Shown here piece by piece: positions 1 through 64,000 of a stretch of 64,000 nucleotides of DNA. Numbering within the stretch: position 1 is the first letter of the stretch; each line of letters starts with the position of its first letter. Both the position numbers and the translations under genes were made by a program. The DNA lies in the NCBI RefSeq assembly GCF_040183065.1, contig NC_091119.1, positions 63,536,392-63,600,391 of the forward strand, written 5' to 3'. Source of the stretch: Periplaneta americana. Its lineage: Eukaryota; Arthropoda; Insecta; Blattodea; Blattidae. The notes under the pieces are model-generated. The model worked only from the letters and a program-made list of their open reading frames with translations, searched no databases and was not told where the DNA came from.

Positions 1-2
1 GC

Positions 3-540
3 GCACCTTCGGCAGGAAAAGTTATGGCTACTGTGTTTTTCGATTCAGAAGGATATTTGCTTATGGGTATCATGCCACACGGAACCACCATTAATTCTTA
101 CGCGTATGTGGCAACTCTCAAGAAACTTCAAGCTTGACTGAGTAGTGTTCGACAACATCGTGAGAAGCAGGATGTTCTGCTATTGCACGAAAACGCACAG
201 ACATATGTCAGTCACAAGATCACAGACCAGATCAGAAAATTCGGATAGACAACACTGAAACAATCGCCTTACAGTCCTAAACTGGCACCGTGCGATTACC
301 ATCTCTCTCGTAAACTGAAGGATCCCTTCGTGGAATGAGGTTAGAAGATGACTCCCTTGTGCACGCTGCTAAAGAGTGGCTCAGACGTGTTGGTCCAGAC
401 TTTTACCGTGCTGGTCTACAGGCCCTCGTTCCTAGGTTACGTAAGGCAGTTGAAAGGGACGGGGATTATGTGGAAAAGTGACATTTTGTTCCTAAAGGAT
501 GTATCTACATTCTGTGAAAATAGCAAAGCTGTAGGATAAA
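3..540 (+). mobile_element. mariner transposase, C-terminal remnant
   Basis: Translated pieces match the catalytic and C-terminal parts of mariner (DD34D) transposases: FFDSEGYLL around the second catalytic Asp, LLHENAQTYVSHK in place of the usual LLHDNARPH, LAPCDYHL around the third Asp, and the family ending GDYVEK followed by a stop at 479-481. The reading frame is broken by a TGA near 135, a TAG near 246 and a frame change near 335-345, so it is dead. The N-terminal half lies outside the window. No terminal repeat could be placed at the right end. Confidence 0.85.
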
Positions 541-1024
541 AATATAATTTTTAAACAAATGTTATGCATTACTTTTGGAGTTACCCTAGTAATATAGGCT
601 ATAGTAAAGTCCGTAATAAAAGTGTTCACCCTTTCAGGGCAAAGAAGATGTCTTTTCAATTTCAATTTTTACTTTGATTTCATTCTTATTATGTGTTGAT
701 ATGTATTTCTATGTTTTCTTGCTATGAATATTAGACGGAATTACTATGTTTGAAGTCTTGTAACAATAAATGAGAATTTCATTTGGTTTTAATGAATTTT
801 TCCACAATTCTTCTACCTCTCACGAAATTATCAATGTAATATCACGAAATTACCAAGGTTATCACGAAATAACCAACCTTTTAGCTTAAGTTTTAAAATT
901 GGTTTTTGGCACTTGTTCAAGAACGTGTCCAATCTTCTATGTGTCCAGATTTGTACAGCCTGTTTCTCTCTATTTTCTCTCCTTGTTTCTCTTTTCTTCC
1001 TTCCGATTCTCTTTGCCCTCATTT

Positions 1025-1059
<35 letters not shown>

Positions 1060-1160
1060 TCCCCTTTTCCTCCCCGTAATGAGAGCCTTGTTTTCTACAT
1101 TTGTACCAGATACAGTAATAATTATAACGTTATTGCGGGAATAAGCCTGTTTTACACATA
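541..1160. other. non-coding, with a CT-rich tract
   Basis: No gene is recognised. A pyrimidine-rich stretch at about 960-1075 contains a pure (CT)n run at 1024-1050. At 820-890 a phrase built on 'tatcacgaaat' repeats three times at about 20-25 bp spacing. Neither has an assigned role. Confidence 0.5.
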
Positions 1161-1373
1161 AGGAATGCGCGGTTTGCCCAGTAGCAGGCCGCAGCGCGCG
1201 CGTGTTTGCGTGGTGGGGCGGCCTGAGAGACTTGTCGTCGCGGCATTGTCGTTCGTTGTGCGGCGACGCAGCGATGTGCTTCTCCATGCTGCTGCACAGG
1301 CGACTCGGCGCGAGTCCCGTGCCCATGGAGGTGCTGCCCGCAGACGGCGGCGTAACTCTGTGCCCTGTTTCAG

Positions 1374-1592
1374 CCGACGACGCCAACCGGTCCACGTACT
1401 ACCAGCGCACCCGTCAACAACAATCGCGGCCAACTAACATCGTACCCGCACTTAATGGCCATGGAGACCCCTCGTGTAGCATAAAAAATATCACTCCGAC
1501 GCCGAGCACGCCCACCGTGGCCAGCGTGGCCGCACGTCAGCAACAGATCCAGCAGCAGCAGCAACAACAGCAGGCTGCCATGGCGGCGCAAG
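1374..1592 (+). CDS. Klp10A: kinesin-13 exon, N-terminal linker with Gln run
   Basis: The exon encodes NIVPALNGHGDPSCSIKNIT, a Ser/Thr/Pro stretch, an eight-Gln run and AAMAAQ. It ends at a clear donor (GT at 1593-1594) in phase 1, which fits the next exon. The start is my choice: 'gccctgtttcag' at 1362-1373 is a good acceptor, although the frame is open upstream to an ATG at 1202. Before position 1437 a different frame (SAPVNNNRG) looks more like a kinesin linker, so a small frameshift may lie near 1430. The surroundings at 1160-1450 are unusually CpG-rich for this window. Confidence 0.7.
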
Positions 1593-1999
1593 GTATTTAC
1601 GAAGCCTGCTGGCATATTCTTGGCCATACGATTCACATTCATGGCATAATAACTCTGTAGTGGTCGGGAAAAATGGCACAAGTCATAAATGTTAATTTTA
1701 CAGAAGGAAAAAACTGTCTTCACACTGGTTTATGTCGATTTGATTTTCTCCTGTATGAATTATTCTAATGGGAGAAATACTTATGTCTCTTTTCCCAAGA
1801 GGGCAGATGTTCCGTAAGTTGTCAATAAATTAATAAACAAATTTTGTGGAAACTGACTTATCCCACTTTTCCCAAGCATTGCAGAATTATAGGAAAGAGA
1901 AACGAAAATCTCTACAACTAGTTTAGCAGTTTTGTCAAGTGTGCCAAACAGCTTTAAATAAAAGGCTATCAATGTATCTTTAAAGTAACAATTATATTA
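1593..1999. other. intron sequence, nothing recognised
   Basis: The start of the intron after the Gln-rich exon. It is AT-rich with no coding or repeat signature that I recognise. Confidence 0.5.
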
Positions 2000-2714
2000 C
2001 AGTAGAGCCTCGATAATTCAAACTAAGTGATGGGGAAGGGAGTTTGGATTATCAATTCATTCGAATTGTCAAACATAATGGAATTACTCTACCTGAACTC
2101 AAACTTTGTACAGTATTATCAATATAATAATGAAGAAATCAATCCTGGAAAATCAAACAAACAGTTAAAACATACACTACAGTAGAAAAAAAATAATACT
2201 ACACCCACATCCCTTCCTTATAACAATTGGATGCTTAGTCCCACTACTCCAAGTAGTGTTAACGCGATTTCTCGGTTTCTGCCCTTTCCTTTGTTGTATG
2301 TACAGTGCAGTAACTGATTTGAGAGCCTTGTTCACTCCAGAGCCACGATAGACTGGTAACTAAGAATTTCGTGGTTCGAATCCTGCCTGGGAAGGAAACT
2401 TTTTTTTTTGTTCCTTATTCAAATTTATTCCCAATACTTTTCGATTGCAGCCATATTTTACTACTTAATTAACTTATTATTCCCAGAACATGAATTTTAC
2501 CAGCTCATGTTTTAATGGCTTTCGAAATGGGCCATGTCAGCAGTCGAAACTACAACAATTTCAATAGATGACTCGCTATCTTGTGAATGCGGGTGTGGCA
2601 TGTGCAGTGGCTCATTTCGGGGACTTTGATTATTCCATCGGTCTGTTTTTTTTTTGCCACTATTTTGATAGTGCATTCAGGTAATTGGACATTTGAGTTG
2701 TCGAGGTTCTACTG
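2000..2714. mobile_element. pogo/Tigger-type MITE
   Basis: The ends are inverted repeats. The left end reads CAGTAGAGCCTCGATAATTC; the right end, reverse-complemented, reads CAGTAGAACCTCGACAACTC. A TA dinucleotide flanks each side (1998-1999 and 2715-2716). CAGT-type ends with a TA target duplication are typical of pogo/Tigger elements. At 715 bp with no transposase it is non-autonomous. A tRNA-like segment at about 2325-2410 may be a nested SINE. Confidence 0.8.
2322..2412 (+). repeat. tRNA-like SINE head (degenerate)
   Basis: Contains a B-box-like GGTTCGAATCC at 2370-2380 with a plausible tRNA-like segment upstream, followed by a T run. It sits inside the pogo-type MITE. The A box is poor, so I treat it as an old SINE rather than a tRNA gene. 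Confidence 0.45.
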
Positions 2715-3001
2715 TATGTTTGTTGACTATGATCTGTTGTTATATTATTTTCAAACGAGTTGATCTGCGACTAGTTGGTAAACACGCCTCTTTTCAGGGC
2801 CATATATATGTCTATGTTAGGAAAAAGAACAGCTGCCAGGGCGACATGTTCCAGACATTAAATTTCGTTGTTTAAAAAAAAGAGTAGATAGTACAAATGG
2901 TCAAATACATACTCTGTTTGTAGTGAATGATACTTAAGAATTGAATTTGTATTCATGATCAAAAATGGAGAGAGAGAGAGCAAGAGAGATTTTTTTTTCC
3001 T

Positions 3002-3222
3002 TGGATTAAAATATTTACTTGGACAGGACATGTAGCAAGTATGGGTCAGTCCAGAAATGCATATGAAGTGTTAGTTGGAAGAATATTAAAATGGATTTGA
3101 GGGAGGTGGGATATGATGCTAAGGACTGGATTAATCATGCTCAGGATAGGGACCGATGGCAGTCTTATGTGAGGGCAGCAGTGAACCTCCAGGTTCTCTA
3201 AAAGCAATTTGTAAGTAAATAA
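3002..3222 (+). mobile_element. RTE-like LINE, 3' tail fragment
   Basis: Plus-strand translation gives WTGHVASMGQSRNAYEVLVG and, in the next frame, KMDLREVGYDAKDWINHAQD followed by a Leu-stop ending. This is the same C-terminus found on the minus strand at 9834-10812 and 37811-37954. It ends in the family's AAGT-type simple tail. Only the last 220 bp remain. Confidence 0.75.
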
Positions 3223-4185
3223 TTTTATTCTAGATACGCTTAATCTATTATATAAGCTCTTATTCTTTCCTTACTCATCTTTAGTTACTATCAACAATAT
3301 GAGAAAACATGAGAGAGATCTCTCAAATGCTGTTTCACAGCAAATTGTCAAGTTTCTCAGTGTGAAAAGAACAAGTGGTGCTGAAATTTATGGAAGGCTT
3401 CTAAAGTAATTTAAAGATGAGGGGGCTATAGTTTATAACATACCACATGCCTTGCAACTTCATCAATAAACAAACTACTCGTTTATAAAGTTATAATCCT
3501 CCATCAATTACAACGTCCGTCCTCACTGTCCAAAAACCACACAAAATATCATTACTAAATTTAAACTTAGCCTGGATTTATCTCCATTTGACATCTGTTT
3601 GAACTATTGAAAAAGAGCTTAGAAGCAAAATGTTAATTATAAATGATTTAATGATGCAAGAAGTGAAGAAATGGCTTACATAATCAACCATTCAAGAAGG
3701 AATAAATAAGTTACCTCATCATTGGCAGAAGTGTCAAAAAATAATCAGGATTTAAAATGTTATATAATGTTCACAAATACAATGCAGAATAAATTTTGAA
3801 CCCCCTAATATTTTGTGTGTGTGCATGTGTTTTTCCCCTTCCCTTTTTCTTGTCCCCTCCAATTGCTAAATTTATTTGAAGAGAACATGTATGCTTTGGA
3901 ACTACTTTAGTGTCAACCAACTTCACATTTTCAATTCTCAAGTGCTTAAAATGGTAAATTGACTACAATTCTTTCTTCTCTGTACAACTATTGGTCAATC
4001 TGTGTACTGCACATTAAAAATTAAATTATTATATATTTTATTATAACAGAAGATAAAGTTGGGAGAGCTCACTCATTTTCTTAAGGTAATTCCTGAAAAT
4101 GCGAGTTGTCAGCTGTGTGAAGGTTTCATATTCAAGTAATAAATGTCTGAACTCATTTTAGTTTTTGACCAGGTTTGCTCTTATT
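3223..4185. other. intron, nothing recognised
   Basis: AT-rich intronic DNA without a convincing coding, RNA or repeat signature. Confidence 0.5.
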
Positions 4186-4189
4186 AGGT

Positions 4190-4440
4190 TCTTGCAGAGT
4201 ATCTGCATTCTTCTTCAGTACTGTATGTTCATTAATCATGCTTTCCCTAACAACCTGCCTGACAATGTATAAGATGAATCAAATAGTCTTAAGTTCTGTA
4301 TTTTTTTCTCGATTTCTTCCTTAGCCAATCTATTGACCATTTCATTGTCCTGAACTCCTTCACGTCTGGGCACACATGTCAGCTTGGGTGGAAAGTGATC
4401 ACAGAGACTAGATAGTCCATGACCTGGAAAATGGATTAAA
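4190..4440 (-). mobile_element. LINE RNase H fragment (antisense)
   Basis: The minus strand encodes LTCVPRREGVQDNEMVNRLA, which resembles the WVPGHSGIxGNExADxLA motif of LINE-encoded RNase H domains. The fragment stops only about 20 bp before the 3' splice site of the next kinesin exon, leaving a short pyrimidine tract. Confidence 0.6.
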
Positions 4441-4458
4441 AACATTTTTCTTCCACAG

Positions 4459-4624
4459 GAGGTGCAGGAAGGGGGCTGCGCAGTAATGTCGTGAAAGAGG
4501 TGGAGCGACTGAAGAAAAACAGGGAGGAGAGGAGCCAGAGAAAGGCAGACCTCAAAGAAGAGAAGGACGTTCTCATGAGCATGGACCCTGGCAACCCTAA
4601 CTGGGAATTCCTCGCTATGATCAG
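4459..4624 (+). CDS. Klp10A: kinesin-13 exon, neck region
   Basis: The acceptor 'ttccacag' ends at 4458 and the donor GT is at 4625-4626. Entered in phase 1 it reads GAGRGLRSNVVKEVERLKKN, continues with a charged stretch, and ends DPGNPNWEFLAMI with two bases of an Arg codon. This is the class-specific basic, helical neck that precedes the kinesin-13 motor and helps it bind tubulin. The reading frame is intact and the sequence is close to other insect Klp10A proteins as I remember them. Confidence 0.92.
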
Positions 4625-4857
4625 GTGGGATGACTCTGTGAGCTGAAGAGAGTTTTTATGAGGAGGACGGACCTTTATTAACAGCATTTTCTATTAGGCT
4701 ACAGTAATTTGTAAGGTAATTGTATTAAAAAAGCATGCAGTATTGCAAATTAATACCAGTACTACATGTTTTTTAATACAGTATATTATAACAATGTAAT
4801 TTTCTTTAAATAACATAATGGGTGTTTTAATTGATGGCTTAGACTCTTTGTAATGAC

Positions 4858-7437
4858 CAGACATCGGATTCTAGGGCAAATGCCTATTTTGTTTCTCTAG
4901 GAGAAAAGTAAAAATAATTATTAATATTTGTGTTTCATGGAAATTGAAAGGTATTCAAAGAGTTTTATAGTGCCCTAAAATGCCCTAAAACGGTTATTAG
5001 AGCCTAATTTGTTAATATTCGCCTAAAAATGCCTAACTCACTGTAAAGTTTTGCATTTTACTCTTACTTTTTATAATTTATACATGCATTCACTGCGAAA
5101 TTTAAGGCATTTAAAAAGTGGAAAGTTTGCTTCACACCGGCCATGAAACCATTGATAAAGGAAACAAAATGTTTTGAATCTCACGACACTCGCAATAAAT
5201 TTCACCGAATTTAACATGTTTGGAGGCATAAATGCCGACAAAGAACCAACCTTAGTTTTGAAGCAGGCAACAATCACAACATGTGCTGCTACCGATTCAG
5301 AGATATACTATACTATAAAAATGACTGTTTTCGGTCTGAAACCGATTAGCTGTACTGCCCTTCAGAGTGTCATAAAATCACAATTTTTGGAGAAAGAGTG
5401 TTTTTGAAATATTTATGAAAAGTCGTAAAACTGCGAATTAGTACGGTAAACCGTTACAAAATATTTAAAAGAATGGCCCTCCTAGTGTTAACACTACCAG
5501 GAAATGCAACAATAAGTGGAACTTTGTATTTTTGTCCAATTGAATCTCAATAACAACAGTTCATTTGAATGCTCGTTAACAGTTGCTCTTTCCCTCACCT
5601 TATTTGTGTTGAGAAGTTTTGAGCCGTAGGATGTTGTCCTGTGAAGTTTAACGCGATAATGCCGATTGTTCGAACCCACTAACTTTGTGATAGAAATACG
5701 GCAATACAACAATTAGGATTTTATTTTAATTCAGTTTACTTTACATTTTTAGATTTCGCAAGAAAAGAAGTGCCACCTAAAGCAGCATGTGCAAGGAGTG
5801 GCTCATAAGGCTAAAGCTCAGCAGAAAAATCAACTGCAACAAACTTTACTAACACAGCCTACTTCATCCAATCTCAGCAGCAATTTCTATGCTGATTTAA
5901 CCAGAGCGTTTGTTGCTGCTAGCATTCCCTGGAATGCAATTGAAAATCCGGTTTTAAGACAGTTTTTACAAAAATACTGCAAACAAAATATCCCATCTGA
6001 GTCGACCCTAAGAAAAAATTACTTAGACAGAATATACAATGAAACTTTAGCTTCCATTCGGGAGGATATAGGTGATTCTTACATATGGGTCTCTGTGGAT
6101 GAAACCTCAGATCCTATGAATAGGTATATAGCAAATATGGTAGTAGGAAAACTTAGTCCTGATGGACCTTCGATTCCACACCTCGTATGTGTTAAGGAAC
6201 TTTCGAAAGTGAATAGCCAAGCCATTGCTTATTTTGTAAATAAAGGCCTACAGTCTTTATACTCAGGTAATATAGACGAATTCTAAAGTTCTGTTGTTTT
6301 GTACTGATGCTGCCTCATACATGGTTGCTGCAGCTCCACTTCTTAAAACATTTTATCCTAACCTCACGCATGTAACCTGTCTAGCACATGGCCTTCACAG
6401 GGTTTCTGAAACAATCCGGAATGAATTTCCTCTTGTCAATTCGTTTATTTCTAGCACAAAAAAATGTTTTTGTAAAGCCCCATCCAGGATTTCAATATTC
6501 AGAGAGAACTTTCCAGATATCCCACTCCCACCTCAGCCGGTTGTTACACGATGGGGAACCTGGATTCAGTCAGTGGTGTATTATTCTAAGTATTTTAAAG
6601 AAGTGGTCACAGTTATTGATAAATTACCTGAAACTGATAGTGCAGCGTGTGTGAAAGCAGTGAAAGATTGTCTGAATGACTCACGAGTGAAAAACGATAT
6701 TGCCTACATAACATCAAACTTTTCTTTCATACCTGCAAGCATTGAACAATTAGAACGTGAAAAACAATCTCTTTGTAGCCAAATAGTAATAGTAAAGGAA
6801 GCTCAAGTGAACATACATTCAGCTTTGGGCGAAACTGGGAAAAAAGTTAAAAATAAGTGGGACAACGTATTAAATAAGAATGTAGGATTTTCATTGTTGG
6901 AAAAAGTATCAAGAGTGATATCGGGGGAAAGTGTAAATGTTCCAGTAAGTATTGATGTTTCTATTGTACCTAATTTAAAATTTGCGCCTCTGACATCAGT
7001 TTCGGTTGAAAGAAGTTTTTCTGCTTTCAAAATGATTCTCAGTGACAAAAGGCAAAGGTTAACTGTGGAGAATTTAGAAAAAATTCTGGTGGTGTACTGT
7101 GCAGATAATTATAATAAAGTCTGAGCATGGAACTGAATTTCAATAACTTAAAATGAGTAATCTTGATATCAATAATCATTATTTCATTAGTTTCAATATA
7201 TTAAATTTGTGCAGCTCTGTTTATAAATATAATATAGTATTCTTTTTTTATGTTTAAACATACTTTTTTGTGCGTATTTTAGTGTATAACTAAAAATTTC
7301 AGTGAAAGAAATAAGTATGATACCTTGATGTGCCTAAAATGCCTATTTTAATTAAAATAGAGCCTAATTTTACAAATTTTGAGCTTATTTTAGGCGCCTA
7401 AAACTGCAATTTTTAGTGCCTAAAAATCCGATGTCTA
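4858..7437 (+). mobile_element. hAT transposon, full length, with 8-bp target duplication
   Basis: The element is bounded by an exact 8-bp direct repeat GTAATGAC (4850-4857 and 7438-7445). Its ends are short inverted repeats: cAGACATCGGAT on the left and, reverse-complemented, tAGACATCGGAT on the right. Subterminal stretches repeat 'gcctaaaa' phrases. It encodes a hAT transposase of the DUF659/CGGBP1-like type with one obvious frame break. It lies in a kinesin-13 intron on the same strand and, by the matching target repeats, is not very old. Confidence 0.92.
5750..7124 (+). pseudogene. hAT transposase (DUF659 / hAT C-terminal dimerisation)
   Basis: Two open segments in different frames form the transposase: 5789-6286 and 6294-7124. 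The first begins with the end of a BED-type zinc finger (CHLKQHVQGVAHKA, after a likely acceptor near 5750) and carries the DUF659 core (IPWNAIENPVLRQFL; WVSVDETSDPMNRYI with a catalytic-type Asp). The second continues with LFCTDAASYMVAAAPLLKTF and TRWGTWIQSVVYYSKYF and ends in the dimerisation domain (FAPLTSVSVERSFSAFKMIL). The frame change lies near 6280-6290 and is the main visible damage. An upstream exon with the rest of the zinc finger was not found with confidence. Confidence 0.88.
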
Positions 7438-7445
7438 GTAATGAC

Positions 7446-8565
7446 TTATTTCTACTTTTTTTAGTAACTTGACTTAGTAAGCTATAAGTATGTATTATTG
7501 AAATGTTAACTTATTATTAACATGAATCTTATGCATAGGTTCCTTGCCCTATATATTCGTTATAGTCTCTCAGGCTTTGGTTGACAAATTTGAAGTCTTT
7601 AATATATATAGGCCTACTCGTTAAATCACTTTTTTACTCGGCCATACTATAATACGCTCATTACATGTGACATAACTGTATCTTAATGACATACATTACA
7701 GTACTGCTATTCATTATGTTACTACAACTATCGATTTCCAACCAAACATATGCGATATTGATTAATATATCGTACGCACAACATCCTGCAAGCCTTCAGA
7801 GCACTAATACAAAATGGCAGGTGCGAGTTTTGAAAGTGACATTGATCGAATCTCTCAAATAAACATTAACCCAACTTCAAATATTTCACTGGGAACTGTT
7901 CCGCAGATAAATTTTATAAACTGCACAATCAGCAACATGTATTTAAAATAAAATTTGTATTGATTTTAATAATCTAATAGATTGAGTTCATTTCCTGTAT
8001 TCTAATGTGTGTTGCTTTGAGGTTAAAATTTCTATACCAAGCCCTGCAAAAAATCAATAAATATGGCATACACGCCTGCCATCTGTTGCATTACTCGGGA
8101 ACACACTGAAAAGACAATCACACGTGTGCCATCTGTTGCAATAGTCGAGAACACGCTGAAAATACACTCATGTTCACCATTTCATGATCACGAAAGTAAC
8201 AAGGTAAGATATTTGTAAAAGCTCGATACTTTGACATTTAATTATGTTCGAACAAATACAGTCTTACGCATCTTGCTTATGATGATAAGATGCTGATATG
8301 GAAATTTGAAACTCGCTTGAATTGTTTCATAAACATACTCGGGTCTTAATAACTACCATTATAGACCGTTGCATAATATACTACTATGTGCTGACCGCAA
8401 GTTTCCTTTCTTATATTGGTGTTTTAAATTTACTTCTTCCTTTGTCCAGTTTGCAGAATTCATACAGAAGGTATTGTAAGTTAGTGTGGCTGCATATATT
8501 GTTTGTGTGTGTGCCACGTGTTTGCCCGTGCATTGTGTATTTTTTTTTATGCACGCACGTGTTTG
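7446..8565. other. intron with a degenerate 55-bp direct repeat
   Basis: Mostly unrecognised AT-rich DNA. At 8068-8175 a phrase containing 'gccatctgttgca' and 'gaacac(a/g)ctgaaaa' occurs twice with a period of about 55 bp. A 45-codon open frame is listed separately. Confidence 0.5.
7814..7951 (+). CDS. short ORF of unknown nature
   Basis: An uninterrupted 45-codon frame starts MAGASFESDIDRISQINI and ends INFINCTISNMYLK. It is not a kinesin exon and I do not recognise it. The composition is protein-like (no low complexity, ATG in fair context), but it sits alone in a kinesin intron. It could be the C-terminus of a transposon gene or chance. Confidence 0.25.
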   Translation: MAGASFESDIDRISQININPTSNISLGTVPQINFINCTISNMYLK

Positions 8566-8570
8566 TGGGG

Positions 8571-8655
8571 GGGGGAGTGCATTTGCATGTGACAGGCGAT
8601 TTAGAAAATGGGGGGGGAGAGTGCATTTGCATGTGACAGGCGATTTAGAAAATAT
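8571..8655 (+). repeat. tandem duplication, about 44-bp unit, two copies
   Basis: The segment containing GTGCATTTGCATGTGACAGG and 'cgatttagaaaat' occurs twice, the phrase starting at 8577 and 8621, separated by G runs. The second copy ends about ten bases before the 3' splice site of the next kinesin exon, so the normal branch-point region has been duplicated. Confidence 0.85.
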
Positions 8656-8665
8656 CTTGTTGCAG

Positions 8666-8769
8666 GGAGTATCGTAATGGTATTAAGTTTCGACCGCTGC
8701 GTGAGACAGATCCTGTGGAGGACCACCAGATCACAGTCTGCATCAGGAAGAGGCCTCTCAACAAGAAAG
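8666..8769 (+). CDS. Klp10A: kinesin-13 exon, start of motor domain
   Basis: The acceptor 'ttgttgcag' ends at 8665 and the donor GT is at 8770-8771. It completes the Arg codon from the previous exon and reads EYRNGIKFRPLRETDPVEDH then QITVCIRKRPLNKK, leaving one base. ITVCIRKRPLNKK is beta-strand 1 of the kinesin motor, whose RxRP motif contacts the adenine of ATP. The sequence looks intact. Confidence 0.93.
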
Positions 8770-9330
8770 GTGTGTACTGTAATGAAGCTTACCTAATTTA
8801 ATGAAACTACACTGATTTGATAAATTGTCATTAATTCAGCCACATCATACTTGGTATATATTTTGCTCTTAAAGTTCCTGAGCACACAGTTCTTGAATTA
8901 AAACCTATTTCCCTATTAACAAAAACATAATTACACATTCTTCGAGAAATGAGTGTGCATGGTAGAAACCTATATGCATGGACTGGCTATAGCTGTAGCT
9001 ATAAGTTTTAACTATTTGATGTCTTAAACTACCAGTTTGGAAGGGACATATTTCAAATCCTGGTAAAGTCATCTTAACCACAAAGGGGATGTGATACACA
9101 CTTTATGCACTTCTAAGAATAACTGTGTAAATGGTCGAAATTAATGTTTCTAGAGCTACAACCTTGAATTTAATTAGCCACCCATACATTGCATAATTGA
9201 AATTGAAGCCATTCTTCTTCCTTTTCATCTCGGAGAGCTCTTGACAGTTATCACATGTGTGCAGGGTTGCCAGATTCTCTCATCAGGAATCCAGGACAAG
9301 TGATGATACTGCATTCCTATCTTAACATGA
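8770..9330. other. intron, nothing recognised
   Basis: No coding, RNA or repeat signature seen up to the 5' target duplication of the next LINE. Confidence 0.5.
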
Positions 9331-9550
9331 CTACACATATTGAATCTGTGCTTTTTCTTCTATTGTCATTTGATGCTGTTAATATTAGTGAGGAATCTCA
9401 TAGAATCTATTGGAGTTGTTTTGATTCCACCAGTAATGAGTATAAGAGCTTGGTTTTAAACATATTCTATTTCGTTTATGAAAGGTGAAGTAAGTAAAAT
9501 TTCTCCGCAGTATGTCAGCACTGGCTGTACAAACATTTTGTATGTAGTGT

Positions 9551-9592
9551 CATCGCCGGCTGCTATATACATATATATAGCAGCCGGCGATG
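9551..9592. repeat. inserted hairpin H0 (42 bp, 19-bp arms)
   Basis: A perfect palindrome: arm CATCGCCGGCTGCTATATA, a 4-base loop 'cata', and the exact reverse complement. It is flanked on both sides by GTAGTGT (9544-9550 and 9593-9599). The related LINE at 53400-53500 reads straight across this point with one copy of that 7-mer, so the palindrome plus a target duplication was added to the LINE. Confidence 0.85.
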
Positions 9593-9833
9593 GTAGTGTT
9601 CAAAGTAATTCTAGAGCATCCCCATTTCTTTCCTGCTAGTCTTTTTAGAAGGGAGAATCTTTTACGAGCTTTTTCGGAATTAAAGCAGAAAATCAATATC
9701 CCGAATTTAAAAGAAAACTTACAAATTAAACCAAACCCTTTATTAACTCTATTAAATATAGAATATAATCTAAATTTAACAGAAGAAATACGGAAATCAG
9801 AAGTAAACACTGAAATACTGAGACAATTGTCTT

Positions 9834-10812
9834 ACTTACTTACTTATTAGCTTTTAAGGAACCCGGAGGTTCATTGCCACCCTCACATAAGCCCACCATT
9901 GATCCCTATCCTGAGCAAGATTAATCCAGTCTCTACCATCATATCCCACCTCCCTCAAATCCATTTTAATATTACAGTATCTTCCCACCTACGTCTCGGC
10001 CTCCCCAAAGGTCTTTTTCCCTCCGGCCACCCAACAGACACTCTATATGCATTTCTGGATTCGCCGATACATGCTACATGCTACATGGATTTTATGTTCC
10101 TAATTATGTCAGGTGAAGAATGCAATGCGTGCAGTTCTGCGCTGTGTAACTTTCTCCATTCTCCTGCAACTTCATCCCTCTTAGCCCCAAATATTTTCCT
10201 AAGAACCTTATTCTCAAACACCCTTAATCTCTGTTCCTCTCTCAAAGTGAGAGTCCAAGTTTCACAACCATACAGAACAATCGGTAATATAACTGTTTTA
10301 TAAATTCTAACTTTCAGATTTTTTGACAGCAGACTAGATGACAAAAGCTTCTCAACAGAATAATAATACGCATTTCCCATATTTATTCTGTGTTCAATTT
10401 CTTCCTGAGTGTCATTTATATTTGTTACTGTTGCTCCAAGATATTTGAATTTTTCCACCTCTTCGAAGGATAAATCTCTAATTTTTATATTTCCATTTCG
10501 TACAATATTCTGGTCACGAGACATAATCACATACTTAGTCTTTTGGGATTTACTTCCAACCCTATCGCTTTACTTACTTTAAGTAGAATTTCCGTGTTTT
10601 CCCTAATCGTTTGTGGATTTTCTCCTAACATATTCATGTCATCCGCATAGACAAGAAGCTGATGTATCCCGTTCAATTCCAAACCCTTTGTGTTATCCTG
10701 AACTTTCCTAATGGCATATTCTAGAGCAAAGTTAAAAAGTAGAGGTGACAATGCATCTCCTTGCTTTAGCCCGCAGTGAATTGGGAAAGCATCAGATAGA
10801 AACTGGCCTATA
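9834..10812 (-). mobile_element. RTE-like LINE, 5'-truncated, nested in another LINE
   Basis: The minus strand encodes the end of reverse transcriptase: [20 protein letters not shown], the catalytic LLVYADDMN, then FKYLGATVTNINDTQEEIEH and VLYGCETWTLTLREEQRLRV, and finally KMDLREVGYDGRDWINLAQD. Its 3' end carries an (AAGT)n tail, seen as 'acttacttactta' at 9833-9846. The insertion is bounded by an exact 11-bp direct repeat ACAATTGTCTT (9823-9833 and 10813-10823). The host LINE resumes directly afterwards ([14 protein letters not shown]), which shows the order of events. Confidence 0.9.
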
Positions 10813-11585
10813 ACAATTGTCTTTAGAGACAATTAATATTAGGTACCCTCCACAAAACTGGCTTCATTTATACATTGACGGATCGTTGATCTCCAGAGAA
10901 CAAGGTGCCGGTGCAGGTGTTACGTGCTGTCTCTCCTCACTTTATAGATCTCTTGGATATGGAACAACAAGTTTTGATAGTGAAATCATTGCAATAAGTG
11001 AAAGTCTCAGGAATCTTCTATGACACATCAATAAATTTAAGAATGCAGCTATATTGTCAGACTCCAAAACAGCTATTCTATCAATAGTCTCTAAATACAC
11101 ACCTTCATCTCAAACAGCAGAAATAACTAAAATGCTCTTTCAATTAATATCACTCAATAAAAGAATTGTATTCCAATGGATACCATCCCATTGTGGAATC
11201 CTGGGAAACGAGAAAGCGGATGCTTTAACAAAGAAGGGCAGCACTGCTACTTACAGACCTGTTACTAAATCTACGTATTACTCTGTGAAAAGATTTATTA
11301 AATCTACATACTTAGACTTCAACAAACAAAATTTGATAACACAATCTCAAGGGAAAAAATGGAACTCTCTGCGTCAAAATCCACACCTGCATAGAATTGA
11401 AATATATCAGTCTCCTAACTGCCCATTGTGCAACTCAAACCAAGAAATGGATTCGGAACACCTCAAAATCTGTGCTTCAGTGGCTGGCCATGATAATATC
11501 TTTGAAAAATATTGGAGTGCAAGAGGGCAAATGACTTTATTGTCAAACGCCTGGCATTAGAAAACAATAACAATTGGCTACACAT

Positions 11586-12008
11586 TTTAATTAATTAAAG
11601 TTGCAATACAATTGATTTTATGCGTTTTGTATGTTTTGACTAATTATATTGGGCCTAAACTTTTAATTTTTGTTAGAATTATTGTTAAAAAATTTAAAAA
11701 ATCCTATTACAGTCTGATGTGTACAGAAAAATGCATGAAAATATTTAAATCCTACAATAATAAATCAATTTACAAAGAGAGTAAAGAATAAAGATAATGT
11801 ATAATATCTAATACATACTATATTATCATCGTTTCTATATCAATACAACCCAATAGGAGGTGAAAGACAGCATTGACGATGACAATGACCCCATCGGGAC
11901 TGAAATGTTCAGAACTAATCTAACCCTCTAATTCTGTTTTATTTGTATTTCTAGTTACTATTGGTGTTTTTAATTCTGTGTTTGACTTTGCATTTGTTTG
12001 TTTTACAG
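11586..12008. other. intron, nothing recognised
   Basis: AT-rich intronic sequence between the LINE and kinesin exon 4. Confidence 0.5.
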
Positions 12009-12070
12009 AAGTGGCAAGAAAGGAAGTGGACGTGATCTCTGTGCCTAACAAGGACCAGATCGTGGTGCAT
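12009..12070 (+). pseudogene. Klp10A: kinesin-13 exon 4, truncated by LINE sequence
   Basis: After the acceptor 'gttttacag' it reads EVARKEVDVISVPNKDQIVV then His, as expected for the motor domain. The protein family then continues EPK.KVDLTKYLEN and FDYAFD; none of this follows. From about 12071 the sequence runs into HS-stop, and the opposite strand reads as LINE protein. No GT donor is present at the break. The remaining 35 or so residues of this region were not found before exon 5, so part of the exon appears lost or displaced. Confidence 0.85.
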
Positions 12071-12251
12071 CATTCTTAGTATAATCGCCAAGGATATTAA
12101 TATAACACTTTGGCCTTTCCCACATCCATGGTGGAGTTTCATTAACAACTAAATTTTGTTCTATCGTTAAACAAGTTACATTTAAAGGAATATCTTCCAT
12201 TTGTATATTATAAAACTTGCTGAAGTTCTGATCCGTTATTTGAAAAAACAT
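12068..12251 (-). mobile_element. LINE fragment (pre-RNase H region), antisense, abutting a kinesin exon
   Basis: The minus strand reads FFQITDQNFSKFYNIQMEDI and continues to NETPPWMWERPKCYINILGD. The 'PPWxxxxP' step followed by a charged linker is characteristic of the connection between reverse transcriptase and RNase H in I-like LINEs. It runs without a gap into the reverse complement of kinesin exon 4. No tail or target duplication is visible. Confidence 0.6.
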
Positions 12252-12396
12252 ACATCATCTTGACAAAGACTGAAACATACGGTGAATTTTAAGAATTATT
12301 TTTATTGATATATAAGAACTACTTATAGCGACCATCCCTACATTATTATTGTTAAAGATATAGAAAGTTACCTTCTGTGTTATGCATTTTCAGCGA

Positions 12397-13186
12397 CAAA
12401 TCGCAAGGATGTGTAATTGTATTGTTAAAAAAAGGAAACGATAGTGCAGTGGCATATTGTGAGACCTTCGAATGCATACAAAAGGTCATTAAATGAAAAC
12501 ATTATGGACTGCTCACAAGAGGAGTAGTGCTCCTGCATTATGATGCTTGAGGTTGAGCAGTTGTGACAGTTGCAACTCGGACTCTTTTGTTAGATAGTCC
12601 TCGATCTTCCACAATAGAGCCAAGATCTGGAACATTGTGATTTCCACCTCTTTCCAGCCTGAAAGAATCGCTTTGTGGTCACATTAAAGAAATGAGCAAA
12701 AAATAACTAATATAAATTGATATGCGAATGGAAGACCTACAAGAAAATGAGATGTAAGACAGTAGCTGAAAAGTGATTCTTGGTGTCATGGGGATTGTGA
12801 GAATAGTATTAAATGTTGAAAATATTTCTATACTTGAAATAATGGTCAGGTTTGTTCTAGAATAAATGCCAACTAGTGAATACATCATTAGCCAAATTGT
12901 AATGAGTATGGAAACATTAATACTGCATTATCAGAGGATAAATTCATGACAAGATACTTCGAAATTATCTGTATAGTAAACGAGTTAACGAATTTCAGGC
13001 TCATATCGTGATTGAATTGTGAAGGTTATATGTTTTTCAGTTATGTGTTTAGTAACGAGACATGGGTTCACAATTACACTGAGAGGCAAAATGTGTAAGC
13101 ATGGAGCGGAAACATCTCGGATTTCTGCGAACATATATTCAAGGTTATGAAATTGCAGGAAAAGCGATGGTCACTGTGTTTTGTGT
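12397..13186 (+). mobile_element. mariner fragments in swapped order
   Basis: Block B (12397-12682) and block A (13051-13186) appear identical by eye to 15677-15962 and 15541-15676. There they are contiguous in the order A-B and encode a mariner transposase (A: the DETWV-like region; B: the GLLTRGVVLLH and C-terminal region). Here B comes first, then 368 bp of unrelated sequence, then A. The near-identity points to a recent rearrangement or an assembly artefact. Confidence 0.8.
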
Positions 13187-13277
13187 TAGATTTATTTTTA
13201 TTCTATCTATCTTCGTAGTGTATCCAGCTATTTTCTGACAACACGTGTTCCACTATGTTTCCAGGTCTTATTTTGTC

Positions 13278-14043
13278 ATATAAATGTATAGCCGGTACCG
13301 CATTGTTATCAAGATACGGCAATATTGCGTTATTTCAAAAACAAGTCTATCAGTTACCTGTGGCTAAAATCAGTGTTGTTTTGTGGTTAAAAAGAGATGT
13401 ATTCATAGTTGGCCATGTCTAGTAGTTATGGTGATGTTTTCTTGAATCATAATGTTGAGTGTTGTAACTGAGATTAGTGTTAGTTTTACTTTACTGAATT
13501 ACATAACATAGCAGTTGACACTACTTCAGAATGGAGGAACCATACAAACAGTGAAATGATCGATATGATGTTGATTTATGGTGAAGTAAGAAACAATTCT
13601 GCTGCTGCTCGCATCTACGCTGAACGTTTTCCTGCACAACGAGACCCAACTCCAAAAACATTTGTAGCAGTGGAACTTTGCCATAGGGAAACCGGTCGCT
13701 TTGCACCTTTGATGAACAGTGCTGGTAGATTGCGAGCGAAGTTCCAGAAATGCTGCTGCTGACCATAAATCAAGATCATATCCGTCATTTCACTGTTTAT
13801 GTATAGTTCCCCCATTCTGTATTAGTGCCAACTCTGTTATGTTAAGCAATCCAAAAGAACACTAATCTCAGTTACAATACTCAACATCATGAATCAAGAA
13901 AACACCACCATAACTAAAAGATATGGCCAACTAACCACAAAACAACACTGATTTTAGCCATGGGTAATGGTTAAACTAGCTTTTGAAATAACGCAATATT
14001 GCCATATCTTGATAACAATGCAGTATCGGCTATACGTTTATAT
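13278..14043. mobile_element. foldback element with about 300-bp inverted repeats
   Basis: The left arm starts ATATAAATGTATAGCCGGTA at 13278; the right arm ends with the matching reverse complement at 14043. The arms pair, with some differences, over about 300 bp. Each arm includes the beginning of a transposase-like ORF: (NSEMIDMMLIYGEVRNNSAA) on the plus strand and (NSEMTDMILIYGQ) on the minus strand. The centre (13585-13755) continues with ARIYAERFPAQRDPTPKTF, an N-terminal helix-turn-helix (DUF4817-like) domain of a Tc/IS630-type insect transposon. Such an element can fold into one long hairpin. No target duplication was placed. Confidence 0.75.
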
Positions 14044-14088
14044 TTGTTTTGGTGTATAGAATACTCTGCAATATTTTATAGTACATAA

Positions 14089-14720
<632 letters not shown>

Positions 14721-14726
14721 AACAGC

Positions 14727-15275
14727 ATGAAATTTTGTTCTCGGTTCGGTAAACTCACCAAAAGCATGAAATGGTCTGTGGTAATCATCGTATCACTTAC
14801 AGATGAAAATGTGGTGAAAATTCGGGATTTGATTAGTGCCAACCGACACTGGCAATTAGAGAAATCTCATCAGAGACCTCTTTGTCTTACAGATCTGTTC
14901 AGACCATTCTGACAGAGAATTTGAACAGGAGACGTGACTCAATTTTTAGCACAAAAATCGATCACAGAGTTCCCCCACCCACCTTACTCCCCTGAGCTAG
15001 CACCCTTTGACTTTTGGCTGTTTCCAAAATTAAAAGGTGTCGTGAAAGACAGCAGTTTCAATCCGTAAAAGAAATTATATACTCTATGACGAAGGTCTTA
15101 AGTGCAACTAAGAGAGAGGACTTCCAAGGGGTTTTCAAGCAGTGGCAAGATCGCTGGAATAAGTGTGTCCATGCAGGAGGAGAGAATTTTGAAGGGGATT
15201 AAAATTGTCATGATAAAATGAATATAACATGTTCAAGGTTGAAAACTTGCCTTATTTTTTTATCACACCTCGTAT
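14727..15275 (+). mobile_element. mariner element with internal deletion
   Basis: At 14783-14870 the plus strand reads VSLTDENVVKIRDLISANRH, the second helix-turn-helix of mariner transposases. After a jump the end of the catalytic domain follows: PPYSPELAPFDFWLFPKLKG with the third catalytic Asp, then MTKVLSATKREDFQGVFKQW and the ending GGENFEGD at about 15199. The sequence 'tttatcacacctcgtat' at 15258-15274 looks like the mariner right terminal repeat. About half the transposase is missing from the middle. Confidence 0.82.
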
Positions 15276-15420
15276 TTCTGAATTTGATGTATATTTTACT
15301 TCAATTCAATTTATTTTGTTCTGTAAAATATCTGTGAACACCAGTGTGTTAAAAATTTTCAGTAGCATATACTTCATATACTCATACTGCGATACTGATA
15401 AATGTGTAATGAACCATTAG

Positions 15421-16070
15421 TGTGTGGCCATGAGGTGCTTGCAATTCAAAACTGGGTAAAAGCTGAAAGAATGACTTCTATTCCCTCATTCCTCCAACAG
15501 TATGAGATTCATGGCCATGACTTTGACGTGAATTGTCTCTAGTAACGAGACATGGGTTCACAATTACACTGAGAGGCAAAATGTGTAAGCATGGAGCGGA
15601 AACATCTCGGATTTCTGCGAACATATATTCAAGGTTATGAAATTGCAGGAAAAGCGATGGTCACTGTGTTTTGTGTCAAATCGCAAGGATGTGTAATTGT
15701 ATTGTTAAAAAAAGGAAACGATAGTGCAGTGGCATATTGTGAGACCTTCGAATGCATACAAAAGGTCATTAAATGAAAACATTATGGACTGCTCACAAGA
15801 GGAGTAGTGCTCCTGCATTATGATGCTTGAGGTTGAGCAGTTGTGACAGTTGCAACTCGGACTCTTTTGTTAGATAGTCCTCGATCTTCCACAATAGAGC
15901 CAAGATCTGGAACATTGTGATTTCCACCTCTTTCCAGCCTGAAAGAATCGCTTTGTGGTCACAGGTTTTCCACTGTCACAAAGTGGTTGGCAACACAGAC
16001 ATTGTATTTTACAAGGCAGGAATTGATAAACTCGTTCCATAAAGTGCTGCAATCTTGGCAGGATTTATAT
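15421..16070 (+). mobile_element. mariner transposase remnant (collinear copy)
   Basis: Across several frames the plus strand follows a mariner transposase: FLQQYEIHGHDFD, a DETWVH-like step at 15545, GKAMVTVFC, then VIVLLKKGNDSAVAYCE, GLLTRGVVLLHYDA around the second catalytic Asp, and FYKAGIDKLVP near the C-terminus (15998-16031). Stops and frame changes are frequent. The part 15541-15962 is duplicated in swapped order at 12397-13186. Confidence 0.8.
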
Positions 16071-16232
16071 TTTTAAAAAGTACTGCTCTCTCTTTTGTAT
16101 CAAATATAAATTCCATGTTTCAGAAATTCATCTTGTAAACTCCCCCCCAACCATCATACAAATGAATATGATATCCAACAGGCTTAGAAACAAATCATAC
16201 ATTTAAATGTTCTTTTTAATGAAAGTGTGAAC

Positions 16233-16539
16233 AGCCAACGATAAAAATGGAGCATTTTAATAAAAAAAAAAACAGAAATTATTCCAGAAATCCCACGTAA
16301 ATCTGCAGTAGCAAAATTCAGACTGCTTACAGAACACGATTATTTGGCCAAACACTTGAATAAAATAGGAATTTACACAAATCCAAATTGCCCTCTATGC
16401 AACAAAGAAGAAGAAATGACTGAAGATCATCTACAAACCTGTGAAGTTCTACCTGATGGATCCACCACAGAGAAATATTGGAGAGCAAGAATGCTAATGG
16501 CTTCGTTGCCAAAGCCCGGCATTAGATAACAACAACAAC
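16233..16539 (+). mobile_element. I-like LINE, short 5'-truncated copy
   Basis: Encodes only the protein end: IIPEIPRKSAVAKFRLLTEH, a CPLC-x-H-x-C zinc knuckle (NCPLCNKEEEMTEDHLQTC), and LPKPGIR-stop, followed by an AAC-type tail. An exact 14-bp duplication ATGAAAGTGTGAAC flanks it (16219-16232 and 16540-16553). It is the same family type as the LINEs at 9339-11577 and 53292-54778 but a different subfamily. Confidence 0.88.
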
Positions 16540-16732
16540 ATGAAAGTGTGAACTAGAGGAAATTTTACTCCTCAAAATCTTGTGTTCACCACAGATTCCT
16601 CTTGGACCACCAGGATTTCAGTGCCAATTGCTAACATGAAAAACCAACTGGGTACCTGTATGAAAACAGCGTGCCTGTGATTAGAATGCACTACTTTCTG
16701 TAAAATCTTGAGTTTATACAGATGCTCTATTT

Positions 16733-18726
16733 CAGTGTTCTACAACTTTTTTTATTCACGACACACCCTAGACAGGTCTAGACTCAACACGGCACACCAA
16801 AATGTTAATCCCCTCAAAAATATATGATGTGACTCTCTTAATATAATTACATGGATAAATATATAATAGGATGCTAACCTTACTGAGTTTCTCGTAACAC
16901 ATACTAGTAGTAGTAGTATTTATTCCATATTTATAAACCCTATTTTACATATAGTATATTAGGGTTATATTTTAAACTAATCATAACAAATTGAAACTTA
17001 CAGACTACCATACAATAAATATACACTTGTAAGAGTGTAACATATATAAATTAATTAGATTAATGTCTTGAAATTACAGTCGAAAAACATAGAGAATTTA
17101 ACATGAATAGCATGTTGCACTTATAGTAACACATACTAGAGGTGCTGTTGTAGAAATTGATCTCACTGCCATCTGTTTGTGGGAGGGGCGTTATTATATC
17201 TAGCAGCGCACCAAGTAGCGAAAAGAGTAATTACTCCATGCATTTAGCAGCGCACCTGATGACGAAAATGTTAAACTGTGCAGAAAGTATTCCCTTCCAC
17301 CCTCATCGATATTCAAAACTAACCCAATTTAAAATAAAACATTTACAGTTTTATTCCTCACAGCATATTCTACTGAAAATTCTTACTGGAGCCAACAGGA
17401 AGATAAAAGAGATGATGCGTTTTACACTACCTGATTAAATTATAACCAGACAGAGACAAAAAAATAAAGCAAAAGGTTAGATAATTGGGATTGTATTCTT
17501 TGCGTATTTATTGTACAGCACAATGGAAAAGTCTGCGAGAACTACTTAGATAGTTCAATTTATTATATTACTATTACTTTACAATACATTCAACAACACT
17601 ATTTTTACAACGTCCATAAACATCACTGTTTAACATACACTGCTTATACACACACGTATCACTTTATGTTCACTTATTAGCACGTTTCAGTCCGCCATCT
17701 CGGGTTCTCTGCTCCTCAACTCTCCTATACAGCAATATCCATGGCAATATCTCGAACGGATAAATAGAGAACTCTGGGTTTTTTTTTTTATTGGTGGCAC
17801 TTTATATGCCTGTTTCAATAAGTTCCAGGTCTCTTATGGACCCTTGCCTTTCGCAGTCGTGTAGAGAAATATGGTTATGTTACATTGACGTTTTCATCTT
17901 CCTTTTATCTTCATCAGTGATGGAGATAGGTGAGCTGAGTTTAGCAAGTGGAGGGTGATCACTGAGTTAATTCGTGCATGCCAATTTCTGCTCATAATTC
18001 CAATGTGATACTTGAACCTCCTTAGCTACACACAGGTGGCTGATCCAAGGCAGAATTGTTGACAGTGCAAGCCTAATTTCTTCATTGATAGATTTGAGTC
18101 TCTCCCTCTTTAATGTTTTCATTTCAGTTAATGTCCAGAAGCCCAGTTACACATATATGTAGTTGAAACTGACAATAACATATTAACTCTTATGACTTCG
18201 TGCATCACAATTTTCAGAGGAGATGGGAAAGACTTAGCAACAATGGCTTCTCAGTAAATGAGACAATGGTTGCTCCATACGTTATGAAAATAGTTCAACG
18301 TACTTTAGCCATGAATCCTTTCATAGCAGTGGCTCCATCTGTAAAATGCTAACGCAACTCCCCGTTGTTAATTACGGACCACATAATCATTAGTTGTGCG
18401 AAACATTTCTTCACCAGTTGCTCGCTCGGGCACTTTGCACAAAAAAATTTCAATTATGAATGTACTGAATGTAGGAAAGAAGTTGTGCGTGACCACTAAT
18501 ATCGGTGGACTCGTCGATCTGAAGTGAGAACTTCTGACTGCTCTTTATTTTATCCTTCATAATGTCTTGGATGTCCCTGGACATATCACTAACTTGGCGG
18601 CTAATTGTGTCACCAGAGGGAGGAATTTAATTTTAATTAATTTTATTAATTTCTTACAATAATAATTAGGTAAAAGTTCTCGTCACACCTTTTACCTTGT
18701 GGAGGCACACCGGTTGCGGAACACTG
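16733..18726 (-). mobile_element. hAT transposon (ZBED5-like), decayed inside, with 8-bp target duplication
   Basis: Exact flanking repeats CTCTATTT lie at 16725-16732 and 18727-18734. The ends are inverted: CAGTGTTCTACAAC on the left and CAGTGTTCCGCAACC on the right when reverse-complemented. The minus strand at about 18620-18480 reads QVSDMSRDIQDIMKDKIKSS then FSLQIDESTDIS, the conserved start of the ZBED5-type hAT catalytic domain. Downstream (toward 17700) the homology continues with many stops. An AT-rich part at 16900-17150 is unrecognised. Confidence 0.88.
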
Positions 18727-18895
18727 CTCTATTTGGTAATGAAGTCAATTGCCATCTGGGAATCTAGTAGCAGTTGCTTCATCAAATAAAATAGGAAATG
18801 AATTAGAAACTGTTTCCTAACATCTCTTCTTTCCTGACGAGGGTTTTAAAAGGCTTCAGCATTAGATAATTTTGCTGTACAAGGAAGCTAACTGA

Positions 18896-19890
<995 letters not shown>

Positions 19891-19899
19891 CCCACTTTT

Positions 19900-20345
19900 G
19901 CGTAGGCTTTGCCTTAACAAACTGGCCCAGTGACAGTTGAGGAATGGATGCTTCGGTGTTTGCCTGATCCTTTTGAAACTCACCAGCTAGTGTCATCTTA
20001 TAACAGTTTGAGATTTCCCCTAAATCTTCTAAATTAATTGGTTCTTTAGGCAGTTCCCGTCTCCTAACACGGCATAAAGATTTCTCGAGATTTTCTCGAT
20101 ATGGGAGCTGGCTTAAAAATCCCGATTCAACTCTTGTAAGTTCTGTACGAAGAATTTGTGCAGGAGGTATTTCTGGATGTTCAGTTTTAATCTTTCCAGT
20201 CGTTGAGCCACCAATTCTGCATTGACCGTTTCTTAGTTTGGAGCATGAGAATGAATACTTCTTTTCAGTATGATAATTTGTTCTCCAAACCCTTGTGTAA
20301 TTGCAGTCTTCGAGAGCAATACCAGTAATCTTTAGTCATTTTTTA
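19900..20345 (-). mobile_element. FLYWCH/MULE-type transposase fragment
   Basis: The minus strand reads GGSTTGKIKTEHPEIPPAQI, then PYRENLEKSLCRVRRRELPK and EPINLEDLGEI. This matches the segment between a FLYWCH zinc finger (QCRIG at the start) and the MULE transposase domain of widespread insect Mutator-like genes, where 'RVRRxxxPxxP' is a constant feature. Only this N-terminal section is present. It lies antisense in a kinesin intron. The assignment rests on remembered family patterns. Confidence 0.55.
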
Positions 20346-21388
20346 TGTACCTTCTATAGTATGTGTGTCCATTAAGTAGTAATTTCTTTCCTCCTGCAAG
20401 TGAAATCGTTATCTGTACCATAATTATACTGGAATATTGTATAACACTACACCTAAATAGCATTACCATGGATACTCACTACAATATATACTTGGAAAAA
20501 ATGGATTGGGAGAAATAGCCATTGGGACAATTTAGCAGTGGGAATATTAAAGTGGGAAAATTGGTACAAATGGGAGAATGGTTATTGGGATAATGCATAA
20601 CTGGGACTATCAGATTGGGAAAAATGTCTGGGAATGCACAGTACATATATTGGGGAAATGTTAAGTCTAAAAGATACATCTGTACTGAAAATAATTCAAG
20701 AATAGTGACTAAAAGGACAAACAAACCAGGCTCAAATGACCAACTTCATTTAGTTGTGGTCATGATCAATTGAGTCAAAAGGTCTGCGCACACCGACGCA
20801 GGAGTGGTAGCGAATGTGAAACCGACACGAATTATTATGAGTACAGCAGGATATGAATCCATTCACACTGCAGCGACACAATACCGCCTAGATGGCGGGA
20901 CTGCAGTGTTCTACTCGCATTTCGCTGCAAGCAGCGTTTTCCCGCGTCCCGCATTCATTTTGGCAATGGCGACTGAACAGTTAATAGAGTGCATTAGGAG
21001 CGTTATTACAATTTCTGCCGCTAGGTTCGCCTCACAATGATGAATAGTTCCATTACTAAACAATGTGTATCATGAAAATTCTTTAATTAATTTTGCATTA
21101 CTCATCGAGTACGAGGATTATAAACATGCCAAGCATATTTTAGTTTTATTTGAGGTTTATTGATGACTTGTTAAATAATAATATACAGATTTTCAGTGTG
21201 ATTGAATTAAATTTACCTCGTAAGTCTGGATTTGTTAAATTTAAAATGTTGCTTTCAAACTACATTCTTCATCTGGTTCATTTACTTTGGAAAATTGATT
21301 GTTTTCAGTTATGTGTTTTTCCTTCAGATTTCGTTCTCTCTAATTCGTTTTAATTGTGAAAGTGAACTACCGGTGTCTTCTTCTTTCA

Positions 21389-21390
21389 GA

Positions 21391-21456
<66 letters not shown>

Positions 21457-21502
21457 ACAGTAGTTATTGATGCAATAATAATAATAATAATAATAATAAT
21501 TT
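21389..21502. repeat. (ATT)n / (AAT)n microsatellites
   Basis: A long uninterrupted ATT run at about 21391-21455 and a shorter AAT run at about 21474-21500. Confidence 0.95.
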
Positions 21503-21892
21503 ACGTAAAATGTTATTCAAGCAAGGAAAAACAAGAATTGATATTGCAAAAAAAACTATAATATAATGCAATTTATCAACAAGTAGGTATAATAAAATAA
21601 ATATGTTACCATTTTAACATAGGTAATCAAGACAATCATGGATTGAATACCACTGTATTAGAGGATGCGTGTTAAAGAAAACTTCACAAATGTTTCACGA
21701 TCAGTGAAAGCAAAGACTTTATACTAACAAGACGGACATCTTTGCGAAATATTGAGCGACATGAACAACAGCGCCTCTAGTGGCTTGACCTTGCAAAGAG
21801 TCAATAATGTACTCTGCATGTGCCATTAAGATTGAGCTACTCTGTGATTAATTTCAATTTATTCATAGTGTTTATGGTAGTGTAGTAATATA

Positions 21893-22333
21893 GTGTGTAC
21901 AAAGAAGATCCAAAGTATGTCTGGAAAGTATTATGCAGTATACGGTTGCAATAATCAGGAAATACAAATAGATCTTCCTTGTAGAAAAAAAAAAACAAAT
22001 AAAAAGTTAATGTTTTATTTTCCCACTTATAGGGTGAAATGCAGCAAGGTCACAACACTCATATTTTCTATAAACAGTACTGTACTGGAAATATGTGCTT
22101 CCCAAACACCAATGCTGTTGCACTGTACGTACATTGTAATTTCAGATGTGTATAATTCTCAGTTTCTTGACTTTTTAGAGAGCAACAGGAACAATGTAAA
22201 AGCCAAGTTGAAACAATGCATCCAAATTCCTACATGTGTAAATGTTATTTGTTGTTTCAATGTTTTTACTGATAAATGTGTCAATGTATTAAATCAAAAA
22301 TCACTCAAAAAGGAAAAGGAAGAAAGAACATAA
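21893..22333 (+). CDS. open frame of unknown function inside the Harbinger-like element
   Basis: A 146-codon frame contains YYAVYGCNNQEIQIDLPCRK near its start, which faintly recalls a THAP zinc finger (C-x-V-Y-G-C-N-N), though the first Cys is replaced by Tyr. The rest is not recognisable. It ends in a Lys/Glu-rich tail. It may be transposon-derived or chance. Confidence 0.25.
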   Translation: MCTKKIQSMSGKYYAVYGCNNQEIQIDLPCRKKKTNKKLMFYFPTYRVKCSKVTTLIFSINSTVLEICASQTPMLLHCTYIVISDVYNSQFLDFLESNRNNVKAKLKQCIQIPTCVNVICCFNVFTDKCVNVLNQKSLKKEKEERT

Positions 22334-22479
22334 AAATGTGCATCAAAGAACCCGAAAGCTAAAAAAGTAATGCATGATTAATGTTATGCATTAGAATCAA
22401 TAAAGTGAAGAAGAATTGTGTAACTTTTGTTTTTTAATCACTTTTCCCTTCAAAATGAATTTCCTGTTACATTTAAGCT

Positions 22480-22580
22480 AAATCATCATCATCATCATAT
22501 CCCTCACGTATTAGACCCTACAGGATCTGTTACGGTCTCATGCCAGCACTTGCGTGGTCTTCCCAATTTCCTCTTTCCTC
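22480..22580 (-). mobile_element. LINE (RTE-type) C-terminal fragment
   Basis: The minus strand reads PRGKRKLGRPRKCWHETVTD PVGSNT before a stop, the basic 'GRPxxRW' ending of RTE-like ORFs. A short ATC repeat (22486-22499) lies at its 3' side. The fragment is only about 90 bp and lies inside the Harbinger-like element. Confidence 0.55.
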
Positions 22581-23134
22581 TTGGTACATAAGTAAGAATC
22601 TGTTTAGGCCATCTAAGCTAAATAATGAACAAAATATGCATCTTACGAACTCTAATTTCCTCATCCAGTCCCGAAAATTAAATGAAGAGTTTGAATTCTC
22701 CTCTGATCACAATATAAAGAAGATCTTCTTTATACTGTGCCCTGATTTGAGAGGTAGAGCCACTAGGAGCGCCACATGCCAGGTGTCTCCCTATTATATC
22801 GTGCGAAACACTGTAAGATGTCAGTCTTGTTAGTATAAAGTCTTTCGTAAAAGCCACAGAGGGCGCAGTAATGAATGAGAACATATTGTATGAAAAAATG
22901 TCTGTTCTCTTAACCGGAGTTTCGGTTAACAATGGTTCTGCTGTGACAGCAAGAGTGTAGTACTATATGAACGAACCTATGATCATCTTCGGCAACTACA
23001 AGAAGCATCCTATTCGCGACTGCATCCCGCTTTGGTGTGAAGACAACGACGAATTTCGCAGCGATCGCAGGATTACAAGTTTCGCTGTCGCTCCCACGTC
23101 CCGCGTTGGTGTGCGCAGACTTTAAATGTAACTA

Positions 23135-23996
<862 letters not shown>

Positions 23997-24128
23997 GTAA
24001 GGAAAAAAAAAAAAAGTTATATCACAGGATTTTGCAGCAACTCTATAAAGTGGTGTAATTATACATCAAGTTTCCTTGTTTTTGTTCTTTTACCTCCCCC
24101 ATCTTCCACTGTCAAACTTGTATTTAGG

Positions 24129-25594
24129 CAGGGGCGGCTTTCGAAGGGGGGCTGTGGAGCTGCAGCACCCCCAGACATTTGTGGCTCTTGTCTCGGTTTA
24201 TGCTGTGAAATACATTTATTATACAGTCTCTATTTAGCGGCTCGAATTTTTTTATAAAATTTCGCTCTCATTGACATGCACGCAATCGTTAGTGAAGTCA
24301 CTTCCTCCCCTGGTGTTGCAAGAGCGAAACCAGAGACAAGGACTATAGGATGAAGCCACTTCCTCCCCTGGAGCTGCCAGTCTCGTCTCGGATGCTTTGC
24401 GCGTTAGTTTTACCCCTCCCCCTGCTGCCCCTTGCCGCGAATCCAGAGTTTCCAGGCGCTGCAAAATTTGCAGCAGTTTGTCAGTAGCGCGCAGTTTTAA
24501 ATACATTTTCTTTAATGTTGTGAGTATAACAAGTGCAACAATGTTTAATTCTGTACAATATTTACAGTCTATTCAGTTCAGTACCTTAACAATTTAGGAG
24601 AAATGTGAAATTAAGTGCCCATCAGTTGAATCTCATAATGGAAAGAGCCGCTAAACAAAATACAAAGGCTCGCATATTTTTTGCTAATTTATCCAGTATC
24701 CCTGGTTTCTTCTCTCGATCTCCTTACAGTGTGTATTAGATTAATGTGTTTCAAAGACAATTCCATCAGCTGGGGCAACAAGATGGAGTTTAAAATAAGA
24801 ACAGTAAATGTTGTTCATGAGAAGAAGGAGCCATTGCTAGAATGTTTTCAAATCATAATGGAGTCTGAAACATCTAACATCACAATAAATGAGGCAAGCA
24901 CGGAACAGTACACAGTTGAGCAGCGAGATCTGTGAAAATGAAAACCCTAAAAAGCGTCGTAAGGTCGAAGAGATTCAGACAAGGGTTGCAGCAGCCAAAG
25001 AAGTGTGTAGCCTCATTATCACACAAGCTAACACCCGATTCCAGATCATAGATCATCCGATATTATCTTCTCTTCTGTGTCAAGAAAAATTGGAATGCTA
25101 TAAGAGCTCATTTCCTGAAAATGACCTAAATGTATGTGTGAAGCTTTTTCCAATGTTCGATAAAGACAAACTAAAAACGGAACTCACTATGTTGTATCAG
25201 AGACAAGAATTCAGAAATATCAGTGACGCAGTCAAGCTCTTGCAGTTTCTTCTATCTGAGAACTTGCAGGTCTCATTTTCAGAAGTTGTGAAACTACTAC
25301 GCATAGCTATCACCATACCAATGACAACTTCCGAACCAGAACGTTGCTTTTCATGTTTGAAGAGAGTCAAATCCTACCTTAGAAATACGATGAGAGAAGA
25401 GAGACTGACCGCATTAGCTATGTTTTCCATTGTAAAGACTATGTTAAACGACATACCGGATTTTAATAAGAAGATGATTCAAAAGTCTGCAACCTACAAG
25501 ACAAGGCGCATGGAACTAATCTTTAAATAAAATAAGTTGCTTGGTTACTTTTTGTATGCAGCCCCCTTAATTCAATACCCACGACCCGCCACTG
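24129..25594 (+). mobile_element. hAT transposon (ZMYM1-like), internally deleted, with 8-bp target duplication
   Basis: Exact direct repeats TATTTAGG lie at 24121-24128 and 25595-25602. The ends are imperfect inverted repeats: CAGGGGCGGCTTTCGAAGGG on the left, and CAGTGGCGGGTCGTGGGTAT on the right when reverse-complemented. It keeps the C-terminal part of the transposase on the plus strand. Related left-end sequence occurs at 61275. Confidence 0.9.
24889..25530 (+). CDS. hAT transposase C-terminal half (dimerisation domain)
   Basis: A 213-codon open frame reads AAAKEVCSLIITQANTRFQI, then FPMFDKDKLKTELTMLYQRQ, and ends with the hAT dimerisation region: LLRIAITIPMTTSEPERCFS followed by LKRVKSYLRNTMREERLTAL. 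A preceding open piece (24780-24935) resembles the segment just upstream of it. The catalytic N-terminal two thirds are absent, so it cannot act alone. It is intact over this stretch and lies inside a kinesin intron on the same strand. Confidence 0.85.
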   Translation: MRQARNSTQLSSEICENENPKKRRKVEEIQTRVAAAKEVCSLIITQANTRFQIIDHPILSSLLCQEKLECYKSSFPENDLNVCVKLFPMFDKDKLKTELTMLYQRQEFRNISDAVKLLQFLLSENLQVSFSEVVKLLRIAITIPMTTSEPERCFSCLKRVKSYLRNTMREERLTALAMFSIVKTMLNDIPDFNKKMIQKSATYKTRRMELIFK

Positions 25595-25795
25595 TATTTA
25601 GGGCTTAATGCGTGCATATAAATCTGTCTCTGTAAAGCAGGAATACTAACCTGGATTTTTTTCCTGTTATTTTAAATCTAAAAACTGTTACATGTCAACC
25701 TGAAATAGCTCAAGAAAATTTTCAAAATTTAACTAAAACTATATGTAATTAATAAACTAAAGTTGCAAATCTGGCTTTCAGGTATAGCTCCTTCT

Positions 25796-26262
25796 GAAGC
25801 TGATTTGAATAATTTCAAGGGACCGGATATTGAATCCGGGACCTTTGGCTGAGTGCACCAATGCTCTACTGATTGAGCTACCCAAGAACATACCACATGC
25901 CGGCTCAATTTTTTCCTCTTTATATCCACATACCTCAAGCGGGCTGACAAGACTTCAAAACCCAACATTGAGATCACACAAACTCTGTGTCACTTAAATT
26001 TTTCACCTGAAATTATTCAAAACAGCTTCACCTGAAAGCCACATTTGCATAATTTACGTCACTGTTCGTTAACAGAAAACCATAATTTAAGTGACACAGA
26101 GTTTATGTGTTGGGTTTTTTATGTATTGTCAGCCTGTATGTGTATATAAAGAGAAAAATTGAGCCGGTGTGTGGTACGTTCCTGTGTAGCTCAGTTGGAA
26201 GAGCATTGGTCCACTCAGCTAACGGTCTTGGGTTCGATACCCAGTCCCAGAACAATTTTTCC
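25796..26262. repeat. foldback pair of tRNA-derived units
   Basis: Two arms of roughly 180-205 bp (25796-26001 and 26085-26262) are imperfect reverse complements around an 83-bp spacer. Each arm carries a tRNA-like unit pointing outward: minus strand about 25893-25820 (GGTAGCTCAATCAGTAGAGC, B box GGATTCAATATCC) and plus strand about 26183-26256 (GTAGCTCAGTTGGAAGAGC, B box GGTTCGATACC). The shared part upstream of each tRNA unit (phrases 'aaattgagccgg', 'ttaagtgacacagagttt') faces inward. Divergent SINEs or one foldback element are both possible. Confidence 0.8.
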
Positions 26263-26468
26263 TTCGAAATTATTTAAACTAAAGTTGTTTGACTGTATAT
26301 TGCTTTAAACATAACTTCCTGATGATCACCAAGTAATTCATGTGATTATTGCCCACTGATTGTTTTGTATGCAGGGGATTGTATAGTTTATCATTAGCAG
26401 ATGTACCTATGTTCCTGTAAATACGTTTTGGAGACATTGTTCTCGTTATATTTTGTGTGTGAAATTGA

Positions 26469-26615
<147 letters not shown>

Positions 26616-26686
26616 TAAAAATTTGTATAAGATTACTTGATATAAAAAAAATAAACTTTCTTTTATAAAGCATAGTTATATCACAG

Positions 26687-26856
26687 TCTAGTATATACAG
26701 TCACGAAGCTTGAGTTGATGAGGGTATTAGGAACAATAGATTGTGCAGGTAGTATTTTGCATTGTCTGTAATCAGGCGATAGTAGCGATCCTAGTGGTTA
26801 GCAACTATGCACATTTACTACGTATTGAGCTTCGTAACTGTATATACTTGACTGTA
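26687..26856. mobile_element. short MITE
   Basis: The inverted ends are CTAGTATATACAGTCACGAA on the left and, reverse-complemented on the right, CAAGTATATACAGTTACGAA followed by GCT in both. About 170 bp long and non-coding. It starts 74 bp after the end of kinesin homology. Confidence 0.75.
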
Positions 26857-26859
26857 GTT

Positions 26860-27455
26860 ATATGTTAATGAAATAAAATGTTGAAATGTATATTCTCTTT
26901 TTCTTACAAGTGCAATGGATTTATAATCTTTTATATGTGGATTAATTTTACTATAAATAGTATTTATGTTAAGGGAAATTTTTAGTTTATTTATTGTTTT
27001 CATTATGTTAGTTGTTTTTGTTATGGTGGTTTTGCTTATGCAGTCTCATGAGGCAGCATATGATTAATATTCACTAGAGGAAGTACTGATATCAGACGTT
27101 TTCTTAAACATATTTGCTAGTTGAATCCATTCATACTGATTGAGAAACTACAGAACTGTGGCTATAATGTTCAAGAAAATTGGTTTGGCTATAAAACTTG
27201 GGTTATGGATTAACAGCTAGGGTACTGTATGTTTTTTCATATTCATCAAGGCTGTACTAAAAATATTAATATGCTTGGGCTCGAAGAATCTATCACTTAT
27301 TACTTTGTGAGACAACAAACAGAAATTCCCAAAATCAACTCTTTGTAGTGGTAAGTACTTCGATAATTTTTTACAGCTGCTAAATTCATCTGTGCCCTAG
27401 GAAATGACAACTTCAGCGTTATTGGTACTGTAACAGAAAATAAAACTGATAATTT
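26860..27455. other. AT-rich, nothing recognised
   Basis: Intergenic DNA with no coding or repeat signature. Confidence 0.45.
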
Positions 27456-27457
27456 CT

Positions 27458-27880
27458 CATCGGCGATGTATGCAATGGAGAGGAAAGGAACTGGCCAACC
27501 TACCCCTTTATTTCCTGGCCTAGTTATCTCATAAGTGTCGACACCTGTGGAGTAACGGTTAGCGCATCTGGCCGAGAAACCAGGTAACCAGAGTTCGAAT
27601 CCTGGTCGAGAAAAGCTACCTGGTTGAGATTTCTTCTGGGATTTTCCCTCAACCCAATTTGAGCAAATGCTGGGTAACTTTCGGTGCTGGACCCCGGACT
27701 GGCATTATCACTGGCATTATCACCTTCATCTTATTCAGATGCTAAATAACCTGAGATGTTGATACAGCGTCGTAAAATAACCTACTAAAAAAATCTCAGA
27801 AGTGGTGCCTTGTTGGTATCACTTATGAGGTTCAGACCTATCTTAGGACAGTTGACTAAACAACAGCAATTTCCCATTGA
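27458..27880 (+). repeat. dispersed repeat split by a SINE; second copy at 29508-29640
   Basis: The flanks at 27458-27537 (phrase 'cgatgtatgcaatgga') and 27805-27880 (phrase 'gacagttgactaaacaaca') together match the uninterrupted stretch 29508-29640. The SINE therefore inserted into an older repeat of unknown type. Confidence 0.7.
27538..27792 (+). mobile_element. tRNA-derived SINE
   Basis: Head with a tRNA-like segment (A box 'ggttagcgcatctgg', B box GTTCGAATCC), body containing 'ctggaccccggact', and end 'gtcgtaaaataacctac' plus an A run. Target duplications of 12 bp with one mismatch: ATCTCATAAGTG (27526-27537) and ATCTCAGAAGTG (27793-27804). The same family as 63378-63627. Confidence 0.88.
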
Positions 27881-28450
27881 CGGCATCCAACAGGTGAAGA
27901 AGAATATAGTTCGCAGAGTTTATGGATGTCTCATATGCAAAGAGAATAATATTGGGTCAACCTAGAGCATCCAACAGCCACTGAACGAATATTGCATACT
28001 TTTATCACTGCCAATGTGGTGCTATAAACTAATTTTCAATACTTTTATCACAACCACAACATATTTCAAATCTTATTGTACCATATATACAGGATGATTC
28101 AGACCACTCGTAACAGTAATTTATTTCGGAAACTAGTGCATTAAAATTTTCAAGACAAAAATATTTATGACTAAACCACATGTGAACTTTCACTTGAGCT
28201 TGATTTCATCAATCATCCCCAACAGGAAGTGGCGTATCACTTTCAAATTTTAAATGGGAGTCGAGTCAAATAGGATACCATTTGATAGAGCTCTTGAAAA
28301 CAAACAACTTTCATAGGAAACGTTTTTATTAATTCCTGCTCTTTCAATGAGAAAACGTACGAGATGGCAATACCATTAATATTGAGAAATGTTACAGGAA
28401 GAAAATATAAACAAGATACCGTTAGGTCCATTTAATTTTGACATAGTACA

Positions 28451-28632
28451 CACGCACAATTACCTGGCTGAGTATAGATCTGGTGGCCGGCAGCACCGTC
28501 AAGGGGTGAATATAAGTAAATTACCCCTTCCCCTTTGCTCGCCCAGCAGTGTTTCCTTTAGTCACCACAATACAGTACTTACAGTATGTATGGCCAGGTC
28601 TAGATGTACAATGCACTTAGCCAGGTAATAAG
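28451..28632. mobile_element. short inverted-repeat element (MITE)
   Basis: Ends 'ttacctggctgagtat' at 28459 and, reverse-complemented, 'ttacctggctaagtgc' at 28632, with further matching 'ctagacctgg' against 'atagatctgg'. Non-coding, about 180 bp. Confidence 0.6.
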
Positions 28633-28837
28633 CTCAGGTGGAATTGCCCAACAATTTAGGTCTACATTAAGAAGAAAGTGTTTTGTTTTCTCTGTATGTA
28701 CGTATGTACATTTTTGAAGCTTTGCAATTACTTTTGTGACTAATAAAATAAGTACCTAAACATTAAGAGTGATTACAAATACCTCTTACGTACTACAAAC
28801 AGTAATGATTTACACAAATCAAGAAGGTTCTGATATG

Positions 28838-29410
28838 TTGATGATATTGGCGAATCTCGTAGAAACTTGCTGGCTGCTGAACATCTGTACCTGCAAAGTA
28901 CTCGTCAACCCTGGAATGTTTTCATGCATCTTGCAACTCGTGTACAAGCAACTGGACAGCTGCAGCCTGCCATAATCAAAATAGATGTAACAGATGACCT
29001 GTGCAAGACGAGAGATCTGCTGATGTCATTGTTGCCATTCTTGTCAATCCTCATGACTCTACCAGGAGAATTGCTAAGGAATCTGATATTAGACAACGGT
29101 GTGGAAGGTTCTGAATGGCAGTAAATACTATCCATACCACATCAATATGCACCAACAGCTTGAAGGAGAAGATTTTCAGAGTCTTGTGGTTTTCTGCAAT
29201 TGATTGTCAGGTAAAAACTGTCTGTTTCATTGCAGTATTCTTTGCACAGATGAAGCGACATTCAAGAGCAACGGCGATGTCAATAGCCATAATGCTCACT
29301 ACTGGTCTCAAGTCAGTCCTTTCTTAATACGTCTGCCACATGAATCTTACCAACACATCAGAAATTTATCGACACAGTCTGGATTTATTCAAGAAGTGAA
29401 TATTTTGTAA
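28838..29410 (+). pseudogene. Tc/IS630-type transposase remnant with DUF4817-like N-terminus
   Basis: At 28840-28975 the frame DDIGESRRNLLAAEHLYLQS resembles the N-terminal helix-turn-helix of insect IS630/Tc-like transposases (compare YGEVRNNSAAARIYAERFP at 13570). At 29140-29320 pieces FHCSILCTDEATFKSNGDVN then SHNAHYWSQ match the catalytic step 'ILFTDEATFxxxGxVNxHNxHYW'. The part between is mostly missing. Sequence near 28089 ('acaggatgattcag') may be the left terminus. Confidence 0.65.
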
Positions 29411-29640
29411 AAGGATTACAGGATCAAATGCGCCACAAAAAAATAAATTAAACGGTTTTCACCGAAATCACCGGAATTACCTCAGCACTAGTTTCCATTA
29501 GTATTCAGTGATGTATGCAATGGAAAGGGGGAAAGGAACTGGTCACTCTAGCTCATTATTTCTTGGCTTAGTTGCTTTATGACATGAGTGATGCCTTATT
29601 GGCCTTCGGACACTTGACTAAACGACAGCTACAATAAGGC

Positions 29641-30125
<485 letters not shown>

Positions 30126-30379
30126 TTATTCGTTCCATAATATTCTTACATTTGCTTTATAGCATAGAATAAAGAACATGTCCAATTCTTACATTTAACA
30201 ATAAAATGCAATACATATAAAATGCAAATATGAAATAGGTACAGAATTAATACCTTAATGACAATAATATTTTATACAATGTAATATGTTTACCATTTAA
30301 TAGTATTATAGTATTTACACAGTACTGTGAAATGTCAAGAATTCATCTACAGAATAGAAAGTGTGAGATATTAAGTAGC

Positions 30380-31938
30380 CTAATTTTTTAGTTTTACCTT
30401 AAATAATGCAAGGTTTTGGCTATGATTCTTAATGTCTTCAGGAAGACTATTGAACATTTTTATCGCCATGTAACGTACTCCCCTTAGATAGCATGATAAA
30501 TTTGATGATGGCGTATGAAAATCATTCCTTTTGCGGGTATTTATACTATGTATGGCTGAGTTAATTGGAAAATTTTCTTTATTACATAAGAGGAAATTTA
30601 TTGTAGAGTATATGTATTGATTTGTTAAGGTTAGAATCTCTAATTTTTTTTTAAAATAATCTACATGATTCTCTAGCCTTTGCTCCAACTATTATTCTAA
30701 TGGCTCTTTTTTGTAGTAAGAATATATTTTTACTATCTGCAGAATTTCCCCAAAATATTATTCCATAGGACATAATGGAATGAAAATAGGCAAAATATAT
30801 TGTCTTTAAGATATTGCTGTTTAGAAATTGTTGTAACGACCTAATTGCGAAGCATGCTAAGCTAAGTTTGGGGGTTATTTCTTTGAATGATTTTTCCAAT
30901 TTATTGTATTATTAATATGCAGACCAAGAAATTTGGTTGTTGATGTTTCTAGTAGAGGTATATTGTTGATAGTTGTGTCCAATGTTTCAGAGATTAAATT
31001 TGAAGTGGCTTTAAATTGAATTATGTTAGTTTTATTAATGTTTAATGCTAGTTTATTGGTTGTAAACCAGTCATAAATTTTAAGGAGAATTGTTTCTGTT
31101 TTATATTTGAATGTGGCAAAGTTCTTGTCTGTAATTATAATACTTGTGTCATCTGCAAATAGTATAGGATAACCTATTCCTTTTATTATGGGGCCAAGGT
31201 CATTTATAAAAATTAGAAAAAGAAGAGGCTCTAATATAGATCCTTGTGGGACCCCTGTGTGAACATTTCCCCATGTTGAAGTAGATTTAAAGGAGTTATT
31301 AAATGCGTTGATTTCCACTTTTTGTTTTCTGTTTAGGAGATATGACTCAAACCACTGATATGCTATGCCTTTAATACCATAGTATTCTAATTTTTGTAGT
31401 AGAATTTTATGGTTAATACAATCAAAAGCTTTGGAGAGATCACAGAATATTCCTCCTACTTGTAATTTTTTATTAATAGCTTCCAGAATTTTATCAGTTA
31501 AATTAAACGTCGCTTGCTCAGTTGATTTATTCTTTCTGAATCCAAATTGTTCCGGAATGAGAATGTTGTATCTATCAAGATGATATACTCTCTTATATAT
31601 AACTTTTTCGAAGACCTTTGAGAAGACTGGTAGAAGGGATATGGGCCTGTAGTTTTCGGGCGAGGTTCTGTCCCCTTTCTTGAATAAAGGAATAACAACT
31701 GAATATTTCAGTCGCACTGGAAATACACCATTAAACATTGAAAAGTTACATAAATAAGACAGGGGCTTGGCTATTATTTGTGAACTGGCTTTTAATATTT
31801 TATTAGTAATTTCATCATATCCCGAGGAATTTTTAGACTTTAATTGCTTTAGAATTGTAATTATTTCTCGTGAATTTGTTGGAAAAATTTGAATATTTGG
31901 GAAAGTTACAGGAATAGATATTTTCAAACAATCGATGG

Positions 31939-32036
<98 letters not shown>

Positions 32037-32485
32037 TGTGGGATATTTAGGTTATCAGTTATTGAGAGAAAATGATTGTTGAATATGTTCGCAACTTCTG
32101 TTGCATCTGATGTTTTTCTATTATCTGTTACAAGAGTGTAACCTTGTTCTTTACTTCTACACTTTCCACTTTCTTTTTTTATTATGTTCCAAGTTGTTTT
32201 GATTTTATTATTCGAGTTTAGAATAATTCCGTTATAGTAAAGTTCTTTGGCTTTTAAGATTACTTTGTGTAATATTTTAGAGTACTTTTCAAAGTGAGCT
32301 ATTAATTTGGGGTTATTACTATTTCTATTTTGAATATAGAGAGACTTCTTAGTTTTACAAGAGATTTTTATGCCTTGTGTAATCCAATTGTTTTTAGATG
32401 TTTGAGAATTTTCGTACTTTACAGGAAAACTGGATTCAAAGATATTTAAGAATATATTATGAAACACATTGAATTTACTAATCAT
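30380..32485 (-). pseudogene. LINE ORF2 with in-frame poly-Asn insert
   Basis: The main open part (32485-30875, 536 codons) includes the reverse transcriptase: SGYDEITNKILKASSQIIAK, NYRPISLLPVFSKVFEKVIY, QFGFRKNKSTEQATFNL, FCDLSKAFDCINHKILLQKL, GVPQGSILEPLLFLIFINDL, and the catalytic FADDTSII. Between endonuclease and reverse transcriptase lies a run of about 33 Asn codons with one Asp, from an (ATT)n expansion at 31939-32034 that keeps the frame. Frame changes near 30890 and 30670 separate the C-terminal pieces, so the protein is not whole. Confidence 0.88.
31937..32036. repeat. (ATT)n microsatellite inside the LINE ORF
   Basis: Uninterrupted ATT units except for one ATC. On the coding (minus) strand they are Asn codons. 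Confidence 0.95.
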
Positions 32486-32894
32486 ATCACCATTATCATA
32501 TACTGATTCCCATGTTTCATTTTTTAGTTTAGCTTCGAAGTCCTTTAAAGATTCTTCATTTATGACCCTTAACTTAAATTTATTCGGGTGTTTTGATGCA
32601 GGAATGCTATCGTTTCTTTTTATTAGTTGAGAATCATAGTCTGAAAGACCATTTATAATGGGAACTGTCCGGTAACTATCTAATCTATCTTTCCTTATAA
32701 TTATATTATCAATTGCAGAAATCGCTCCTTTTTGTATTCTAGTTGGAAAATTGACTGTATGTATTAAATTGAAGGTTGCTAATAATGTGTTAAATTCCTC
32801 TTTTTTAGTGTTCTCAGTGAGATAGTCAATATTTAACCATAAAATTTACTTAGTCTTACGTTAAAAAAGTGTAAAATTGTTAAAAAAAAAAAAA

Positions 32895-33300
32895 AGACAT
32901 ATACCTTCGACAGACTGCCCGTTTCAACGCTATGTCACGTCATTCTTCAGTGTCTCTTGAACCACTGGTGATCTTGACTCTGCGATGTGCAGTTGTCGAT
33001 GGTAGGGGTGGGGGTGTGTTGTTCCTATGGTGGGGGCTGGCTGTTTGTGTGTTATGATCAAGAGGAGTAGAATATTTCTACTCCTCTTGGTTATGATGTA
33101 TTGTGACGTCGAATAATGTGTGTGTATTGAACTGCAATTGTGTGTTAAGTATATATTGTGGGTATGCTATTGTATTCTTATATATTTCGTACTGTTCTAG
33201 GATGTTTAATTGTGAACTTTTTGGTGTGATGTGTAAAATTTCCATATCTGTTTCTATATTATTGTAGTCATGATTATTGTTGATAATGTGGTCTGCCAAC
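32895..33300 (-). mobile_element. Penelope-like element, 3' fragment
   Basis: The minus strand reads ADHIINNNHDYNNIETDMEI then LHITPKSSQLNILEQYEIYK, a pattern I associate with the C-terminal part of Penelope-like retroelement proteins. It is followed by non-coding 3' sequence with the phrase 'agactgcccgtttcaacgc' at 32911-32929. It is a fragment and is interrupted by the hairpin at 33059-33089. Confidence 0.55.
33059..33089. repeat. inserted hairpin H1 (31 bp, 14-bp arms)
   Basis: Arm CAAGAGGAGTAGAA, loop 'tat', exact reverse complement. Flanked by GTTATGAT on both sides (33051-33058 and 33090-33097). Shares CAAGAGGAGT with hairpin H2 at 61864-61891. Confidence 0.88.
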
Positions 33301-33452
33301 TAGTCACTCATAACGAGTGCACCTGAGCACATGTGTGGACTTCGGTCCTATGTTCATAGCGGTTCATAGATGTAGTGCAAAGGGCGGCCACTAGAGGGAA
33401 CCCAAGAGTTGGAACTCAATCAGAGACGATTCTGTCCAGCGTCGGGCTTGTA

Positions 33453-33524
33453 TCCGGTGTGTCTTAGTGGATAAAGCATCAGCACGTAGAGCTGAAAACC
33501 CGGGTTCAAATCCCGGCGCCGGAG
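33453..33524 (+). tRNA. tRNA-like sequence, folds as a full cloverleaf, GTA at anticodon position
   Basis: Acceptor arms TCCGGTG and CGCCGGA pair over 7 bp with one G-T pair. The D arm is weak (ctt/aag). The anticodon stem TCAGC/GCTGA is perfect with loop ACGTAGA, giving GTA (Tyr-like) but with C instead of T at position 33. The variable loop is 4 nt and the T stem CCGGG/CCCGG is perfect with loop TTCAAAT. B box GGTTCAAATCC is present. There is no intron, although animal tRNA-Tyr genes usually have one, so it is more likely the head of a tRNA-derived repeat than a working tRNA gene. Confidence 0.5.
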
Positions 33525-34226
33525 AGAATTTTTCTCCGTTCCATTACTCTTTCATCGGGGTTATTAATGTTAATATTTATAATAATCATTATTATTTCTT
33601 ACAAACAGAAAAGTCAATACATAGGCCTAAGCATCAACACACTTCTATAGGTTTGGTAAAGCGTTGCTCAACTCAGTCTATAAAGTATGCAGCAATATAA
33701 AAAAGGGAAAGTATTTATTAACTCACCTAATGAAATCTAGTTGATCCTTCTGATAACACTTGCTAACACAAACAAAAAAAATGTCACAGTGTCTACGTAT
33801 TCATACATATTTACAGTCAAAATTTTGTAAACACTAACTAATACACAATGAAGAAGCCATCAACCTCTTCTTCTTCCTGTTGTTCGTCATTTGGTCCTGC
33901 CTTAGGATATAACACTGACTTGTCATTGATCTTAGCATGCGATGATAACAGGAGTCCATTCTGTGTGTTCGTAGCAATCTTATTACGTGGATTAATTTCT
34001 ATGCGGCAGGCTTTTCTTCCTCGTGGATGATTGGCACTCTTTGTCAGATGTATCAGAACTCAAGATGAAATCACAACACACTACACTAAACTGCACACAA
34101 AAGTTACATTTACTAAGTAGGTCCTATCTTAGTGGAACTCGACTGACTGTAAATCAGACACATGTAAGACTGTTTTCCTTATTTCCAGTATACTGACGAG
34201 GGAAGACGCCATAAAAGGAAATAAAC
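33525..34226. other. nothing recognised
   Basis: Possible body of a tRNA-derived repeat directly after the tRNA-like unit, then AT-rich DNA. Confidence 0.4.
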
Positions 34227-34579
34227 AATAATGAAAGATGAGACTCTCACATTTTAAAAACTGGACCTTCCCGGCCTTCCCACTCATATCTATCTCAGTG
34301 TCAATTTGTTGCGACATTTTGTGCAAAACATTGTAGGCCTAAACACGGTGTCATCGGAAGACTATTCGTAAAGTGCGGTATGTATGAAGATAGTTTAGAT
34401 TTTAGAACTTTAGACATAGCCCTTATTTTTTAGTAATAAATAGAACAGACGATCAATGTTATAATGTTTACAATGTTTTGCACAAAGTGTCGTAACAAGT
34501 GGACAATGAGATAGATATGCGTGGGAAGAGCCAAGTTTTTTTAATCTAAGAGGCTTAAGTTTCATTGTTATTTGAAGCC
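34227..34579. repeat. inverted repeat, about 115-bp arms
   Basis: The left arm (about 34227-34340) contains 'cattttgtgcaaaacattgta'-like sequence and 'cccactcatatctatctca'. The right arm (about 34470-34579) contains the reverse complement with differences ('acaatgttttgcacaaagtg', 'tgagatagatatgcgtggg'). Likely a MITE of unknown family. Confidence 0.65.
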
Positions 34580-34602
34580 GGAGTACGGTTATTTTTGCCG
34601 AG

Positions 34603-34770
34603 TAGGCAACCTCTAATAAAAACTCTGCTGTGTGCCGGGAAGTTCACAAACAGAGGAACTGTCAGGTTACTGGTTTACTTTTGTTAGGTAGGCGACCCCT
34701 AATAAACCGCCTGACGGGTGTCTGCAAATTCACGAGTACAGAAATCGTCAGGTAATAGGCGCTATTCACA
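34603..34770 (+). repeat. diverged tandem duplication, about 85-90 bp unit
   Basis: Two adjacent units share 'gtaggc(a/g)acc(t/c)ctaataaa', then 'gtgt(g/c)', 'ttcac', and '(t/c)gtcaggtta/taa'. The units are strongly diverged. Confidence 0.6.
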
Positions 34771-34959
34771 TAACAGGAAAATAAAACTGAAAATAGGAAT
34801 GCTACCCTTGCCATAAATGCAGGTCACATTGTTCAGAATTCAGTCTGTGACACAAAGTTTCAACCGGTATGTTTTCGTATTTTAATGAGGAAGTGAGGAA
34901 ATTCTGGTGGGTATTAGTATGACAAAATAAATTTGTTAAAAGAAAGTGTTTACACATGG

Positions 34960-35050
34960 TCGCTCGATCGGATCTCAATTCGGCTACATTTTGACATTCG
35001 GCTACGACCATTCTGCTACAAGCCTAGATCATAGCCTAGATCATATATAA
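34960..35050 (+). repeat. left member of a distant inverted repeat pair (partner 41926-41995)
   Basis: Contains 'caattcggctaca', 'gctacaagcctagatcatag' and 'gatcatatata'. At 41926-41995 the reverse complement occurs with differences ('tatatatgatctaggatcat', 'ccgaattcgg'). About 7 kb lies between them. Confidence 0.55.
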
Positions 35051-35159
35051 AACAGATCGCTCAAGCTTATGTTAAATTTGGACGCAACTGGAAAATAACG
35101 GACGCTATGCGTCGCTAGTGTCGAGAAATGAGCTTGCGATAACAAACACTAGATGGCAG

Positions 35160-36337
35160 AGTACCTGAAAAGTACATAGAGTAATACGACTGTGGGAAGA
35201 CTTTTTTACGTGATGCCACCTCCAAATTTCTTTCTCATTGTAAAGTGAGGTTATGTTACAATAAGACTTTGATGTGTCGTTAAATTGTAGCATACAGAAG
35301 CTTGTTTTACCCAAATTCATCAACACACATAGATGACATTTTGGTACATGGCTGATATAATGTTGTCTGCGTTCAATATATAAATCTGTCATCATTTGAT
35401 GTACGATAACTAATTGTTTTTAATTTTCAGTATACAATACCTCCCTAGCAACAACTATCACAAAATACTAAAAAGAGCAGATTTGTCTGCGTTTGTTGAA
35501 TGCACATCATGATGCTCACGAAAAGGCACTAATTTATTTTGTGTGACCAAGATTACAATTTTTGAATATGAAGGAAAAGCAGGTATCCCTCTTCTGAAAT
35601 TTATCCGAAAGGGGAAGAATTACAACTCCCTCCCCCTACACGTTTTCATTTTACAGGTGTATTATATGATGCGATATTGAAGCAGATAAATAATAACTGT
35701 ACATTTCTCGTCCACATTAAATTCAACGTGTTCATAACGTAGACCTGATATATTGCTTCATGTAGGCTACACAGCTGGCAGTGTTCTTTTTACAAATAAG
35801 CGGTCGTACTAATCATTTTCTTTTCATCTGAACTATTGCTAGAATATGCGTTTGTGTTTTTATTTGCTCTGTATGTTGTTAAATAACTACTGAACATCGT
35901 CTTTGTTTAACAAATTGTTCTAGTATTCGTTTCATATCAGTCTTACGGTATTGAATTATGTCCATAACGTGGGCGAGATATTATCAGGCTGGAAAATTCG
36001 CTCTGAATGCATTTTTTTTACACAATTTTCTAATTTTCAACAGATTTAAGATACCCCGTGCGGTTTCTCTGCCAATGCAGAGTTAATTGCAATATACGGT
36101 AATTCTGTTATTTTCCTGACACTTTTATATCCGTTCTCATAAACGTACGGATTTAGATTCTTTACCCTACTGTAGGTATTTTGCTCTCTACAAATCATCG
36201 TTAGTCAAATGAAATAGCCTATAATAGTTGTTTGTAACGAATTAGTAGACAACCTCAATCCCTCCTGACCGCCTCCCTTACGAATTTCTTTCTCACTTTA
36301 ATCAAATTTACTTTATACTGGTCCTTAAATTACTGAA
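35160..36337. other. nothing recognised
   Basis: AT-rich intergenic DNA. No open frame with a recognisable protein. Confidence 0.45.
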
Positions 36338-37325
36338 ACTAGTGCTGAGGTAGTTACGGTGATTTCTGAAGTGAAAATAGTTCAATTTATAAGGGTGAAA
36401 TCAAAAATAATTTTTGTAGCCTTTCCTTGTCCTTAATTGGAAATTTGAGTAACTTCATATGACGACAATATTTCTTCCTTCTTCTGCAGTTAACATAATC
36501 GCAGATGGACATTTCTAAATGAAGTTTGTTACACAGAAACCTTTGAGACAATATTGACACTTGAAATTCTTTATATAGTTCATCTATAAGAGTTAAACTA
36601 GCGCTGAGGTAGTTTCCTTCATACTCCGCTTATTCACCTTGCATACATGAGTCTGTAAACAGGTTAGGTTTGGTCAGTGCTGTCATGGTAATTTTTTTCT
36701 TGGCCATACACCCCACCCCTTGTTTTCTCCCTTGAAATATATTTTACTCTCCTCTCTCTATCTCTCCAATTGCCATTTAATTTTTTTTTTTTAATATTAA
36801 AGAAGAAGTAAATAAATTGTTTTGCTTTACAATTTAATTGTACAAGTTTGATTTAAAGAATACACCATGTAGCACCACCATAGATGCACACTTGTCTCGA
36901 TGAATCTTGGAGTGTATATTTGCAGCACTTCTTGTTTTTCAACCATTATTTTATATAATTCTGGATTCCAGTGCTGAAGAGGTGGATAATTTTTGTTTAT
37001 GAACATCAAACAAAATAGGTACAGTAGGAACAGGAAGAGATGATCTAAGATCTGTATAGATCTCCACGTACAAAACTTAGGCACCATATGCCGTATGGCT
37101 CCTTACAGACAAAATTTTCATTTCCCCATACGATTAATTAAAAAAAAATTGTAGGTTCCATACGATATATGGCCTCATGTGGCCTCCATGGCAGCACTGG
37201 GGTCAGTTAGTTTAGGCACTTTTACACCTTGCATATACAATCAACTGCATCTCCACAAAAAAATTCCTTATAAATTGAACGGTTTTCACTTCAGAAATCA
37301 CAGGAACCGCTTCACCCAGGTAAGT
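36338..37325. repeat. MITE-family termini (GCTGAGGTAG ends), nested or tandem
   Basis: The terminal phrase 'acta(g)tgctgaggtagtt' occurs in plus orientation at about 36340 and 36597. A matching inverted end lies at about 37285-37320 ('acttcagaaatcacaggaac'). Copies of this end also occur at 29460-29495 and at 42970 and 43145. The interior is non-coding. At least two insertions seem overlaid. Confidence 0.55.
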
Positions 37326-37810
37326 AGTTAGCAGTTAATCATTTCAAAGCTCTTGTTATATTATGAAATAGCATCACACAATGCTGCCAAAATAAATGTT
37401 CCCAGTGTTAAAATTACAGAGTGTAAATTTCGCTTAGGACAGTTTTTGCTCTGGAAAATTAAAGGAAACAAACAGTATATCAAACCAGCAGCTGAGACAC
37501 AAAGCACCTGAAATTCGAAAGTGGTTAAAAATTTTTATACTTCGTTCTTTCTTATTTACCAGCAACAGAAGTACCGGTATCAGATTTTTTGCAGAGCTAA
37601 TATCAGAGGCCCCTCCTATTAGAGAATGTTTTGAATATTATTATATTCTGGAAAACTACATTGGCACATCAACCTCCCCTCCCCCCGCCTGAATTCTAGG
37701 CTGAAGCACGAAAATTTCGAAATGTACAAACTACAGATGCGGCAGAATATTACCACAATGGTCTTCAGCAAGAATTTTGTAAGACATATCCAAATATCTT
37801 CATGGTCATT

Positions 37811-37954
37811 ACTTACTTACTTACTTACTTACAAATGGCTTTTAAGGAACCCGAAGGTTCATTGCCGCCCTCACATAAGCCCGCCATCGGTCCCTATCCT
37901 GTGCAAGATTAATCCAGTCTCTATCATCATACCCCACCTCCCTCAAATCCATTT
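37811..37954 (-). mobile_element. RTE-like LINE, 144-bp truncated insertion with 16-bp target duplication
   Basis: The minus strand encodes only KMDLREVGYDDRDWINLAQD and the last residues, with the (AAGT)n tail seen as repeated 'actt' at 37811-37830. The flanks are an exact duplication TATCTTCATGGTCATT (37795-37810 and 37955-37970). It belongs to the family at 9834-10812. Confidence 0.92.
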
Positions 37955-37970
37955 TATCTTCATGGTCATT

Positions 37971-39840
37971 ATATGTATTAAAATAAAACATATATTACAT
38001 GTGAAGTATCTACTAAAAATGAGAGAAATAGAAATGGGAAGGACAATAAAAAAAGTGGAATGGACAAACACTAAGAAATTATTCATCTTGAATCAGTATG
38101 AACAATAGGATACTTTTTTTTGGTGCTAGTGGTATAGAATATGAAATTAAGTTGCATCAATAAGTTTTTCGAGTTTAGCATTACTTTAAGTATTTATTGT
38201 CCCCTGTTGGAAAGATGGAATTACTTTGTTTGAAACTTGATGAAATTTTATTGTACCTTAACTCAATTTATTAAGGTAAAATAAAATTCAAAATAATAAC
38301 TGCAGGCCATTTTAAAATAAATCTGTTGGATGTAAATTATTTCTTAATTTATTAGGACCATAAAGGTATTGTTACAAGCGATAGATTGAATCATTTTTAT
38401 CTTAATAATTTAATGTAGGATGATTATTTCGGGAATTGTTATGCTCTAAATTGTGAGGATATTTTAATACTTTTTTAAAATATAAATTTGGAATATGTTT
38501 CCAGTTAGTAAAGAGTAATTCAGAGAGACAGAGGTCTCAAGCATATTTAATGACACATGCCAGAATTATTAAATATGAAAAAAAGAGTTCTTGCACTAAC
38601 ATACTGTTTATAAAGTAACCAAATCTTAAGAAATACAGTATATGTACTGGTATTCTATATAAAGGCATAGGAGTGAATATAAATCTGTTTTAAGGAATTC
38701 CTATTTAATATTCCTGCTATAGGAACATGACAAAATAAATACAACGCAGCATGGAAGCTAATTCAACTTTATCGAGTATTGTTGATGAGATGTGTTATGA
38801 AGGTAGACCGAATCATTCAATATAAATGTATAAATAGGACGAATAATAATAGATTAATTTCAATGTATGTAGTATCAAAACTGAAAGCGGTAACTAGTCT
38901 ATGAATGATGTCTTAACAAGTATAAATAAAATGGACTCTTGACAATAGACACACATTTGGCTTCAATAATAACTAGGACTTCAAGGAATTTATGGTAGCT
39001 CACCTGTCAGGCAAAACTCTGAATAGTCTGCATTGTCGAACTATAGAAGCGCGATTAAAAAGTATTTTTTTCCCCACCCATTACATATGATTGCTTTTTT
39101 CAAGTCCCGGTAATAACATTATTAAATTAATTATCCCACATATTTGGGTGGTGCCTTTCTCTTTGTTTCTGACATAATTTATGAGAGTTTCTCTTTTACA
39201 CTTCAATAGAGAAATACAACTTTCAGTGGACAATGAACGTGTAACTCTAATGGAACTCTAAGAACCACAGCATTAATGTTTTCTTCTTTTCTTTCATGCC
39301 CTTTAGTTTTTGTTGCAGATAACATCATGCTATTGGATAATTATACATGCACCTTTCTAATAAAATTGGCATATATTTCACTGGTCTCAGAAGTAAAATT
39401 AAATGTATAATAGCTTCTCGGTGCAAAATATTTACTGAAAATTATTGTAGGATTTGAATAGAAATGCCACTTCTCAGGCAAGGTTATTCGTGGATGACTG
39501 TATAATATATAGAAAAAATTAGTGATAAATCTTGTATCACCGCCTTGCAAAACTAGCTTGACGTTATTGAAAACTGGACTACAACAAAATTAAAATCAAT
39601 GTGAGCAAAAGTAAATCAATATGTATCCTTCTGTAAAACACAAAATTAAATTCGTCTCATATACCAATTAAATAGATCACCAGTGCCACAAGTAAACACT
39701 TAGGTACTGTATATATTTTAGTAACAAACTGGTTGAAATAAGTCACTAATATTACAAGGATAGCCTGAAAACACTACATTTCTTTATGTGTATTCTTAAG
39801 AAAGCTAACTGAAAGTCAAAAGAATTAATGTACATAACCC
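37971..39840. other. nothing recognised
   Basis: AT-rich intergenic DNA. No coding, RNA or repeat signature identified by eye. Confidence 0.45.
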
Positions 39841-39845
39841 ATGTT

Positions 39846-40102
39846 CGGTCCACTGCTGTGGAGTAATGGTAGGCACATCTGACCGTGAAATGAGTGGGTC
39901 CGGGTTCAAATCCTGATTGGGGCAAGTTACCTGGTTGAGGTTTTTTCCGAGGTTTTCCCCAATTGTAAGGCGAATGTCATGTAATCTATGGCGAATCCTC
40001 AACCTCATCTCGCCAAATATCATTTCACTATCACCAATCCCATTGAGGCTAAATAACCTAGTAGTTGATACAACATCGTTAAATAATCAATTTAAAAAAA
40101 AA
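39846..40102 (+). mobile_element. tRNA-derived SINE
   Basis: tRNA-like head (A box 'atggtaggcacatctg', B box GGTTCAAATCC), then 'caagttacctggttgaggtt', body 'ctcatctcgccaaatat', and end 'acatcgttaaataatcaat' plus an A run. Similar to 60215-60478 in the body; related to, but distinct from, the 27538 family. Confidence 0.85.
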
Positions 40103-41830
40103 GACGTCAGATAAGCAGAGGAAGTTACAAAAGCTTGTGGTGGTGAATTTAAAGTTTCCGTGATGTTCAAGAAAGGAAAGTACTACAAATGGGAGGAAAA
40201 ATAGATAGCCTATATTGGTATATTCAGCACATGATATTACACAGGAAATATCACCACATATGGTTGTAAATAACCAAGAACATTTTAAATCTGAATGTGT
40301 ATTTTAGTGTAATCAAGTGTTGCTTTGTATAATAAGAACTGTAGGCACTGTGTATAAATCTCGATATGCATCTGAAAAAAATAGTAATCAACTTGGCAGA
40401 AATGTTCGTGTGTCACAATATAATTCGTAATATTTTATTTGTTAATGGCACTGTTATTTTGATTAAAGTATGTCAGCAGTTACATGTACTACACAAGTGT
40501 CTTAATTCTTTGGAAAACAACTATTTATGGCATTTGGAACAATAATATGAACATTTTCCATTTTGGTAATAAATTAAGTGGCAAGAAAATGTTCGTCACA
40601 CCATATAATATTTCATATTTTTTACACGATTAATTATTCCTTTTCATTAAGATTTTCTGTTTATATTTTGGAATGCTTACGTTAAAAGACAGTGATGTCT
40701 CTTTCATAAACTCTTAAGTATTTAATTAAATATCCTGTGAAGATCATAGTTACTTCGAAAATGTTGTGTGTGTCACTATGGAATGACCCATCAGTATTGT
40801 TAGTATTGTTACAAATTACAAAACCTGAAACTGTTAAAATGGGATCAGGAGTAGTGACAAAAAAATGTAATGTTTTAGGCCTACATCAACATGACTATTT
40901 TAATCCAGTGTCTAATAGTTTTTAAGATTTGAAGGCCTTTTGAGGTAAACAGTATTGAAAATGTGAGGGAAGGGGTATTTCTTGGTAATGGATTAGGCCT
41001 GTATATTTTATATTATTATTAACTATATATTGTTAAAGTACCTAGTAAATATCGTAATATGTATATTATATAATACTGTAAACGAGACATCACAGGCTGC
41101 AAACTAGATTATTCTTGTTTTTGTATAATTATACGAACATGTATGAAATAAACAAGACTACTATTGCTTAGGTTAGGATAGTATTACTTATATATTGTAA
41201 TCAGGCTATATGCACAAATTTTCCAATATACTGCTATCATAACTAAATAGGTAATGTTAACATTAATTTTCATAAGTTTTTGTGGTGCAAGTTAAAATAA
41301 TTCAAAGTAAAGTATAACGAAACTCCGACAACATTATAATTATGAACGTCAAATTCTCTTATTTTATTTATTTTTCAGTGTTTGGTCCCTTATTTCCCAT
41401 TATTCTTTGGATTTATCTTAGTAAAATATCAATTAACGGATAAATTATGTTATACACTCAGTTGATAATATAAATAATATTCACGACAAATATATAAAAA
41501 CAGAAGAGATAACGAATCATAATTTAGCCGACCGATAACTTTATAACATGGTCTACATATTCTATATTCTATATAGGTACATTGGCTTTGCGCCGAGAGA
41601 TTGTATTGCATTCTATTCAATACAAAGGCGTACTTTATCTTATCTCTTCGCTTCGCCCACGTGACAACTATATTTAGCTCCCTCGTTCCGAACTTGCCGA
41701 GGTCATATAGGCCAATATTTATCCATGGTCATCAGTTGTCGACAGTACATACGAGATAATCTCGTAAGCAGGAAATAATCGATTTAGACCGACCAGACCG
41801 GTTCAGAGTTCGTGTCTCGTGATGGTGTTG
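40103..41830. other. nothing recognised
   Basis: AT-rich intergenic DNA with no recognised feature. Confidence 0.45.
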
Positions 41831-41925
41831 GTCGTTGTGCCATCTGTTGACGATTATTGAACTACATCAAGCCGGCCTCGACTGCAAACCCTAAAGCCTA
41901 TATAAAAGAGCTATCTGTTAGTATA

Positions 41926-41995
41926 TATGATCTAGGATCATAGCTACAAGCTACATGACTAAAAATTAAGCTACGTTTAGCCGAATTCGGCCACC
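41926..41995 (-). repeat. right member of a distant inverted repeat pair (partner 34960-35050)
   Basis: Reverse-complement match with differences; see the partner. Either two copies of one repeat in opposite orientation or the ends of a roughly 7-kb element. Confidence 0.5.
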
Positions 41996-42969
41996 GTTGG
42001 CAACGCTGGTACGTACCTATGTATGCAATCACTGCCATCGTGATCTAATACAGGCCGTAAGGCAGACCACGTGACTCGCTTAACAGCTGATCGCGAAAGG
42101 CGGTCTTTCAACCATATGAATTAGTTGCAGTGCATGAAGAATAACATATATTTCTCTGAAATGCAGTGTAATTGCATCAGTAAAATTTTAAACTGTGATT
42201 GTGAGACACTTGAGACACAATTTACTTGCAATTTAAGGTATAATATTATTTTTGGTGTGAAAATTACGTTGTTGCAGGCAAAGTTCGTATGTGTAATACC
42301 TGCATTTATTTCGATTAAATATTGCGCCCTAATATGGTTAAGTGAAATTTTGGTCTTATAAACAGTAGGCTAAATATGTGTAATAATATATACGTGAAAG
42401 TGAAACATTGACTGGCATGTAAAGTAAGTTGTGATTGGGCCTAAGTGCAGCGTTACCGATGTTACTCTTGTCTAATCCATTATTGCTAGTTTACCGTATT
42501 TGTCTTATTAAATTTAAATTATTGCGCCCTTTTTATTTGTGAATAACCTACATTATACGAGTAAATAATACGACGTTTGATAATATACACAATTTGAACT
42601 AAAAACGAGATACATATAGTTAGTATATTACGAAAAATTATACCCTATAGTTTTCATTACTGTTACAGTATCTAGAATTGTAATTAGTTGAAATAAAGCA
42701 CTCATGCTTCATTACGAAATTCTTGCACATTCATTTATGCACGTTTCAACAATTTTCAGTTGCATCGCACGCTTATTTTAATGTGTTGAAGTTATAGGTT
42801 ATGTTTATTCTATCAGTACTTGCCTTATTTCCATATTCGCAATTATGCATTATAATTAAGCATAACGCTACGTATAACTCATAAATGCAATTTGTCTACA
42901 CTTCAATTGTATTTATTCGTTTCAGACGGTACTCCAGTCTGAAGTCTGATTAGTTTAATATGTTACTAG

Positions 42970-43146
42970 GGCTAAACTAGCGCTGAGGTAGTTCCCTTCG
43001 TATTCATACATCTTGCATATACAAATTAGTTCGGTTCGTTCAGGATTTTAATATGCCTTGCTTATAGGATCAAACGCATCTCGACAAAAAATAAATTCAA
43101 CTGTTTTCAGTTCAGAAATTACCGGAACTATACCTCAGCGCTACTA
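42970..43146. mobile_element. short MITE with GCTGAGGTAG ends
   Basis: The left end is CTAGCGCTGAGGTAGTTCCC. The right end reads, reverse-complemented, TAGCGCTGAGGTATAGTTCC. About 175 bp; the interior contains 'tcagaaattaccgg'. Confidence 0.7.
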
Positions 43147-43151
43147 AGTAA

Positions 43152-43800
43152 TATAACATATGTACATTTCATAGGAGGGACTGTGGTGAATTTTCTACCT
43201 ATAAGTAAGGACGGTAACCGTGTTCTGAAGTTTATCCTAAAAATATATTCTTCTTTATTAAATCTCAAAACCGTTATCGTTCTCAACTTAAGCCTAAAAT
43301 GTTGACGCAGATAGGTTATGTTAACATGGTAAATTCTCTTCACATAAAAATAACAGTTTTATTTATTATTCCTGCCACATTATGCAACACATAAATGGCA
43401 CTTATGCACATATTACATTGAATAAAAATTTAATTGTATTATTTATTTGTTCCCTCCTATACTGAGTTGTAATGAATTGTATTTATCTAACCTACCAGAT
43501 TAACACACAACTGTACATACACTAATTTCATAGGAGGGACTGTGGTAAATTTTGTACCTACAAGTAAGGAAGGTAGATGTGCTAAATTAAAATCACAATA
43601 TAAATAATTCTTCTTTATTAAATCTCAAAATAGCTTCCATTCCGAACTTAAAATGTTGATGCAACCAGGTTATGTTACCATGTAAAACTCCGCTCACATT
43701 AAAATAACACAGTTTTGTAATTATTTCTGCAACATATTATGCAATAAGAAGTGTGAAGGGGTCTTATACACACATTACACTAAATAAAATTGAGCGCTGA
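43152..43800 (+). repeat. tandem direct duplication, about 360-bp period
   Basis: The phrase 'atttcataggagggactgtg' occurs at 43165 and 43525, and later phrases ('ttcttctttattaaatctca', 'ggttatgtta') follow in the same order at the same spacing. The copies have clearly diverged. Confidence 0.8.
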
Positions 43801-44149
43801 CGCGCATTAAAGAAATATATTTCACTCAGCTCCGTATACTCAAATAGAAAAGCCCGACTCATCGAGTGACGTCACACAACCTGCATTACGGCCTGGTCTA
43901 GATCACGATGGCAGTGATGCAATCCTAGATCAAGGATGCAATTGACGGTGTAGTGTACGAAGCCGACACTAGAGTGGCATAAAAAGCGCAATTATATTAA
44001 TTGTCTATGAATATATTTACGCAATGAACGTCTGTCACTTTAACCGAACCAAGAAGTGATACACACTTTCCATAATTTAGTCTACATTTTTATGAAATTC
44101 ACCAGTTCCTAAAACTGTATAGTTTGTATTTAAAATTTGGAAGTGATGT

Positions 44150-44780
44150 GTGAAGAAAAATCTGGAGATTTTCAACTACAGTTTAGCGGTTTTTTAAGCT
44201 TGTGCAGCGGTAAATGGAATTCTGAGTTGGCAACACTACAGCAAACTCGTAAAGCGAAGTTTTGATTTGCTGCAGCGACGGTGAAGCAAATGCAAAGAGT
44301 TTGTAATATATAAGGAAGTATTACAAACTCTTTGAGCAAATGTAACCGTGCGTTTTTTTTAAAGCGCTTCATACCTTTGCTGCAGCAAATGAGGGTCGAA
44401 AAAAAACGTAAGTAGGTCAAATGACTGCAAAATGGTGGACAATTAATATTGGCTTCTATTTCTGCCGTAATACATTTAACCCTAAAAGAACCAAACATGT
44501 TAAATAATTTCGACTTCCATGGTAATGACATGGAATTATTATTACTAGACGATTTTGACAATAATAAACGTTGCAAAAGACCAAAACACATTCCGCCATG
44601 ATGGATCGTGCAGCAAACTCGTAAAGGGAAGTTTTGATTTGCTGCACGCTTGCTACAGCGCTGCTGCAGCGACGGTGAAGCAAATGTAATAAAAGAACGG
44701 TTTTGCTGCAATGCTTTACGTCTTGCTAAAAAAAAAAAAAAGCACGGTATAGGAGTAATGGAAGAAACGCCAAGATCATC
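44150..44780 (+). mobile_element. probable Harbinger-type remnant with internal duplication
   Basis: The segment 'cagcaaactcgtaaag(c/g)ga' followed by 'agttttgatttgctgca' occurs at 44239 and 44611, each leading to 'cagcgacggtgaagcaaatg'. Between them a plus-strand frame reads GNDMELLLLDDFDNNKRCKR then PKHIPP, which faintly resembles the acidic start of Harbinger transposases. The assignment is weak. Confidence 0.4.
44293..44334. repeat. inserted hairpin H3 (42 bp, 16-bp arms)
   Basis: Arm CAAAGAGTTTGTAATA, 10-base loop 'tataaggaag', exact reverse complement. Flanked by AGCAAATG at 44285-44292 and 44335-44342. The paralogous copy of this segment at 44671-44690 has the sequence 'gacggtgaagcaaatgtaa' with a single AGCAAATG and no hairpin, which is a natural empty site. 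Confidence 0.92.
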
Positions 44781-45198
44781 CACTGCAAAACAAAATAAAC
44801 TTCAAAGGGAAGTTTAAAGAAACGCTACATGTTTTATGAAACTGTCGTAAATTAGTACGGGGCTAGTTTTGGTGGTATGCAGTTTTAGTGATCCATTCTT
44901 AACCTCTCCCCTTTCTTTATTATCGCATTGTCCATTTCACAGACTGTTCAGTATCTGCATCACAAAAAGACCAATGAATAACACGTCTGAATCTTGAAAG
45001 CACCTAATGTTTTCGTAAAACTAACCATTGTGTTTGTGTTTATAAAAATCTGTTTGGCAGGTGAAATGCTTTTAAAAGCAGATAATTTATATAACTTTTT
45101 AAAATACTGTTATATTGTAAAACCGTACAGGAAAATGTTGAATACATGACACTTTATATGTATTGTACTTGATTTCAGGTATATTTTAATTGGAAATA

Positions 45199-45381
45199 AT
45201 GTTTAACCAAAGTACTCTCGGAGGATCTTCAAGTTTCGGCGCAACCACTGCACCATCATCAGCCAACCCGATGAAGGATTTTGAGGTTACCTCACCTCCA
45301 GATGATTCTGTATCGTCATTAGCTTTCAGTCCGGCCACAATTCCCCAAAACTTTCTCATCGCTGGAAGTTGGGATAACAAT
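45199..45381 (+). CDS. Rae1: Rae1 exon 1 (first coding exon)
   Basis: Rae1/Gle2 is a WD40 beta-propeller that binds nucleoporin Nup98 and mRNA export cargo, and also acts at the spindle. A likely 5' UTR acceptor lies at 45178. The ATG at 45199 is chosen because [15 protein letters not shown] is the expected start; an upstream TTG is not needed. The family signature [20 protein letters not shown] and [10 protein letters not shown] (first blade) follow. The donor is GTAAGT at 45382 in phase 0. 61 codons. It is the same orientation as the kinesin copy, with a 5' non-coding exon probably upstream. Confidence 0.95.
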
Positions 45382-45638
45382 GTAAGTGAATCTTAGGGTC
45401 ATTGTTACTTATGTCCCGCCCACTATAGAGACATAGGCCAATACACAAGTATAACTTGTTGCTTCTTTGACAGGTTAGGTTTGGTTAGTTTAGGTTTTTG
45501 TTATAGCTTACCTTGCATATACGATTATAGCGCAACATTGGCAGTGATAAAAGTGAAATATTCGTTCAGTGGGCGTTGGTTACTCTACGTTCACCCCTAC
45601 TTCTATGCGCTATGTATTAGAACGGTACAACTTTGCTC
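45382..45638. other. Rae1 intron 1, 5' part
   Basis: Includes 'caggttaggtttggttag' and 'accttgcatatacga', phrases shared with 36660 and 37230, so part of a dispersed repeat is present. Confidence 0.5.
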
Positions 45639-45645
45639 TATACCT

Positions 45646-45647
<2 letters not shown>

Positions 45648-45695
<48 letters not shown>
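45648..45695. repeat. poly-T tract, 48 bp
   Basis: Uninterrupted T run inside the left terminus of the PIF-like element. The corresponding right end has only about six A/T bases, so it expanded after insertion. Confidence 0.9.
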
Positions 45696-45701
<6 letters not shown>

Positions 45702-45956
45702 GGACATGACAGGAGCGTTTCGATCGGAAAAACAACTGAATGTCACATAGCATGGTAAGTCTGTTGCTATAGGCTCCGTGCGTATAGCAATGTGCTGCTA
45801 CAAGCGGATACTACGAGATCTACTTGTAGGCTTGTCATCAACAGCTGTGTGCGCTCTGTGTTAACAGCTGACTGCTGAAAGATTCGAATAGGAGTAATTT
45901 TATACGCATTTATTCAATCTTTCATACAGTGTTGTCTTTAGATTACTATTTTGAAA

Positions 45957-46115
45957 ATGTCGAAGCGGTCCAGCAAAATTATGTGCTATATTTTTGGCTA
46001 TAATAATAAATATTGTAATACAGAGAAAACTGTGAAGCTTCATCGATTTCCATCACGAACCCACGAAATGGATTTGAAAAGACGGTGGATATTAGCAGTA
46101 AATCGGAAGAAGTAA
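45957..46115 (+). pseudogene. THAP-type zinc-finger fragment
   Basis: A 52-codon frame reads MSKRSSKIMCYIFGYNNKYC, then VKLHRFPSRTHEMDLKRRWI and LAVNRKK before a stop. Spacing and residues (Cys, 'YN', 'xLHRFP', 'RRWxxAVxR') follow the THAP DNA-binding domain, with one zinc ligand apparently changed to Tyr. In ISL2EU-type elements a THAP domain belongs to the transposase or an accessory protein. Here it is on the opposite strand from the DDE domain. Confidence 0.7.
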
Positions 46116-47989
46116 ATTTAAATTAAGTATTTGGGATTTAAGTATTTTAACTAATAGGAATGAGTTGCCTAGATTCAAATCCCCCTAAACGCTATTTTTA
46201 CACATTTTCATGTTTTTATACCATTTGAATCTGTATAATGAATTCTAATACCGTTATAAATATTGAGGTTGAAAGCCCGCTCAATTGGGCTGAAATAGAG
46301 CGATGAAAATTGACTTTAGTTTCAAAATTACCTATAGAACGTAAACTTATGAATTTGTTAGAGTCGAAATCCTCTATCAACAAAAGAGCCAATCGATGAT
46401 GATGATGATGCGGTCACGTGACATTATGGCGGTCATGCATTCTTTTGTAGCTTAAATACGATTCTGTTGTGAAACGTAGTTATGTTTTTTGTTGCAAGTC
46501 ACAGTAAAAATGAGCGAATTTAGTGCACATGCTTCTCTTGTTCCACCGGATAGATCCATAAAGCGACAGAGACAAAGAGAAAACTGGAAAAGAAATAGAA
46601 TGCGCCAAGATAGGTAATTAACACAACCTCCAAGTTTGTTTACGTCCGTTTTATTATGTGCGAGTACCTACTATTATTGCAGTCAACATCAACATTGCTA
46701 CAGGTTGTCCCCCATTCCAAACACAAGATGAAAATATTCCGATGTACAACATTACGAATGATTGATATAATGAAGTTCCATAAGATATTTTATCAGTCTA
46801 AAGAAAAATACAACAGGATAATTGTATTCTACAACACTGCAAGTGTTCTACAGTAAAGACTACCTGTGTACAGAATTCAAAGAGAGGATTAACATTTAAA
46901 TACAACATTCGTTGTTCGTCTACAGGTTCCCTAATTCCTGTTTGGAAGATAAAGGTTCCCCAGAATAAAAACTGTATTGGAGCAGAGCAATGCAATTTTG
47001 GTAATGCCATCCTTTATGAATGAAGGTCAACCTTGAATCATTGTTGTATGTGCGGATTCACGTGAAACTGCAAACTGTGCTGCTAGACAATCGATAGATC
47101 TCTTTTCACTCCTTTCTAACAATGATCTAATTTTGTCCAGTTTCACTTCTTAAAATAGTCCTTCTCCTCTATGCTTCTTTGTGCAACACCAAAGCAGTAC
47201 CGGTAGTCTATTATTGACTGGTACATTTACACCAGGAAATGTTCTTACTCTGTAACTTATACGATGTATATTTTGCAATTAATAATACGCGCTGTTCCTC
47301 TTTTTTATTCGAAGAATGGAACGTACCCCTTCGATCTTGGTGCACCCCTCAACGTACAGAGTACTTACTTGAGTAATTATCTGTGTAGACTAATGATGTG
47401 TTGTAGCCCCCCTCCCTACTTGTTACAATTATACGTCCACTTGAAGGTCCAGAGCCTTGTTTCATAAAAGCTAATAGTCTTTTAATACAAATGTCTGACT
47501 TGTTATCTTGTCTAGTTTTACTGGATATTATTGAATTAATATTAACAAGGTTTGGTGAAATTGGCCAACAATTAGAAATATTAGAACACATATTAATGAA
47601 ATCATTTTATATTCAAACACATATTATTGAAATTATTTTATTTACTTTTTCATTGTTTGAAGCTTGAAAACAATTATATATGTATTTTTATATTTGCAAT
47701 AATTCATATTTTTATTTTACATTTCGCTTAGGCACCACTGATAGGACTCATGTACTACCAGTGGTGCGCGTATCATAGGTTGATAACCGCTGAATTACAC
47801 TGTTGACTTGTTGCGTGTAGCTTTGTAACTTTTATGAAACAGGCCCCTGAACGCAGCACTAGGGAAACTGACCATTTCCCTAATTATTCGTCCTGGACTT
47901 CTGGATTGTTATGTTGGTAATTATATCTAGTGGGGAGGAAGCTATAAAAATGTGTTATAAGATTACGCTTTCACTCCTTGAATGCAGCG

Positions 47990-48830
47990 TTCAACGTGGA
48001 TTCGCACACTAGCAGTATTATAAGACTCATCAACTTGATCATGTGTTAATGACCTTCATTCATAAAAAGTGGCATTACCAAAATTGCATTGCTCTCCTCC
48101 AATACAGTTTTTATTCCGGGGAAACCTTTATCTTCTATAATTTGATCTCCTGGTTCTATTAGTTTCAAAATTCCACAGTCATTTGTGATGAAACTATCAC
48201 TGGCTCTATCTCCATAACATTTGAAAATTAATCTTACCATACCACAAGGTGCAATTCCATTAAGATCTTTTGCAGTATATGCAGACTTATAATAAAGAGT
48301 ATCTATATATACACTGACTGATTTCAGGAGGTTGTTATGTTTTAACTTCAGTGCAGTCAATAATAGCTCTACAGCTCGGATAATTATCCTTAAAAACAGT
48401 AGGCAATATTGCATTAATAGTATCTTTGCCGGGCCAGAAAACAAACTTTTTAGTCGCCTGTGCAAGTATATGTAAAACAGATTGGAACATTATAGAAATA
48501 GTACTCGGTGAACATTGAAAATTACAGAAAGGGCAGCAAATGGCAAGGCTAACATAAAAGTCTATTTACTAATTTTTGCGTTGAGTAGTGTCTAACAGTA
48601 AGCTCAAAAATAAATTTAAAATGTCTGTGTTAACACCAGCCAGGGGATTTAATTGTAATTCATTAGAAATTGAACTATAACCACAAAATACTCTTTCTTC
48701 ATATGGGGAGTCAGGCCCAGACAGTTTACTGGCATACTTGGGTTTAGCATATAATGTGTGGAAAGTTGATATACACGGTTGTGTGCTGGCACTGTTTCCG
48801 TACAACTGTTTTTCTTGTAAATTCAATACG
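47990..48830 (-). pseudogene. DDE_Tnp_4 (PIF/ISL2EU) transposase, broken
   Basis: Minus strand from 48830 to 47990. It opens with FCGYSSISNELQLN and TDILNLFLSLLLDTTQRK, continues with SVSVYIDTLYYKSAYTAKDL NGIAPCGMV, and then carries the conserved catalytic stretch DRASDSFITNDCGILKLIEP GDQIIEDKGFPGI. The (G/D)RxSDxxIT and GDxIxADxGF motifs, with their Asp residues, identify the PIF/Harbinger-related DDE_Tnp_4 family. Several frame changes and stops separate the pieces, so it is inactive. Confidence 0.85.
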
Positions 48831-49419
48831 TGACTACTTTATGCAAGTAAATGACCTTTATTAGAAGAATTTGGCCTATTACTGTCATATAAAATACTTT
48901 GAAATACCACTGTTATTATTAAATCTCCATGACAATACGCGGTGAGATGACGGCTGATGCTAGCGCGGTAACACGGAAGAACTTACAATTTTCGCCACTC
49001 AGAGCGCGGCAGTGCATTTCTCCCTGCAACGCACGGAGCCTATGGTAACAACGGTTGAGTTGCCAAACTTACCGTTCCCACCTGGTGAGTACTTAATAGC
49101 TCTCTTGGCGACATTTATTCTGCACAGGTATGTTTCGTCTTTGATTCTATGTCGATTTTTGTATTGTTTTCTTACCTTTGCGTAAAATGTTAATGAATGT
49201 TTTAATGTCAGTCATCTTAACATCAGTTGCTAGCTTTCATCAGCTGGCAGCATGGTAGTCCATATTGGCAGCATAGCACTGTAGTACCAAGCTTGCCCGC
49301 TTAACTGTCATGTCCCATCTTTAAAAAATCAGGTATAATAACAGTTGCTAAGACTATGGCCTATTCTGTATAAGAACGTGCCTATGTGGGGCTGTCATTT
49401 GTGGTAGAAGTATTTCTTG

Positions 49420-49845
49420 TATTATGATGAGTAGTACATTATCGGGCAAAGTTCTTCAAAGTGAAACTCCGAGGTGATTTATAATGTGATGGAATTCATT
49501 TAAAATGAAAGCGAAGCTGTAATATTTCTCATGGATGTTAAGAAGGTGTTGGAAAGAGTAGCAGCAGCAATAGGAGTTTCTAAGATGATATTAACTAGGA
49601 TTGCTGCAAATAACACTGCATTCAAAATGAATGACGTCATAGCACTGTCAAGAAAAAAAAATTAATGAAATCATGGAAGAGTCTTGGAAGAAGAAGTGTG
49701 AAAAAGCCATGATATATGAGGAGGAATATATGAAGCAGATTCCTCTAATAAAAGAAGCTGTGAACAATTACATTATACATTTAGGTGGAGAATCTAGTGA
49801 AGGAGGAGGAGAAGGAGAAGAGATTCAGATGGAGATTTATTGAGA
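49420..49845 (+). pseudogene. transposase remnant with N-terminal HTH and C-terminal tail only
   Basis: The first part reads MSSTLSGKVLQSETPR and MDVKKVLERVAAAIGVSKMI then LTRIA, the N-terminal helix-turn-helix of an abundant insect DDE transposase family. The second part (from about 49672) reads MEESWKKKCEKAMIYEEEYM and ends with an acidic tail, the usual C-terminus of the same family. The catalytic middle is absent, so this is an internal-deletion derivative. Confidence 0.6.
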
Positions 49846-50159
49846 GTAAAAGAGATCCCTTTGGAATGACTAAATAGAAACTCAGTTGTGTCTTCCTTTT
49901 ATTGTTTTGTTCATGTTGTGCAGATAAATAAGTGATCTGTTTTCCTTGATTTATAGTGCAAACTGGAAGTTTAATGACAACACTATAATCTACAATTTGG
50001 GCACATATAACTAGAAGAATGATGGAGCATTTAGGTCAATCATACATAATACTAATAAATATATTTTTGCAATTAGAAAATAAATCATAAACACCATAAC
50101 ATTAAACGACTAATTAAAATACTGTTCAATATATTATATAGATCAACTTTTCACAATAA

Positions 50160-50402
50160 TATGACTAAAAAATAAAATTATGGCTTATTTAACGATGCTT
50201 GCAACTGCAGAGATTATATCAGCGTCGCTGGTGTGCCAGAATTTTGTCCCCCAGGAGTTCTTTTACATGCCAGTAAATCTACTGACATGAACCTGTCTCA
50301 TTTAAACACACTTAAATGCCATCGACCTCGGCTGGGGTCGAACCCACAACCTTGAGCATAGAAAGCCAGCACTAAACTAGCTACGCTACCAAGGGCAACT
50401 AA
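50160..50402 (-). mobile_element. tRNA-derived SINE (minus strand)
   Basis: On the minus strand: head GTTGCCCTTGGTAGCGTAGC with A box, then B box GGTTCGACCCC, body with 'ggcatttaagtgtgtttaa', and end 'gcatcgttaaataagcca'. No target duplication was placed. Confidence 0.82.
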
Positions 50403-50404
50403 TA

Positions 50405-51038
50405 TGACTATACATGTTATAGGAGCATAGCTGTAGGTAGGCCCCCTTTGTTAGCTGTACTACCTCCCCTCTCCAGGCAGCTTCCTAGGTTGAGTTATCT
50501 GTATGTGCTACTCCTCCCTACTTCTTATCCCTTCCACCTCAACAGAACAATCCCGCCGGCCCCCACGTTCATAGCAACTTTCCACCCCTACTTATTTCAG
50601 TGCGAATTTGTGTTGGCACTCAACTTTTCTTTTGTTTATGGTACTTATGACTCAATTAGAAGCATTTTTTTTTCTTTTTTTTTTTTTTTTTAAAGTATTG
50701 TGATTTCCTTGCGTTTCCTTTTATTTTACCCATTAATGTCACTACTAGTGTAGTATCAATATATACATTTTGCATGTGTTTCGGAGTTTATATTTATATG
50801 CCCACATACTAGAACACTTTCGCTAATCAGAGACTTTCAGGGTAGAAGTTCTTAAGCAGAATTGGAATTAGCTGTTATGAAAGTTTTGAATGAAATTTAC
50901 TATCATGCCGTATTTGACGTTGATATATTTGTTGCTTTGTCAGACAAATGGTATGAACAAATAAAGCATCCCACAAAACACGAGAGAATATTTTATTTTG
51001 TGTTTTTTACTTTCATTGGGTAATGTGATAATATGGTA
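50405..51038. other. Rae1 intron 1, nothing recognised
   Basis: AT-rich DNA with a T run at 50666-50692. Confidence 0.45.
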
Positions 51039-51039
51039 C

Positions 51040-51302
51040 GAATTACAAATGAAGGGTGGATCAAACCCACGCGCATTTAAGCCATTGTTCCATTATGCTG
51101 CCTCCAAATTTTGACGTGAGTGAGGAAAGGCAGAGCTCTTTTATGTGCCGTAAATCGACCACACAGATTTACTTCGTTTTGGAAGGAAATTATGACACAA
51201 TTTATGTCGCCTTTAGCAAACCATCTACCTTGGCTAGGTTTGAACTCTCGGACCTCGAACCTATTAGCAACCATGGCAACCACTAGTCTACTGAGGATGA
51301 CT
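51040..51302 (-). mobile_element. tRNA-derived SINE (minus strand)
   Basis: On the minus strand the head reads 'gtagactagtggttgccatgg' with B box GAGTTCAAACC. The body 'tacggcacataaaagagct' resembles other insect SINEs with a 'ggcac-ataaaagagctc' core. Confidence 0.7.
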
Positions 51303-52425
51303 AGAGGGGTAGAGTGCAAGTTAAAAAGAAAAGTTGTAATCTGAAACTGTGTAAGTCTACTGCAATTTTGAAATGCTCTGCTTTTGATGTATTAGCAACT
51401 TGAATCCTCTCGCTTCCAGCTGTCAGGTAATTTCTGTTGTGTTCAATTGCATGGACAGGGAGCGAGATAAGACTCTTGAGGGTTAATTTGAATATTGTGA
51501 ATTTAGGCTTAGTAAATTAATGTTTAGTAATGAAGACTTCTGTAGTTACAGTCTTTTTCCCTACACTTGTTCACTTAACACAGGATGTAGAAGTTCAGCA
51601 AGCATCAGAGATGCATATGATAACAGCAGAAGACCTGAGTAAGCAAATGCTAGCTACAGCCAGTTAATGTTTGGTTTTCTATAGTTGCATTGCCAAGGCC
51701 TGCGAAAAGTTTAACAATCAGTATACTTAAAAACGGGCAGCTGTACAATAAGAACTGCAGAACTGCCATTTACATGGACCTGTAAAATGTAAAACGTGCT
51801 TTTATGTAATCCAGTTCATTGTTTCATTTATATTTCCAAATCATTCTCCTTCGATTCGAGATTTTACTGTCTGTAGGAGCCTTGAACTGCTCGAGAATTT
51901 TATCTGTAGTGTACTTTTCGGATCTGTGATCAGTAGTTCCTGGAGCTCAATAGGGTAGTCGGTAGCAGAAAATTTGTTTCCTTCACCCTCCCATAAGACT
52001 TCATTAGAGTTGCAACTGAAGCAGCTCTCTCGGAATATACAAAAGAACTGCCAACACCCTCCTCTCTTTATGACCTGCATTGGGAGAACACATAGGCTTA
52101 CTGTATATCATTACAGTTCCAGTGTGTTGAGAACTGTGGGTGGTGTGATGTGATTAGTCAGTTTGTTTAAGGAAATATTTTATTTTAAAATGAATGAAAT
52201 GAAAACCTAAACGACCAATCCTTTTCTAAATTAAAAGAGAAATTGCATAGAGAACTCCCAGCTCAATGTCTTATAATTCCGTCTGCCGGTACGGGTGTAG
52301 GCTAGAAAAGTTGATGTAACGAAATTTGGTAGGAGTTAAAAGCGTTCGAATGATAGAAAGTTCCTGGTAGTTGTTCATTCTGGTATCAACATGTGGAGCA
52401 TATCTCCACTATGTATAGTTGTGCC
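51303..52425. other. Rae1 intron 1, nothing recognised
   Basis: No feature recognised. Confidence 0.45.
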
Positions 52426-52429
52426 GGGT

Positions 52430-52690
52430 GGGAGAGGTGTAGCTCACAGGGTGGGTAGGGCACGTGGATGGTTGGAGTACAATTTCGGGTGCAGAGTCAA
52501 CTTTGAGGAAATGCTGTAATTACACGCGTTATCCGATTTAGATGCAATAAACACCAAGTGTTTGCTAAATACACTATTTTTCATGCAGAACTGCCATCTT
52601 TGTAACCGCAGGCTGCTACTGCTTAAAAATAAAAGGAATCCCGGGCTTGGACTTTTTATGGACTTGGTCCTGGTTCCATCCCACAGCACT
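52430..52690 (+). repeat. degenerate tRNA-derived SINE
   Basis: A-box-like 'gtgtagctcacagggtgggt' at 52437-52456 with a poor B box. The distal part contains 'cccgggcttggactt'. Old and uncertain. Confidence 0.35.
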
Positions 52691-52914
52691 GTATTTAATT
52701 AGTAATAGTTGATTGTTTTTGTGCTTCTTTAAACATTCATATGAGAGAAAAATGCGTTTCTATGTTTTTTTTATTATTTTTAACATACCATATGTCTTTT
52801 TGGCCCTTTTTGTTTATTTTAAGTTTATGTTAGCATTTAAAATACCATTCTTCAGTGAAATACCATGTAATGCCAAATAATATACAGTAATCGGTTGTTT
52901 TGTATTCTCTGCAG

Positions 52915-53007
52915 GTGCGATGCTGGGAAGTGGAGCAGACTGGCAAGACCATTCCCAAGTCCATGCAGACCATGCAGGGGCCAGTGCTGGACGTTTGCTG
53001 GAGTGAT
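52915..53007 (+). CDS. Rae1: Rae1 exon 2
   Basis: The acceptor 'ttctctgcag' ends at 52914 and the donor GTGAGT starts at 53008. 31 codons in phase 0: [20 protein letters not shown] then [11 protein letters not shown]. It completes blade 1 (GSWDNNVRCWEV) and starts blade 2. It aligns without gaps to metazoan Rae1 as I know it (VRCWEV..GQTIPK...[12 protein letters not shown]). Confidence 0.96.
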
Positions 53008-53291
53008 GTGAGTAGCTTACACGAAAATAAACTTTTTCTATTGTCACTACAACCATTCCTAACCATTATTCTTGTTGGCACATACTAGATTTCATCCTAA
53101 ATAACACAAAGCAAATATCTATATGTTAGATGTGACTATTTCTAGCCACACGCATTTTCATGTTTATGATTTCTTGAGTACATACTGGTGTTTATTGACT
53201 GTTGTCTTTTGCTCACACTTTTTTCCGAGAGGTTAGTGAAATTTATGTGCTGTATTAATGTTCACATTTGTAGTGAAACACTAAATTAAGC

Positions 53292-54778
53292 TCTAAATCA
53301 ACTACATGAATCCAATACAATGGCCAACACCTTCCTAGGACTTATGAATCCAAATATCTTGGAGTTATTTTCGATAGTAAGTTAACATGGAGCAACCATT
53401 TGAAATACACTTGTGAAAAAGCTCGTAAAAGATTCTCCCTTCTAAAAAGACTAGCAGGAAAGAAATGGGGATGCTCTAGGAATACTTTGAACACTACATA
53501 CAAAATGTTTATACAGCCAGTGCTGACATACTGCGGAGAAATTTTAATTACTTCACCTTTCATAAACGACATAGAATATGTTCAAAACCAAGCTCTCAGA
53601 CTCATTACTGGTGGAATCAAAACAACTCCAATAGATTCTATGAGATTCCTCACTAATATTAACAGCATCAAAATGACAATAGAAGAAAAAGCACTGATTC
53701 AATATGAAAAACTTATCAGATTACCAGGAAACAATTGGCATTCATACCGTCCTCTCTGTAGATTGAAAACGCAAAAAAGTTTCATATCCATTGTTCAAGA
53801 ATTAAAACAGAAAATCAATATCCCGAATTTAAAAGAAAACTTACAAATTAAACCAAACCCTTTAACTCTATTAAATATAGAACATAATCTAAATTTAACA
53901 GAAGAAATACTGAAATCAGAAGTAAACACTGAAATACTGAAACAGTTGTCTTTAGAGACAATTAATATTAGGTATCCTCCACAAAACTGGCTTCACTTAT
54001 ACACCGACGGATCCTTGATCTCCAGAGAACAAGGTGCCAGTGCAGGTGTTACGTGCTGTCTCTTCTCACTTTATAGATCTCATGGATATGGAACAACAAG
54101 TTTTGATGGTGAAATCATTGCAATAAGTGAAAGTCTCAGGAATCTTCTATGCCACATCAATAAATTTAGGAATGCAGTTATATTTTCAGACTCCAAAGCA
54201 GCTATTCTATCAATAGTCTCTAAACACACACCTTCATCTCAAACAGCAGAAATAACTAAAATGCTCTCTCAATTAATATCACTCAATAAAAGTATTGTAT
54301 TCCAATGGATACCATCCCATTGTGGAATCCTGGGAAATGAGAATGCGGATGCTTTAGCAAAGAAGGGCAGCACTGCTACTTACAGACCTGTTACTAAATC
54401 TACGTATTACTCTGTGAAAAGATTAATTAAATCTACATACTTAGACTTCAACAAACAAAATTTGATAACACAATCCCAAGGGAAAAAATGGAACTCTCTG
54501 CATCATAATCCATAGTTAATTCCCGATTTACCACGAAAATCGTCTGTAGCTGCATTTAGATTGGCAACAGGCCATGATTGTTTGGCCAAACACCTGCATA
54601 GAATTGGAATATATCAGTCCCCTAACTGCCCATTGTGCAACTCAAACCAAGAAATGGATTCGGAACACCTCAAAATCTGTGCTTCAGTGGCTGGTCATGA
54701 TAATATCTTTGAAAAATATTGGAGTGCAAGAGGTCAAATGACTTTATTGTCAAACGCTTGGCATTAGAAAACAACACC
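53292..54778 (+). mobile_element. I-like LINE, 5'-truncated, with 15-bp target duplication
   Basis: Exact duplications AACACTAAATTAAGC lie at 53277-53291 and 54779-54793. It encodes the reverse transcriptase thumb (YLGVIFDSKLTWSNHLKYTC) and RNase H (LHLYTDGSLISREQGASAGV; ILSIVSKHTPSSQTAEITKM; WIPSHCGILGNENADALAKK), then the CPLC zinc knuckle and SNAWH-stop with an AAC-type tail. One in-frame TAG near 54513 interrupts it. It shares long near-identical stretches with 9339-11577. It lies in Rae1 intron 2, sense to the gene. Confidence 0.93.
53400..54515 (+). CDS. LINE ORF2 C-terminal part (RT thumb and RNase H)
   Basis: A 371-codon open frame. RNase H catalytic acidic residues are visible in LYTDGS (Asp), the FDGEIIAISESL helix (Glu), FSDSKAAILS (Asp) and NENADALAK (Asp). 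A stop after HHNP cuts the frame; the last 68 codons (54561-54767) continue in the same frame after it and hold the zinc knuckle. The element is 5'-truncated, so no protein of known function is expected. Confidence 0.85.
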   Translation: MKYTCEKARKRFSLLKRLAGKKWGCSRNTLNTTYKMFIQPVLTYCGEILITSPFINDIEYVQNQALRLITGGIKTTPIDSMRFLTNINSIKMTIEEKALIQYEKLIRLPGNNWHSYRPLCRLKTQKSFISIVQELKQKINIPNLKENLQIKPNPLTLLNIEHNLNLTEEILKSEVNTEILKQLSLETINIRYPPQNWLHLYTDGSLISREQGASAGVTCCLFSLYRSHGYGTTSFDGEIIAISESLRNLLCHINKFRNAVIFSDSKAAILSIVSKHTPSSQTAEITKMLSQLISLNKSIVFQWIPSHCGILGNENADALAKKGSTATYRPVTKSTYYSVKRLIKSTYLDFNKQNLITQSQGKKWNSLHHNP

Positions 54779-54822
54779 AACACTAAATTAAGCATAGATA
54801 CTATTAATCTGATCTCTTGCAG

Positions 54823-54996
54823 GATGGAACAAAAGTGTTCATGGCTTCGTGTGACAAGATGGTGAAGTGCTGGGATTTGAACAGCAACCAGACCATCCAA
54901 GTGGCAGCACATGATGCTCCAGTCAAAACTTGCCACTGGGTGAAGGGGCCCACATATTCTTGTCTCATGACTGGCTCCTGGGACAAAACTCTCAAG
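54823..54996 (+). CDS. Rae1: Rae1 exon 3
   Basis: The acceptor 'gatctcttgcag' ends at 54822 and the donor GT is at 54997. 58 codons, phase 0: [20 protein letters not shown] (blade 2 WD repeat), then [20 protein letters not shown] and [12 protein letters not shown] (blade 3). All blade-defining residues (CDK...[11 protein letters not shown]) are present. The LINE target duplication ends 29 bp before the exon, yet a pyrimidine tract and a possible branch site ('ctattaat') remain. Confidence 0.97.
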
Positions 54997-55677
54997 GTAT
55001 GCAGTTGTTGTATAGTAATTATGGGGCAATAGAACAAGTACTTCAGTGCAGCTTCAGTAACAGACTTTACACAATGTTCGTCAAATATTAGCCAATACCT
55101 CGTTAGAAAACCAGATAGAAGAGTTCCTCTTGATATTTCGCTCTGGAGATATCTTCGAAATGATTTTCAAATCTCAGGAAAACCGTTCATAAGAATTACA
55201 TCTTCAGCTCACAGGTAGTGACATTGCCACAGTAGTAGGACTTGAAGGTGGGGGAAGAATGGCAGCTTTGGTGGGTTAGTGTTCATACAAAGTTAATGTA
55301 TGCCCACTCTTTTGTCTCTCCTTTAATGCACGCTAATATCGAAACTTACTTTAAAACACTTGTAACTCGGTTTACTCAGTCATTATTGTTATATTTAATT
55401 CTTAATTTTTTCTTAATAATTATTCACTTTCTGTTACTGCTGCATATAAATAGACAATGTATTAAATTTTTTCCTCATATTCTTTATTTTTGTTCACTTC
55501 TAGGTGCTTCATTGCTCACAGAACATTATCATAATCAGTAAGTTGTAGGTATAATGGGTCAGTAATATTTGTCATTGATCTCTGGAGTAGAAAGTGTTTG
55601 AGTCGAAGCAGTACCAACCTTATTTTAAATATTGTACGCACCTCAGTTTTTCTTTGCTAAATTCCGGAAAAAATATA
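54997..55677. other. Rae1 intron 3, 5' part, nothing recognised
   Basis: No feature recognised. Confidence 0.45.

Positions 55678-55722
<45 letters not shown>
55676..55722. repeat. (AT)n microsatellite
   Basis: About 22 AT units after 'tatatgc'. Confidence 0.95.
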
Positions 55723-55724
<2 letters not shown>

Positions 55725-57795
55725 TATATTTCCCCATGGATTTGTTTGTATTGGCCAGCTTATTGCAGACAGATTCTTTTTTTACGTTTTCTTTGTGCTG
55801 TCATAGAAGTAAAGAAGTGAATCTGGATGGGTCAGCTTGAGAAAATAACTGTATTGATAGTTTATTTTCTTCTGTATCTTTATAGAACGGACATTTGTCA
55901 GTTGAGTGAGACATGTGATGATGTGGAAAAATGTGTGTTCATTAGTGAGACAGTTCAAAGAAGGCCGAATGTTATGTGATAGTGGACCGAAAGAGCTCAG
56001 TCACGCACCAGTTGGACCAACAACAAAATTGCATAGTGAAGCAAATGCAGCCGTCACATCCATGACAGCATGTTTCACTCAACTGACAGTGAATGTTGAT
56101 GGGTGTCATGCCACATAAGTGGAGAAACCAGTCACTTGAGTTCTGTGCCCTGTATGGTGCAGCTATCTGTCACACATTCACAAAGAGTGCCCACGCCTTT
56201 TAAGTTCAGTCGTATGTTTCTATCTGCTCCCAGTCCTGAGAAAAAAAATTAGGAAACCTTAGAACTTAATCCTTATGAGATTTTAAGCTTTCACAAAGAT
56301 TGTGTGTAGAAACAGACTTTTAGGTATTCCACTGTATGCTGGAACTTAACATTCCCAATGGTCCATCTTCATGGCAAATTAGTAGGAGCCTAGTAAGTAC
56401 CATACTCAGTTGTTGGAACAGCAAGGCATAATGGGACCCAACAGAGTATTTGATCAGCCAAGTCGTACTAATTTACTTTGTATTTACCTTCAACACGTTG
56501 GAGATGTTAAGTGGCAGAACACAATGCCAAAAGTCTGCTGCTGAATATTTAATCTATGCTATGATCACACTGCTCCTAGTAATAATATTATATAATGAAT
56601 GCAACCCAAATCACACAAGTGAAGTGGGTAGGCATTAGATATACACATACACAGATATAATGAATGCACTCTAAATATGTAATACGAATATGTTAATATA
56701 GACACCAATGATGCAGTTCTTGCTAGCTCTACTGTGGTTGGACGTTCAGAATATGTTGAGTTCAGTATTGGTGGTTTAAGTGTAAAGAATCCTGGAAGAA
56801 AATGACTTACAATTCTGAATCAATTTGCCATTGATGTGAACAAATCAGTTAATGCCAGTGGTACAACAGCATTATTTCCATCATGTCTTGGACTCTAAAT
56901 ACACCTGTAGCATACTTTTTTCATGTGTATCTTCATTGGTATTAAGAATATCAACTCTTCAATAGTGCAGACAGAGGGAACTTCAATTTCTCCTTTATTT
57001 TTCTGAATTTCCTACTTTTTATTAACTTTATCCACAACTGTCTATTCTACAAGTTCTTAATAAGAAATGGTTGTGCAAGAGTAGTTTTTTTATTTTAGAC
57101 TAAAAGTAACTTTAACTACCCTTTCTTAGAAACAAAAATAGGTGATTAGGTTTACTCCTAAAACCCAATAGTGAAAGAGAAGGCTTTATGGCTTAACTCT
57201 GCCAGTAGAAATAAATCTATTAAATAAAATAAATTCGTATCATATCAGAAATGGTGTTTAAATTTAATTGCCCTGAAGGTAGACTTGGTAGATTTAATGC
57301 AAATAGAGATTGTAAATTGATTTTAATGTTATTCACAACAAGAAAATGAATTGACAGTGTTGAATAATGAAGACACTAACACTGTTATGCCACTATCAGA
57401 CCTATAATCATGTCGCTGTTATTTCTGGCATGACTCCTCCTCTTTGCTTACGCCTTAGGAAGTGAAGGCTCTATAAAGTCTAGGTAGGTAGTATCGTTCT
57501 CCATTTTTGTTCTTTTGTTGTTGAGCTATCAGACGAGGAATCTATTTGCCACACTGTTAAATATTATCATGTCGTAGCTCCTATGATAATAAATCAAACG
57601 CACTGTAATTGAGCAAATAATTGAGTGGCAAATAATATCCTTGTGTGCTTTCTGCAGACACTAACGAAAGAGCCAAAATGGTGGGCGATTACATTAAGTA
57701 TTAGCGAGCCTTAGGAAGTGCATAACGTCATCAGCAGCAAATGACAAGATGCATATGTTTAATGTAGCTGACCTGCAACGTGATTGGCTGCCGGA
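55725..57795. other. Rae1 intron 3, largely unrecognised
   Basis: An open stretch at 55906-56118 contains SLVRQFKEGRMLCDSGPKEL, which could be a decayed mariner-type helix-turn-helix, but the match is too short to claim. The rest is AT-rich with no feature. Confidence 0.35.
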
Positions 57796-57965
57796 AATAA
57801 GAGCGACAGGACTATAGGTTCAAATCCTGGTTGGGACAAGTTCTTCCGGGATTCTTCCTCAGGCATTCAAAGGTAACTTTTAGGCTATTGATCCTCAGAT
57901 TTAATTCGCCATTATTTTCACTCTCAGATCAGCAGATACAATGGGAACTATTGTTAAGCTTTCTT
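57796..57965 (+). mobile_element. SINE fragment
   Basis: Starts at the B box (GGTTCAAATCC at 57819-57829), followed by 'tggttgggacaagttcttcc' and a body matching the SINEs at 39846 and 60215. The tRNA head is mostly missing. Confidence 0.65.
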
Positions 57966-58037
57966 GTATGGGGTCTCCTTTAAATAACATTCAATGAAGG
58001 AATTTCTTAAACTTTTACAAAGCACTTAAAAAATTAA

Positions 58038-58265
58038 ATAATTCTGCTCATGCTATGTTTTCTGTGTTTGGGAGACAAGACAATTAAATCCATCAAACAA
58101 GTAGAAACTATTAAGTACCTTGACATTACTTTCAACGATGAAATTATACTGGATAAGAATGAAATATTGCGAAATCTGGAAACAGACTTCAGTACATTGG
58201 CAGCATTAAACTTGCTAAAATCTGATCAGAAGTTAAATATTATTAATCAATATATATGGACGTGA
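58038..58265 (+). mobile_element. R2-like LINE reverse transcriptase fragment
   Basis: The frame reads KQVETIKYLDITFNDEIILD, then LETDFSTLAALNLLKSDQKL and NIINQYIW. The order 'YLG(V/I)xFxDEIxF ... L...PxQKLxIINQYxWP' is the region after the catalytic motif in R2-type LINE proteins. About 75 codons, cut at both sides. Confidence 0.5.
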
Positions 58266-58346
58266 ATTGTATAGGCCTATATGTACATTGCAGACTACAC
58301 CTTTGATAAAATTCCTGTTTCTTTTTTGCAAAACATTGATAAATTA

Positions 58347-59551
58347 CCAGGAAGTAACGACTGTTTGCCTGTAATAAATTAAAAAAAAATGTATATTTTA
58401 TTACACAAACACCTTCGTTATTTAAGCATTTGTCATATCTGTCTACGAGCTTTAGAATTTCCGTGTTGTAGTCATCTGCCGCCAGTCTTTTAAGCCAGTT
58501 AAGCATTCTTCAACTTGTCATCACTTTCAAAACGTTTCACACCCAGGAACTCATTGAACTTCGTGAAAAGATAAAAATCACTACGAGCAAGGTCTGGACT
58601 ATAGGGTGGGTGATCAAAAAGTTCCCATCTCTCACTGGTTGCAGCAGCAGTGTGAGTGCGGGCATTTTAATGAAGAAGCACAATACTGCAGGAAATCATT
58701 CCATGCCTAGAATTTTGGATTGCTCCCCGTAGTTTTCTTAGGGTGTTACAGTATCGATTTGCATTGATCATAACATCTTTTGGCAAGATTTCCACCAAGA
58801 GATCACCCTTACAATCCCAAAAAACCTTCGATATGACTTTTCTTGTTGACAGAGTTTATTTGAATTTTCGCGGTTTTTTGGGTGATGAGGAATGATGCCA
58901 CTCGAGTGATTGGTGCTTGGTCTCTGGGGTGAAGTGAGACAGCCATAACTCATCACCAGTAACAATTTGATCAAGAAAGGCATTTCCGTCTGCATGATAC
59001 CACGTCAAAAATGTCACTGCTGCAGCTATTCTTTGTTTTGTGTTGATCATTCAGTTGCCGGGGAACCATCATGCAGAAATTTTCCTATATCCAAGATGTT
59101 CGAACACAGTTTCACCAAGCAAAGAACGAGAAATGTTTGGGAAAGAAATGTGTAACTCGTCTATGGTTACGCATCTGTTTCGCACAGTTTTGTTGTTCAC
59201 TTGATCCTGCAAAAATCATTTATGGTGAGTGACTGACGTCCAGATCGAGTTTCGTCAGCACATTTATTCATCCATTGTTGAACATTGCACACCACTTTCT
59301 CATATTTCTTTCATTCATTACTGTATCACCATACACTTCTTTTAGTTGGATGTAAATTTGTGCAGGTTTCAAGTTCTTAGCATTCAAAAATCGAATAACA
59401 CCTATCACCTCACAGACTTAGTATCACATAATTTATTTTGAACAATCATAGAATGCACAATAACAACTTGTTTTGACTGGCACTCCCACAACACTGAGAC
59501 AAGGTGTCGAGGAAAACATTCGGAAATGCGCAAATGGTTTTTACTTCCTGG
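58347..59551 (-). mobile_element. mariner element, nearly full length, decayed
   Basis: The inverted ends are CCAGGAAGTAACGACTGTTT (58347) and, reverse-complemented on the right, CCAGGAAGTAAAAACCATTT. On the minus strand the transposase runs in order: VIRFLNAKNLKPAQIYIQL- and KEVYGD-like start, MRKWCAMFNNG, VTHFFPKHFSF, WYHADGNAFLDQIVTGDELW (first catalytic Asp), HFTPETKHQSLEWHHSSSPK, HPPYSPDLA near the third Asp, and LVDRYDKCLNNEG at the end. Many stops and frame changes. The length (1.2 kb) is that of a complete mariner. Confidence 0.88.
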
Positions 59552-60214
59552 ATTACCCTTGTAATAAGATAAACTATTCAGAGGAGAATGAGGACTGCCT
59601 GATGAGTGTCCCAATGAAATGTAGTATGCTTTTAAAAAATATTCGAGGATTAGGATATTTCGAGCAGAATGGGAATCAAATATTCAACACTTCAACATTG
59701 TACAGCATTTGTCGTGTATAGAAGACATTCATAGGATAAACACAGAAATATTGACATTACCCTACATCATATATACCCAGATTGCTCCGCATTATAGGTT
59801 TTGATGTTAACAACTTTTGTCAGGTTTACTATGCTGCCATCTAGTTGTTACATAAGGAGTCACGTCATAATTTTCATTTGAATTGCATTAGCGACTGTAC
59901 TGCCATCTTGTGTTCGTTTACGGCGGACGGGTGGCGATCCTGGTGGTTGTTCTCTTCAAAGTGCAAAGGATTTTAACAAAGGAACGAGCAATCTATATGT
60001 GATCTGGAACATTACCAAGCGATTGACAAATTAGCTGAAATGAAAGTCACAAACATTTTTCTTAATATTGAATAAAATTTTGGTGCACATTTCGTAGTTT
60101 TTGCGATATAGAGGTCATATTTCTTACAATGATTCAAATTTCGCATTATTTTGCAAGTTTGTTTTGCTTAAATATGATATTTTAGGTGTCTATATGGTAC
60201 CAAAGAAAGTAGCC
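59552..60214. other. Rae1 intron 3, nothing recognised
   Basis: No feature recognised. Confidence 0.45.
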
Positions 60215-60478
60215 ATTGGCATAGCTCAGGTGGTAGTGCATTTGCCTGCTGATCCAGAGTTGGACTCGGGTGCGGGTTCGATTCGTGCTTGGGCTGATTA
60301 CCTGGTTAGTTTTTTTCCGAGATTTTCCCCAACCATAAGGCGAATGTCAGATAATTTATGGCGAATTCTCTTCCTCATCTCACCAGATACCATCTCGCTA
60401 TCACCAATTCCATCGATGCTAAATAACAAAGCATTTGATACAGTGTCGTTAAATAACCAAGCAAAAGAAAAATACAAA
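60215..60478 (+). mobile_element. tRNA-derived SINE
   Basis: Head GGCATAGCTCAGGTGGTAGT (a good A box) and B box GGTTCGATTCG, then 'gattacctggttagttttt', body 'ctcatctcaccagatacca', and end 'agtgtcgttaaataaccaag' plus A-rich. Imperfect flanks 'taccaaagaaagta' and 'tacaaagaaaata' may be the target duplication. Confidence 0.85.
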
Positions 60479-60839
60479 GAAAATAATTCAGGAAAATTTC
60501 GCACGTATCATTATTACCAAAAAACATGTTCCCTAACCATGCACAGTCAAAAACACACACAGATATAAAAACGAGCTGCATCTGTGACAAAATCTGTGGT
60601 CGTGATAATAGACATTGTTAATCATAAATTCAGTCTAAACTATTAATATTTTGTGAAGAGAAGTCGGTTTTCAGGACTGTTTACTGCTGGCATGATTATT
60701 GCAGAACTCATGTTCTGGAATTCAGAATGTTCACTTAATAATGATCAACTGATCAGTTTTTTATAAACGAAGTTCAGTTTTATGGGTTAATAGAGAAGTC
60801 TAAACTGATGAGCTCTGTCGATTTTCGTGCTTGTTTTAG

Positions 60840-60911
60840 TTCTGGGACACGCGAAGTCCAAACCCGATGCTGACAATCAATCTTCCAGAACGAGCCTACT
60901 GCGCTGATGTT
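60840..60911 (+). CDS. Rae1: Rae1 exon 4
   Basis: The acceptor 'gcttgttttag' ends at 60839 and the donor GTAAGT starts at 60912. 24 codons, phase 0: [20 protein letters not shown] then CADV. This continues blade 3 (DKTLK-FWDTRS.NPM) and matches the known protein closely. The remaining half of the protein (about 190 residues, blades 4-7) must lie downstream of the window. Confidence 0.97.
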
Positions 60912-61274
60912 GTAAGTATCGCTCATATACATTGTGCACAGCTTTTCACATACTACTTATACCATGCAGTGTTTTATAGCATGCACTCAGCAGAAACTCT
61001 AAGGAACATTTCTTCAGTAATTATGTATGTCACTTTGATTTAATAGTTTGTCAGTTCAGATAACTCTAAAGGCCTGCTCCCACTTAGCAGAATCAAATCA
61101 AATATAATTTCTCTTTACAATGTATCTGAATGAAAGATAGCAGAAAGCAAATCAAACAGAATTCAGGAGCTAGAATATTTATTCCACTGCCGGAACAGAA
61201 TTTCTTGTTTCGGGTATGTTTGTAAGTTCTCGTGAAGCTTTCGTGAAAAAACAAATGAATCATATCCACCAGTG

Positions 61275-61420
61275 GTGGCTTCTCAAGGGGGTTGCAGGAT
61301 TGTACACCCCCCAGTAATGTTCCTAATCTCCTGGCTTTGTTAATATTAAAAATATAATTTTATTTTACAATTTTCATTCATGACTATCTGCAGCTGGCAT
61401 CTTATTTTGTACGTCTGCAG
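61275..61420. mobile_element. hAT (ZMYM1-like) left-end segment
   Basis: CAGTGGTGGCTTCTCAAGGG followed by a 'ttgcagg...caccccccag' stretch resembles the left end of the hAT at 24129. No right end was found, so its extent is uncertain. Confidence 0.5.
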
Positions 61421-61863
61421 GAGCCTCCAAACCTCTTGGTTTGCAAAGATGTTGAAAACCTAGTGATGGTAGTTTATAGGGATGTTCAGCTAATGCGGGG
61501 ATGGGGATTAGAGGCGTGGTCTATGGTTTCCTCGTTGAGAACAGTTTGTCGCACTCTCTGACATGGACACCAGCGTCAGTGCAGAAGAAACTAAATTCAC
61601 TGGGAAAGTATCTGTTTCAACTAGACATTTGTCCGAAGTAATAAGCATGAAAAATGTATTCATTCGGCTTGTGCAACGAACAGTCGCATATTTCGCATAT
61701 TACTTTCTCAATCTACATGCACACAAATGGCACAATACATAAAGGAGCTTGTATTTTGCTCCAAAGTTCTAAGAGTTGTCGTTCTGACAATAAGTGCTGC
61801 TTTCTCACAACAGCCTACGAAAGCTGCATTTGAATTTTATGAACGAAAACTTTGCACTTGGTA

Positions 61864-61891
61864 CAAGAGGAGTTATATTTAACTCCTCTTG
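61864..61891. repeat. inserted hairpin H2 (28 bp, 12-bp arms)
   Basis: Arm CAAGAGGAGTTA, loop 'tatt', exact reverse complement. Flanked by ACTTGGTA at 61856-61863 and 61892-61899. Lies inside the Harbinger-type element. Confidence 0.88.
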
Positions 61892-62453
61892 ACTTGGTAC
61901 TTGGTAGCATTCTGATGACGATTCTGTGCTCAAATGTTTTTCATGAGAGTAAATCGCAATATAGAGAGCTCCACCCACGACCCCTTCCACTTTTGGACTT
62001 TCTGTATAAATAGATATGCTTGTATTTAGTCATTTTACTTATTAATTGCATATAAATTAGCTTTATATGTATACGCCCTCAGGTATACACGGTTTTAAAC
62101 TTTATGTTTAACTCCTCTTCGATATCCATTGTGCACCACCATATTTTCAAACTACCAGCCGTCACTGATATCCACTCTTGGCGGCTTAATTCATTTACTA
62201 TTGAAAGTTATTGCTGAAATAATAGGCCTACATATACAAAAATCACAATTTAATATGAACGAAGAACAATTAATAAATCTTGTGTAGAATTATCCTCTTT
62301 TCTATGACAAAACACAAAAGTACTGTTCGGTTTAATTCCACTAGATGTGAGAGGCAGCAGACTTTTCGTTTCTATTCGATTCTGCTAAGTGAGAGCGAGC
62401 CTTAAGACACCTATCACATTAATTCCGACGAAACTGTTTTTTATGATTGTGAA

Positions 62454-62767
62454 TTTGGTGTTATGGAACTGTCTCATGAGTAGATTTTAGGTTAAATGCC
62501 TAATTCTTTCTGTAGGGATAAACTAAAACTACTTAAATATCTTCACATTTTATCTAAAATATGGATGTTTGAAAGTGGTTTTATGATGCGTAAAATCCCT
62601 ATTTTCCCCATTTGGTGTTCTGGAACTGTCTCATGAGTAGATTTTAGGTTAAATGCCTGTTTCTTTCTGTAGGGATAAACTAAAACTACTTAAATATTTT
62701 CACATTTTATCTAAAATATGAACATTTGAAAGTGGTTTTATGGTGTGTAAAATGCCTATTTTGCCCA
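62454..62767 (+). repeat. tandem duplication, 157-bp unit, two copies
   Basis: Copies 62454-62610 and 62611-62767 both contain 'aactgtctcatgagtagatt', 'gggataaactaaaactactt' and 'tgaaagtggttttatg'. Only a few differences are seen by eye. Downstream 'agagcctaatattgcctatt' resembles the subterminal phrases of the hAT at 4858-7437. Confidence 0.9.
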
Positions 62768-63109
62768 TAGGGATCTATTTAAGTTTTAGAGCCTAATATT
62801 GCCTATTTCTATTTGTTAACGTATGTATTTCTAAATTTTCGTGTAGCAAAGAAAGAGAAAGTTTTGAATGTCATGGGGTAAGTAGGGTTCAAATATCCTG
62901 TAATAGTTTGGTTGTAGGAATGAAGAAATTCCTGAAGGTGTCTGTTTTGTTGAGTACTTGAGCAGACAGTAGGAATGTGATGAATTGGGAGGATGTAATT
63001 CTCCCTAAAGAAATCTTTAGTGCAGGTTATGTAGGCATATTATCACATTGGTTTTCGACGTTTTCATCTTTTCTGTGTGTAACTTTTTTTTTTTTTTTTC
63101 CAAGTAGAA

Positions 63110-63376
63110 TGGCCTCATGTAAACATAAAAATCTGAGTTTGAGAGACAAGGCAGCAATTACAGAAATGATCGAGACAGGGACCAGCTACTCTGTGATTGC
63201 TAAGCAATTCGAGATTGGCAAATCAGTGATTAGTGACATAAGAGGAACAAAGAAAACAAATATAAGACAAAGCACAGCGGATCACAGGTCTGGTGAATGT
63301 AAAACCCTGAAAATCCCAAGGTAGACAATGCTATTTTTATGTGGTTCATTAACAGAGATGGCTACACATTCATTCA
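63110..63376 (+). pseudogene. pogo/jerky-type transposase N-terminus (CENP-B-like HTH)
   Basis: The frame starts MASCKHKNLSLRDKAAITEM and continues IETGTSYSVIAKQFEIGKSV ISDI, a Psq/CENP-B-type helix-turn-helix as in Tigger transposases. Near 63320 the frame shifts by one base and continues VDNAIFMWFINRDGYTF, matching the second DNA-binding domain ('VxxAVxxWFxxxRxxG'). The SINE at 63377 then cuts it off. Confidence 0.75.
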
Positions 63377-63627
63377 GTCCACACCTGTGGAGTAACAGCG
63401 TATCTGGCCGCAAAACCAGGTGGCCTGGGTTCGATTCCCAGTTGGGACAAGTTACCTGGTTGAGGTTTTTTCCAGGGTTTTCCCTCAACCCAATATGAGC
63501 AAATGCTGGGTAACTTTCGGTGCTGGACCCCGGACTCATTTCACCAGCATTATCACCTTCATTTCATTCAGACGCTAAGTAACCTAAGATGTTGATAAAG
63601 CATCGTAAAATAACCTACTAAAATAAA
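63377..63627 (+). mobile_element. tRNA-derived SINE
   Basis: Same family as 27538-27792: head 'ccacacctgtggagtaacag', B box GGTTCGATTCC, body 'ggtgctggaccccggactc', and end 'catcgtaaaataacctac' plus A-rich. Target duplications of 11 bp with one mismatch: ACATTCATTCA (63366-63376) and ACATTAATTCA (63628-63638). It interrupts the pogo-type gene. Confidence 0.9.
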
Positions 63628-63638
63628 ACATTAATTCA

Positions 63639-64000
63639 AATAAGATTGGTAATCTGAAAGATTCATTACTATGAACGACCCTTTTCCCCAATCTGTTCGG
63701 ATTATAAAGTCCTTACCGTACATACATTATTTACTTTAGTACGATTCTTGGCATCTCTCAGTGCAGTCCCTACCCGGAGATCCGATTGAGGGACTATTTT
63801 ACCTCCGGAGAATTTTACACTGAGGGACTCCATGAATCATAAGCAGTGAAAAATATAATGGGACTGCGTTGGTGGTAATGCAGCTTATGTGGGTACCTCT
63901 TTGTTACTTGTTAGCTTAAACAACAAGTTTAAGCCCCCTCACCACGACAAGGCGAGTACCCACCTGGAAATGTACAAAAACTTGCCCAGACATATTCAGA
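63639..64000. other. nothing recognised
   Basis: Probably still Rae1 intron 4. Includes 'tgagggactattttacctccg' and a similar 'ctgagggactcc' 50 bp on, unexplained. Confidence 0.4.

Follow-up and report, generated by a model that had tools for sequence, protein, structure and literature searches.

Four hairpins in a cockroach gene as very probable excision footprints of P-superfamily DNA transposons

The scar that a P element leaves upon excision is a kind of sequence already known. In Drosophila, the P{wa} repair junctions listed in Table 1 of PMC2895639 display, after P excision, an anatomy like that of the cockroach scars described here. A stagger of 17 nt is given for the P element of Drosophila melanogaster in the cited part of PMC7776569. 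In the assays covered by the sections of PMC10983969 cited here, the zebrafish element Pdre2 underwent excision and no integration was observed.

We analysed a window of 64,000 nucleotides from Periplaneta americana (the whole stretch of DNA under study) and propose that its four hairpins, which lie in a cockroach gene, are excision footprints of P-superfamily DNA transposons (probability about 0.96; Table 1). They seem to record how far inside its own ends the transposase cuts. Their coordinates, arms, loops and 7–8 bp repeats, as placed by the initial annotation, were all verified: in coordinate order, the arms are perfect over 19, 14, 16 and 12 bp, the loops measure 4, 3, 10 and 4, direct repeats are flush with every hairpin, and all four begin with CA and end with TG. 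When the entire window was scanned (arm of at least 9, loop of at most 60, flush repeat of at least 6), the only hits were the four hairpins, one row nested in the first and an (AT)n run at 55687–55716. Comparison with dinucleotide-shuffled sequence, a check suggested by the initial annotation, gave one relaxed match in total in 60 shuffles of the window and 0 at arm ≥12, repeat ≥7 and loop ≤12. The four hairpins with their 7–8 bp repeats thus exceed chance. The window also contains hAT relics (Dimer_Tnp_hAT at 6276–7124 and 24889–25530), and an Rfam search returned only a tRNA.

Table 1. Positions of the hairpins, their flanking duplications and related features in the window
Feature	Position	Strand	Basis
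Left 7-bp target duplication, GTAGTGT	9544..9550	.	Empty copy at 53415-53706
Probable family-2 P-type excision scar, 42 bp	9551..9592	.	TIR CATCGCCGGCTGCTATATACTCCGCC
Right 7-bp target duplication	9593..9599	.	Direct repeat
Left 8-bp target duplication, GTTATGAT	33051..33058	.	Direct repeat
Probable family-1 P-type excision scar, 31 bp	33059..33089	.	TIR CAAGAGGAGTAGAAATAGAAGAGAGGGG
Right 8-bp target duplication	33090..33097	.	Direct repeat
Left 7-bp duplication of family-4 element, ATGCAAT	42023..42029	.	Direct repeat
Family-4 element with both ends, 1887 bp	42030..43916	.	TIR CACTGCCATCGTGATCTA
Right 7-bp duplication of family-4 element	43917..43923	.	Direct repeat
Left 8-bp target duplication, AGCAAATG	44285..44292	.	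Direct repeat
Probable family-3 P-type excision scar, 42 bp	44293..44334	.	Arms match family-3 ends
Right 8-bp target duplication	44335..44342	.	Direct repeat
Second retrotransposon copy, empty counterpart of the 9551-9592 site	53415..53706	-	Alignment
Left 8-bp target duplication, ACTTGGTA	61856..61863	.	Direct repeat
Probable family-1 P-type excision scar, 28 bp	61864..61891	.	TIR CAAGAGGAGT...
Right 8-bp target duplication	61892..61899	.	Direct repeat

The scar arms correspond to the outermost 10–21 nt of the terminal repeats (TIRs) of larger elements elsewhere in the genome. In families 1 and 2 the elements concerned contain P-superfamily transposase domains; in families 3 and 4 the correspondence is to a parent element only. 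Family 1 is present with both ends in two elements of 5122 bp (L029) and 5170 bp (L030), carrying a 28-bp TIR and 8-bp duplications. PF21787 scored above cut-off in both, and PF12017 above cut-off in L030 and 0.1 bit below it in L029. In family 2, the TIR CATCGCCGG and 7-bp duplications were found in L069, L071 and the 648-bp L070, and L071 carries THAP, RNase H and GTP-binding-insertion domains. The initial annotation had mentioned both hAT and P transposases as a source of 8-bp duplications, and it is P domains that family-1 and family-2 elements carry. Such domains are abundant in the genome, with at least 150 matches among 2964 candidates, all 150 scored being above cut-off. No P transposase profile matched the 4 ORFs scanned among the 15 listed for the family-4 element of the window, nor the 17 ORFs from five family-3 copies; P membership of families 3 and 4 is suggested by TIR form, duplications and scars. 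A reverse frame in L076 and L079 opens with MVKYCAANICSN, which by eye resembles a THAP start and is without Pfam support.

The composition of the window scars was examined against these ends. The scar at 9551–9592, hosted by a retrotransposon copy, consists of 20 nt from one end, 3 nt, and 19 nt from the other end. At 33059–33089 one arm is 17 nt long and the other comprises 14 nt of the TIR CAAGAGGAGTAGAAATAGAAGAGAGGGG, or 16 of a TIR variant inferred from scars. The scar at 44293–44334 joins 21 nt of the ...ATATAA end, GG and 19 nt of the ...ACTTAC end, and that at 61864–61891 is made of 10 nt, TATATTTA and 10 nt of the TIR CAAGAGGAGT.... Duplications are retained on both sides in all four cases, and the initial annotation was right to take them as the mark of a past transposase insertion.

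By extrapolation from P-element biochemistry, the transposase would cut one strand at the element tip and the other about 21–22 nt inside. The donor chromosome would then keep both duplications and, on each side, a single-stranded 3′ TIR tail. End joining over 1–6 shared nucleotides, or with AT-rich filler, would then yield a palindrome of some 24–66 bp from the two inverted tails. Hairpins made in this way would neither move nor multiply by themselves and would be copied along with the host repeat.

An empty counterpart of the 9551–9592 site occurs in the window itself, in a copy shorter by exactly 49 bases, which corresponds to the insert plus one 7-bp repeat. In the genome (40 scored among 987 candidates), 38 places align in one piece across this junction and are shorter by 49 (37 places) or 50 bases (one place), and one further place aligns in two pieces overlapping by 7. 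Related sequence without the insert had been reported for two hairpins: it was recovered in window and genome for this one, and the second case is unconfirmed, no empty copy of the other three sites being found within the window, where matches near 44611–44689 pass the junction by at most 3 bases.

The 56 fetched scars include several copies of a single site; the 7- or 8-bp repeat is exact in 41, has one mismatch in 10, and the remaining 5 show no clean duplication. Family 1 and family 3 have duplications of 8 bp, and family 2 has duplications of 7 bp. Both lengths occur in family 4, where, with one mismatch tolerated, 11 of 18 scars have 7 bp and 6 have 8 bp. Duplication length is therefore not strictly family-specific.

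Exact-pattern palindromes were then counted in the whole genome: 225 for family 1, 8 for family 2 and 310 for family 3. The TIR of the intact family-4 element in the window predicted further scars, and 18 were found genome-wide. Since the patterns need exact arms of 10–13 nt and a gap of 4–30, they overlook older scars as well as shorter or longer ones. The family-3 count is inflated, one 30-mer accounting for 16 of 49 distinct sites among the matches listed, with flanks common to all four copies fetched; copied sites also occur in family 4 (L081 with L087; L085 with L098). The genome-wide scan proposed by the initial annotation, run in part, thus gave arms that cluster in families, counts far above those of reversed patterns, and empty sites for one hairpin in four.

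Twenty 10-kb stretches at chosen round coordinates (197.5 kb; arm ≥8, repeat ≥7, low-complexity matches removed) yielded one weak candidate, and 10 shuffles of each yielded none, so that the window appears unusually rich. Over C1, C2 and C3:1-74.6 Mb, at least 95 scars from the four families were listed, and among these the four of the window form the densest 64 kb. Four scars in 64 kb were reached in 0 of 2000 uniform simulations, a post hoc figure, the window having been picked for its hairpins. We give no credence to an origin by chance, as microsatellite, through an assembly artefact or from fold-back DNA inserted at random breaks. One cluster of scan matches is indeed the (AT)n run, but the shuffles contain no match of comparable strength, the arms are common to hundreds of places where reversed-pattern controls gave 0 for each of the four families, and these arms are identical to the tips of larger elements.

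The retained length stops near a fixed edge, as a staggered cut predicts, and this edge does not match the 17 nt of D. melanogaster. No arm matches the TIR beyond 23 nt (290 arms from 145 scars). The edge lies at 21–23 nt in families 2, 3 and 4 and at 17–21 nt in family 1, where most arms stop at 17 nt or before and unambiguous lengths of 18–21 nt occur in 9 of 100, some of the 18–21 nt arms relying on a TIR variant inferred from the scars and absent from the elements seen. AT/TA microhomology at that position can explain the 17-nt class. An edge of exactly 17+17=34, as in flies, was suggested by family 1 alone and was discarded given the 21–23 nt of families 2, 3 and 4. A constant sum of 29 for duplication and stagger (8+21, 7+22) was also rejected, family-4 duplications being of 7 or 8 bp and a 22-nt arm lying beside an 8-bp duplication (L081, L087).

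This edge also bears on whether the palindromes are internal-deletion derivatives, in which excision was followed by gap repair that stopped short and left no more than the tips. P elements are known to undergo repair of this kind, family 2 includes a deletion form of 648 bp, and the process would likewise preserve the duplications and the tips on both sides and could leave two different products at one site. However, its end points should scatter widely, whereas no arm exceeds 23 nt though the pattern allowed up to 50, and inverted adjacent 17-mer pairs fall into two separate size classes, of 32–66 bp or at least 5.1 kb in family 1 (first 100 of 182 places) and of 32–55 bp or at least 648 bp in family 2 (first 100 of 105), with the edge near a fixed place. 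We consider this origin very improbable.

Junctions are consistent with excision followed by end joining. Overlaps of 1–6 nt and fillers of at most 15 nt, TA-rich in L047 and L048, match the P-excision junctions of Drosophila, and a repair process had been named as a possible maker. Family 3 has two unlike ends, and its scars combine the two: of 69 scars that retain 20 nt or more of the ACTTAC end, 47 are paired with the ATATAA end and 0 with a second ACTTAC end, and in 22 the partner arm is too short to assign. Two scars, L082 and L085, occupy the same site (29 of 30 bases identical per flank, same 7-bp duplication) and have different junctions, of 42 and 49 bp. Two junctions at one copied-repeat site are what separate excisions would leave, which supports the excision reading indirectly. 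We looked once for a repeat copy that still contains the full element at a position scarred in another copy, and found none; the single candidate (one match with 2 mismatches) had unrelated flanks and was set aside as an independent insertion.

The initial annotation had instead inferred ultra-short mobile hairpins, possibly moved by a hAT-like enzyme. Upon excision, hAT elements are not known to leave TIR nucleotides at the donor site. The 8-bp duplications seen in some families and the CA...TG ends of the scars also fit hAT elements and their MITEs, and Dimer_Tnp_hAT relics lie inside the window. Against this, the TIRs of families 1 and 2 sit in elements with P-transposase domains, and the duplications of family 2, like the majority of those in family 4, measure 7 bp. 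Unlike the P-type families, a family with a hAT-like TIR (CA...TG ends, 8-bp duplications) gave 0 scar-type palindromes in the whole genome; this control family was assigned solely by its ends and 8-bp duplications and has three both-ended copies in the 197.5-kb sample. Moreover, centres and lengths vary within an arm family and one site has two junctions, which argues against mobility of the hairpins themselves. We regard hAT-driven hairpins as extremely unlikely. The distinction from ordinary MITEs was correct: family-1 palindromes comprise 32 distinct sequences in 50 sites among the matches listed, and we did not see one internal sequence recur in unrelated places, as mobile copies of a single sequence would.

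Read as P excision footprints, a supposed new class of mobile hairpins becomes a record from which past P-element jumps can be read. The scars show which TIR families excised, suggest the probable cut offsets of their enzymes and preserve germline break-repair junctions. We somewhat favour the view that cockroach P-superfamily transposases cut 21–22 nt inside their ends, and not 17 as in Drosophila, so that the stagger is not uniform within the superfamily and the genome offers a natural archive of cut offsets and repair junctions for many P families, including repeated excisions at one copied-repeat site. If the 21–22 nt offset is true, the 17-nt stagger of Drosophila is no fixed property of the superfamily. 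In repeat annotation, such hairpins should not be filed as MITEs or miRNA precursors.

Among described P-type elements, Pdre2/THAP9 of zebrafish, in the cited sections of PMC10983969, resembles the cockroach families in its short CA-starting TIR, 8-bp duplications and P-type transposase, and differs in TIR sequence and in having remote internal repeats. Galileo, a member of the P superfamily, has mostly 7-bp and some 8-bp duplications, like families 2 and 4, and a THAP/P transposase, as in family 2, but differs from the cockroach families by its long TIRs, according to the parts of PMC4168063 cited here; the word 'footprint' is absent from the main text of that paper. In the Drosophila P footprints of PMC2895639, as in the cockroach, both 8-bp duplications are kept with CA-starting TIR tips on each side, and the palindromic joint shows AT/TA microhomology, blunt joins or templated AT-rich insertions. 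In contrast with these footprints, 7-bp duplications characterize family 2 and prevail in family 4, and arms reach 21–23 nt in three families compared with 17 nt for Drosophila P. What is new in the cockroach is a natural, genome-wide scar set drawn from four families, together with an apparent stagger of 21–22 nt against the 17 nt of Drosophila.

The four hairpins, short palindromes with flush 7-8 bp direct repeats, lie exactly at the positions given by the initial annotation, and a scan of the window showed no other palindromes with flush repeats except an (AT)n run and one row nested in the first hairpin. Their scarcity in shuffled sequence, on which the proposal of a distinct class depended, also held: 60 dinucleotide shuffles gave one relaxed match and no strict match. 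All four start with CA and end with TG. We read them as scars, i.e. excision footprints of P-superfamily transposons whose arms are pieces of the parental TIR (see table). The 12-bp arm assigned to the last hairpin was upheld for 10 nt, which are TIR; the other 2 bp are filler. The first hairpin interrupts a retrotransposon copy, and a second copy in the window is its empty counterpart, shorter by precisely 49 bases. In the genome, with 40 of 987 candidates scored, at least 38 places align across this site and lack 49 bases (37 places) or 50 (1 place); a further place aligns as two pieces with an overlap of 7. No empty copies of the other three sites were found within the window.

Scars and other features (window coordinates unless a genome stretch, L-number, is named)
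Feature	Position	Description
Family-2 scar	9551-9592	20 nt + 3 nt + 19 nt
Family-1 scar	33059-33089	one side 17 nt, other 14-16 nt
Family-3 scar	44293-44334	21 nt + GG + 19 nt
Family-1 scar	61864-61891	10 nt + TATATTTA + 10 nt
Candidate scar, additional P family	L017:6066-6092	CACAGTATTCTATCTTCTTATACTGTG; 7-bp repeat GATCGAC; CA...TG ends
287-bp exact direct repeat	12397-12683, 15677-15963	near kinesin exon; lone CAAGAGGAGT inside each copy, at 12516 and 15796
666-bp stretch	13328-13993	13-bp inverted ends CGTTATTTCAAAA; 8-bp repeat CAATATTG
tRNA-Tyr(gta)-like candidate (ARAGORN, Rfam)	33453-33524	gene or tRNA-derived SINE head; 364 bp from 33059 scar
hAT transposase relic	5753-7124	Dimer_Tnp_hAT at 6276-7124
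hAT transposase relic	24889-25530	Dimer_Tnp_hAT at 24889-25530

Genome-wide, short palindromes with the family-1 arm CAAGAGGAGT, which two of the four hairpins share, number 225, those with the family-2 arm CATCGCCGGCTGC 8 and those with the family-3 arm CAAAGAGTTTG 310; the reversed control patterns of these families each gave 0. In the 50 of 225 family-1 sites listed, scar length ranges from 24 to 43 with a mode of 34 (10/50), and 32 distinct sequences with differing centres are present. The variation is junction variety rather than copies of one element. A recurring family-3 30-mer is, judging from the flanks common to all four fetched copies, a single scar copied within another repeat.

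Parent elements were found from the same ends. The family-1 17-mer led to at least two elements (5122 and 5170 bp), each carrying a 28-bp TIR and flanked by exact 8-bp duplications; ORFs of both match the P-transposase RNase H profile, and those of one also pass the cut-off of the HTH profile. For family 2, the first 100 of 105 places of the 17-mer include 19 inverted pairs in the range 3.2-7.9 kb and a single pair at 648 bp. All three pairs read are flanked by 7-bp duplications; in one of these elements, L071, the encoded domains are THAP, RNase H and GTP-binding insertion. The two ends of family-3 elements differ (...AATACTTAC vs ...AATATATAA). In the 69 family-3 scars keeping at least 20 nt of the ...AATACTTAC end, the partner arm comes from the ...AATATATAA end in 47 and from the same end in none, the remaining 22 having a partner arm too short for assignment. 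No P transposase was matched among the ORFs scanned in family-3 and family-4 copies; P transposase domains are abundant in the genome (at least 150 matches scored above cut-off, 2964 candidates). Three family-3 copies (L076, L077, L078) carry a long simple internal repeat with the translation SGNSRPSS..., and a reverse-transcriptase ORF lies within L077.

The window contains a two-ended element of 1887 bp (family 4), which has a 7-bp duplication and the TIR CACTGCCATCGTGATCTA. If the scars are P-type footprints, this TIR should likewise have left some, and its pattern retrieved 18 scars genome-wide (control, 0). Another family, with TIR CAGTGGCGTAGC, was classed as hAT-like from its ends and 8-bp duplications, not from a transposase; a 197.5-kb sample contains three two-ended copies of it, two with exact flush duplications. 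A pattern search of the genome for short palindromes from this TIR gave 0.

Exact 8-bp duplications flank 14/18 family-1 and 10/13 family-3 cases, four of the latter being one copied site; family 2 has exact 7-bp duplications in 4/7, and family 4 has 7 bp in 9/18 and 8 bp in 4/18. A weak palindromic preference, RTTNNAAY, is visible in the 8-bp duplications when 30 distinct family-1 and family-3 sites are pooled, two-ended elements among them. The 7-bp duplication GTAGTGT is common to two family-2 scars at unrelated sites (L049 and window 9544-9599), hinting at a target preference.

Two family-4 scars (L082 and L085) sit in copies of the same repeat, with each flank identical at 29/30 bases and the duplication GTACATA in common, and are themselves unlike (42 bp vs 49 bp). 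Most simply, both repeat copies carried the element and lost it in separate excisions, although two insertions that independently hit one base, or a single scar rearranged later, could also account for the difference. In L087, L096 and L098, further family-4 or family-3 end arms directly adjoin scars, implying repeated hits at some sites.

The region holds an exon of a kinesin-13 gene whose best solved relative is Klp10A. Where the listing is complete, scars of the four families average 0.18 per Mb, vs four in the 64-kb window, a post hoc contrast since the window was selected after the fact. P elements of the fly prefer promoters and origins and also hop locally (PMC7776569); we suggest that the kinesin gene, if expressed, might be such a target, which could account for the local richness in scars.

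Arms were compared with parental ends in 145 scars (family 1, 50/225; family 2, 8/8; family 3, the 69 scars described; family 4, 18/18), the edges being computed after removal of bases attributable to the partner arm and one family-1 TIR variant being deduced from scars. In none of the 145 does the match extend past 23 nt. The family-3 edge lies at 21 nt, with 27/138 arms ending there, 3/138 at 22 nt and 0 further; that of families 2 and 4 lies at 22-23 nt, 22 nt being reached by 2/16 arms in family 2 and 2/36 in family 4, and 23 nt by 1/36 in family 4. Most family-1 arms stop by 17 nt, with 9/100 at 18-21 nt. A 42-bp family-3 scar, for example, is 21+21 with one base ambiguous, and a 46-bp family-2 scar is 22+GC+22.

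D. melanogaster P transposase cuts one strand at the element tip and the other 17 nt inside (PMC7776569); because of this staggered cut, the donor site retains both duplications and two TIR tails. In the post-excision Drosophila junctions tabulated in PMC2895639 (Table 1), two TIR pieces lie between the duplications and meet in an AT or TA overlap or at an AT-rich insert. Cockroach scars share the anatomy of these tabulated junctions, including overlaps (1-6 nt) and fillers (L047 and L048 among others). Where the initial annotation proposed, as one possibility, mobile ultra-short palindromes moved by a hAT-like enzyme, this anatomy points, by inference, to a P-type enzyme as their maker. Among the matches listed, from which subscription papers are mostly absent, titles and abstract openings describe neither a natural genome-wide P-footprint set nor cockroach P elements. 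P footprints are a kind of scar already known; compared with the 17 nt of D. melanogaster P, the apparent cockroach offset is longer, 21-22 nt, which would make the cockroach scars a variant of the known P footprint.
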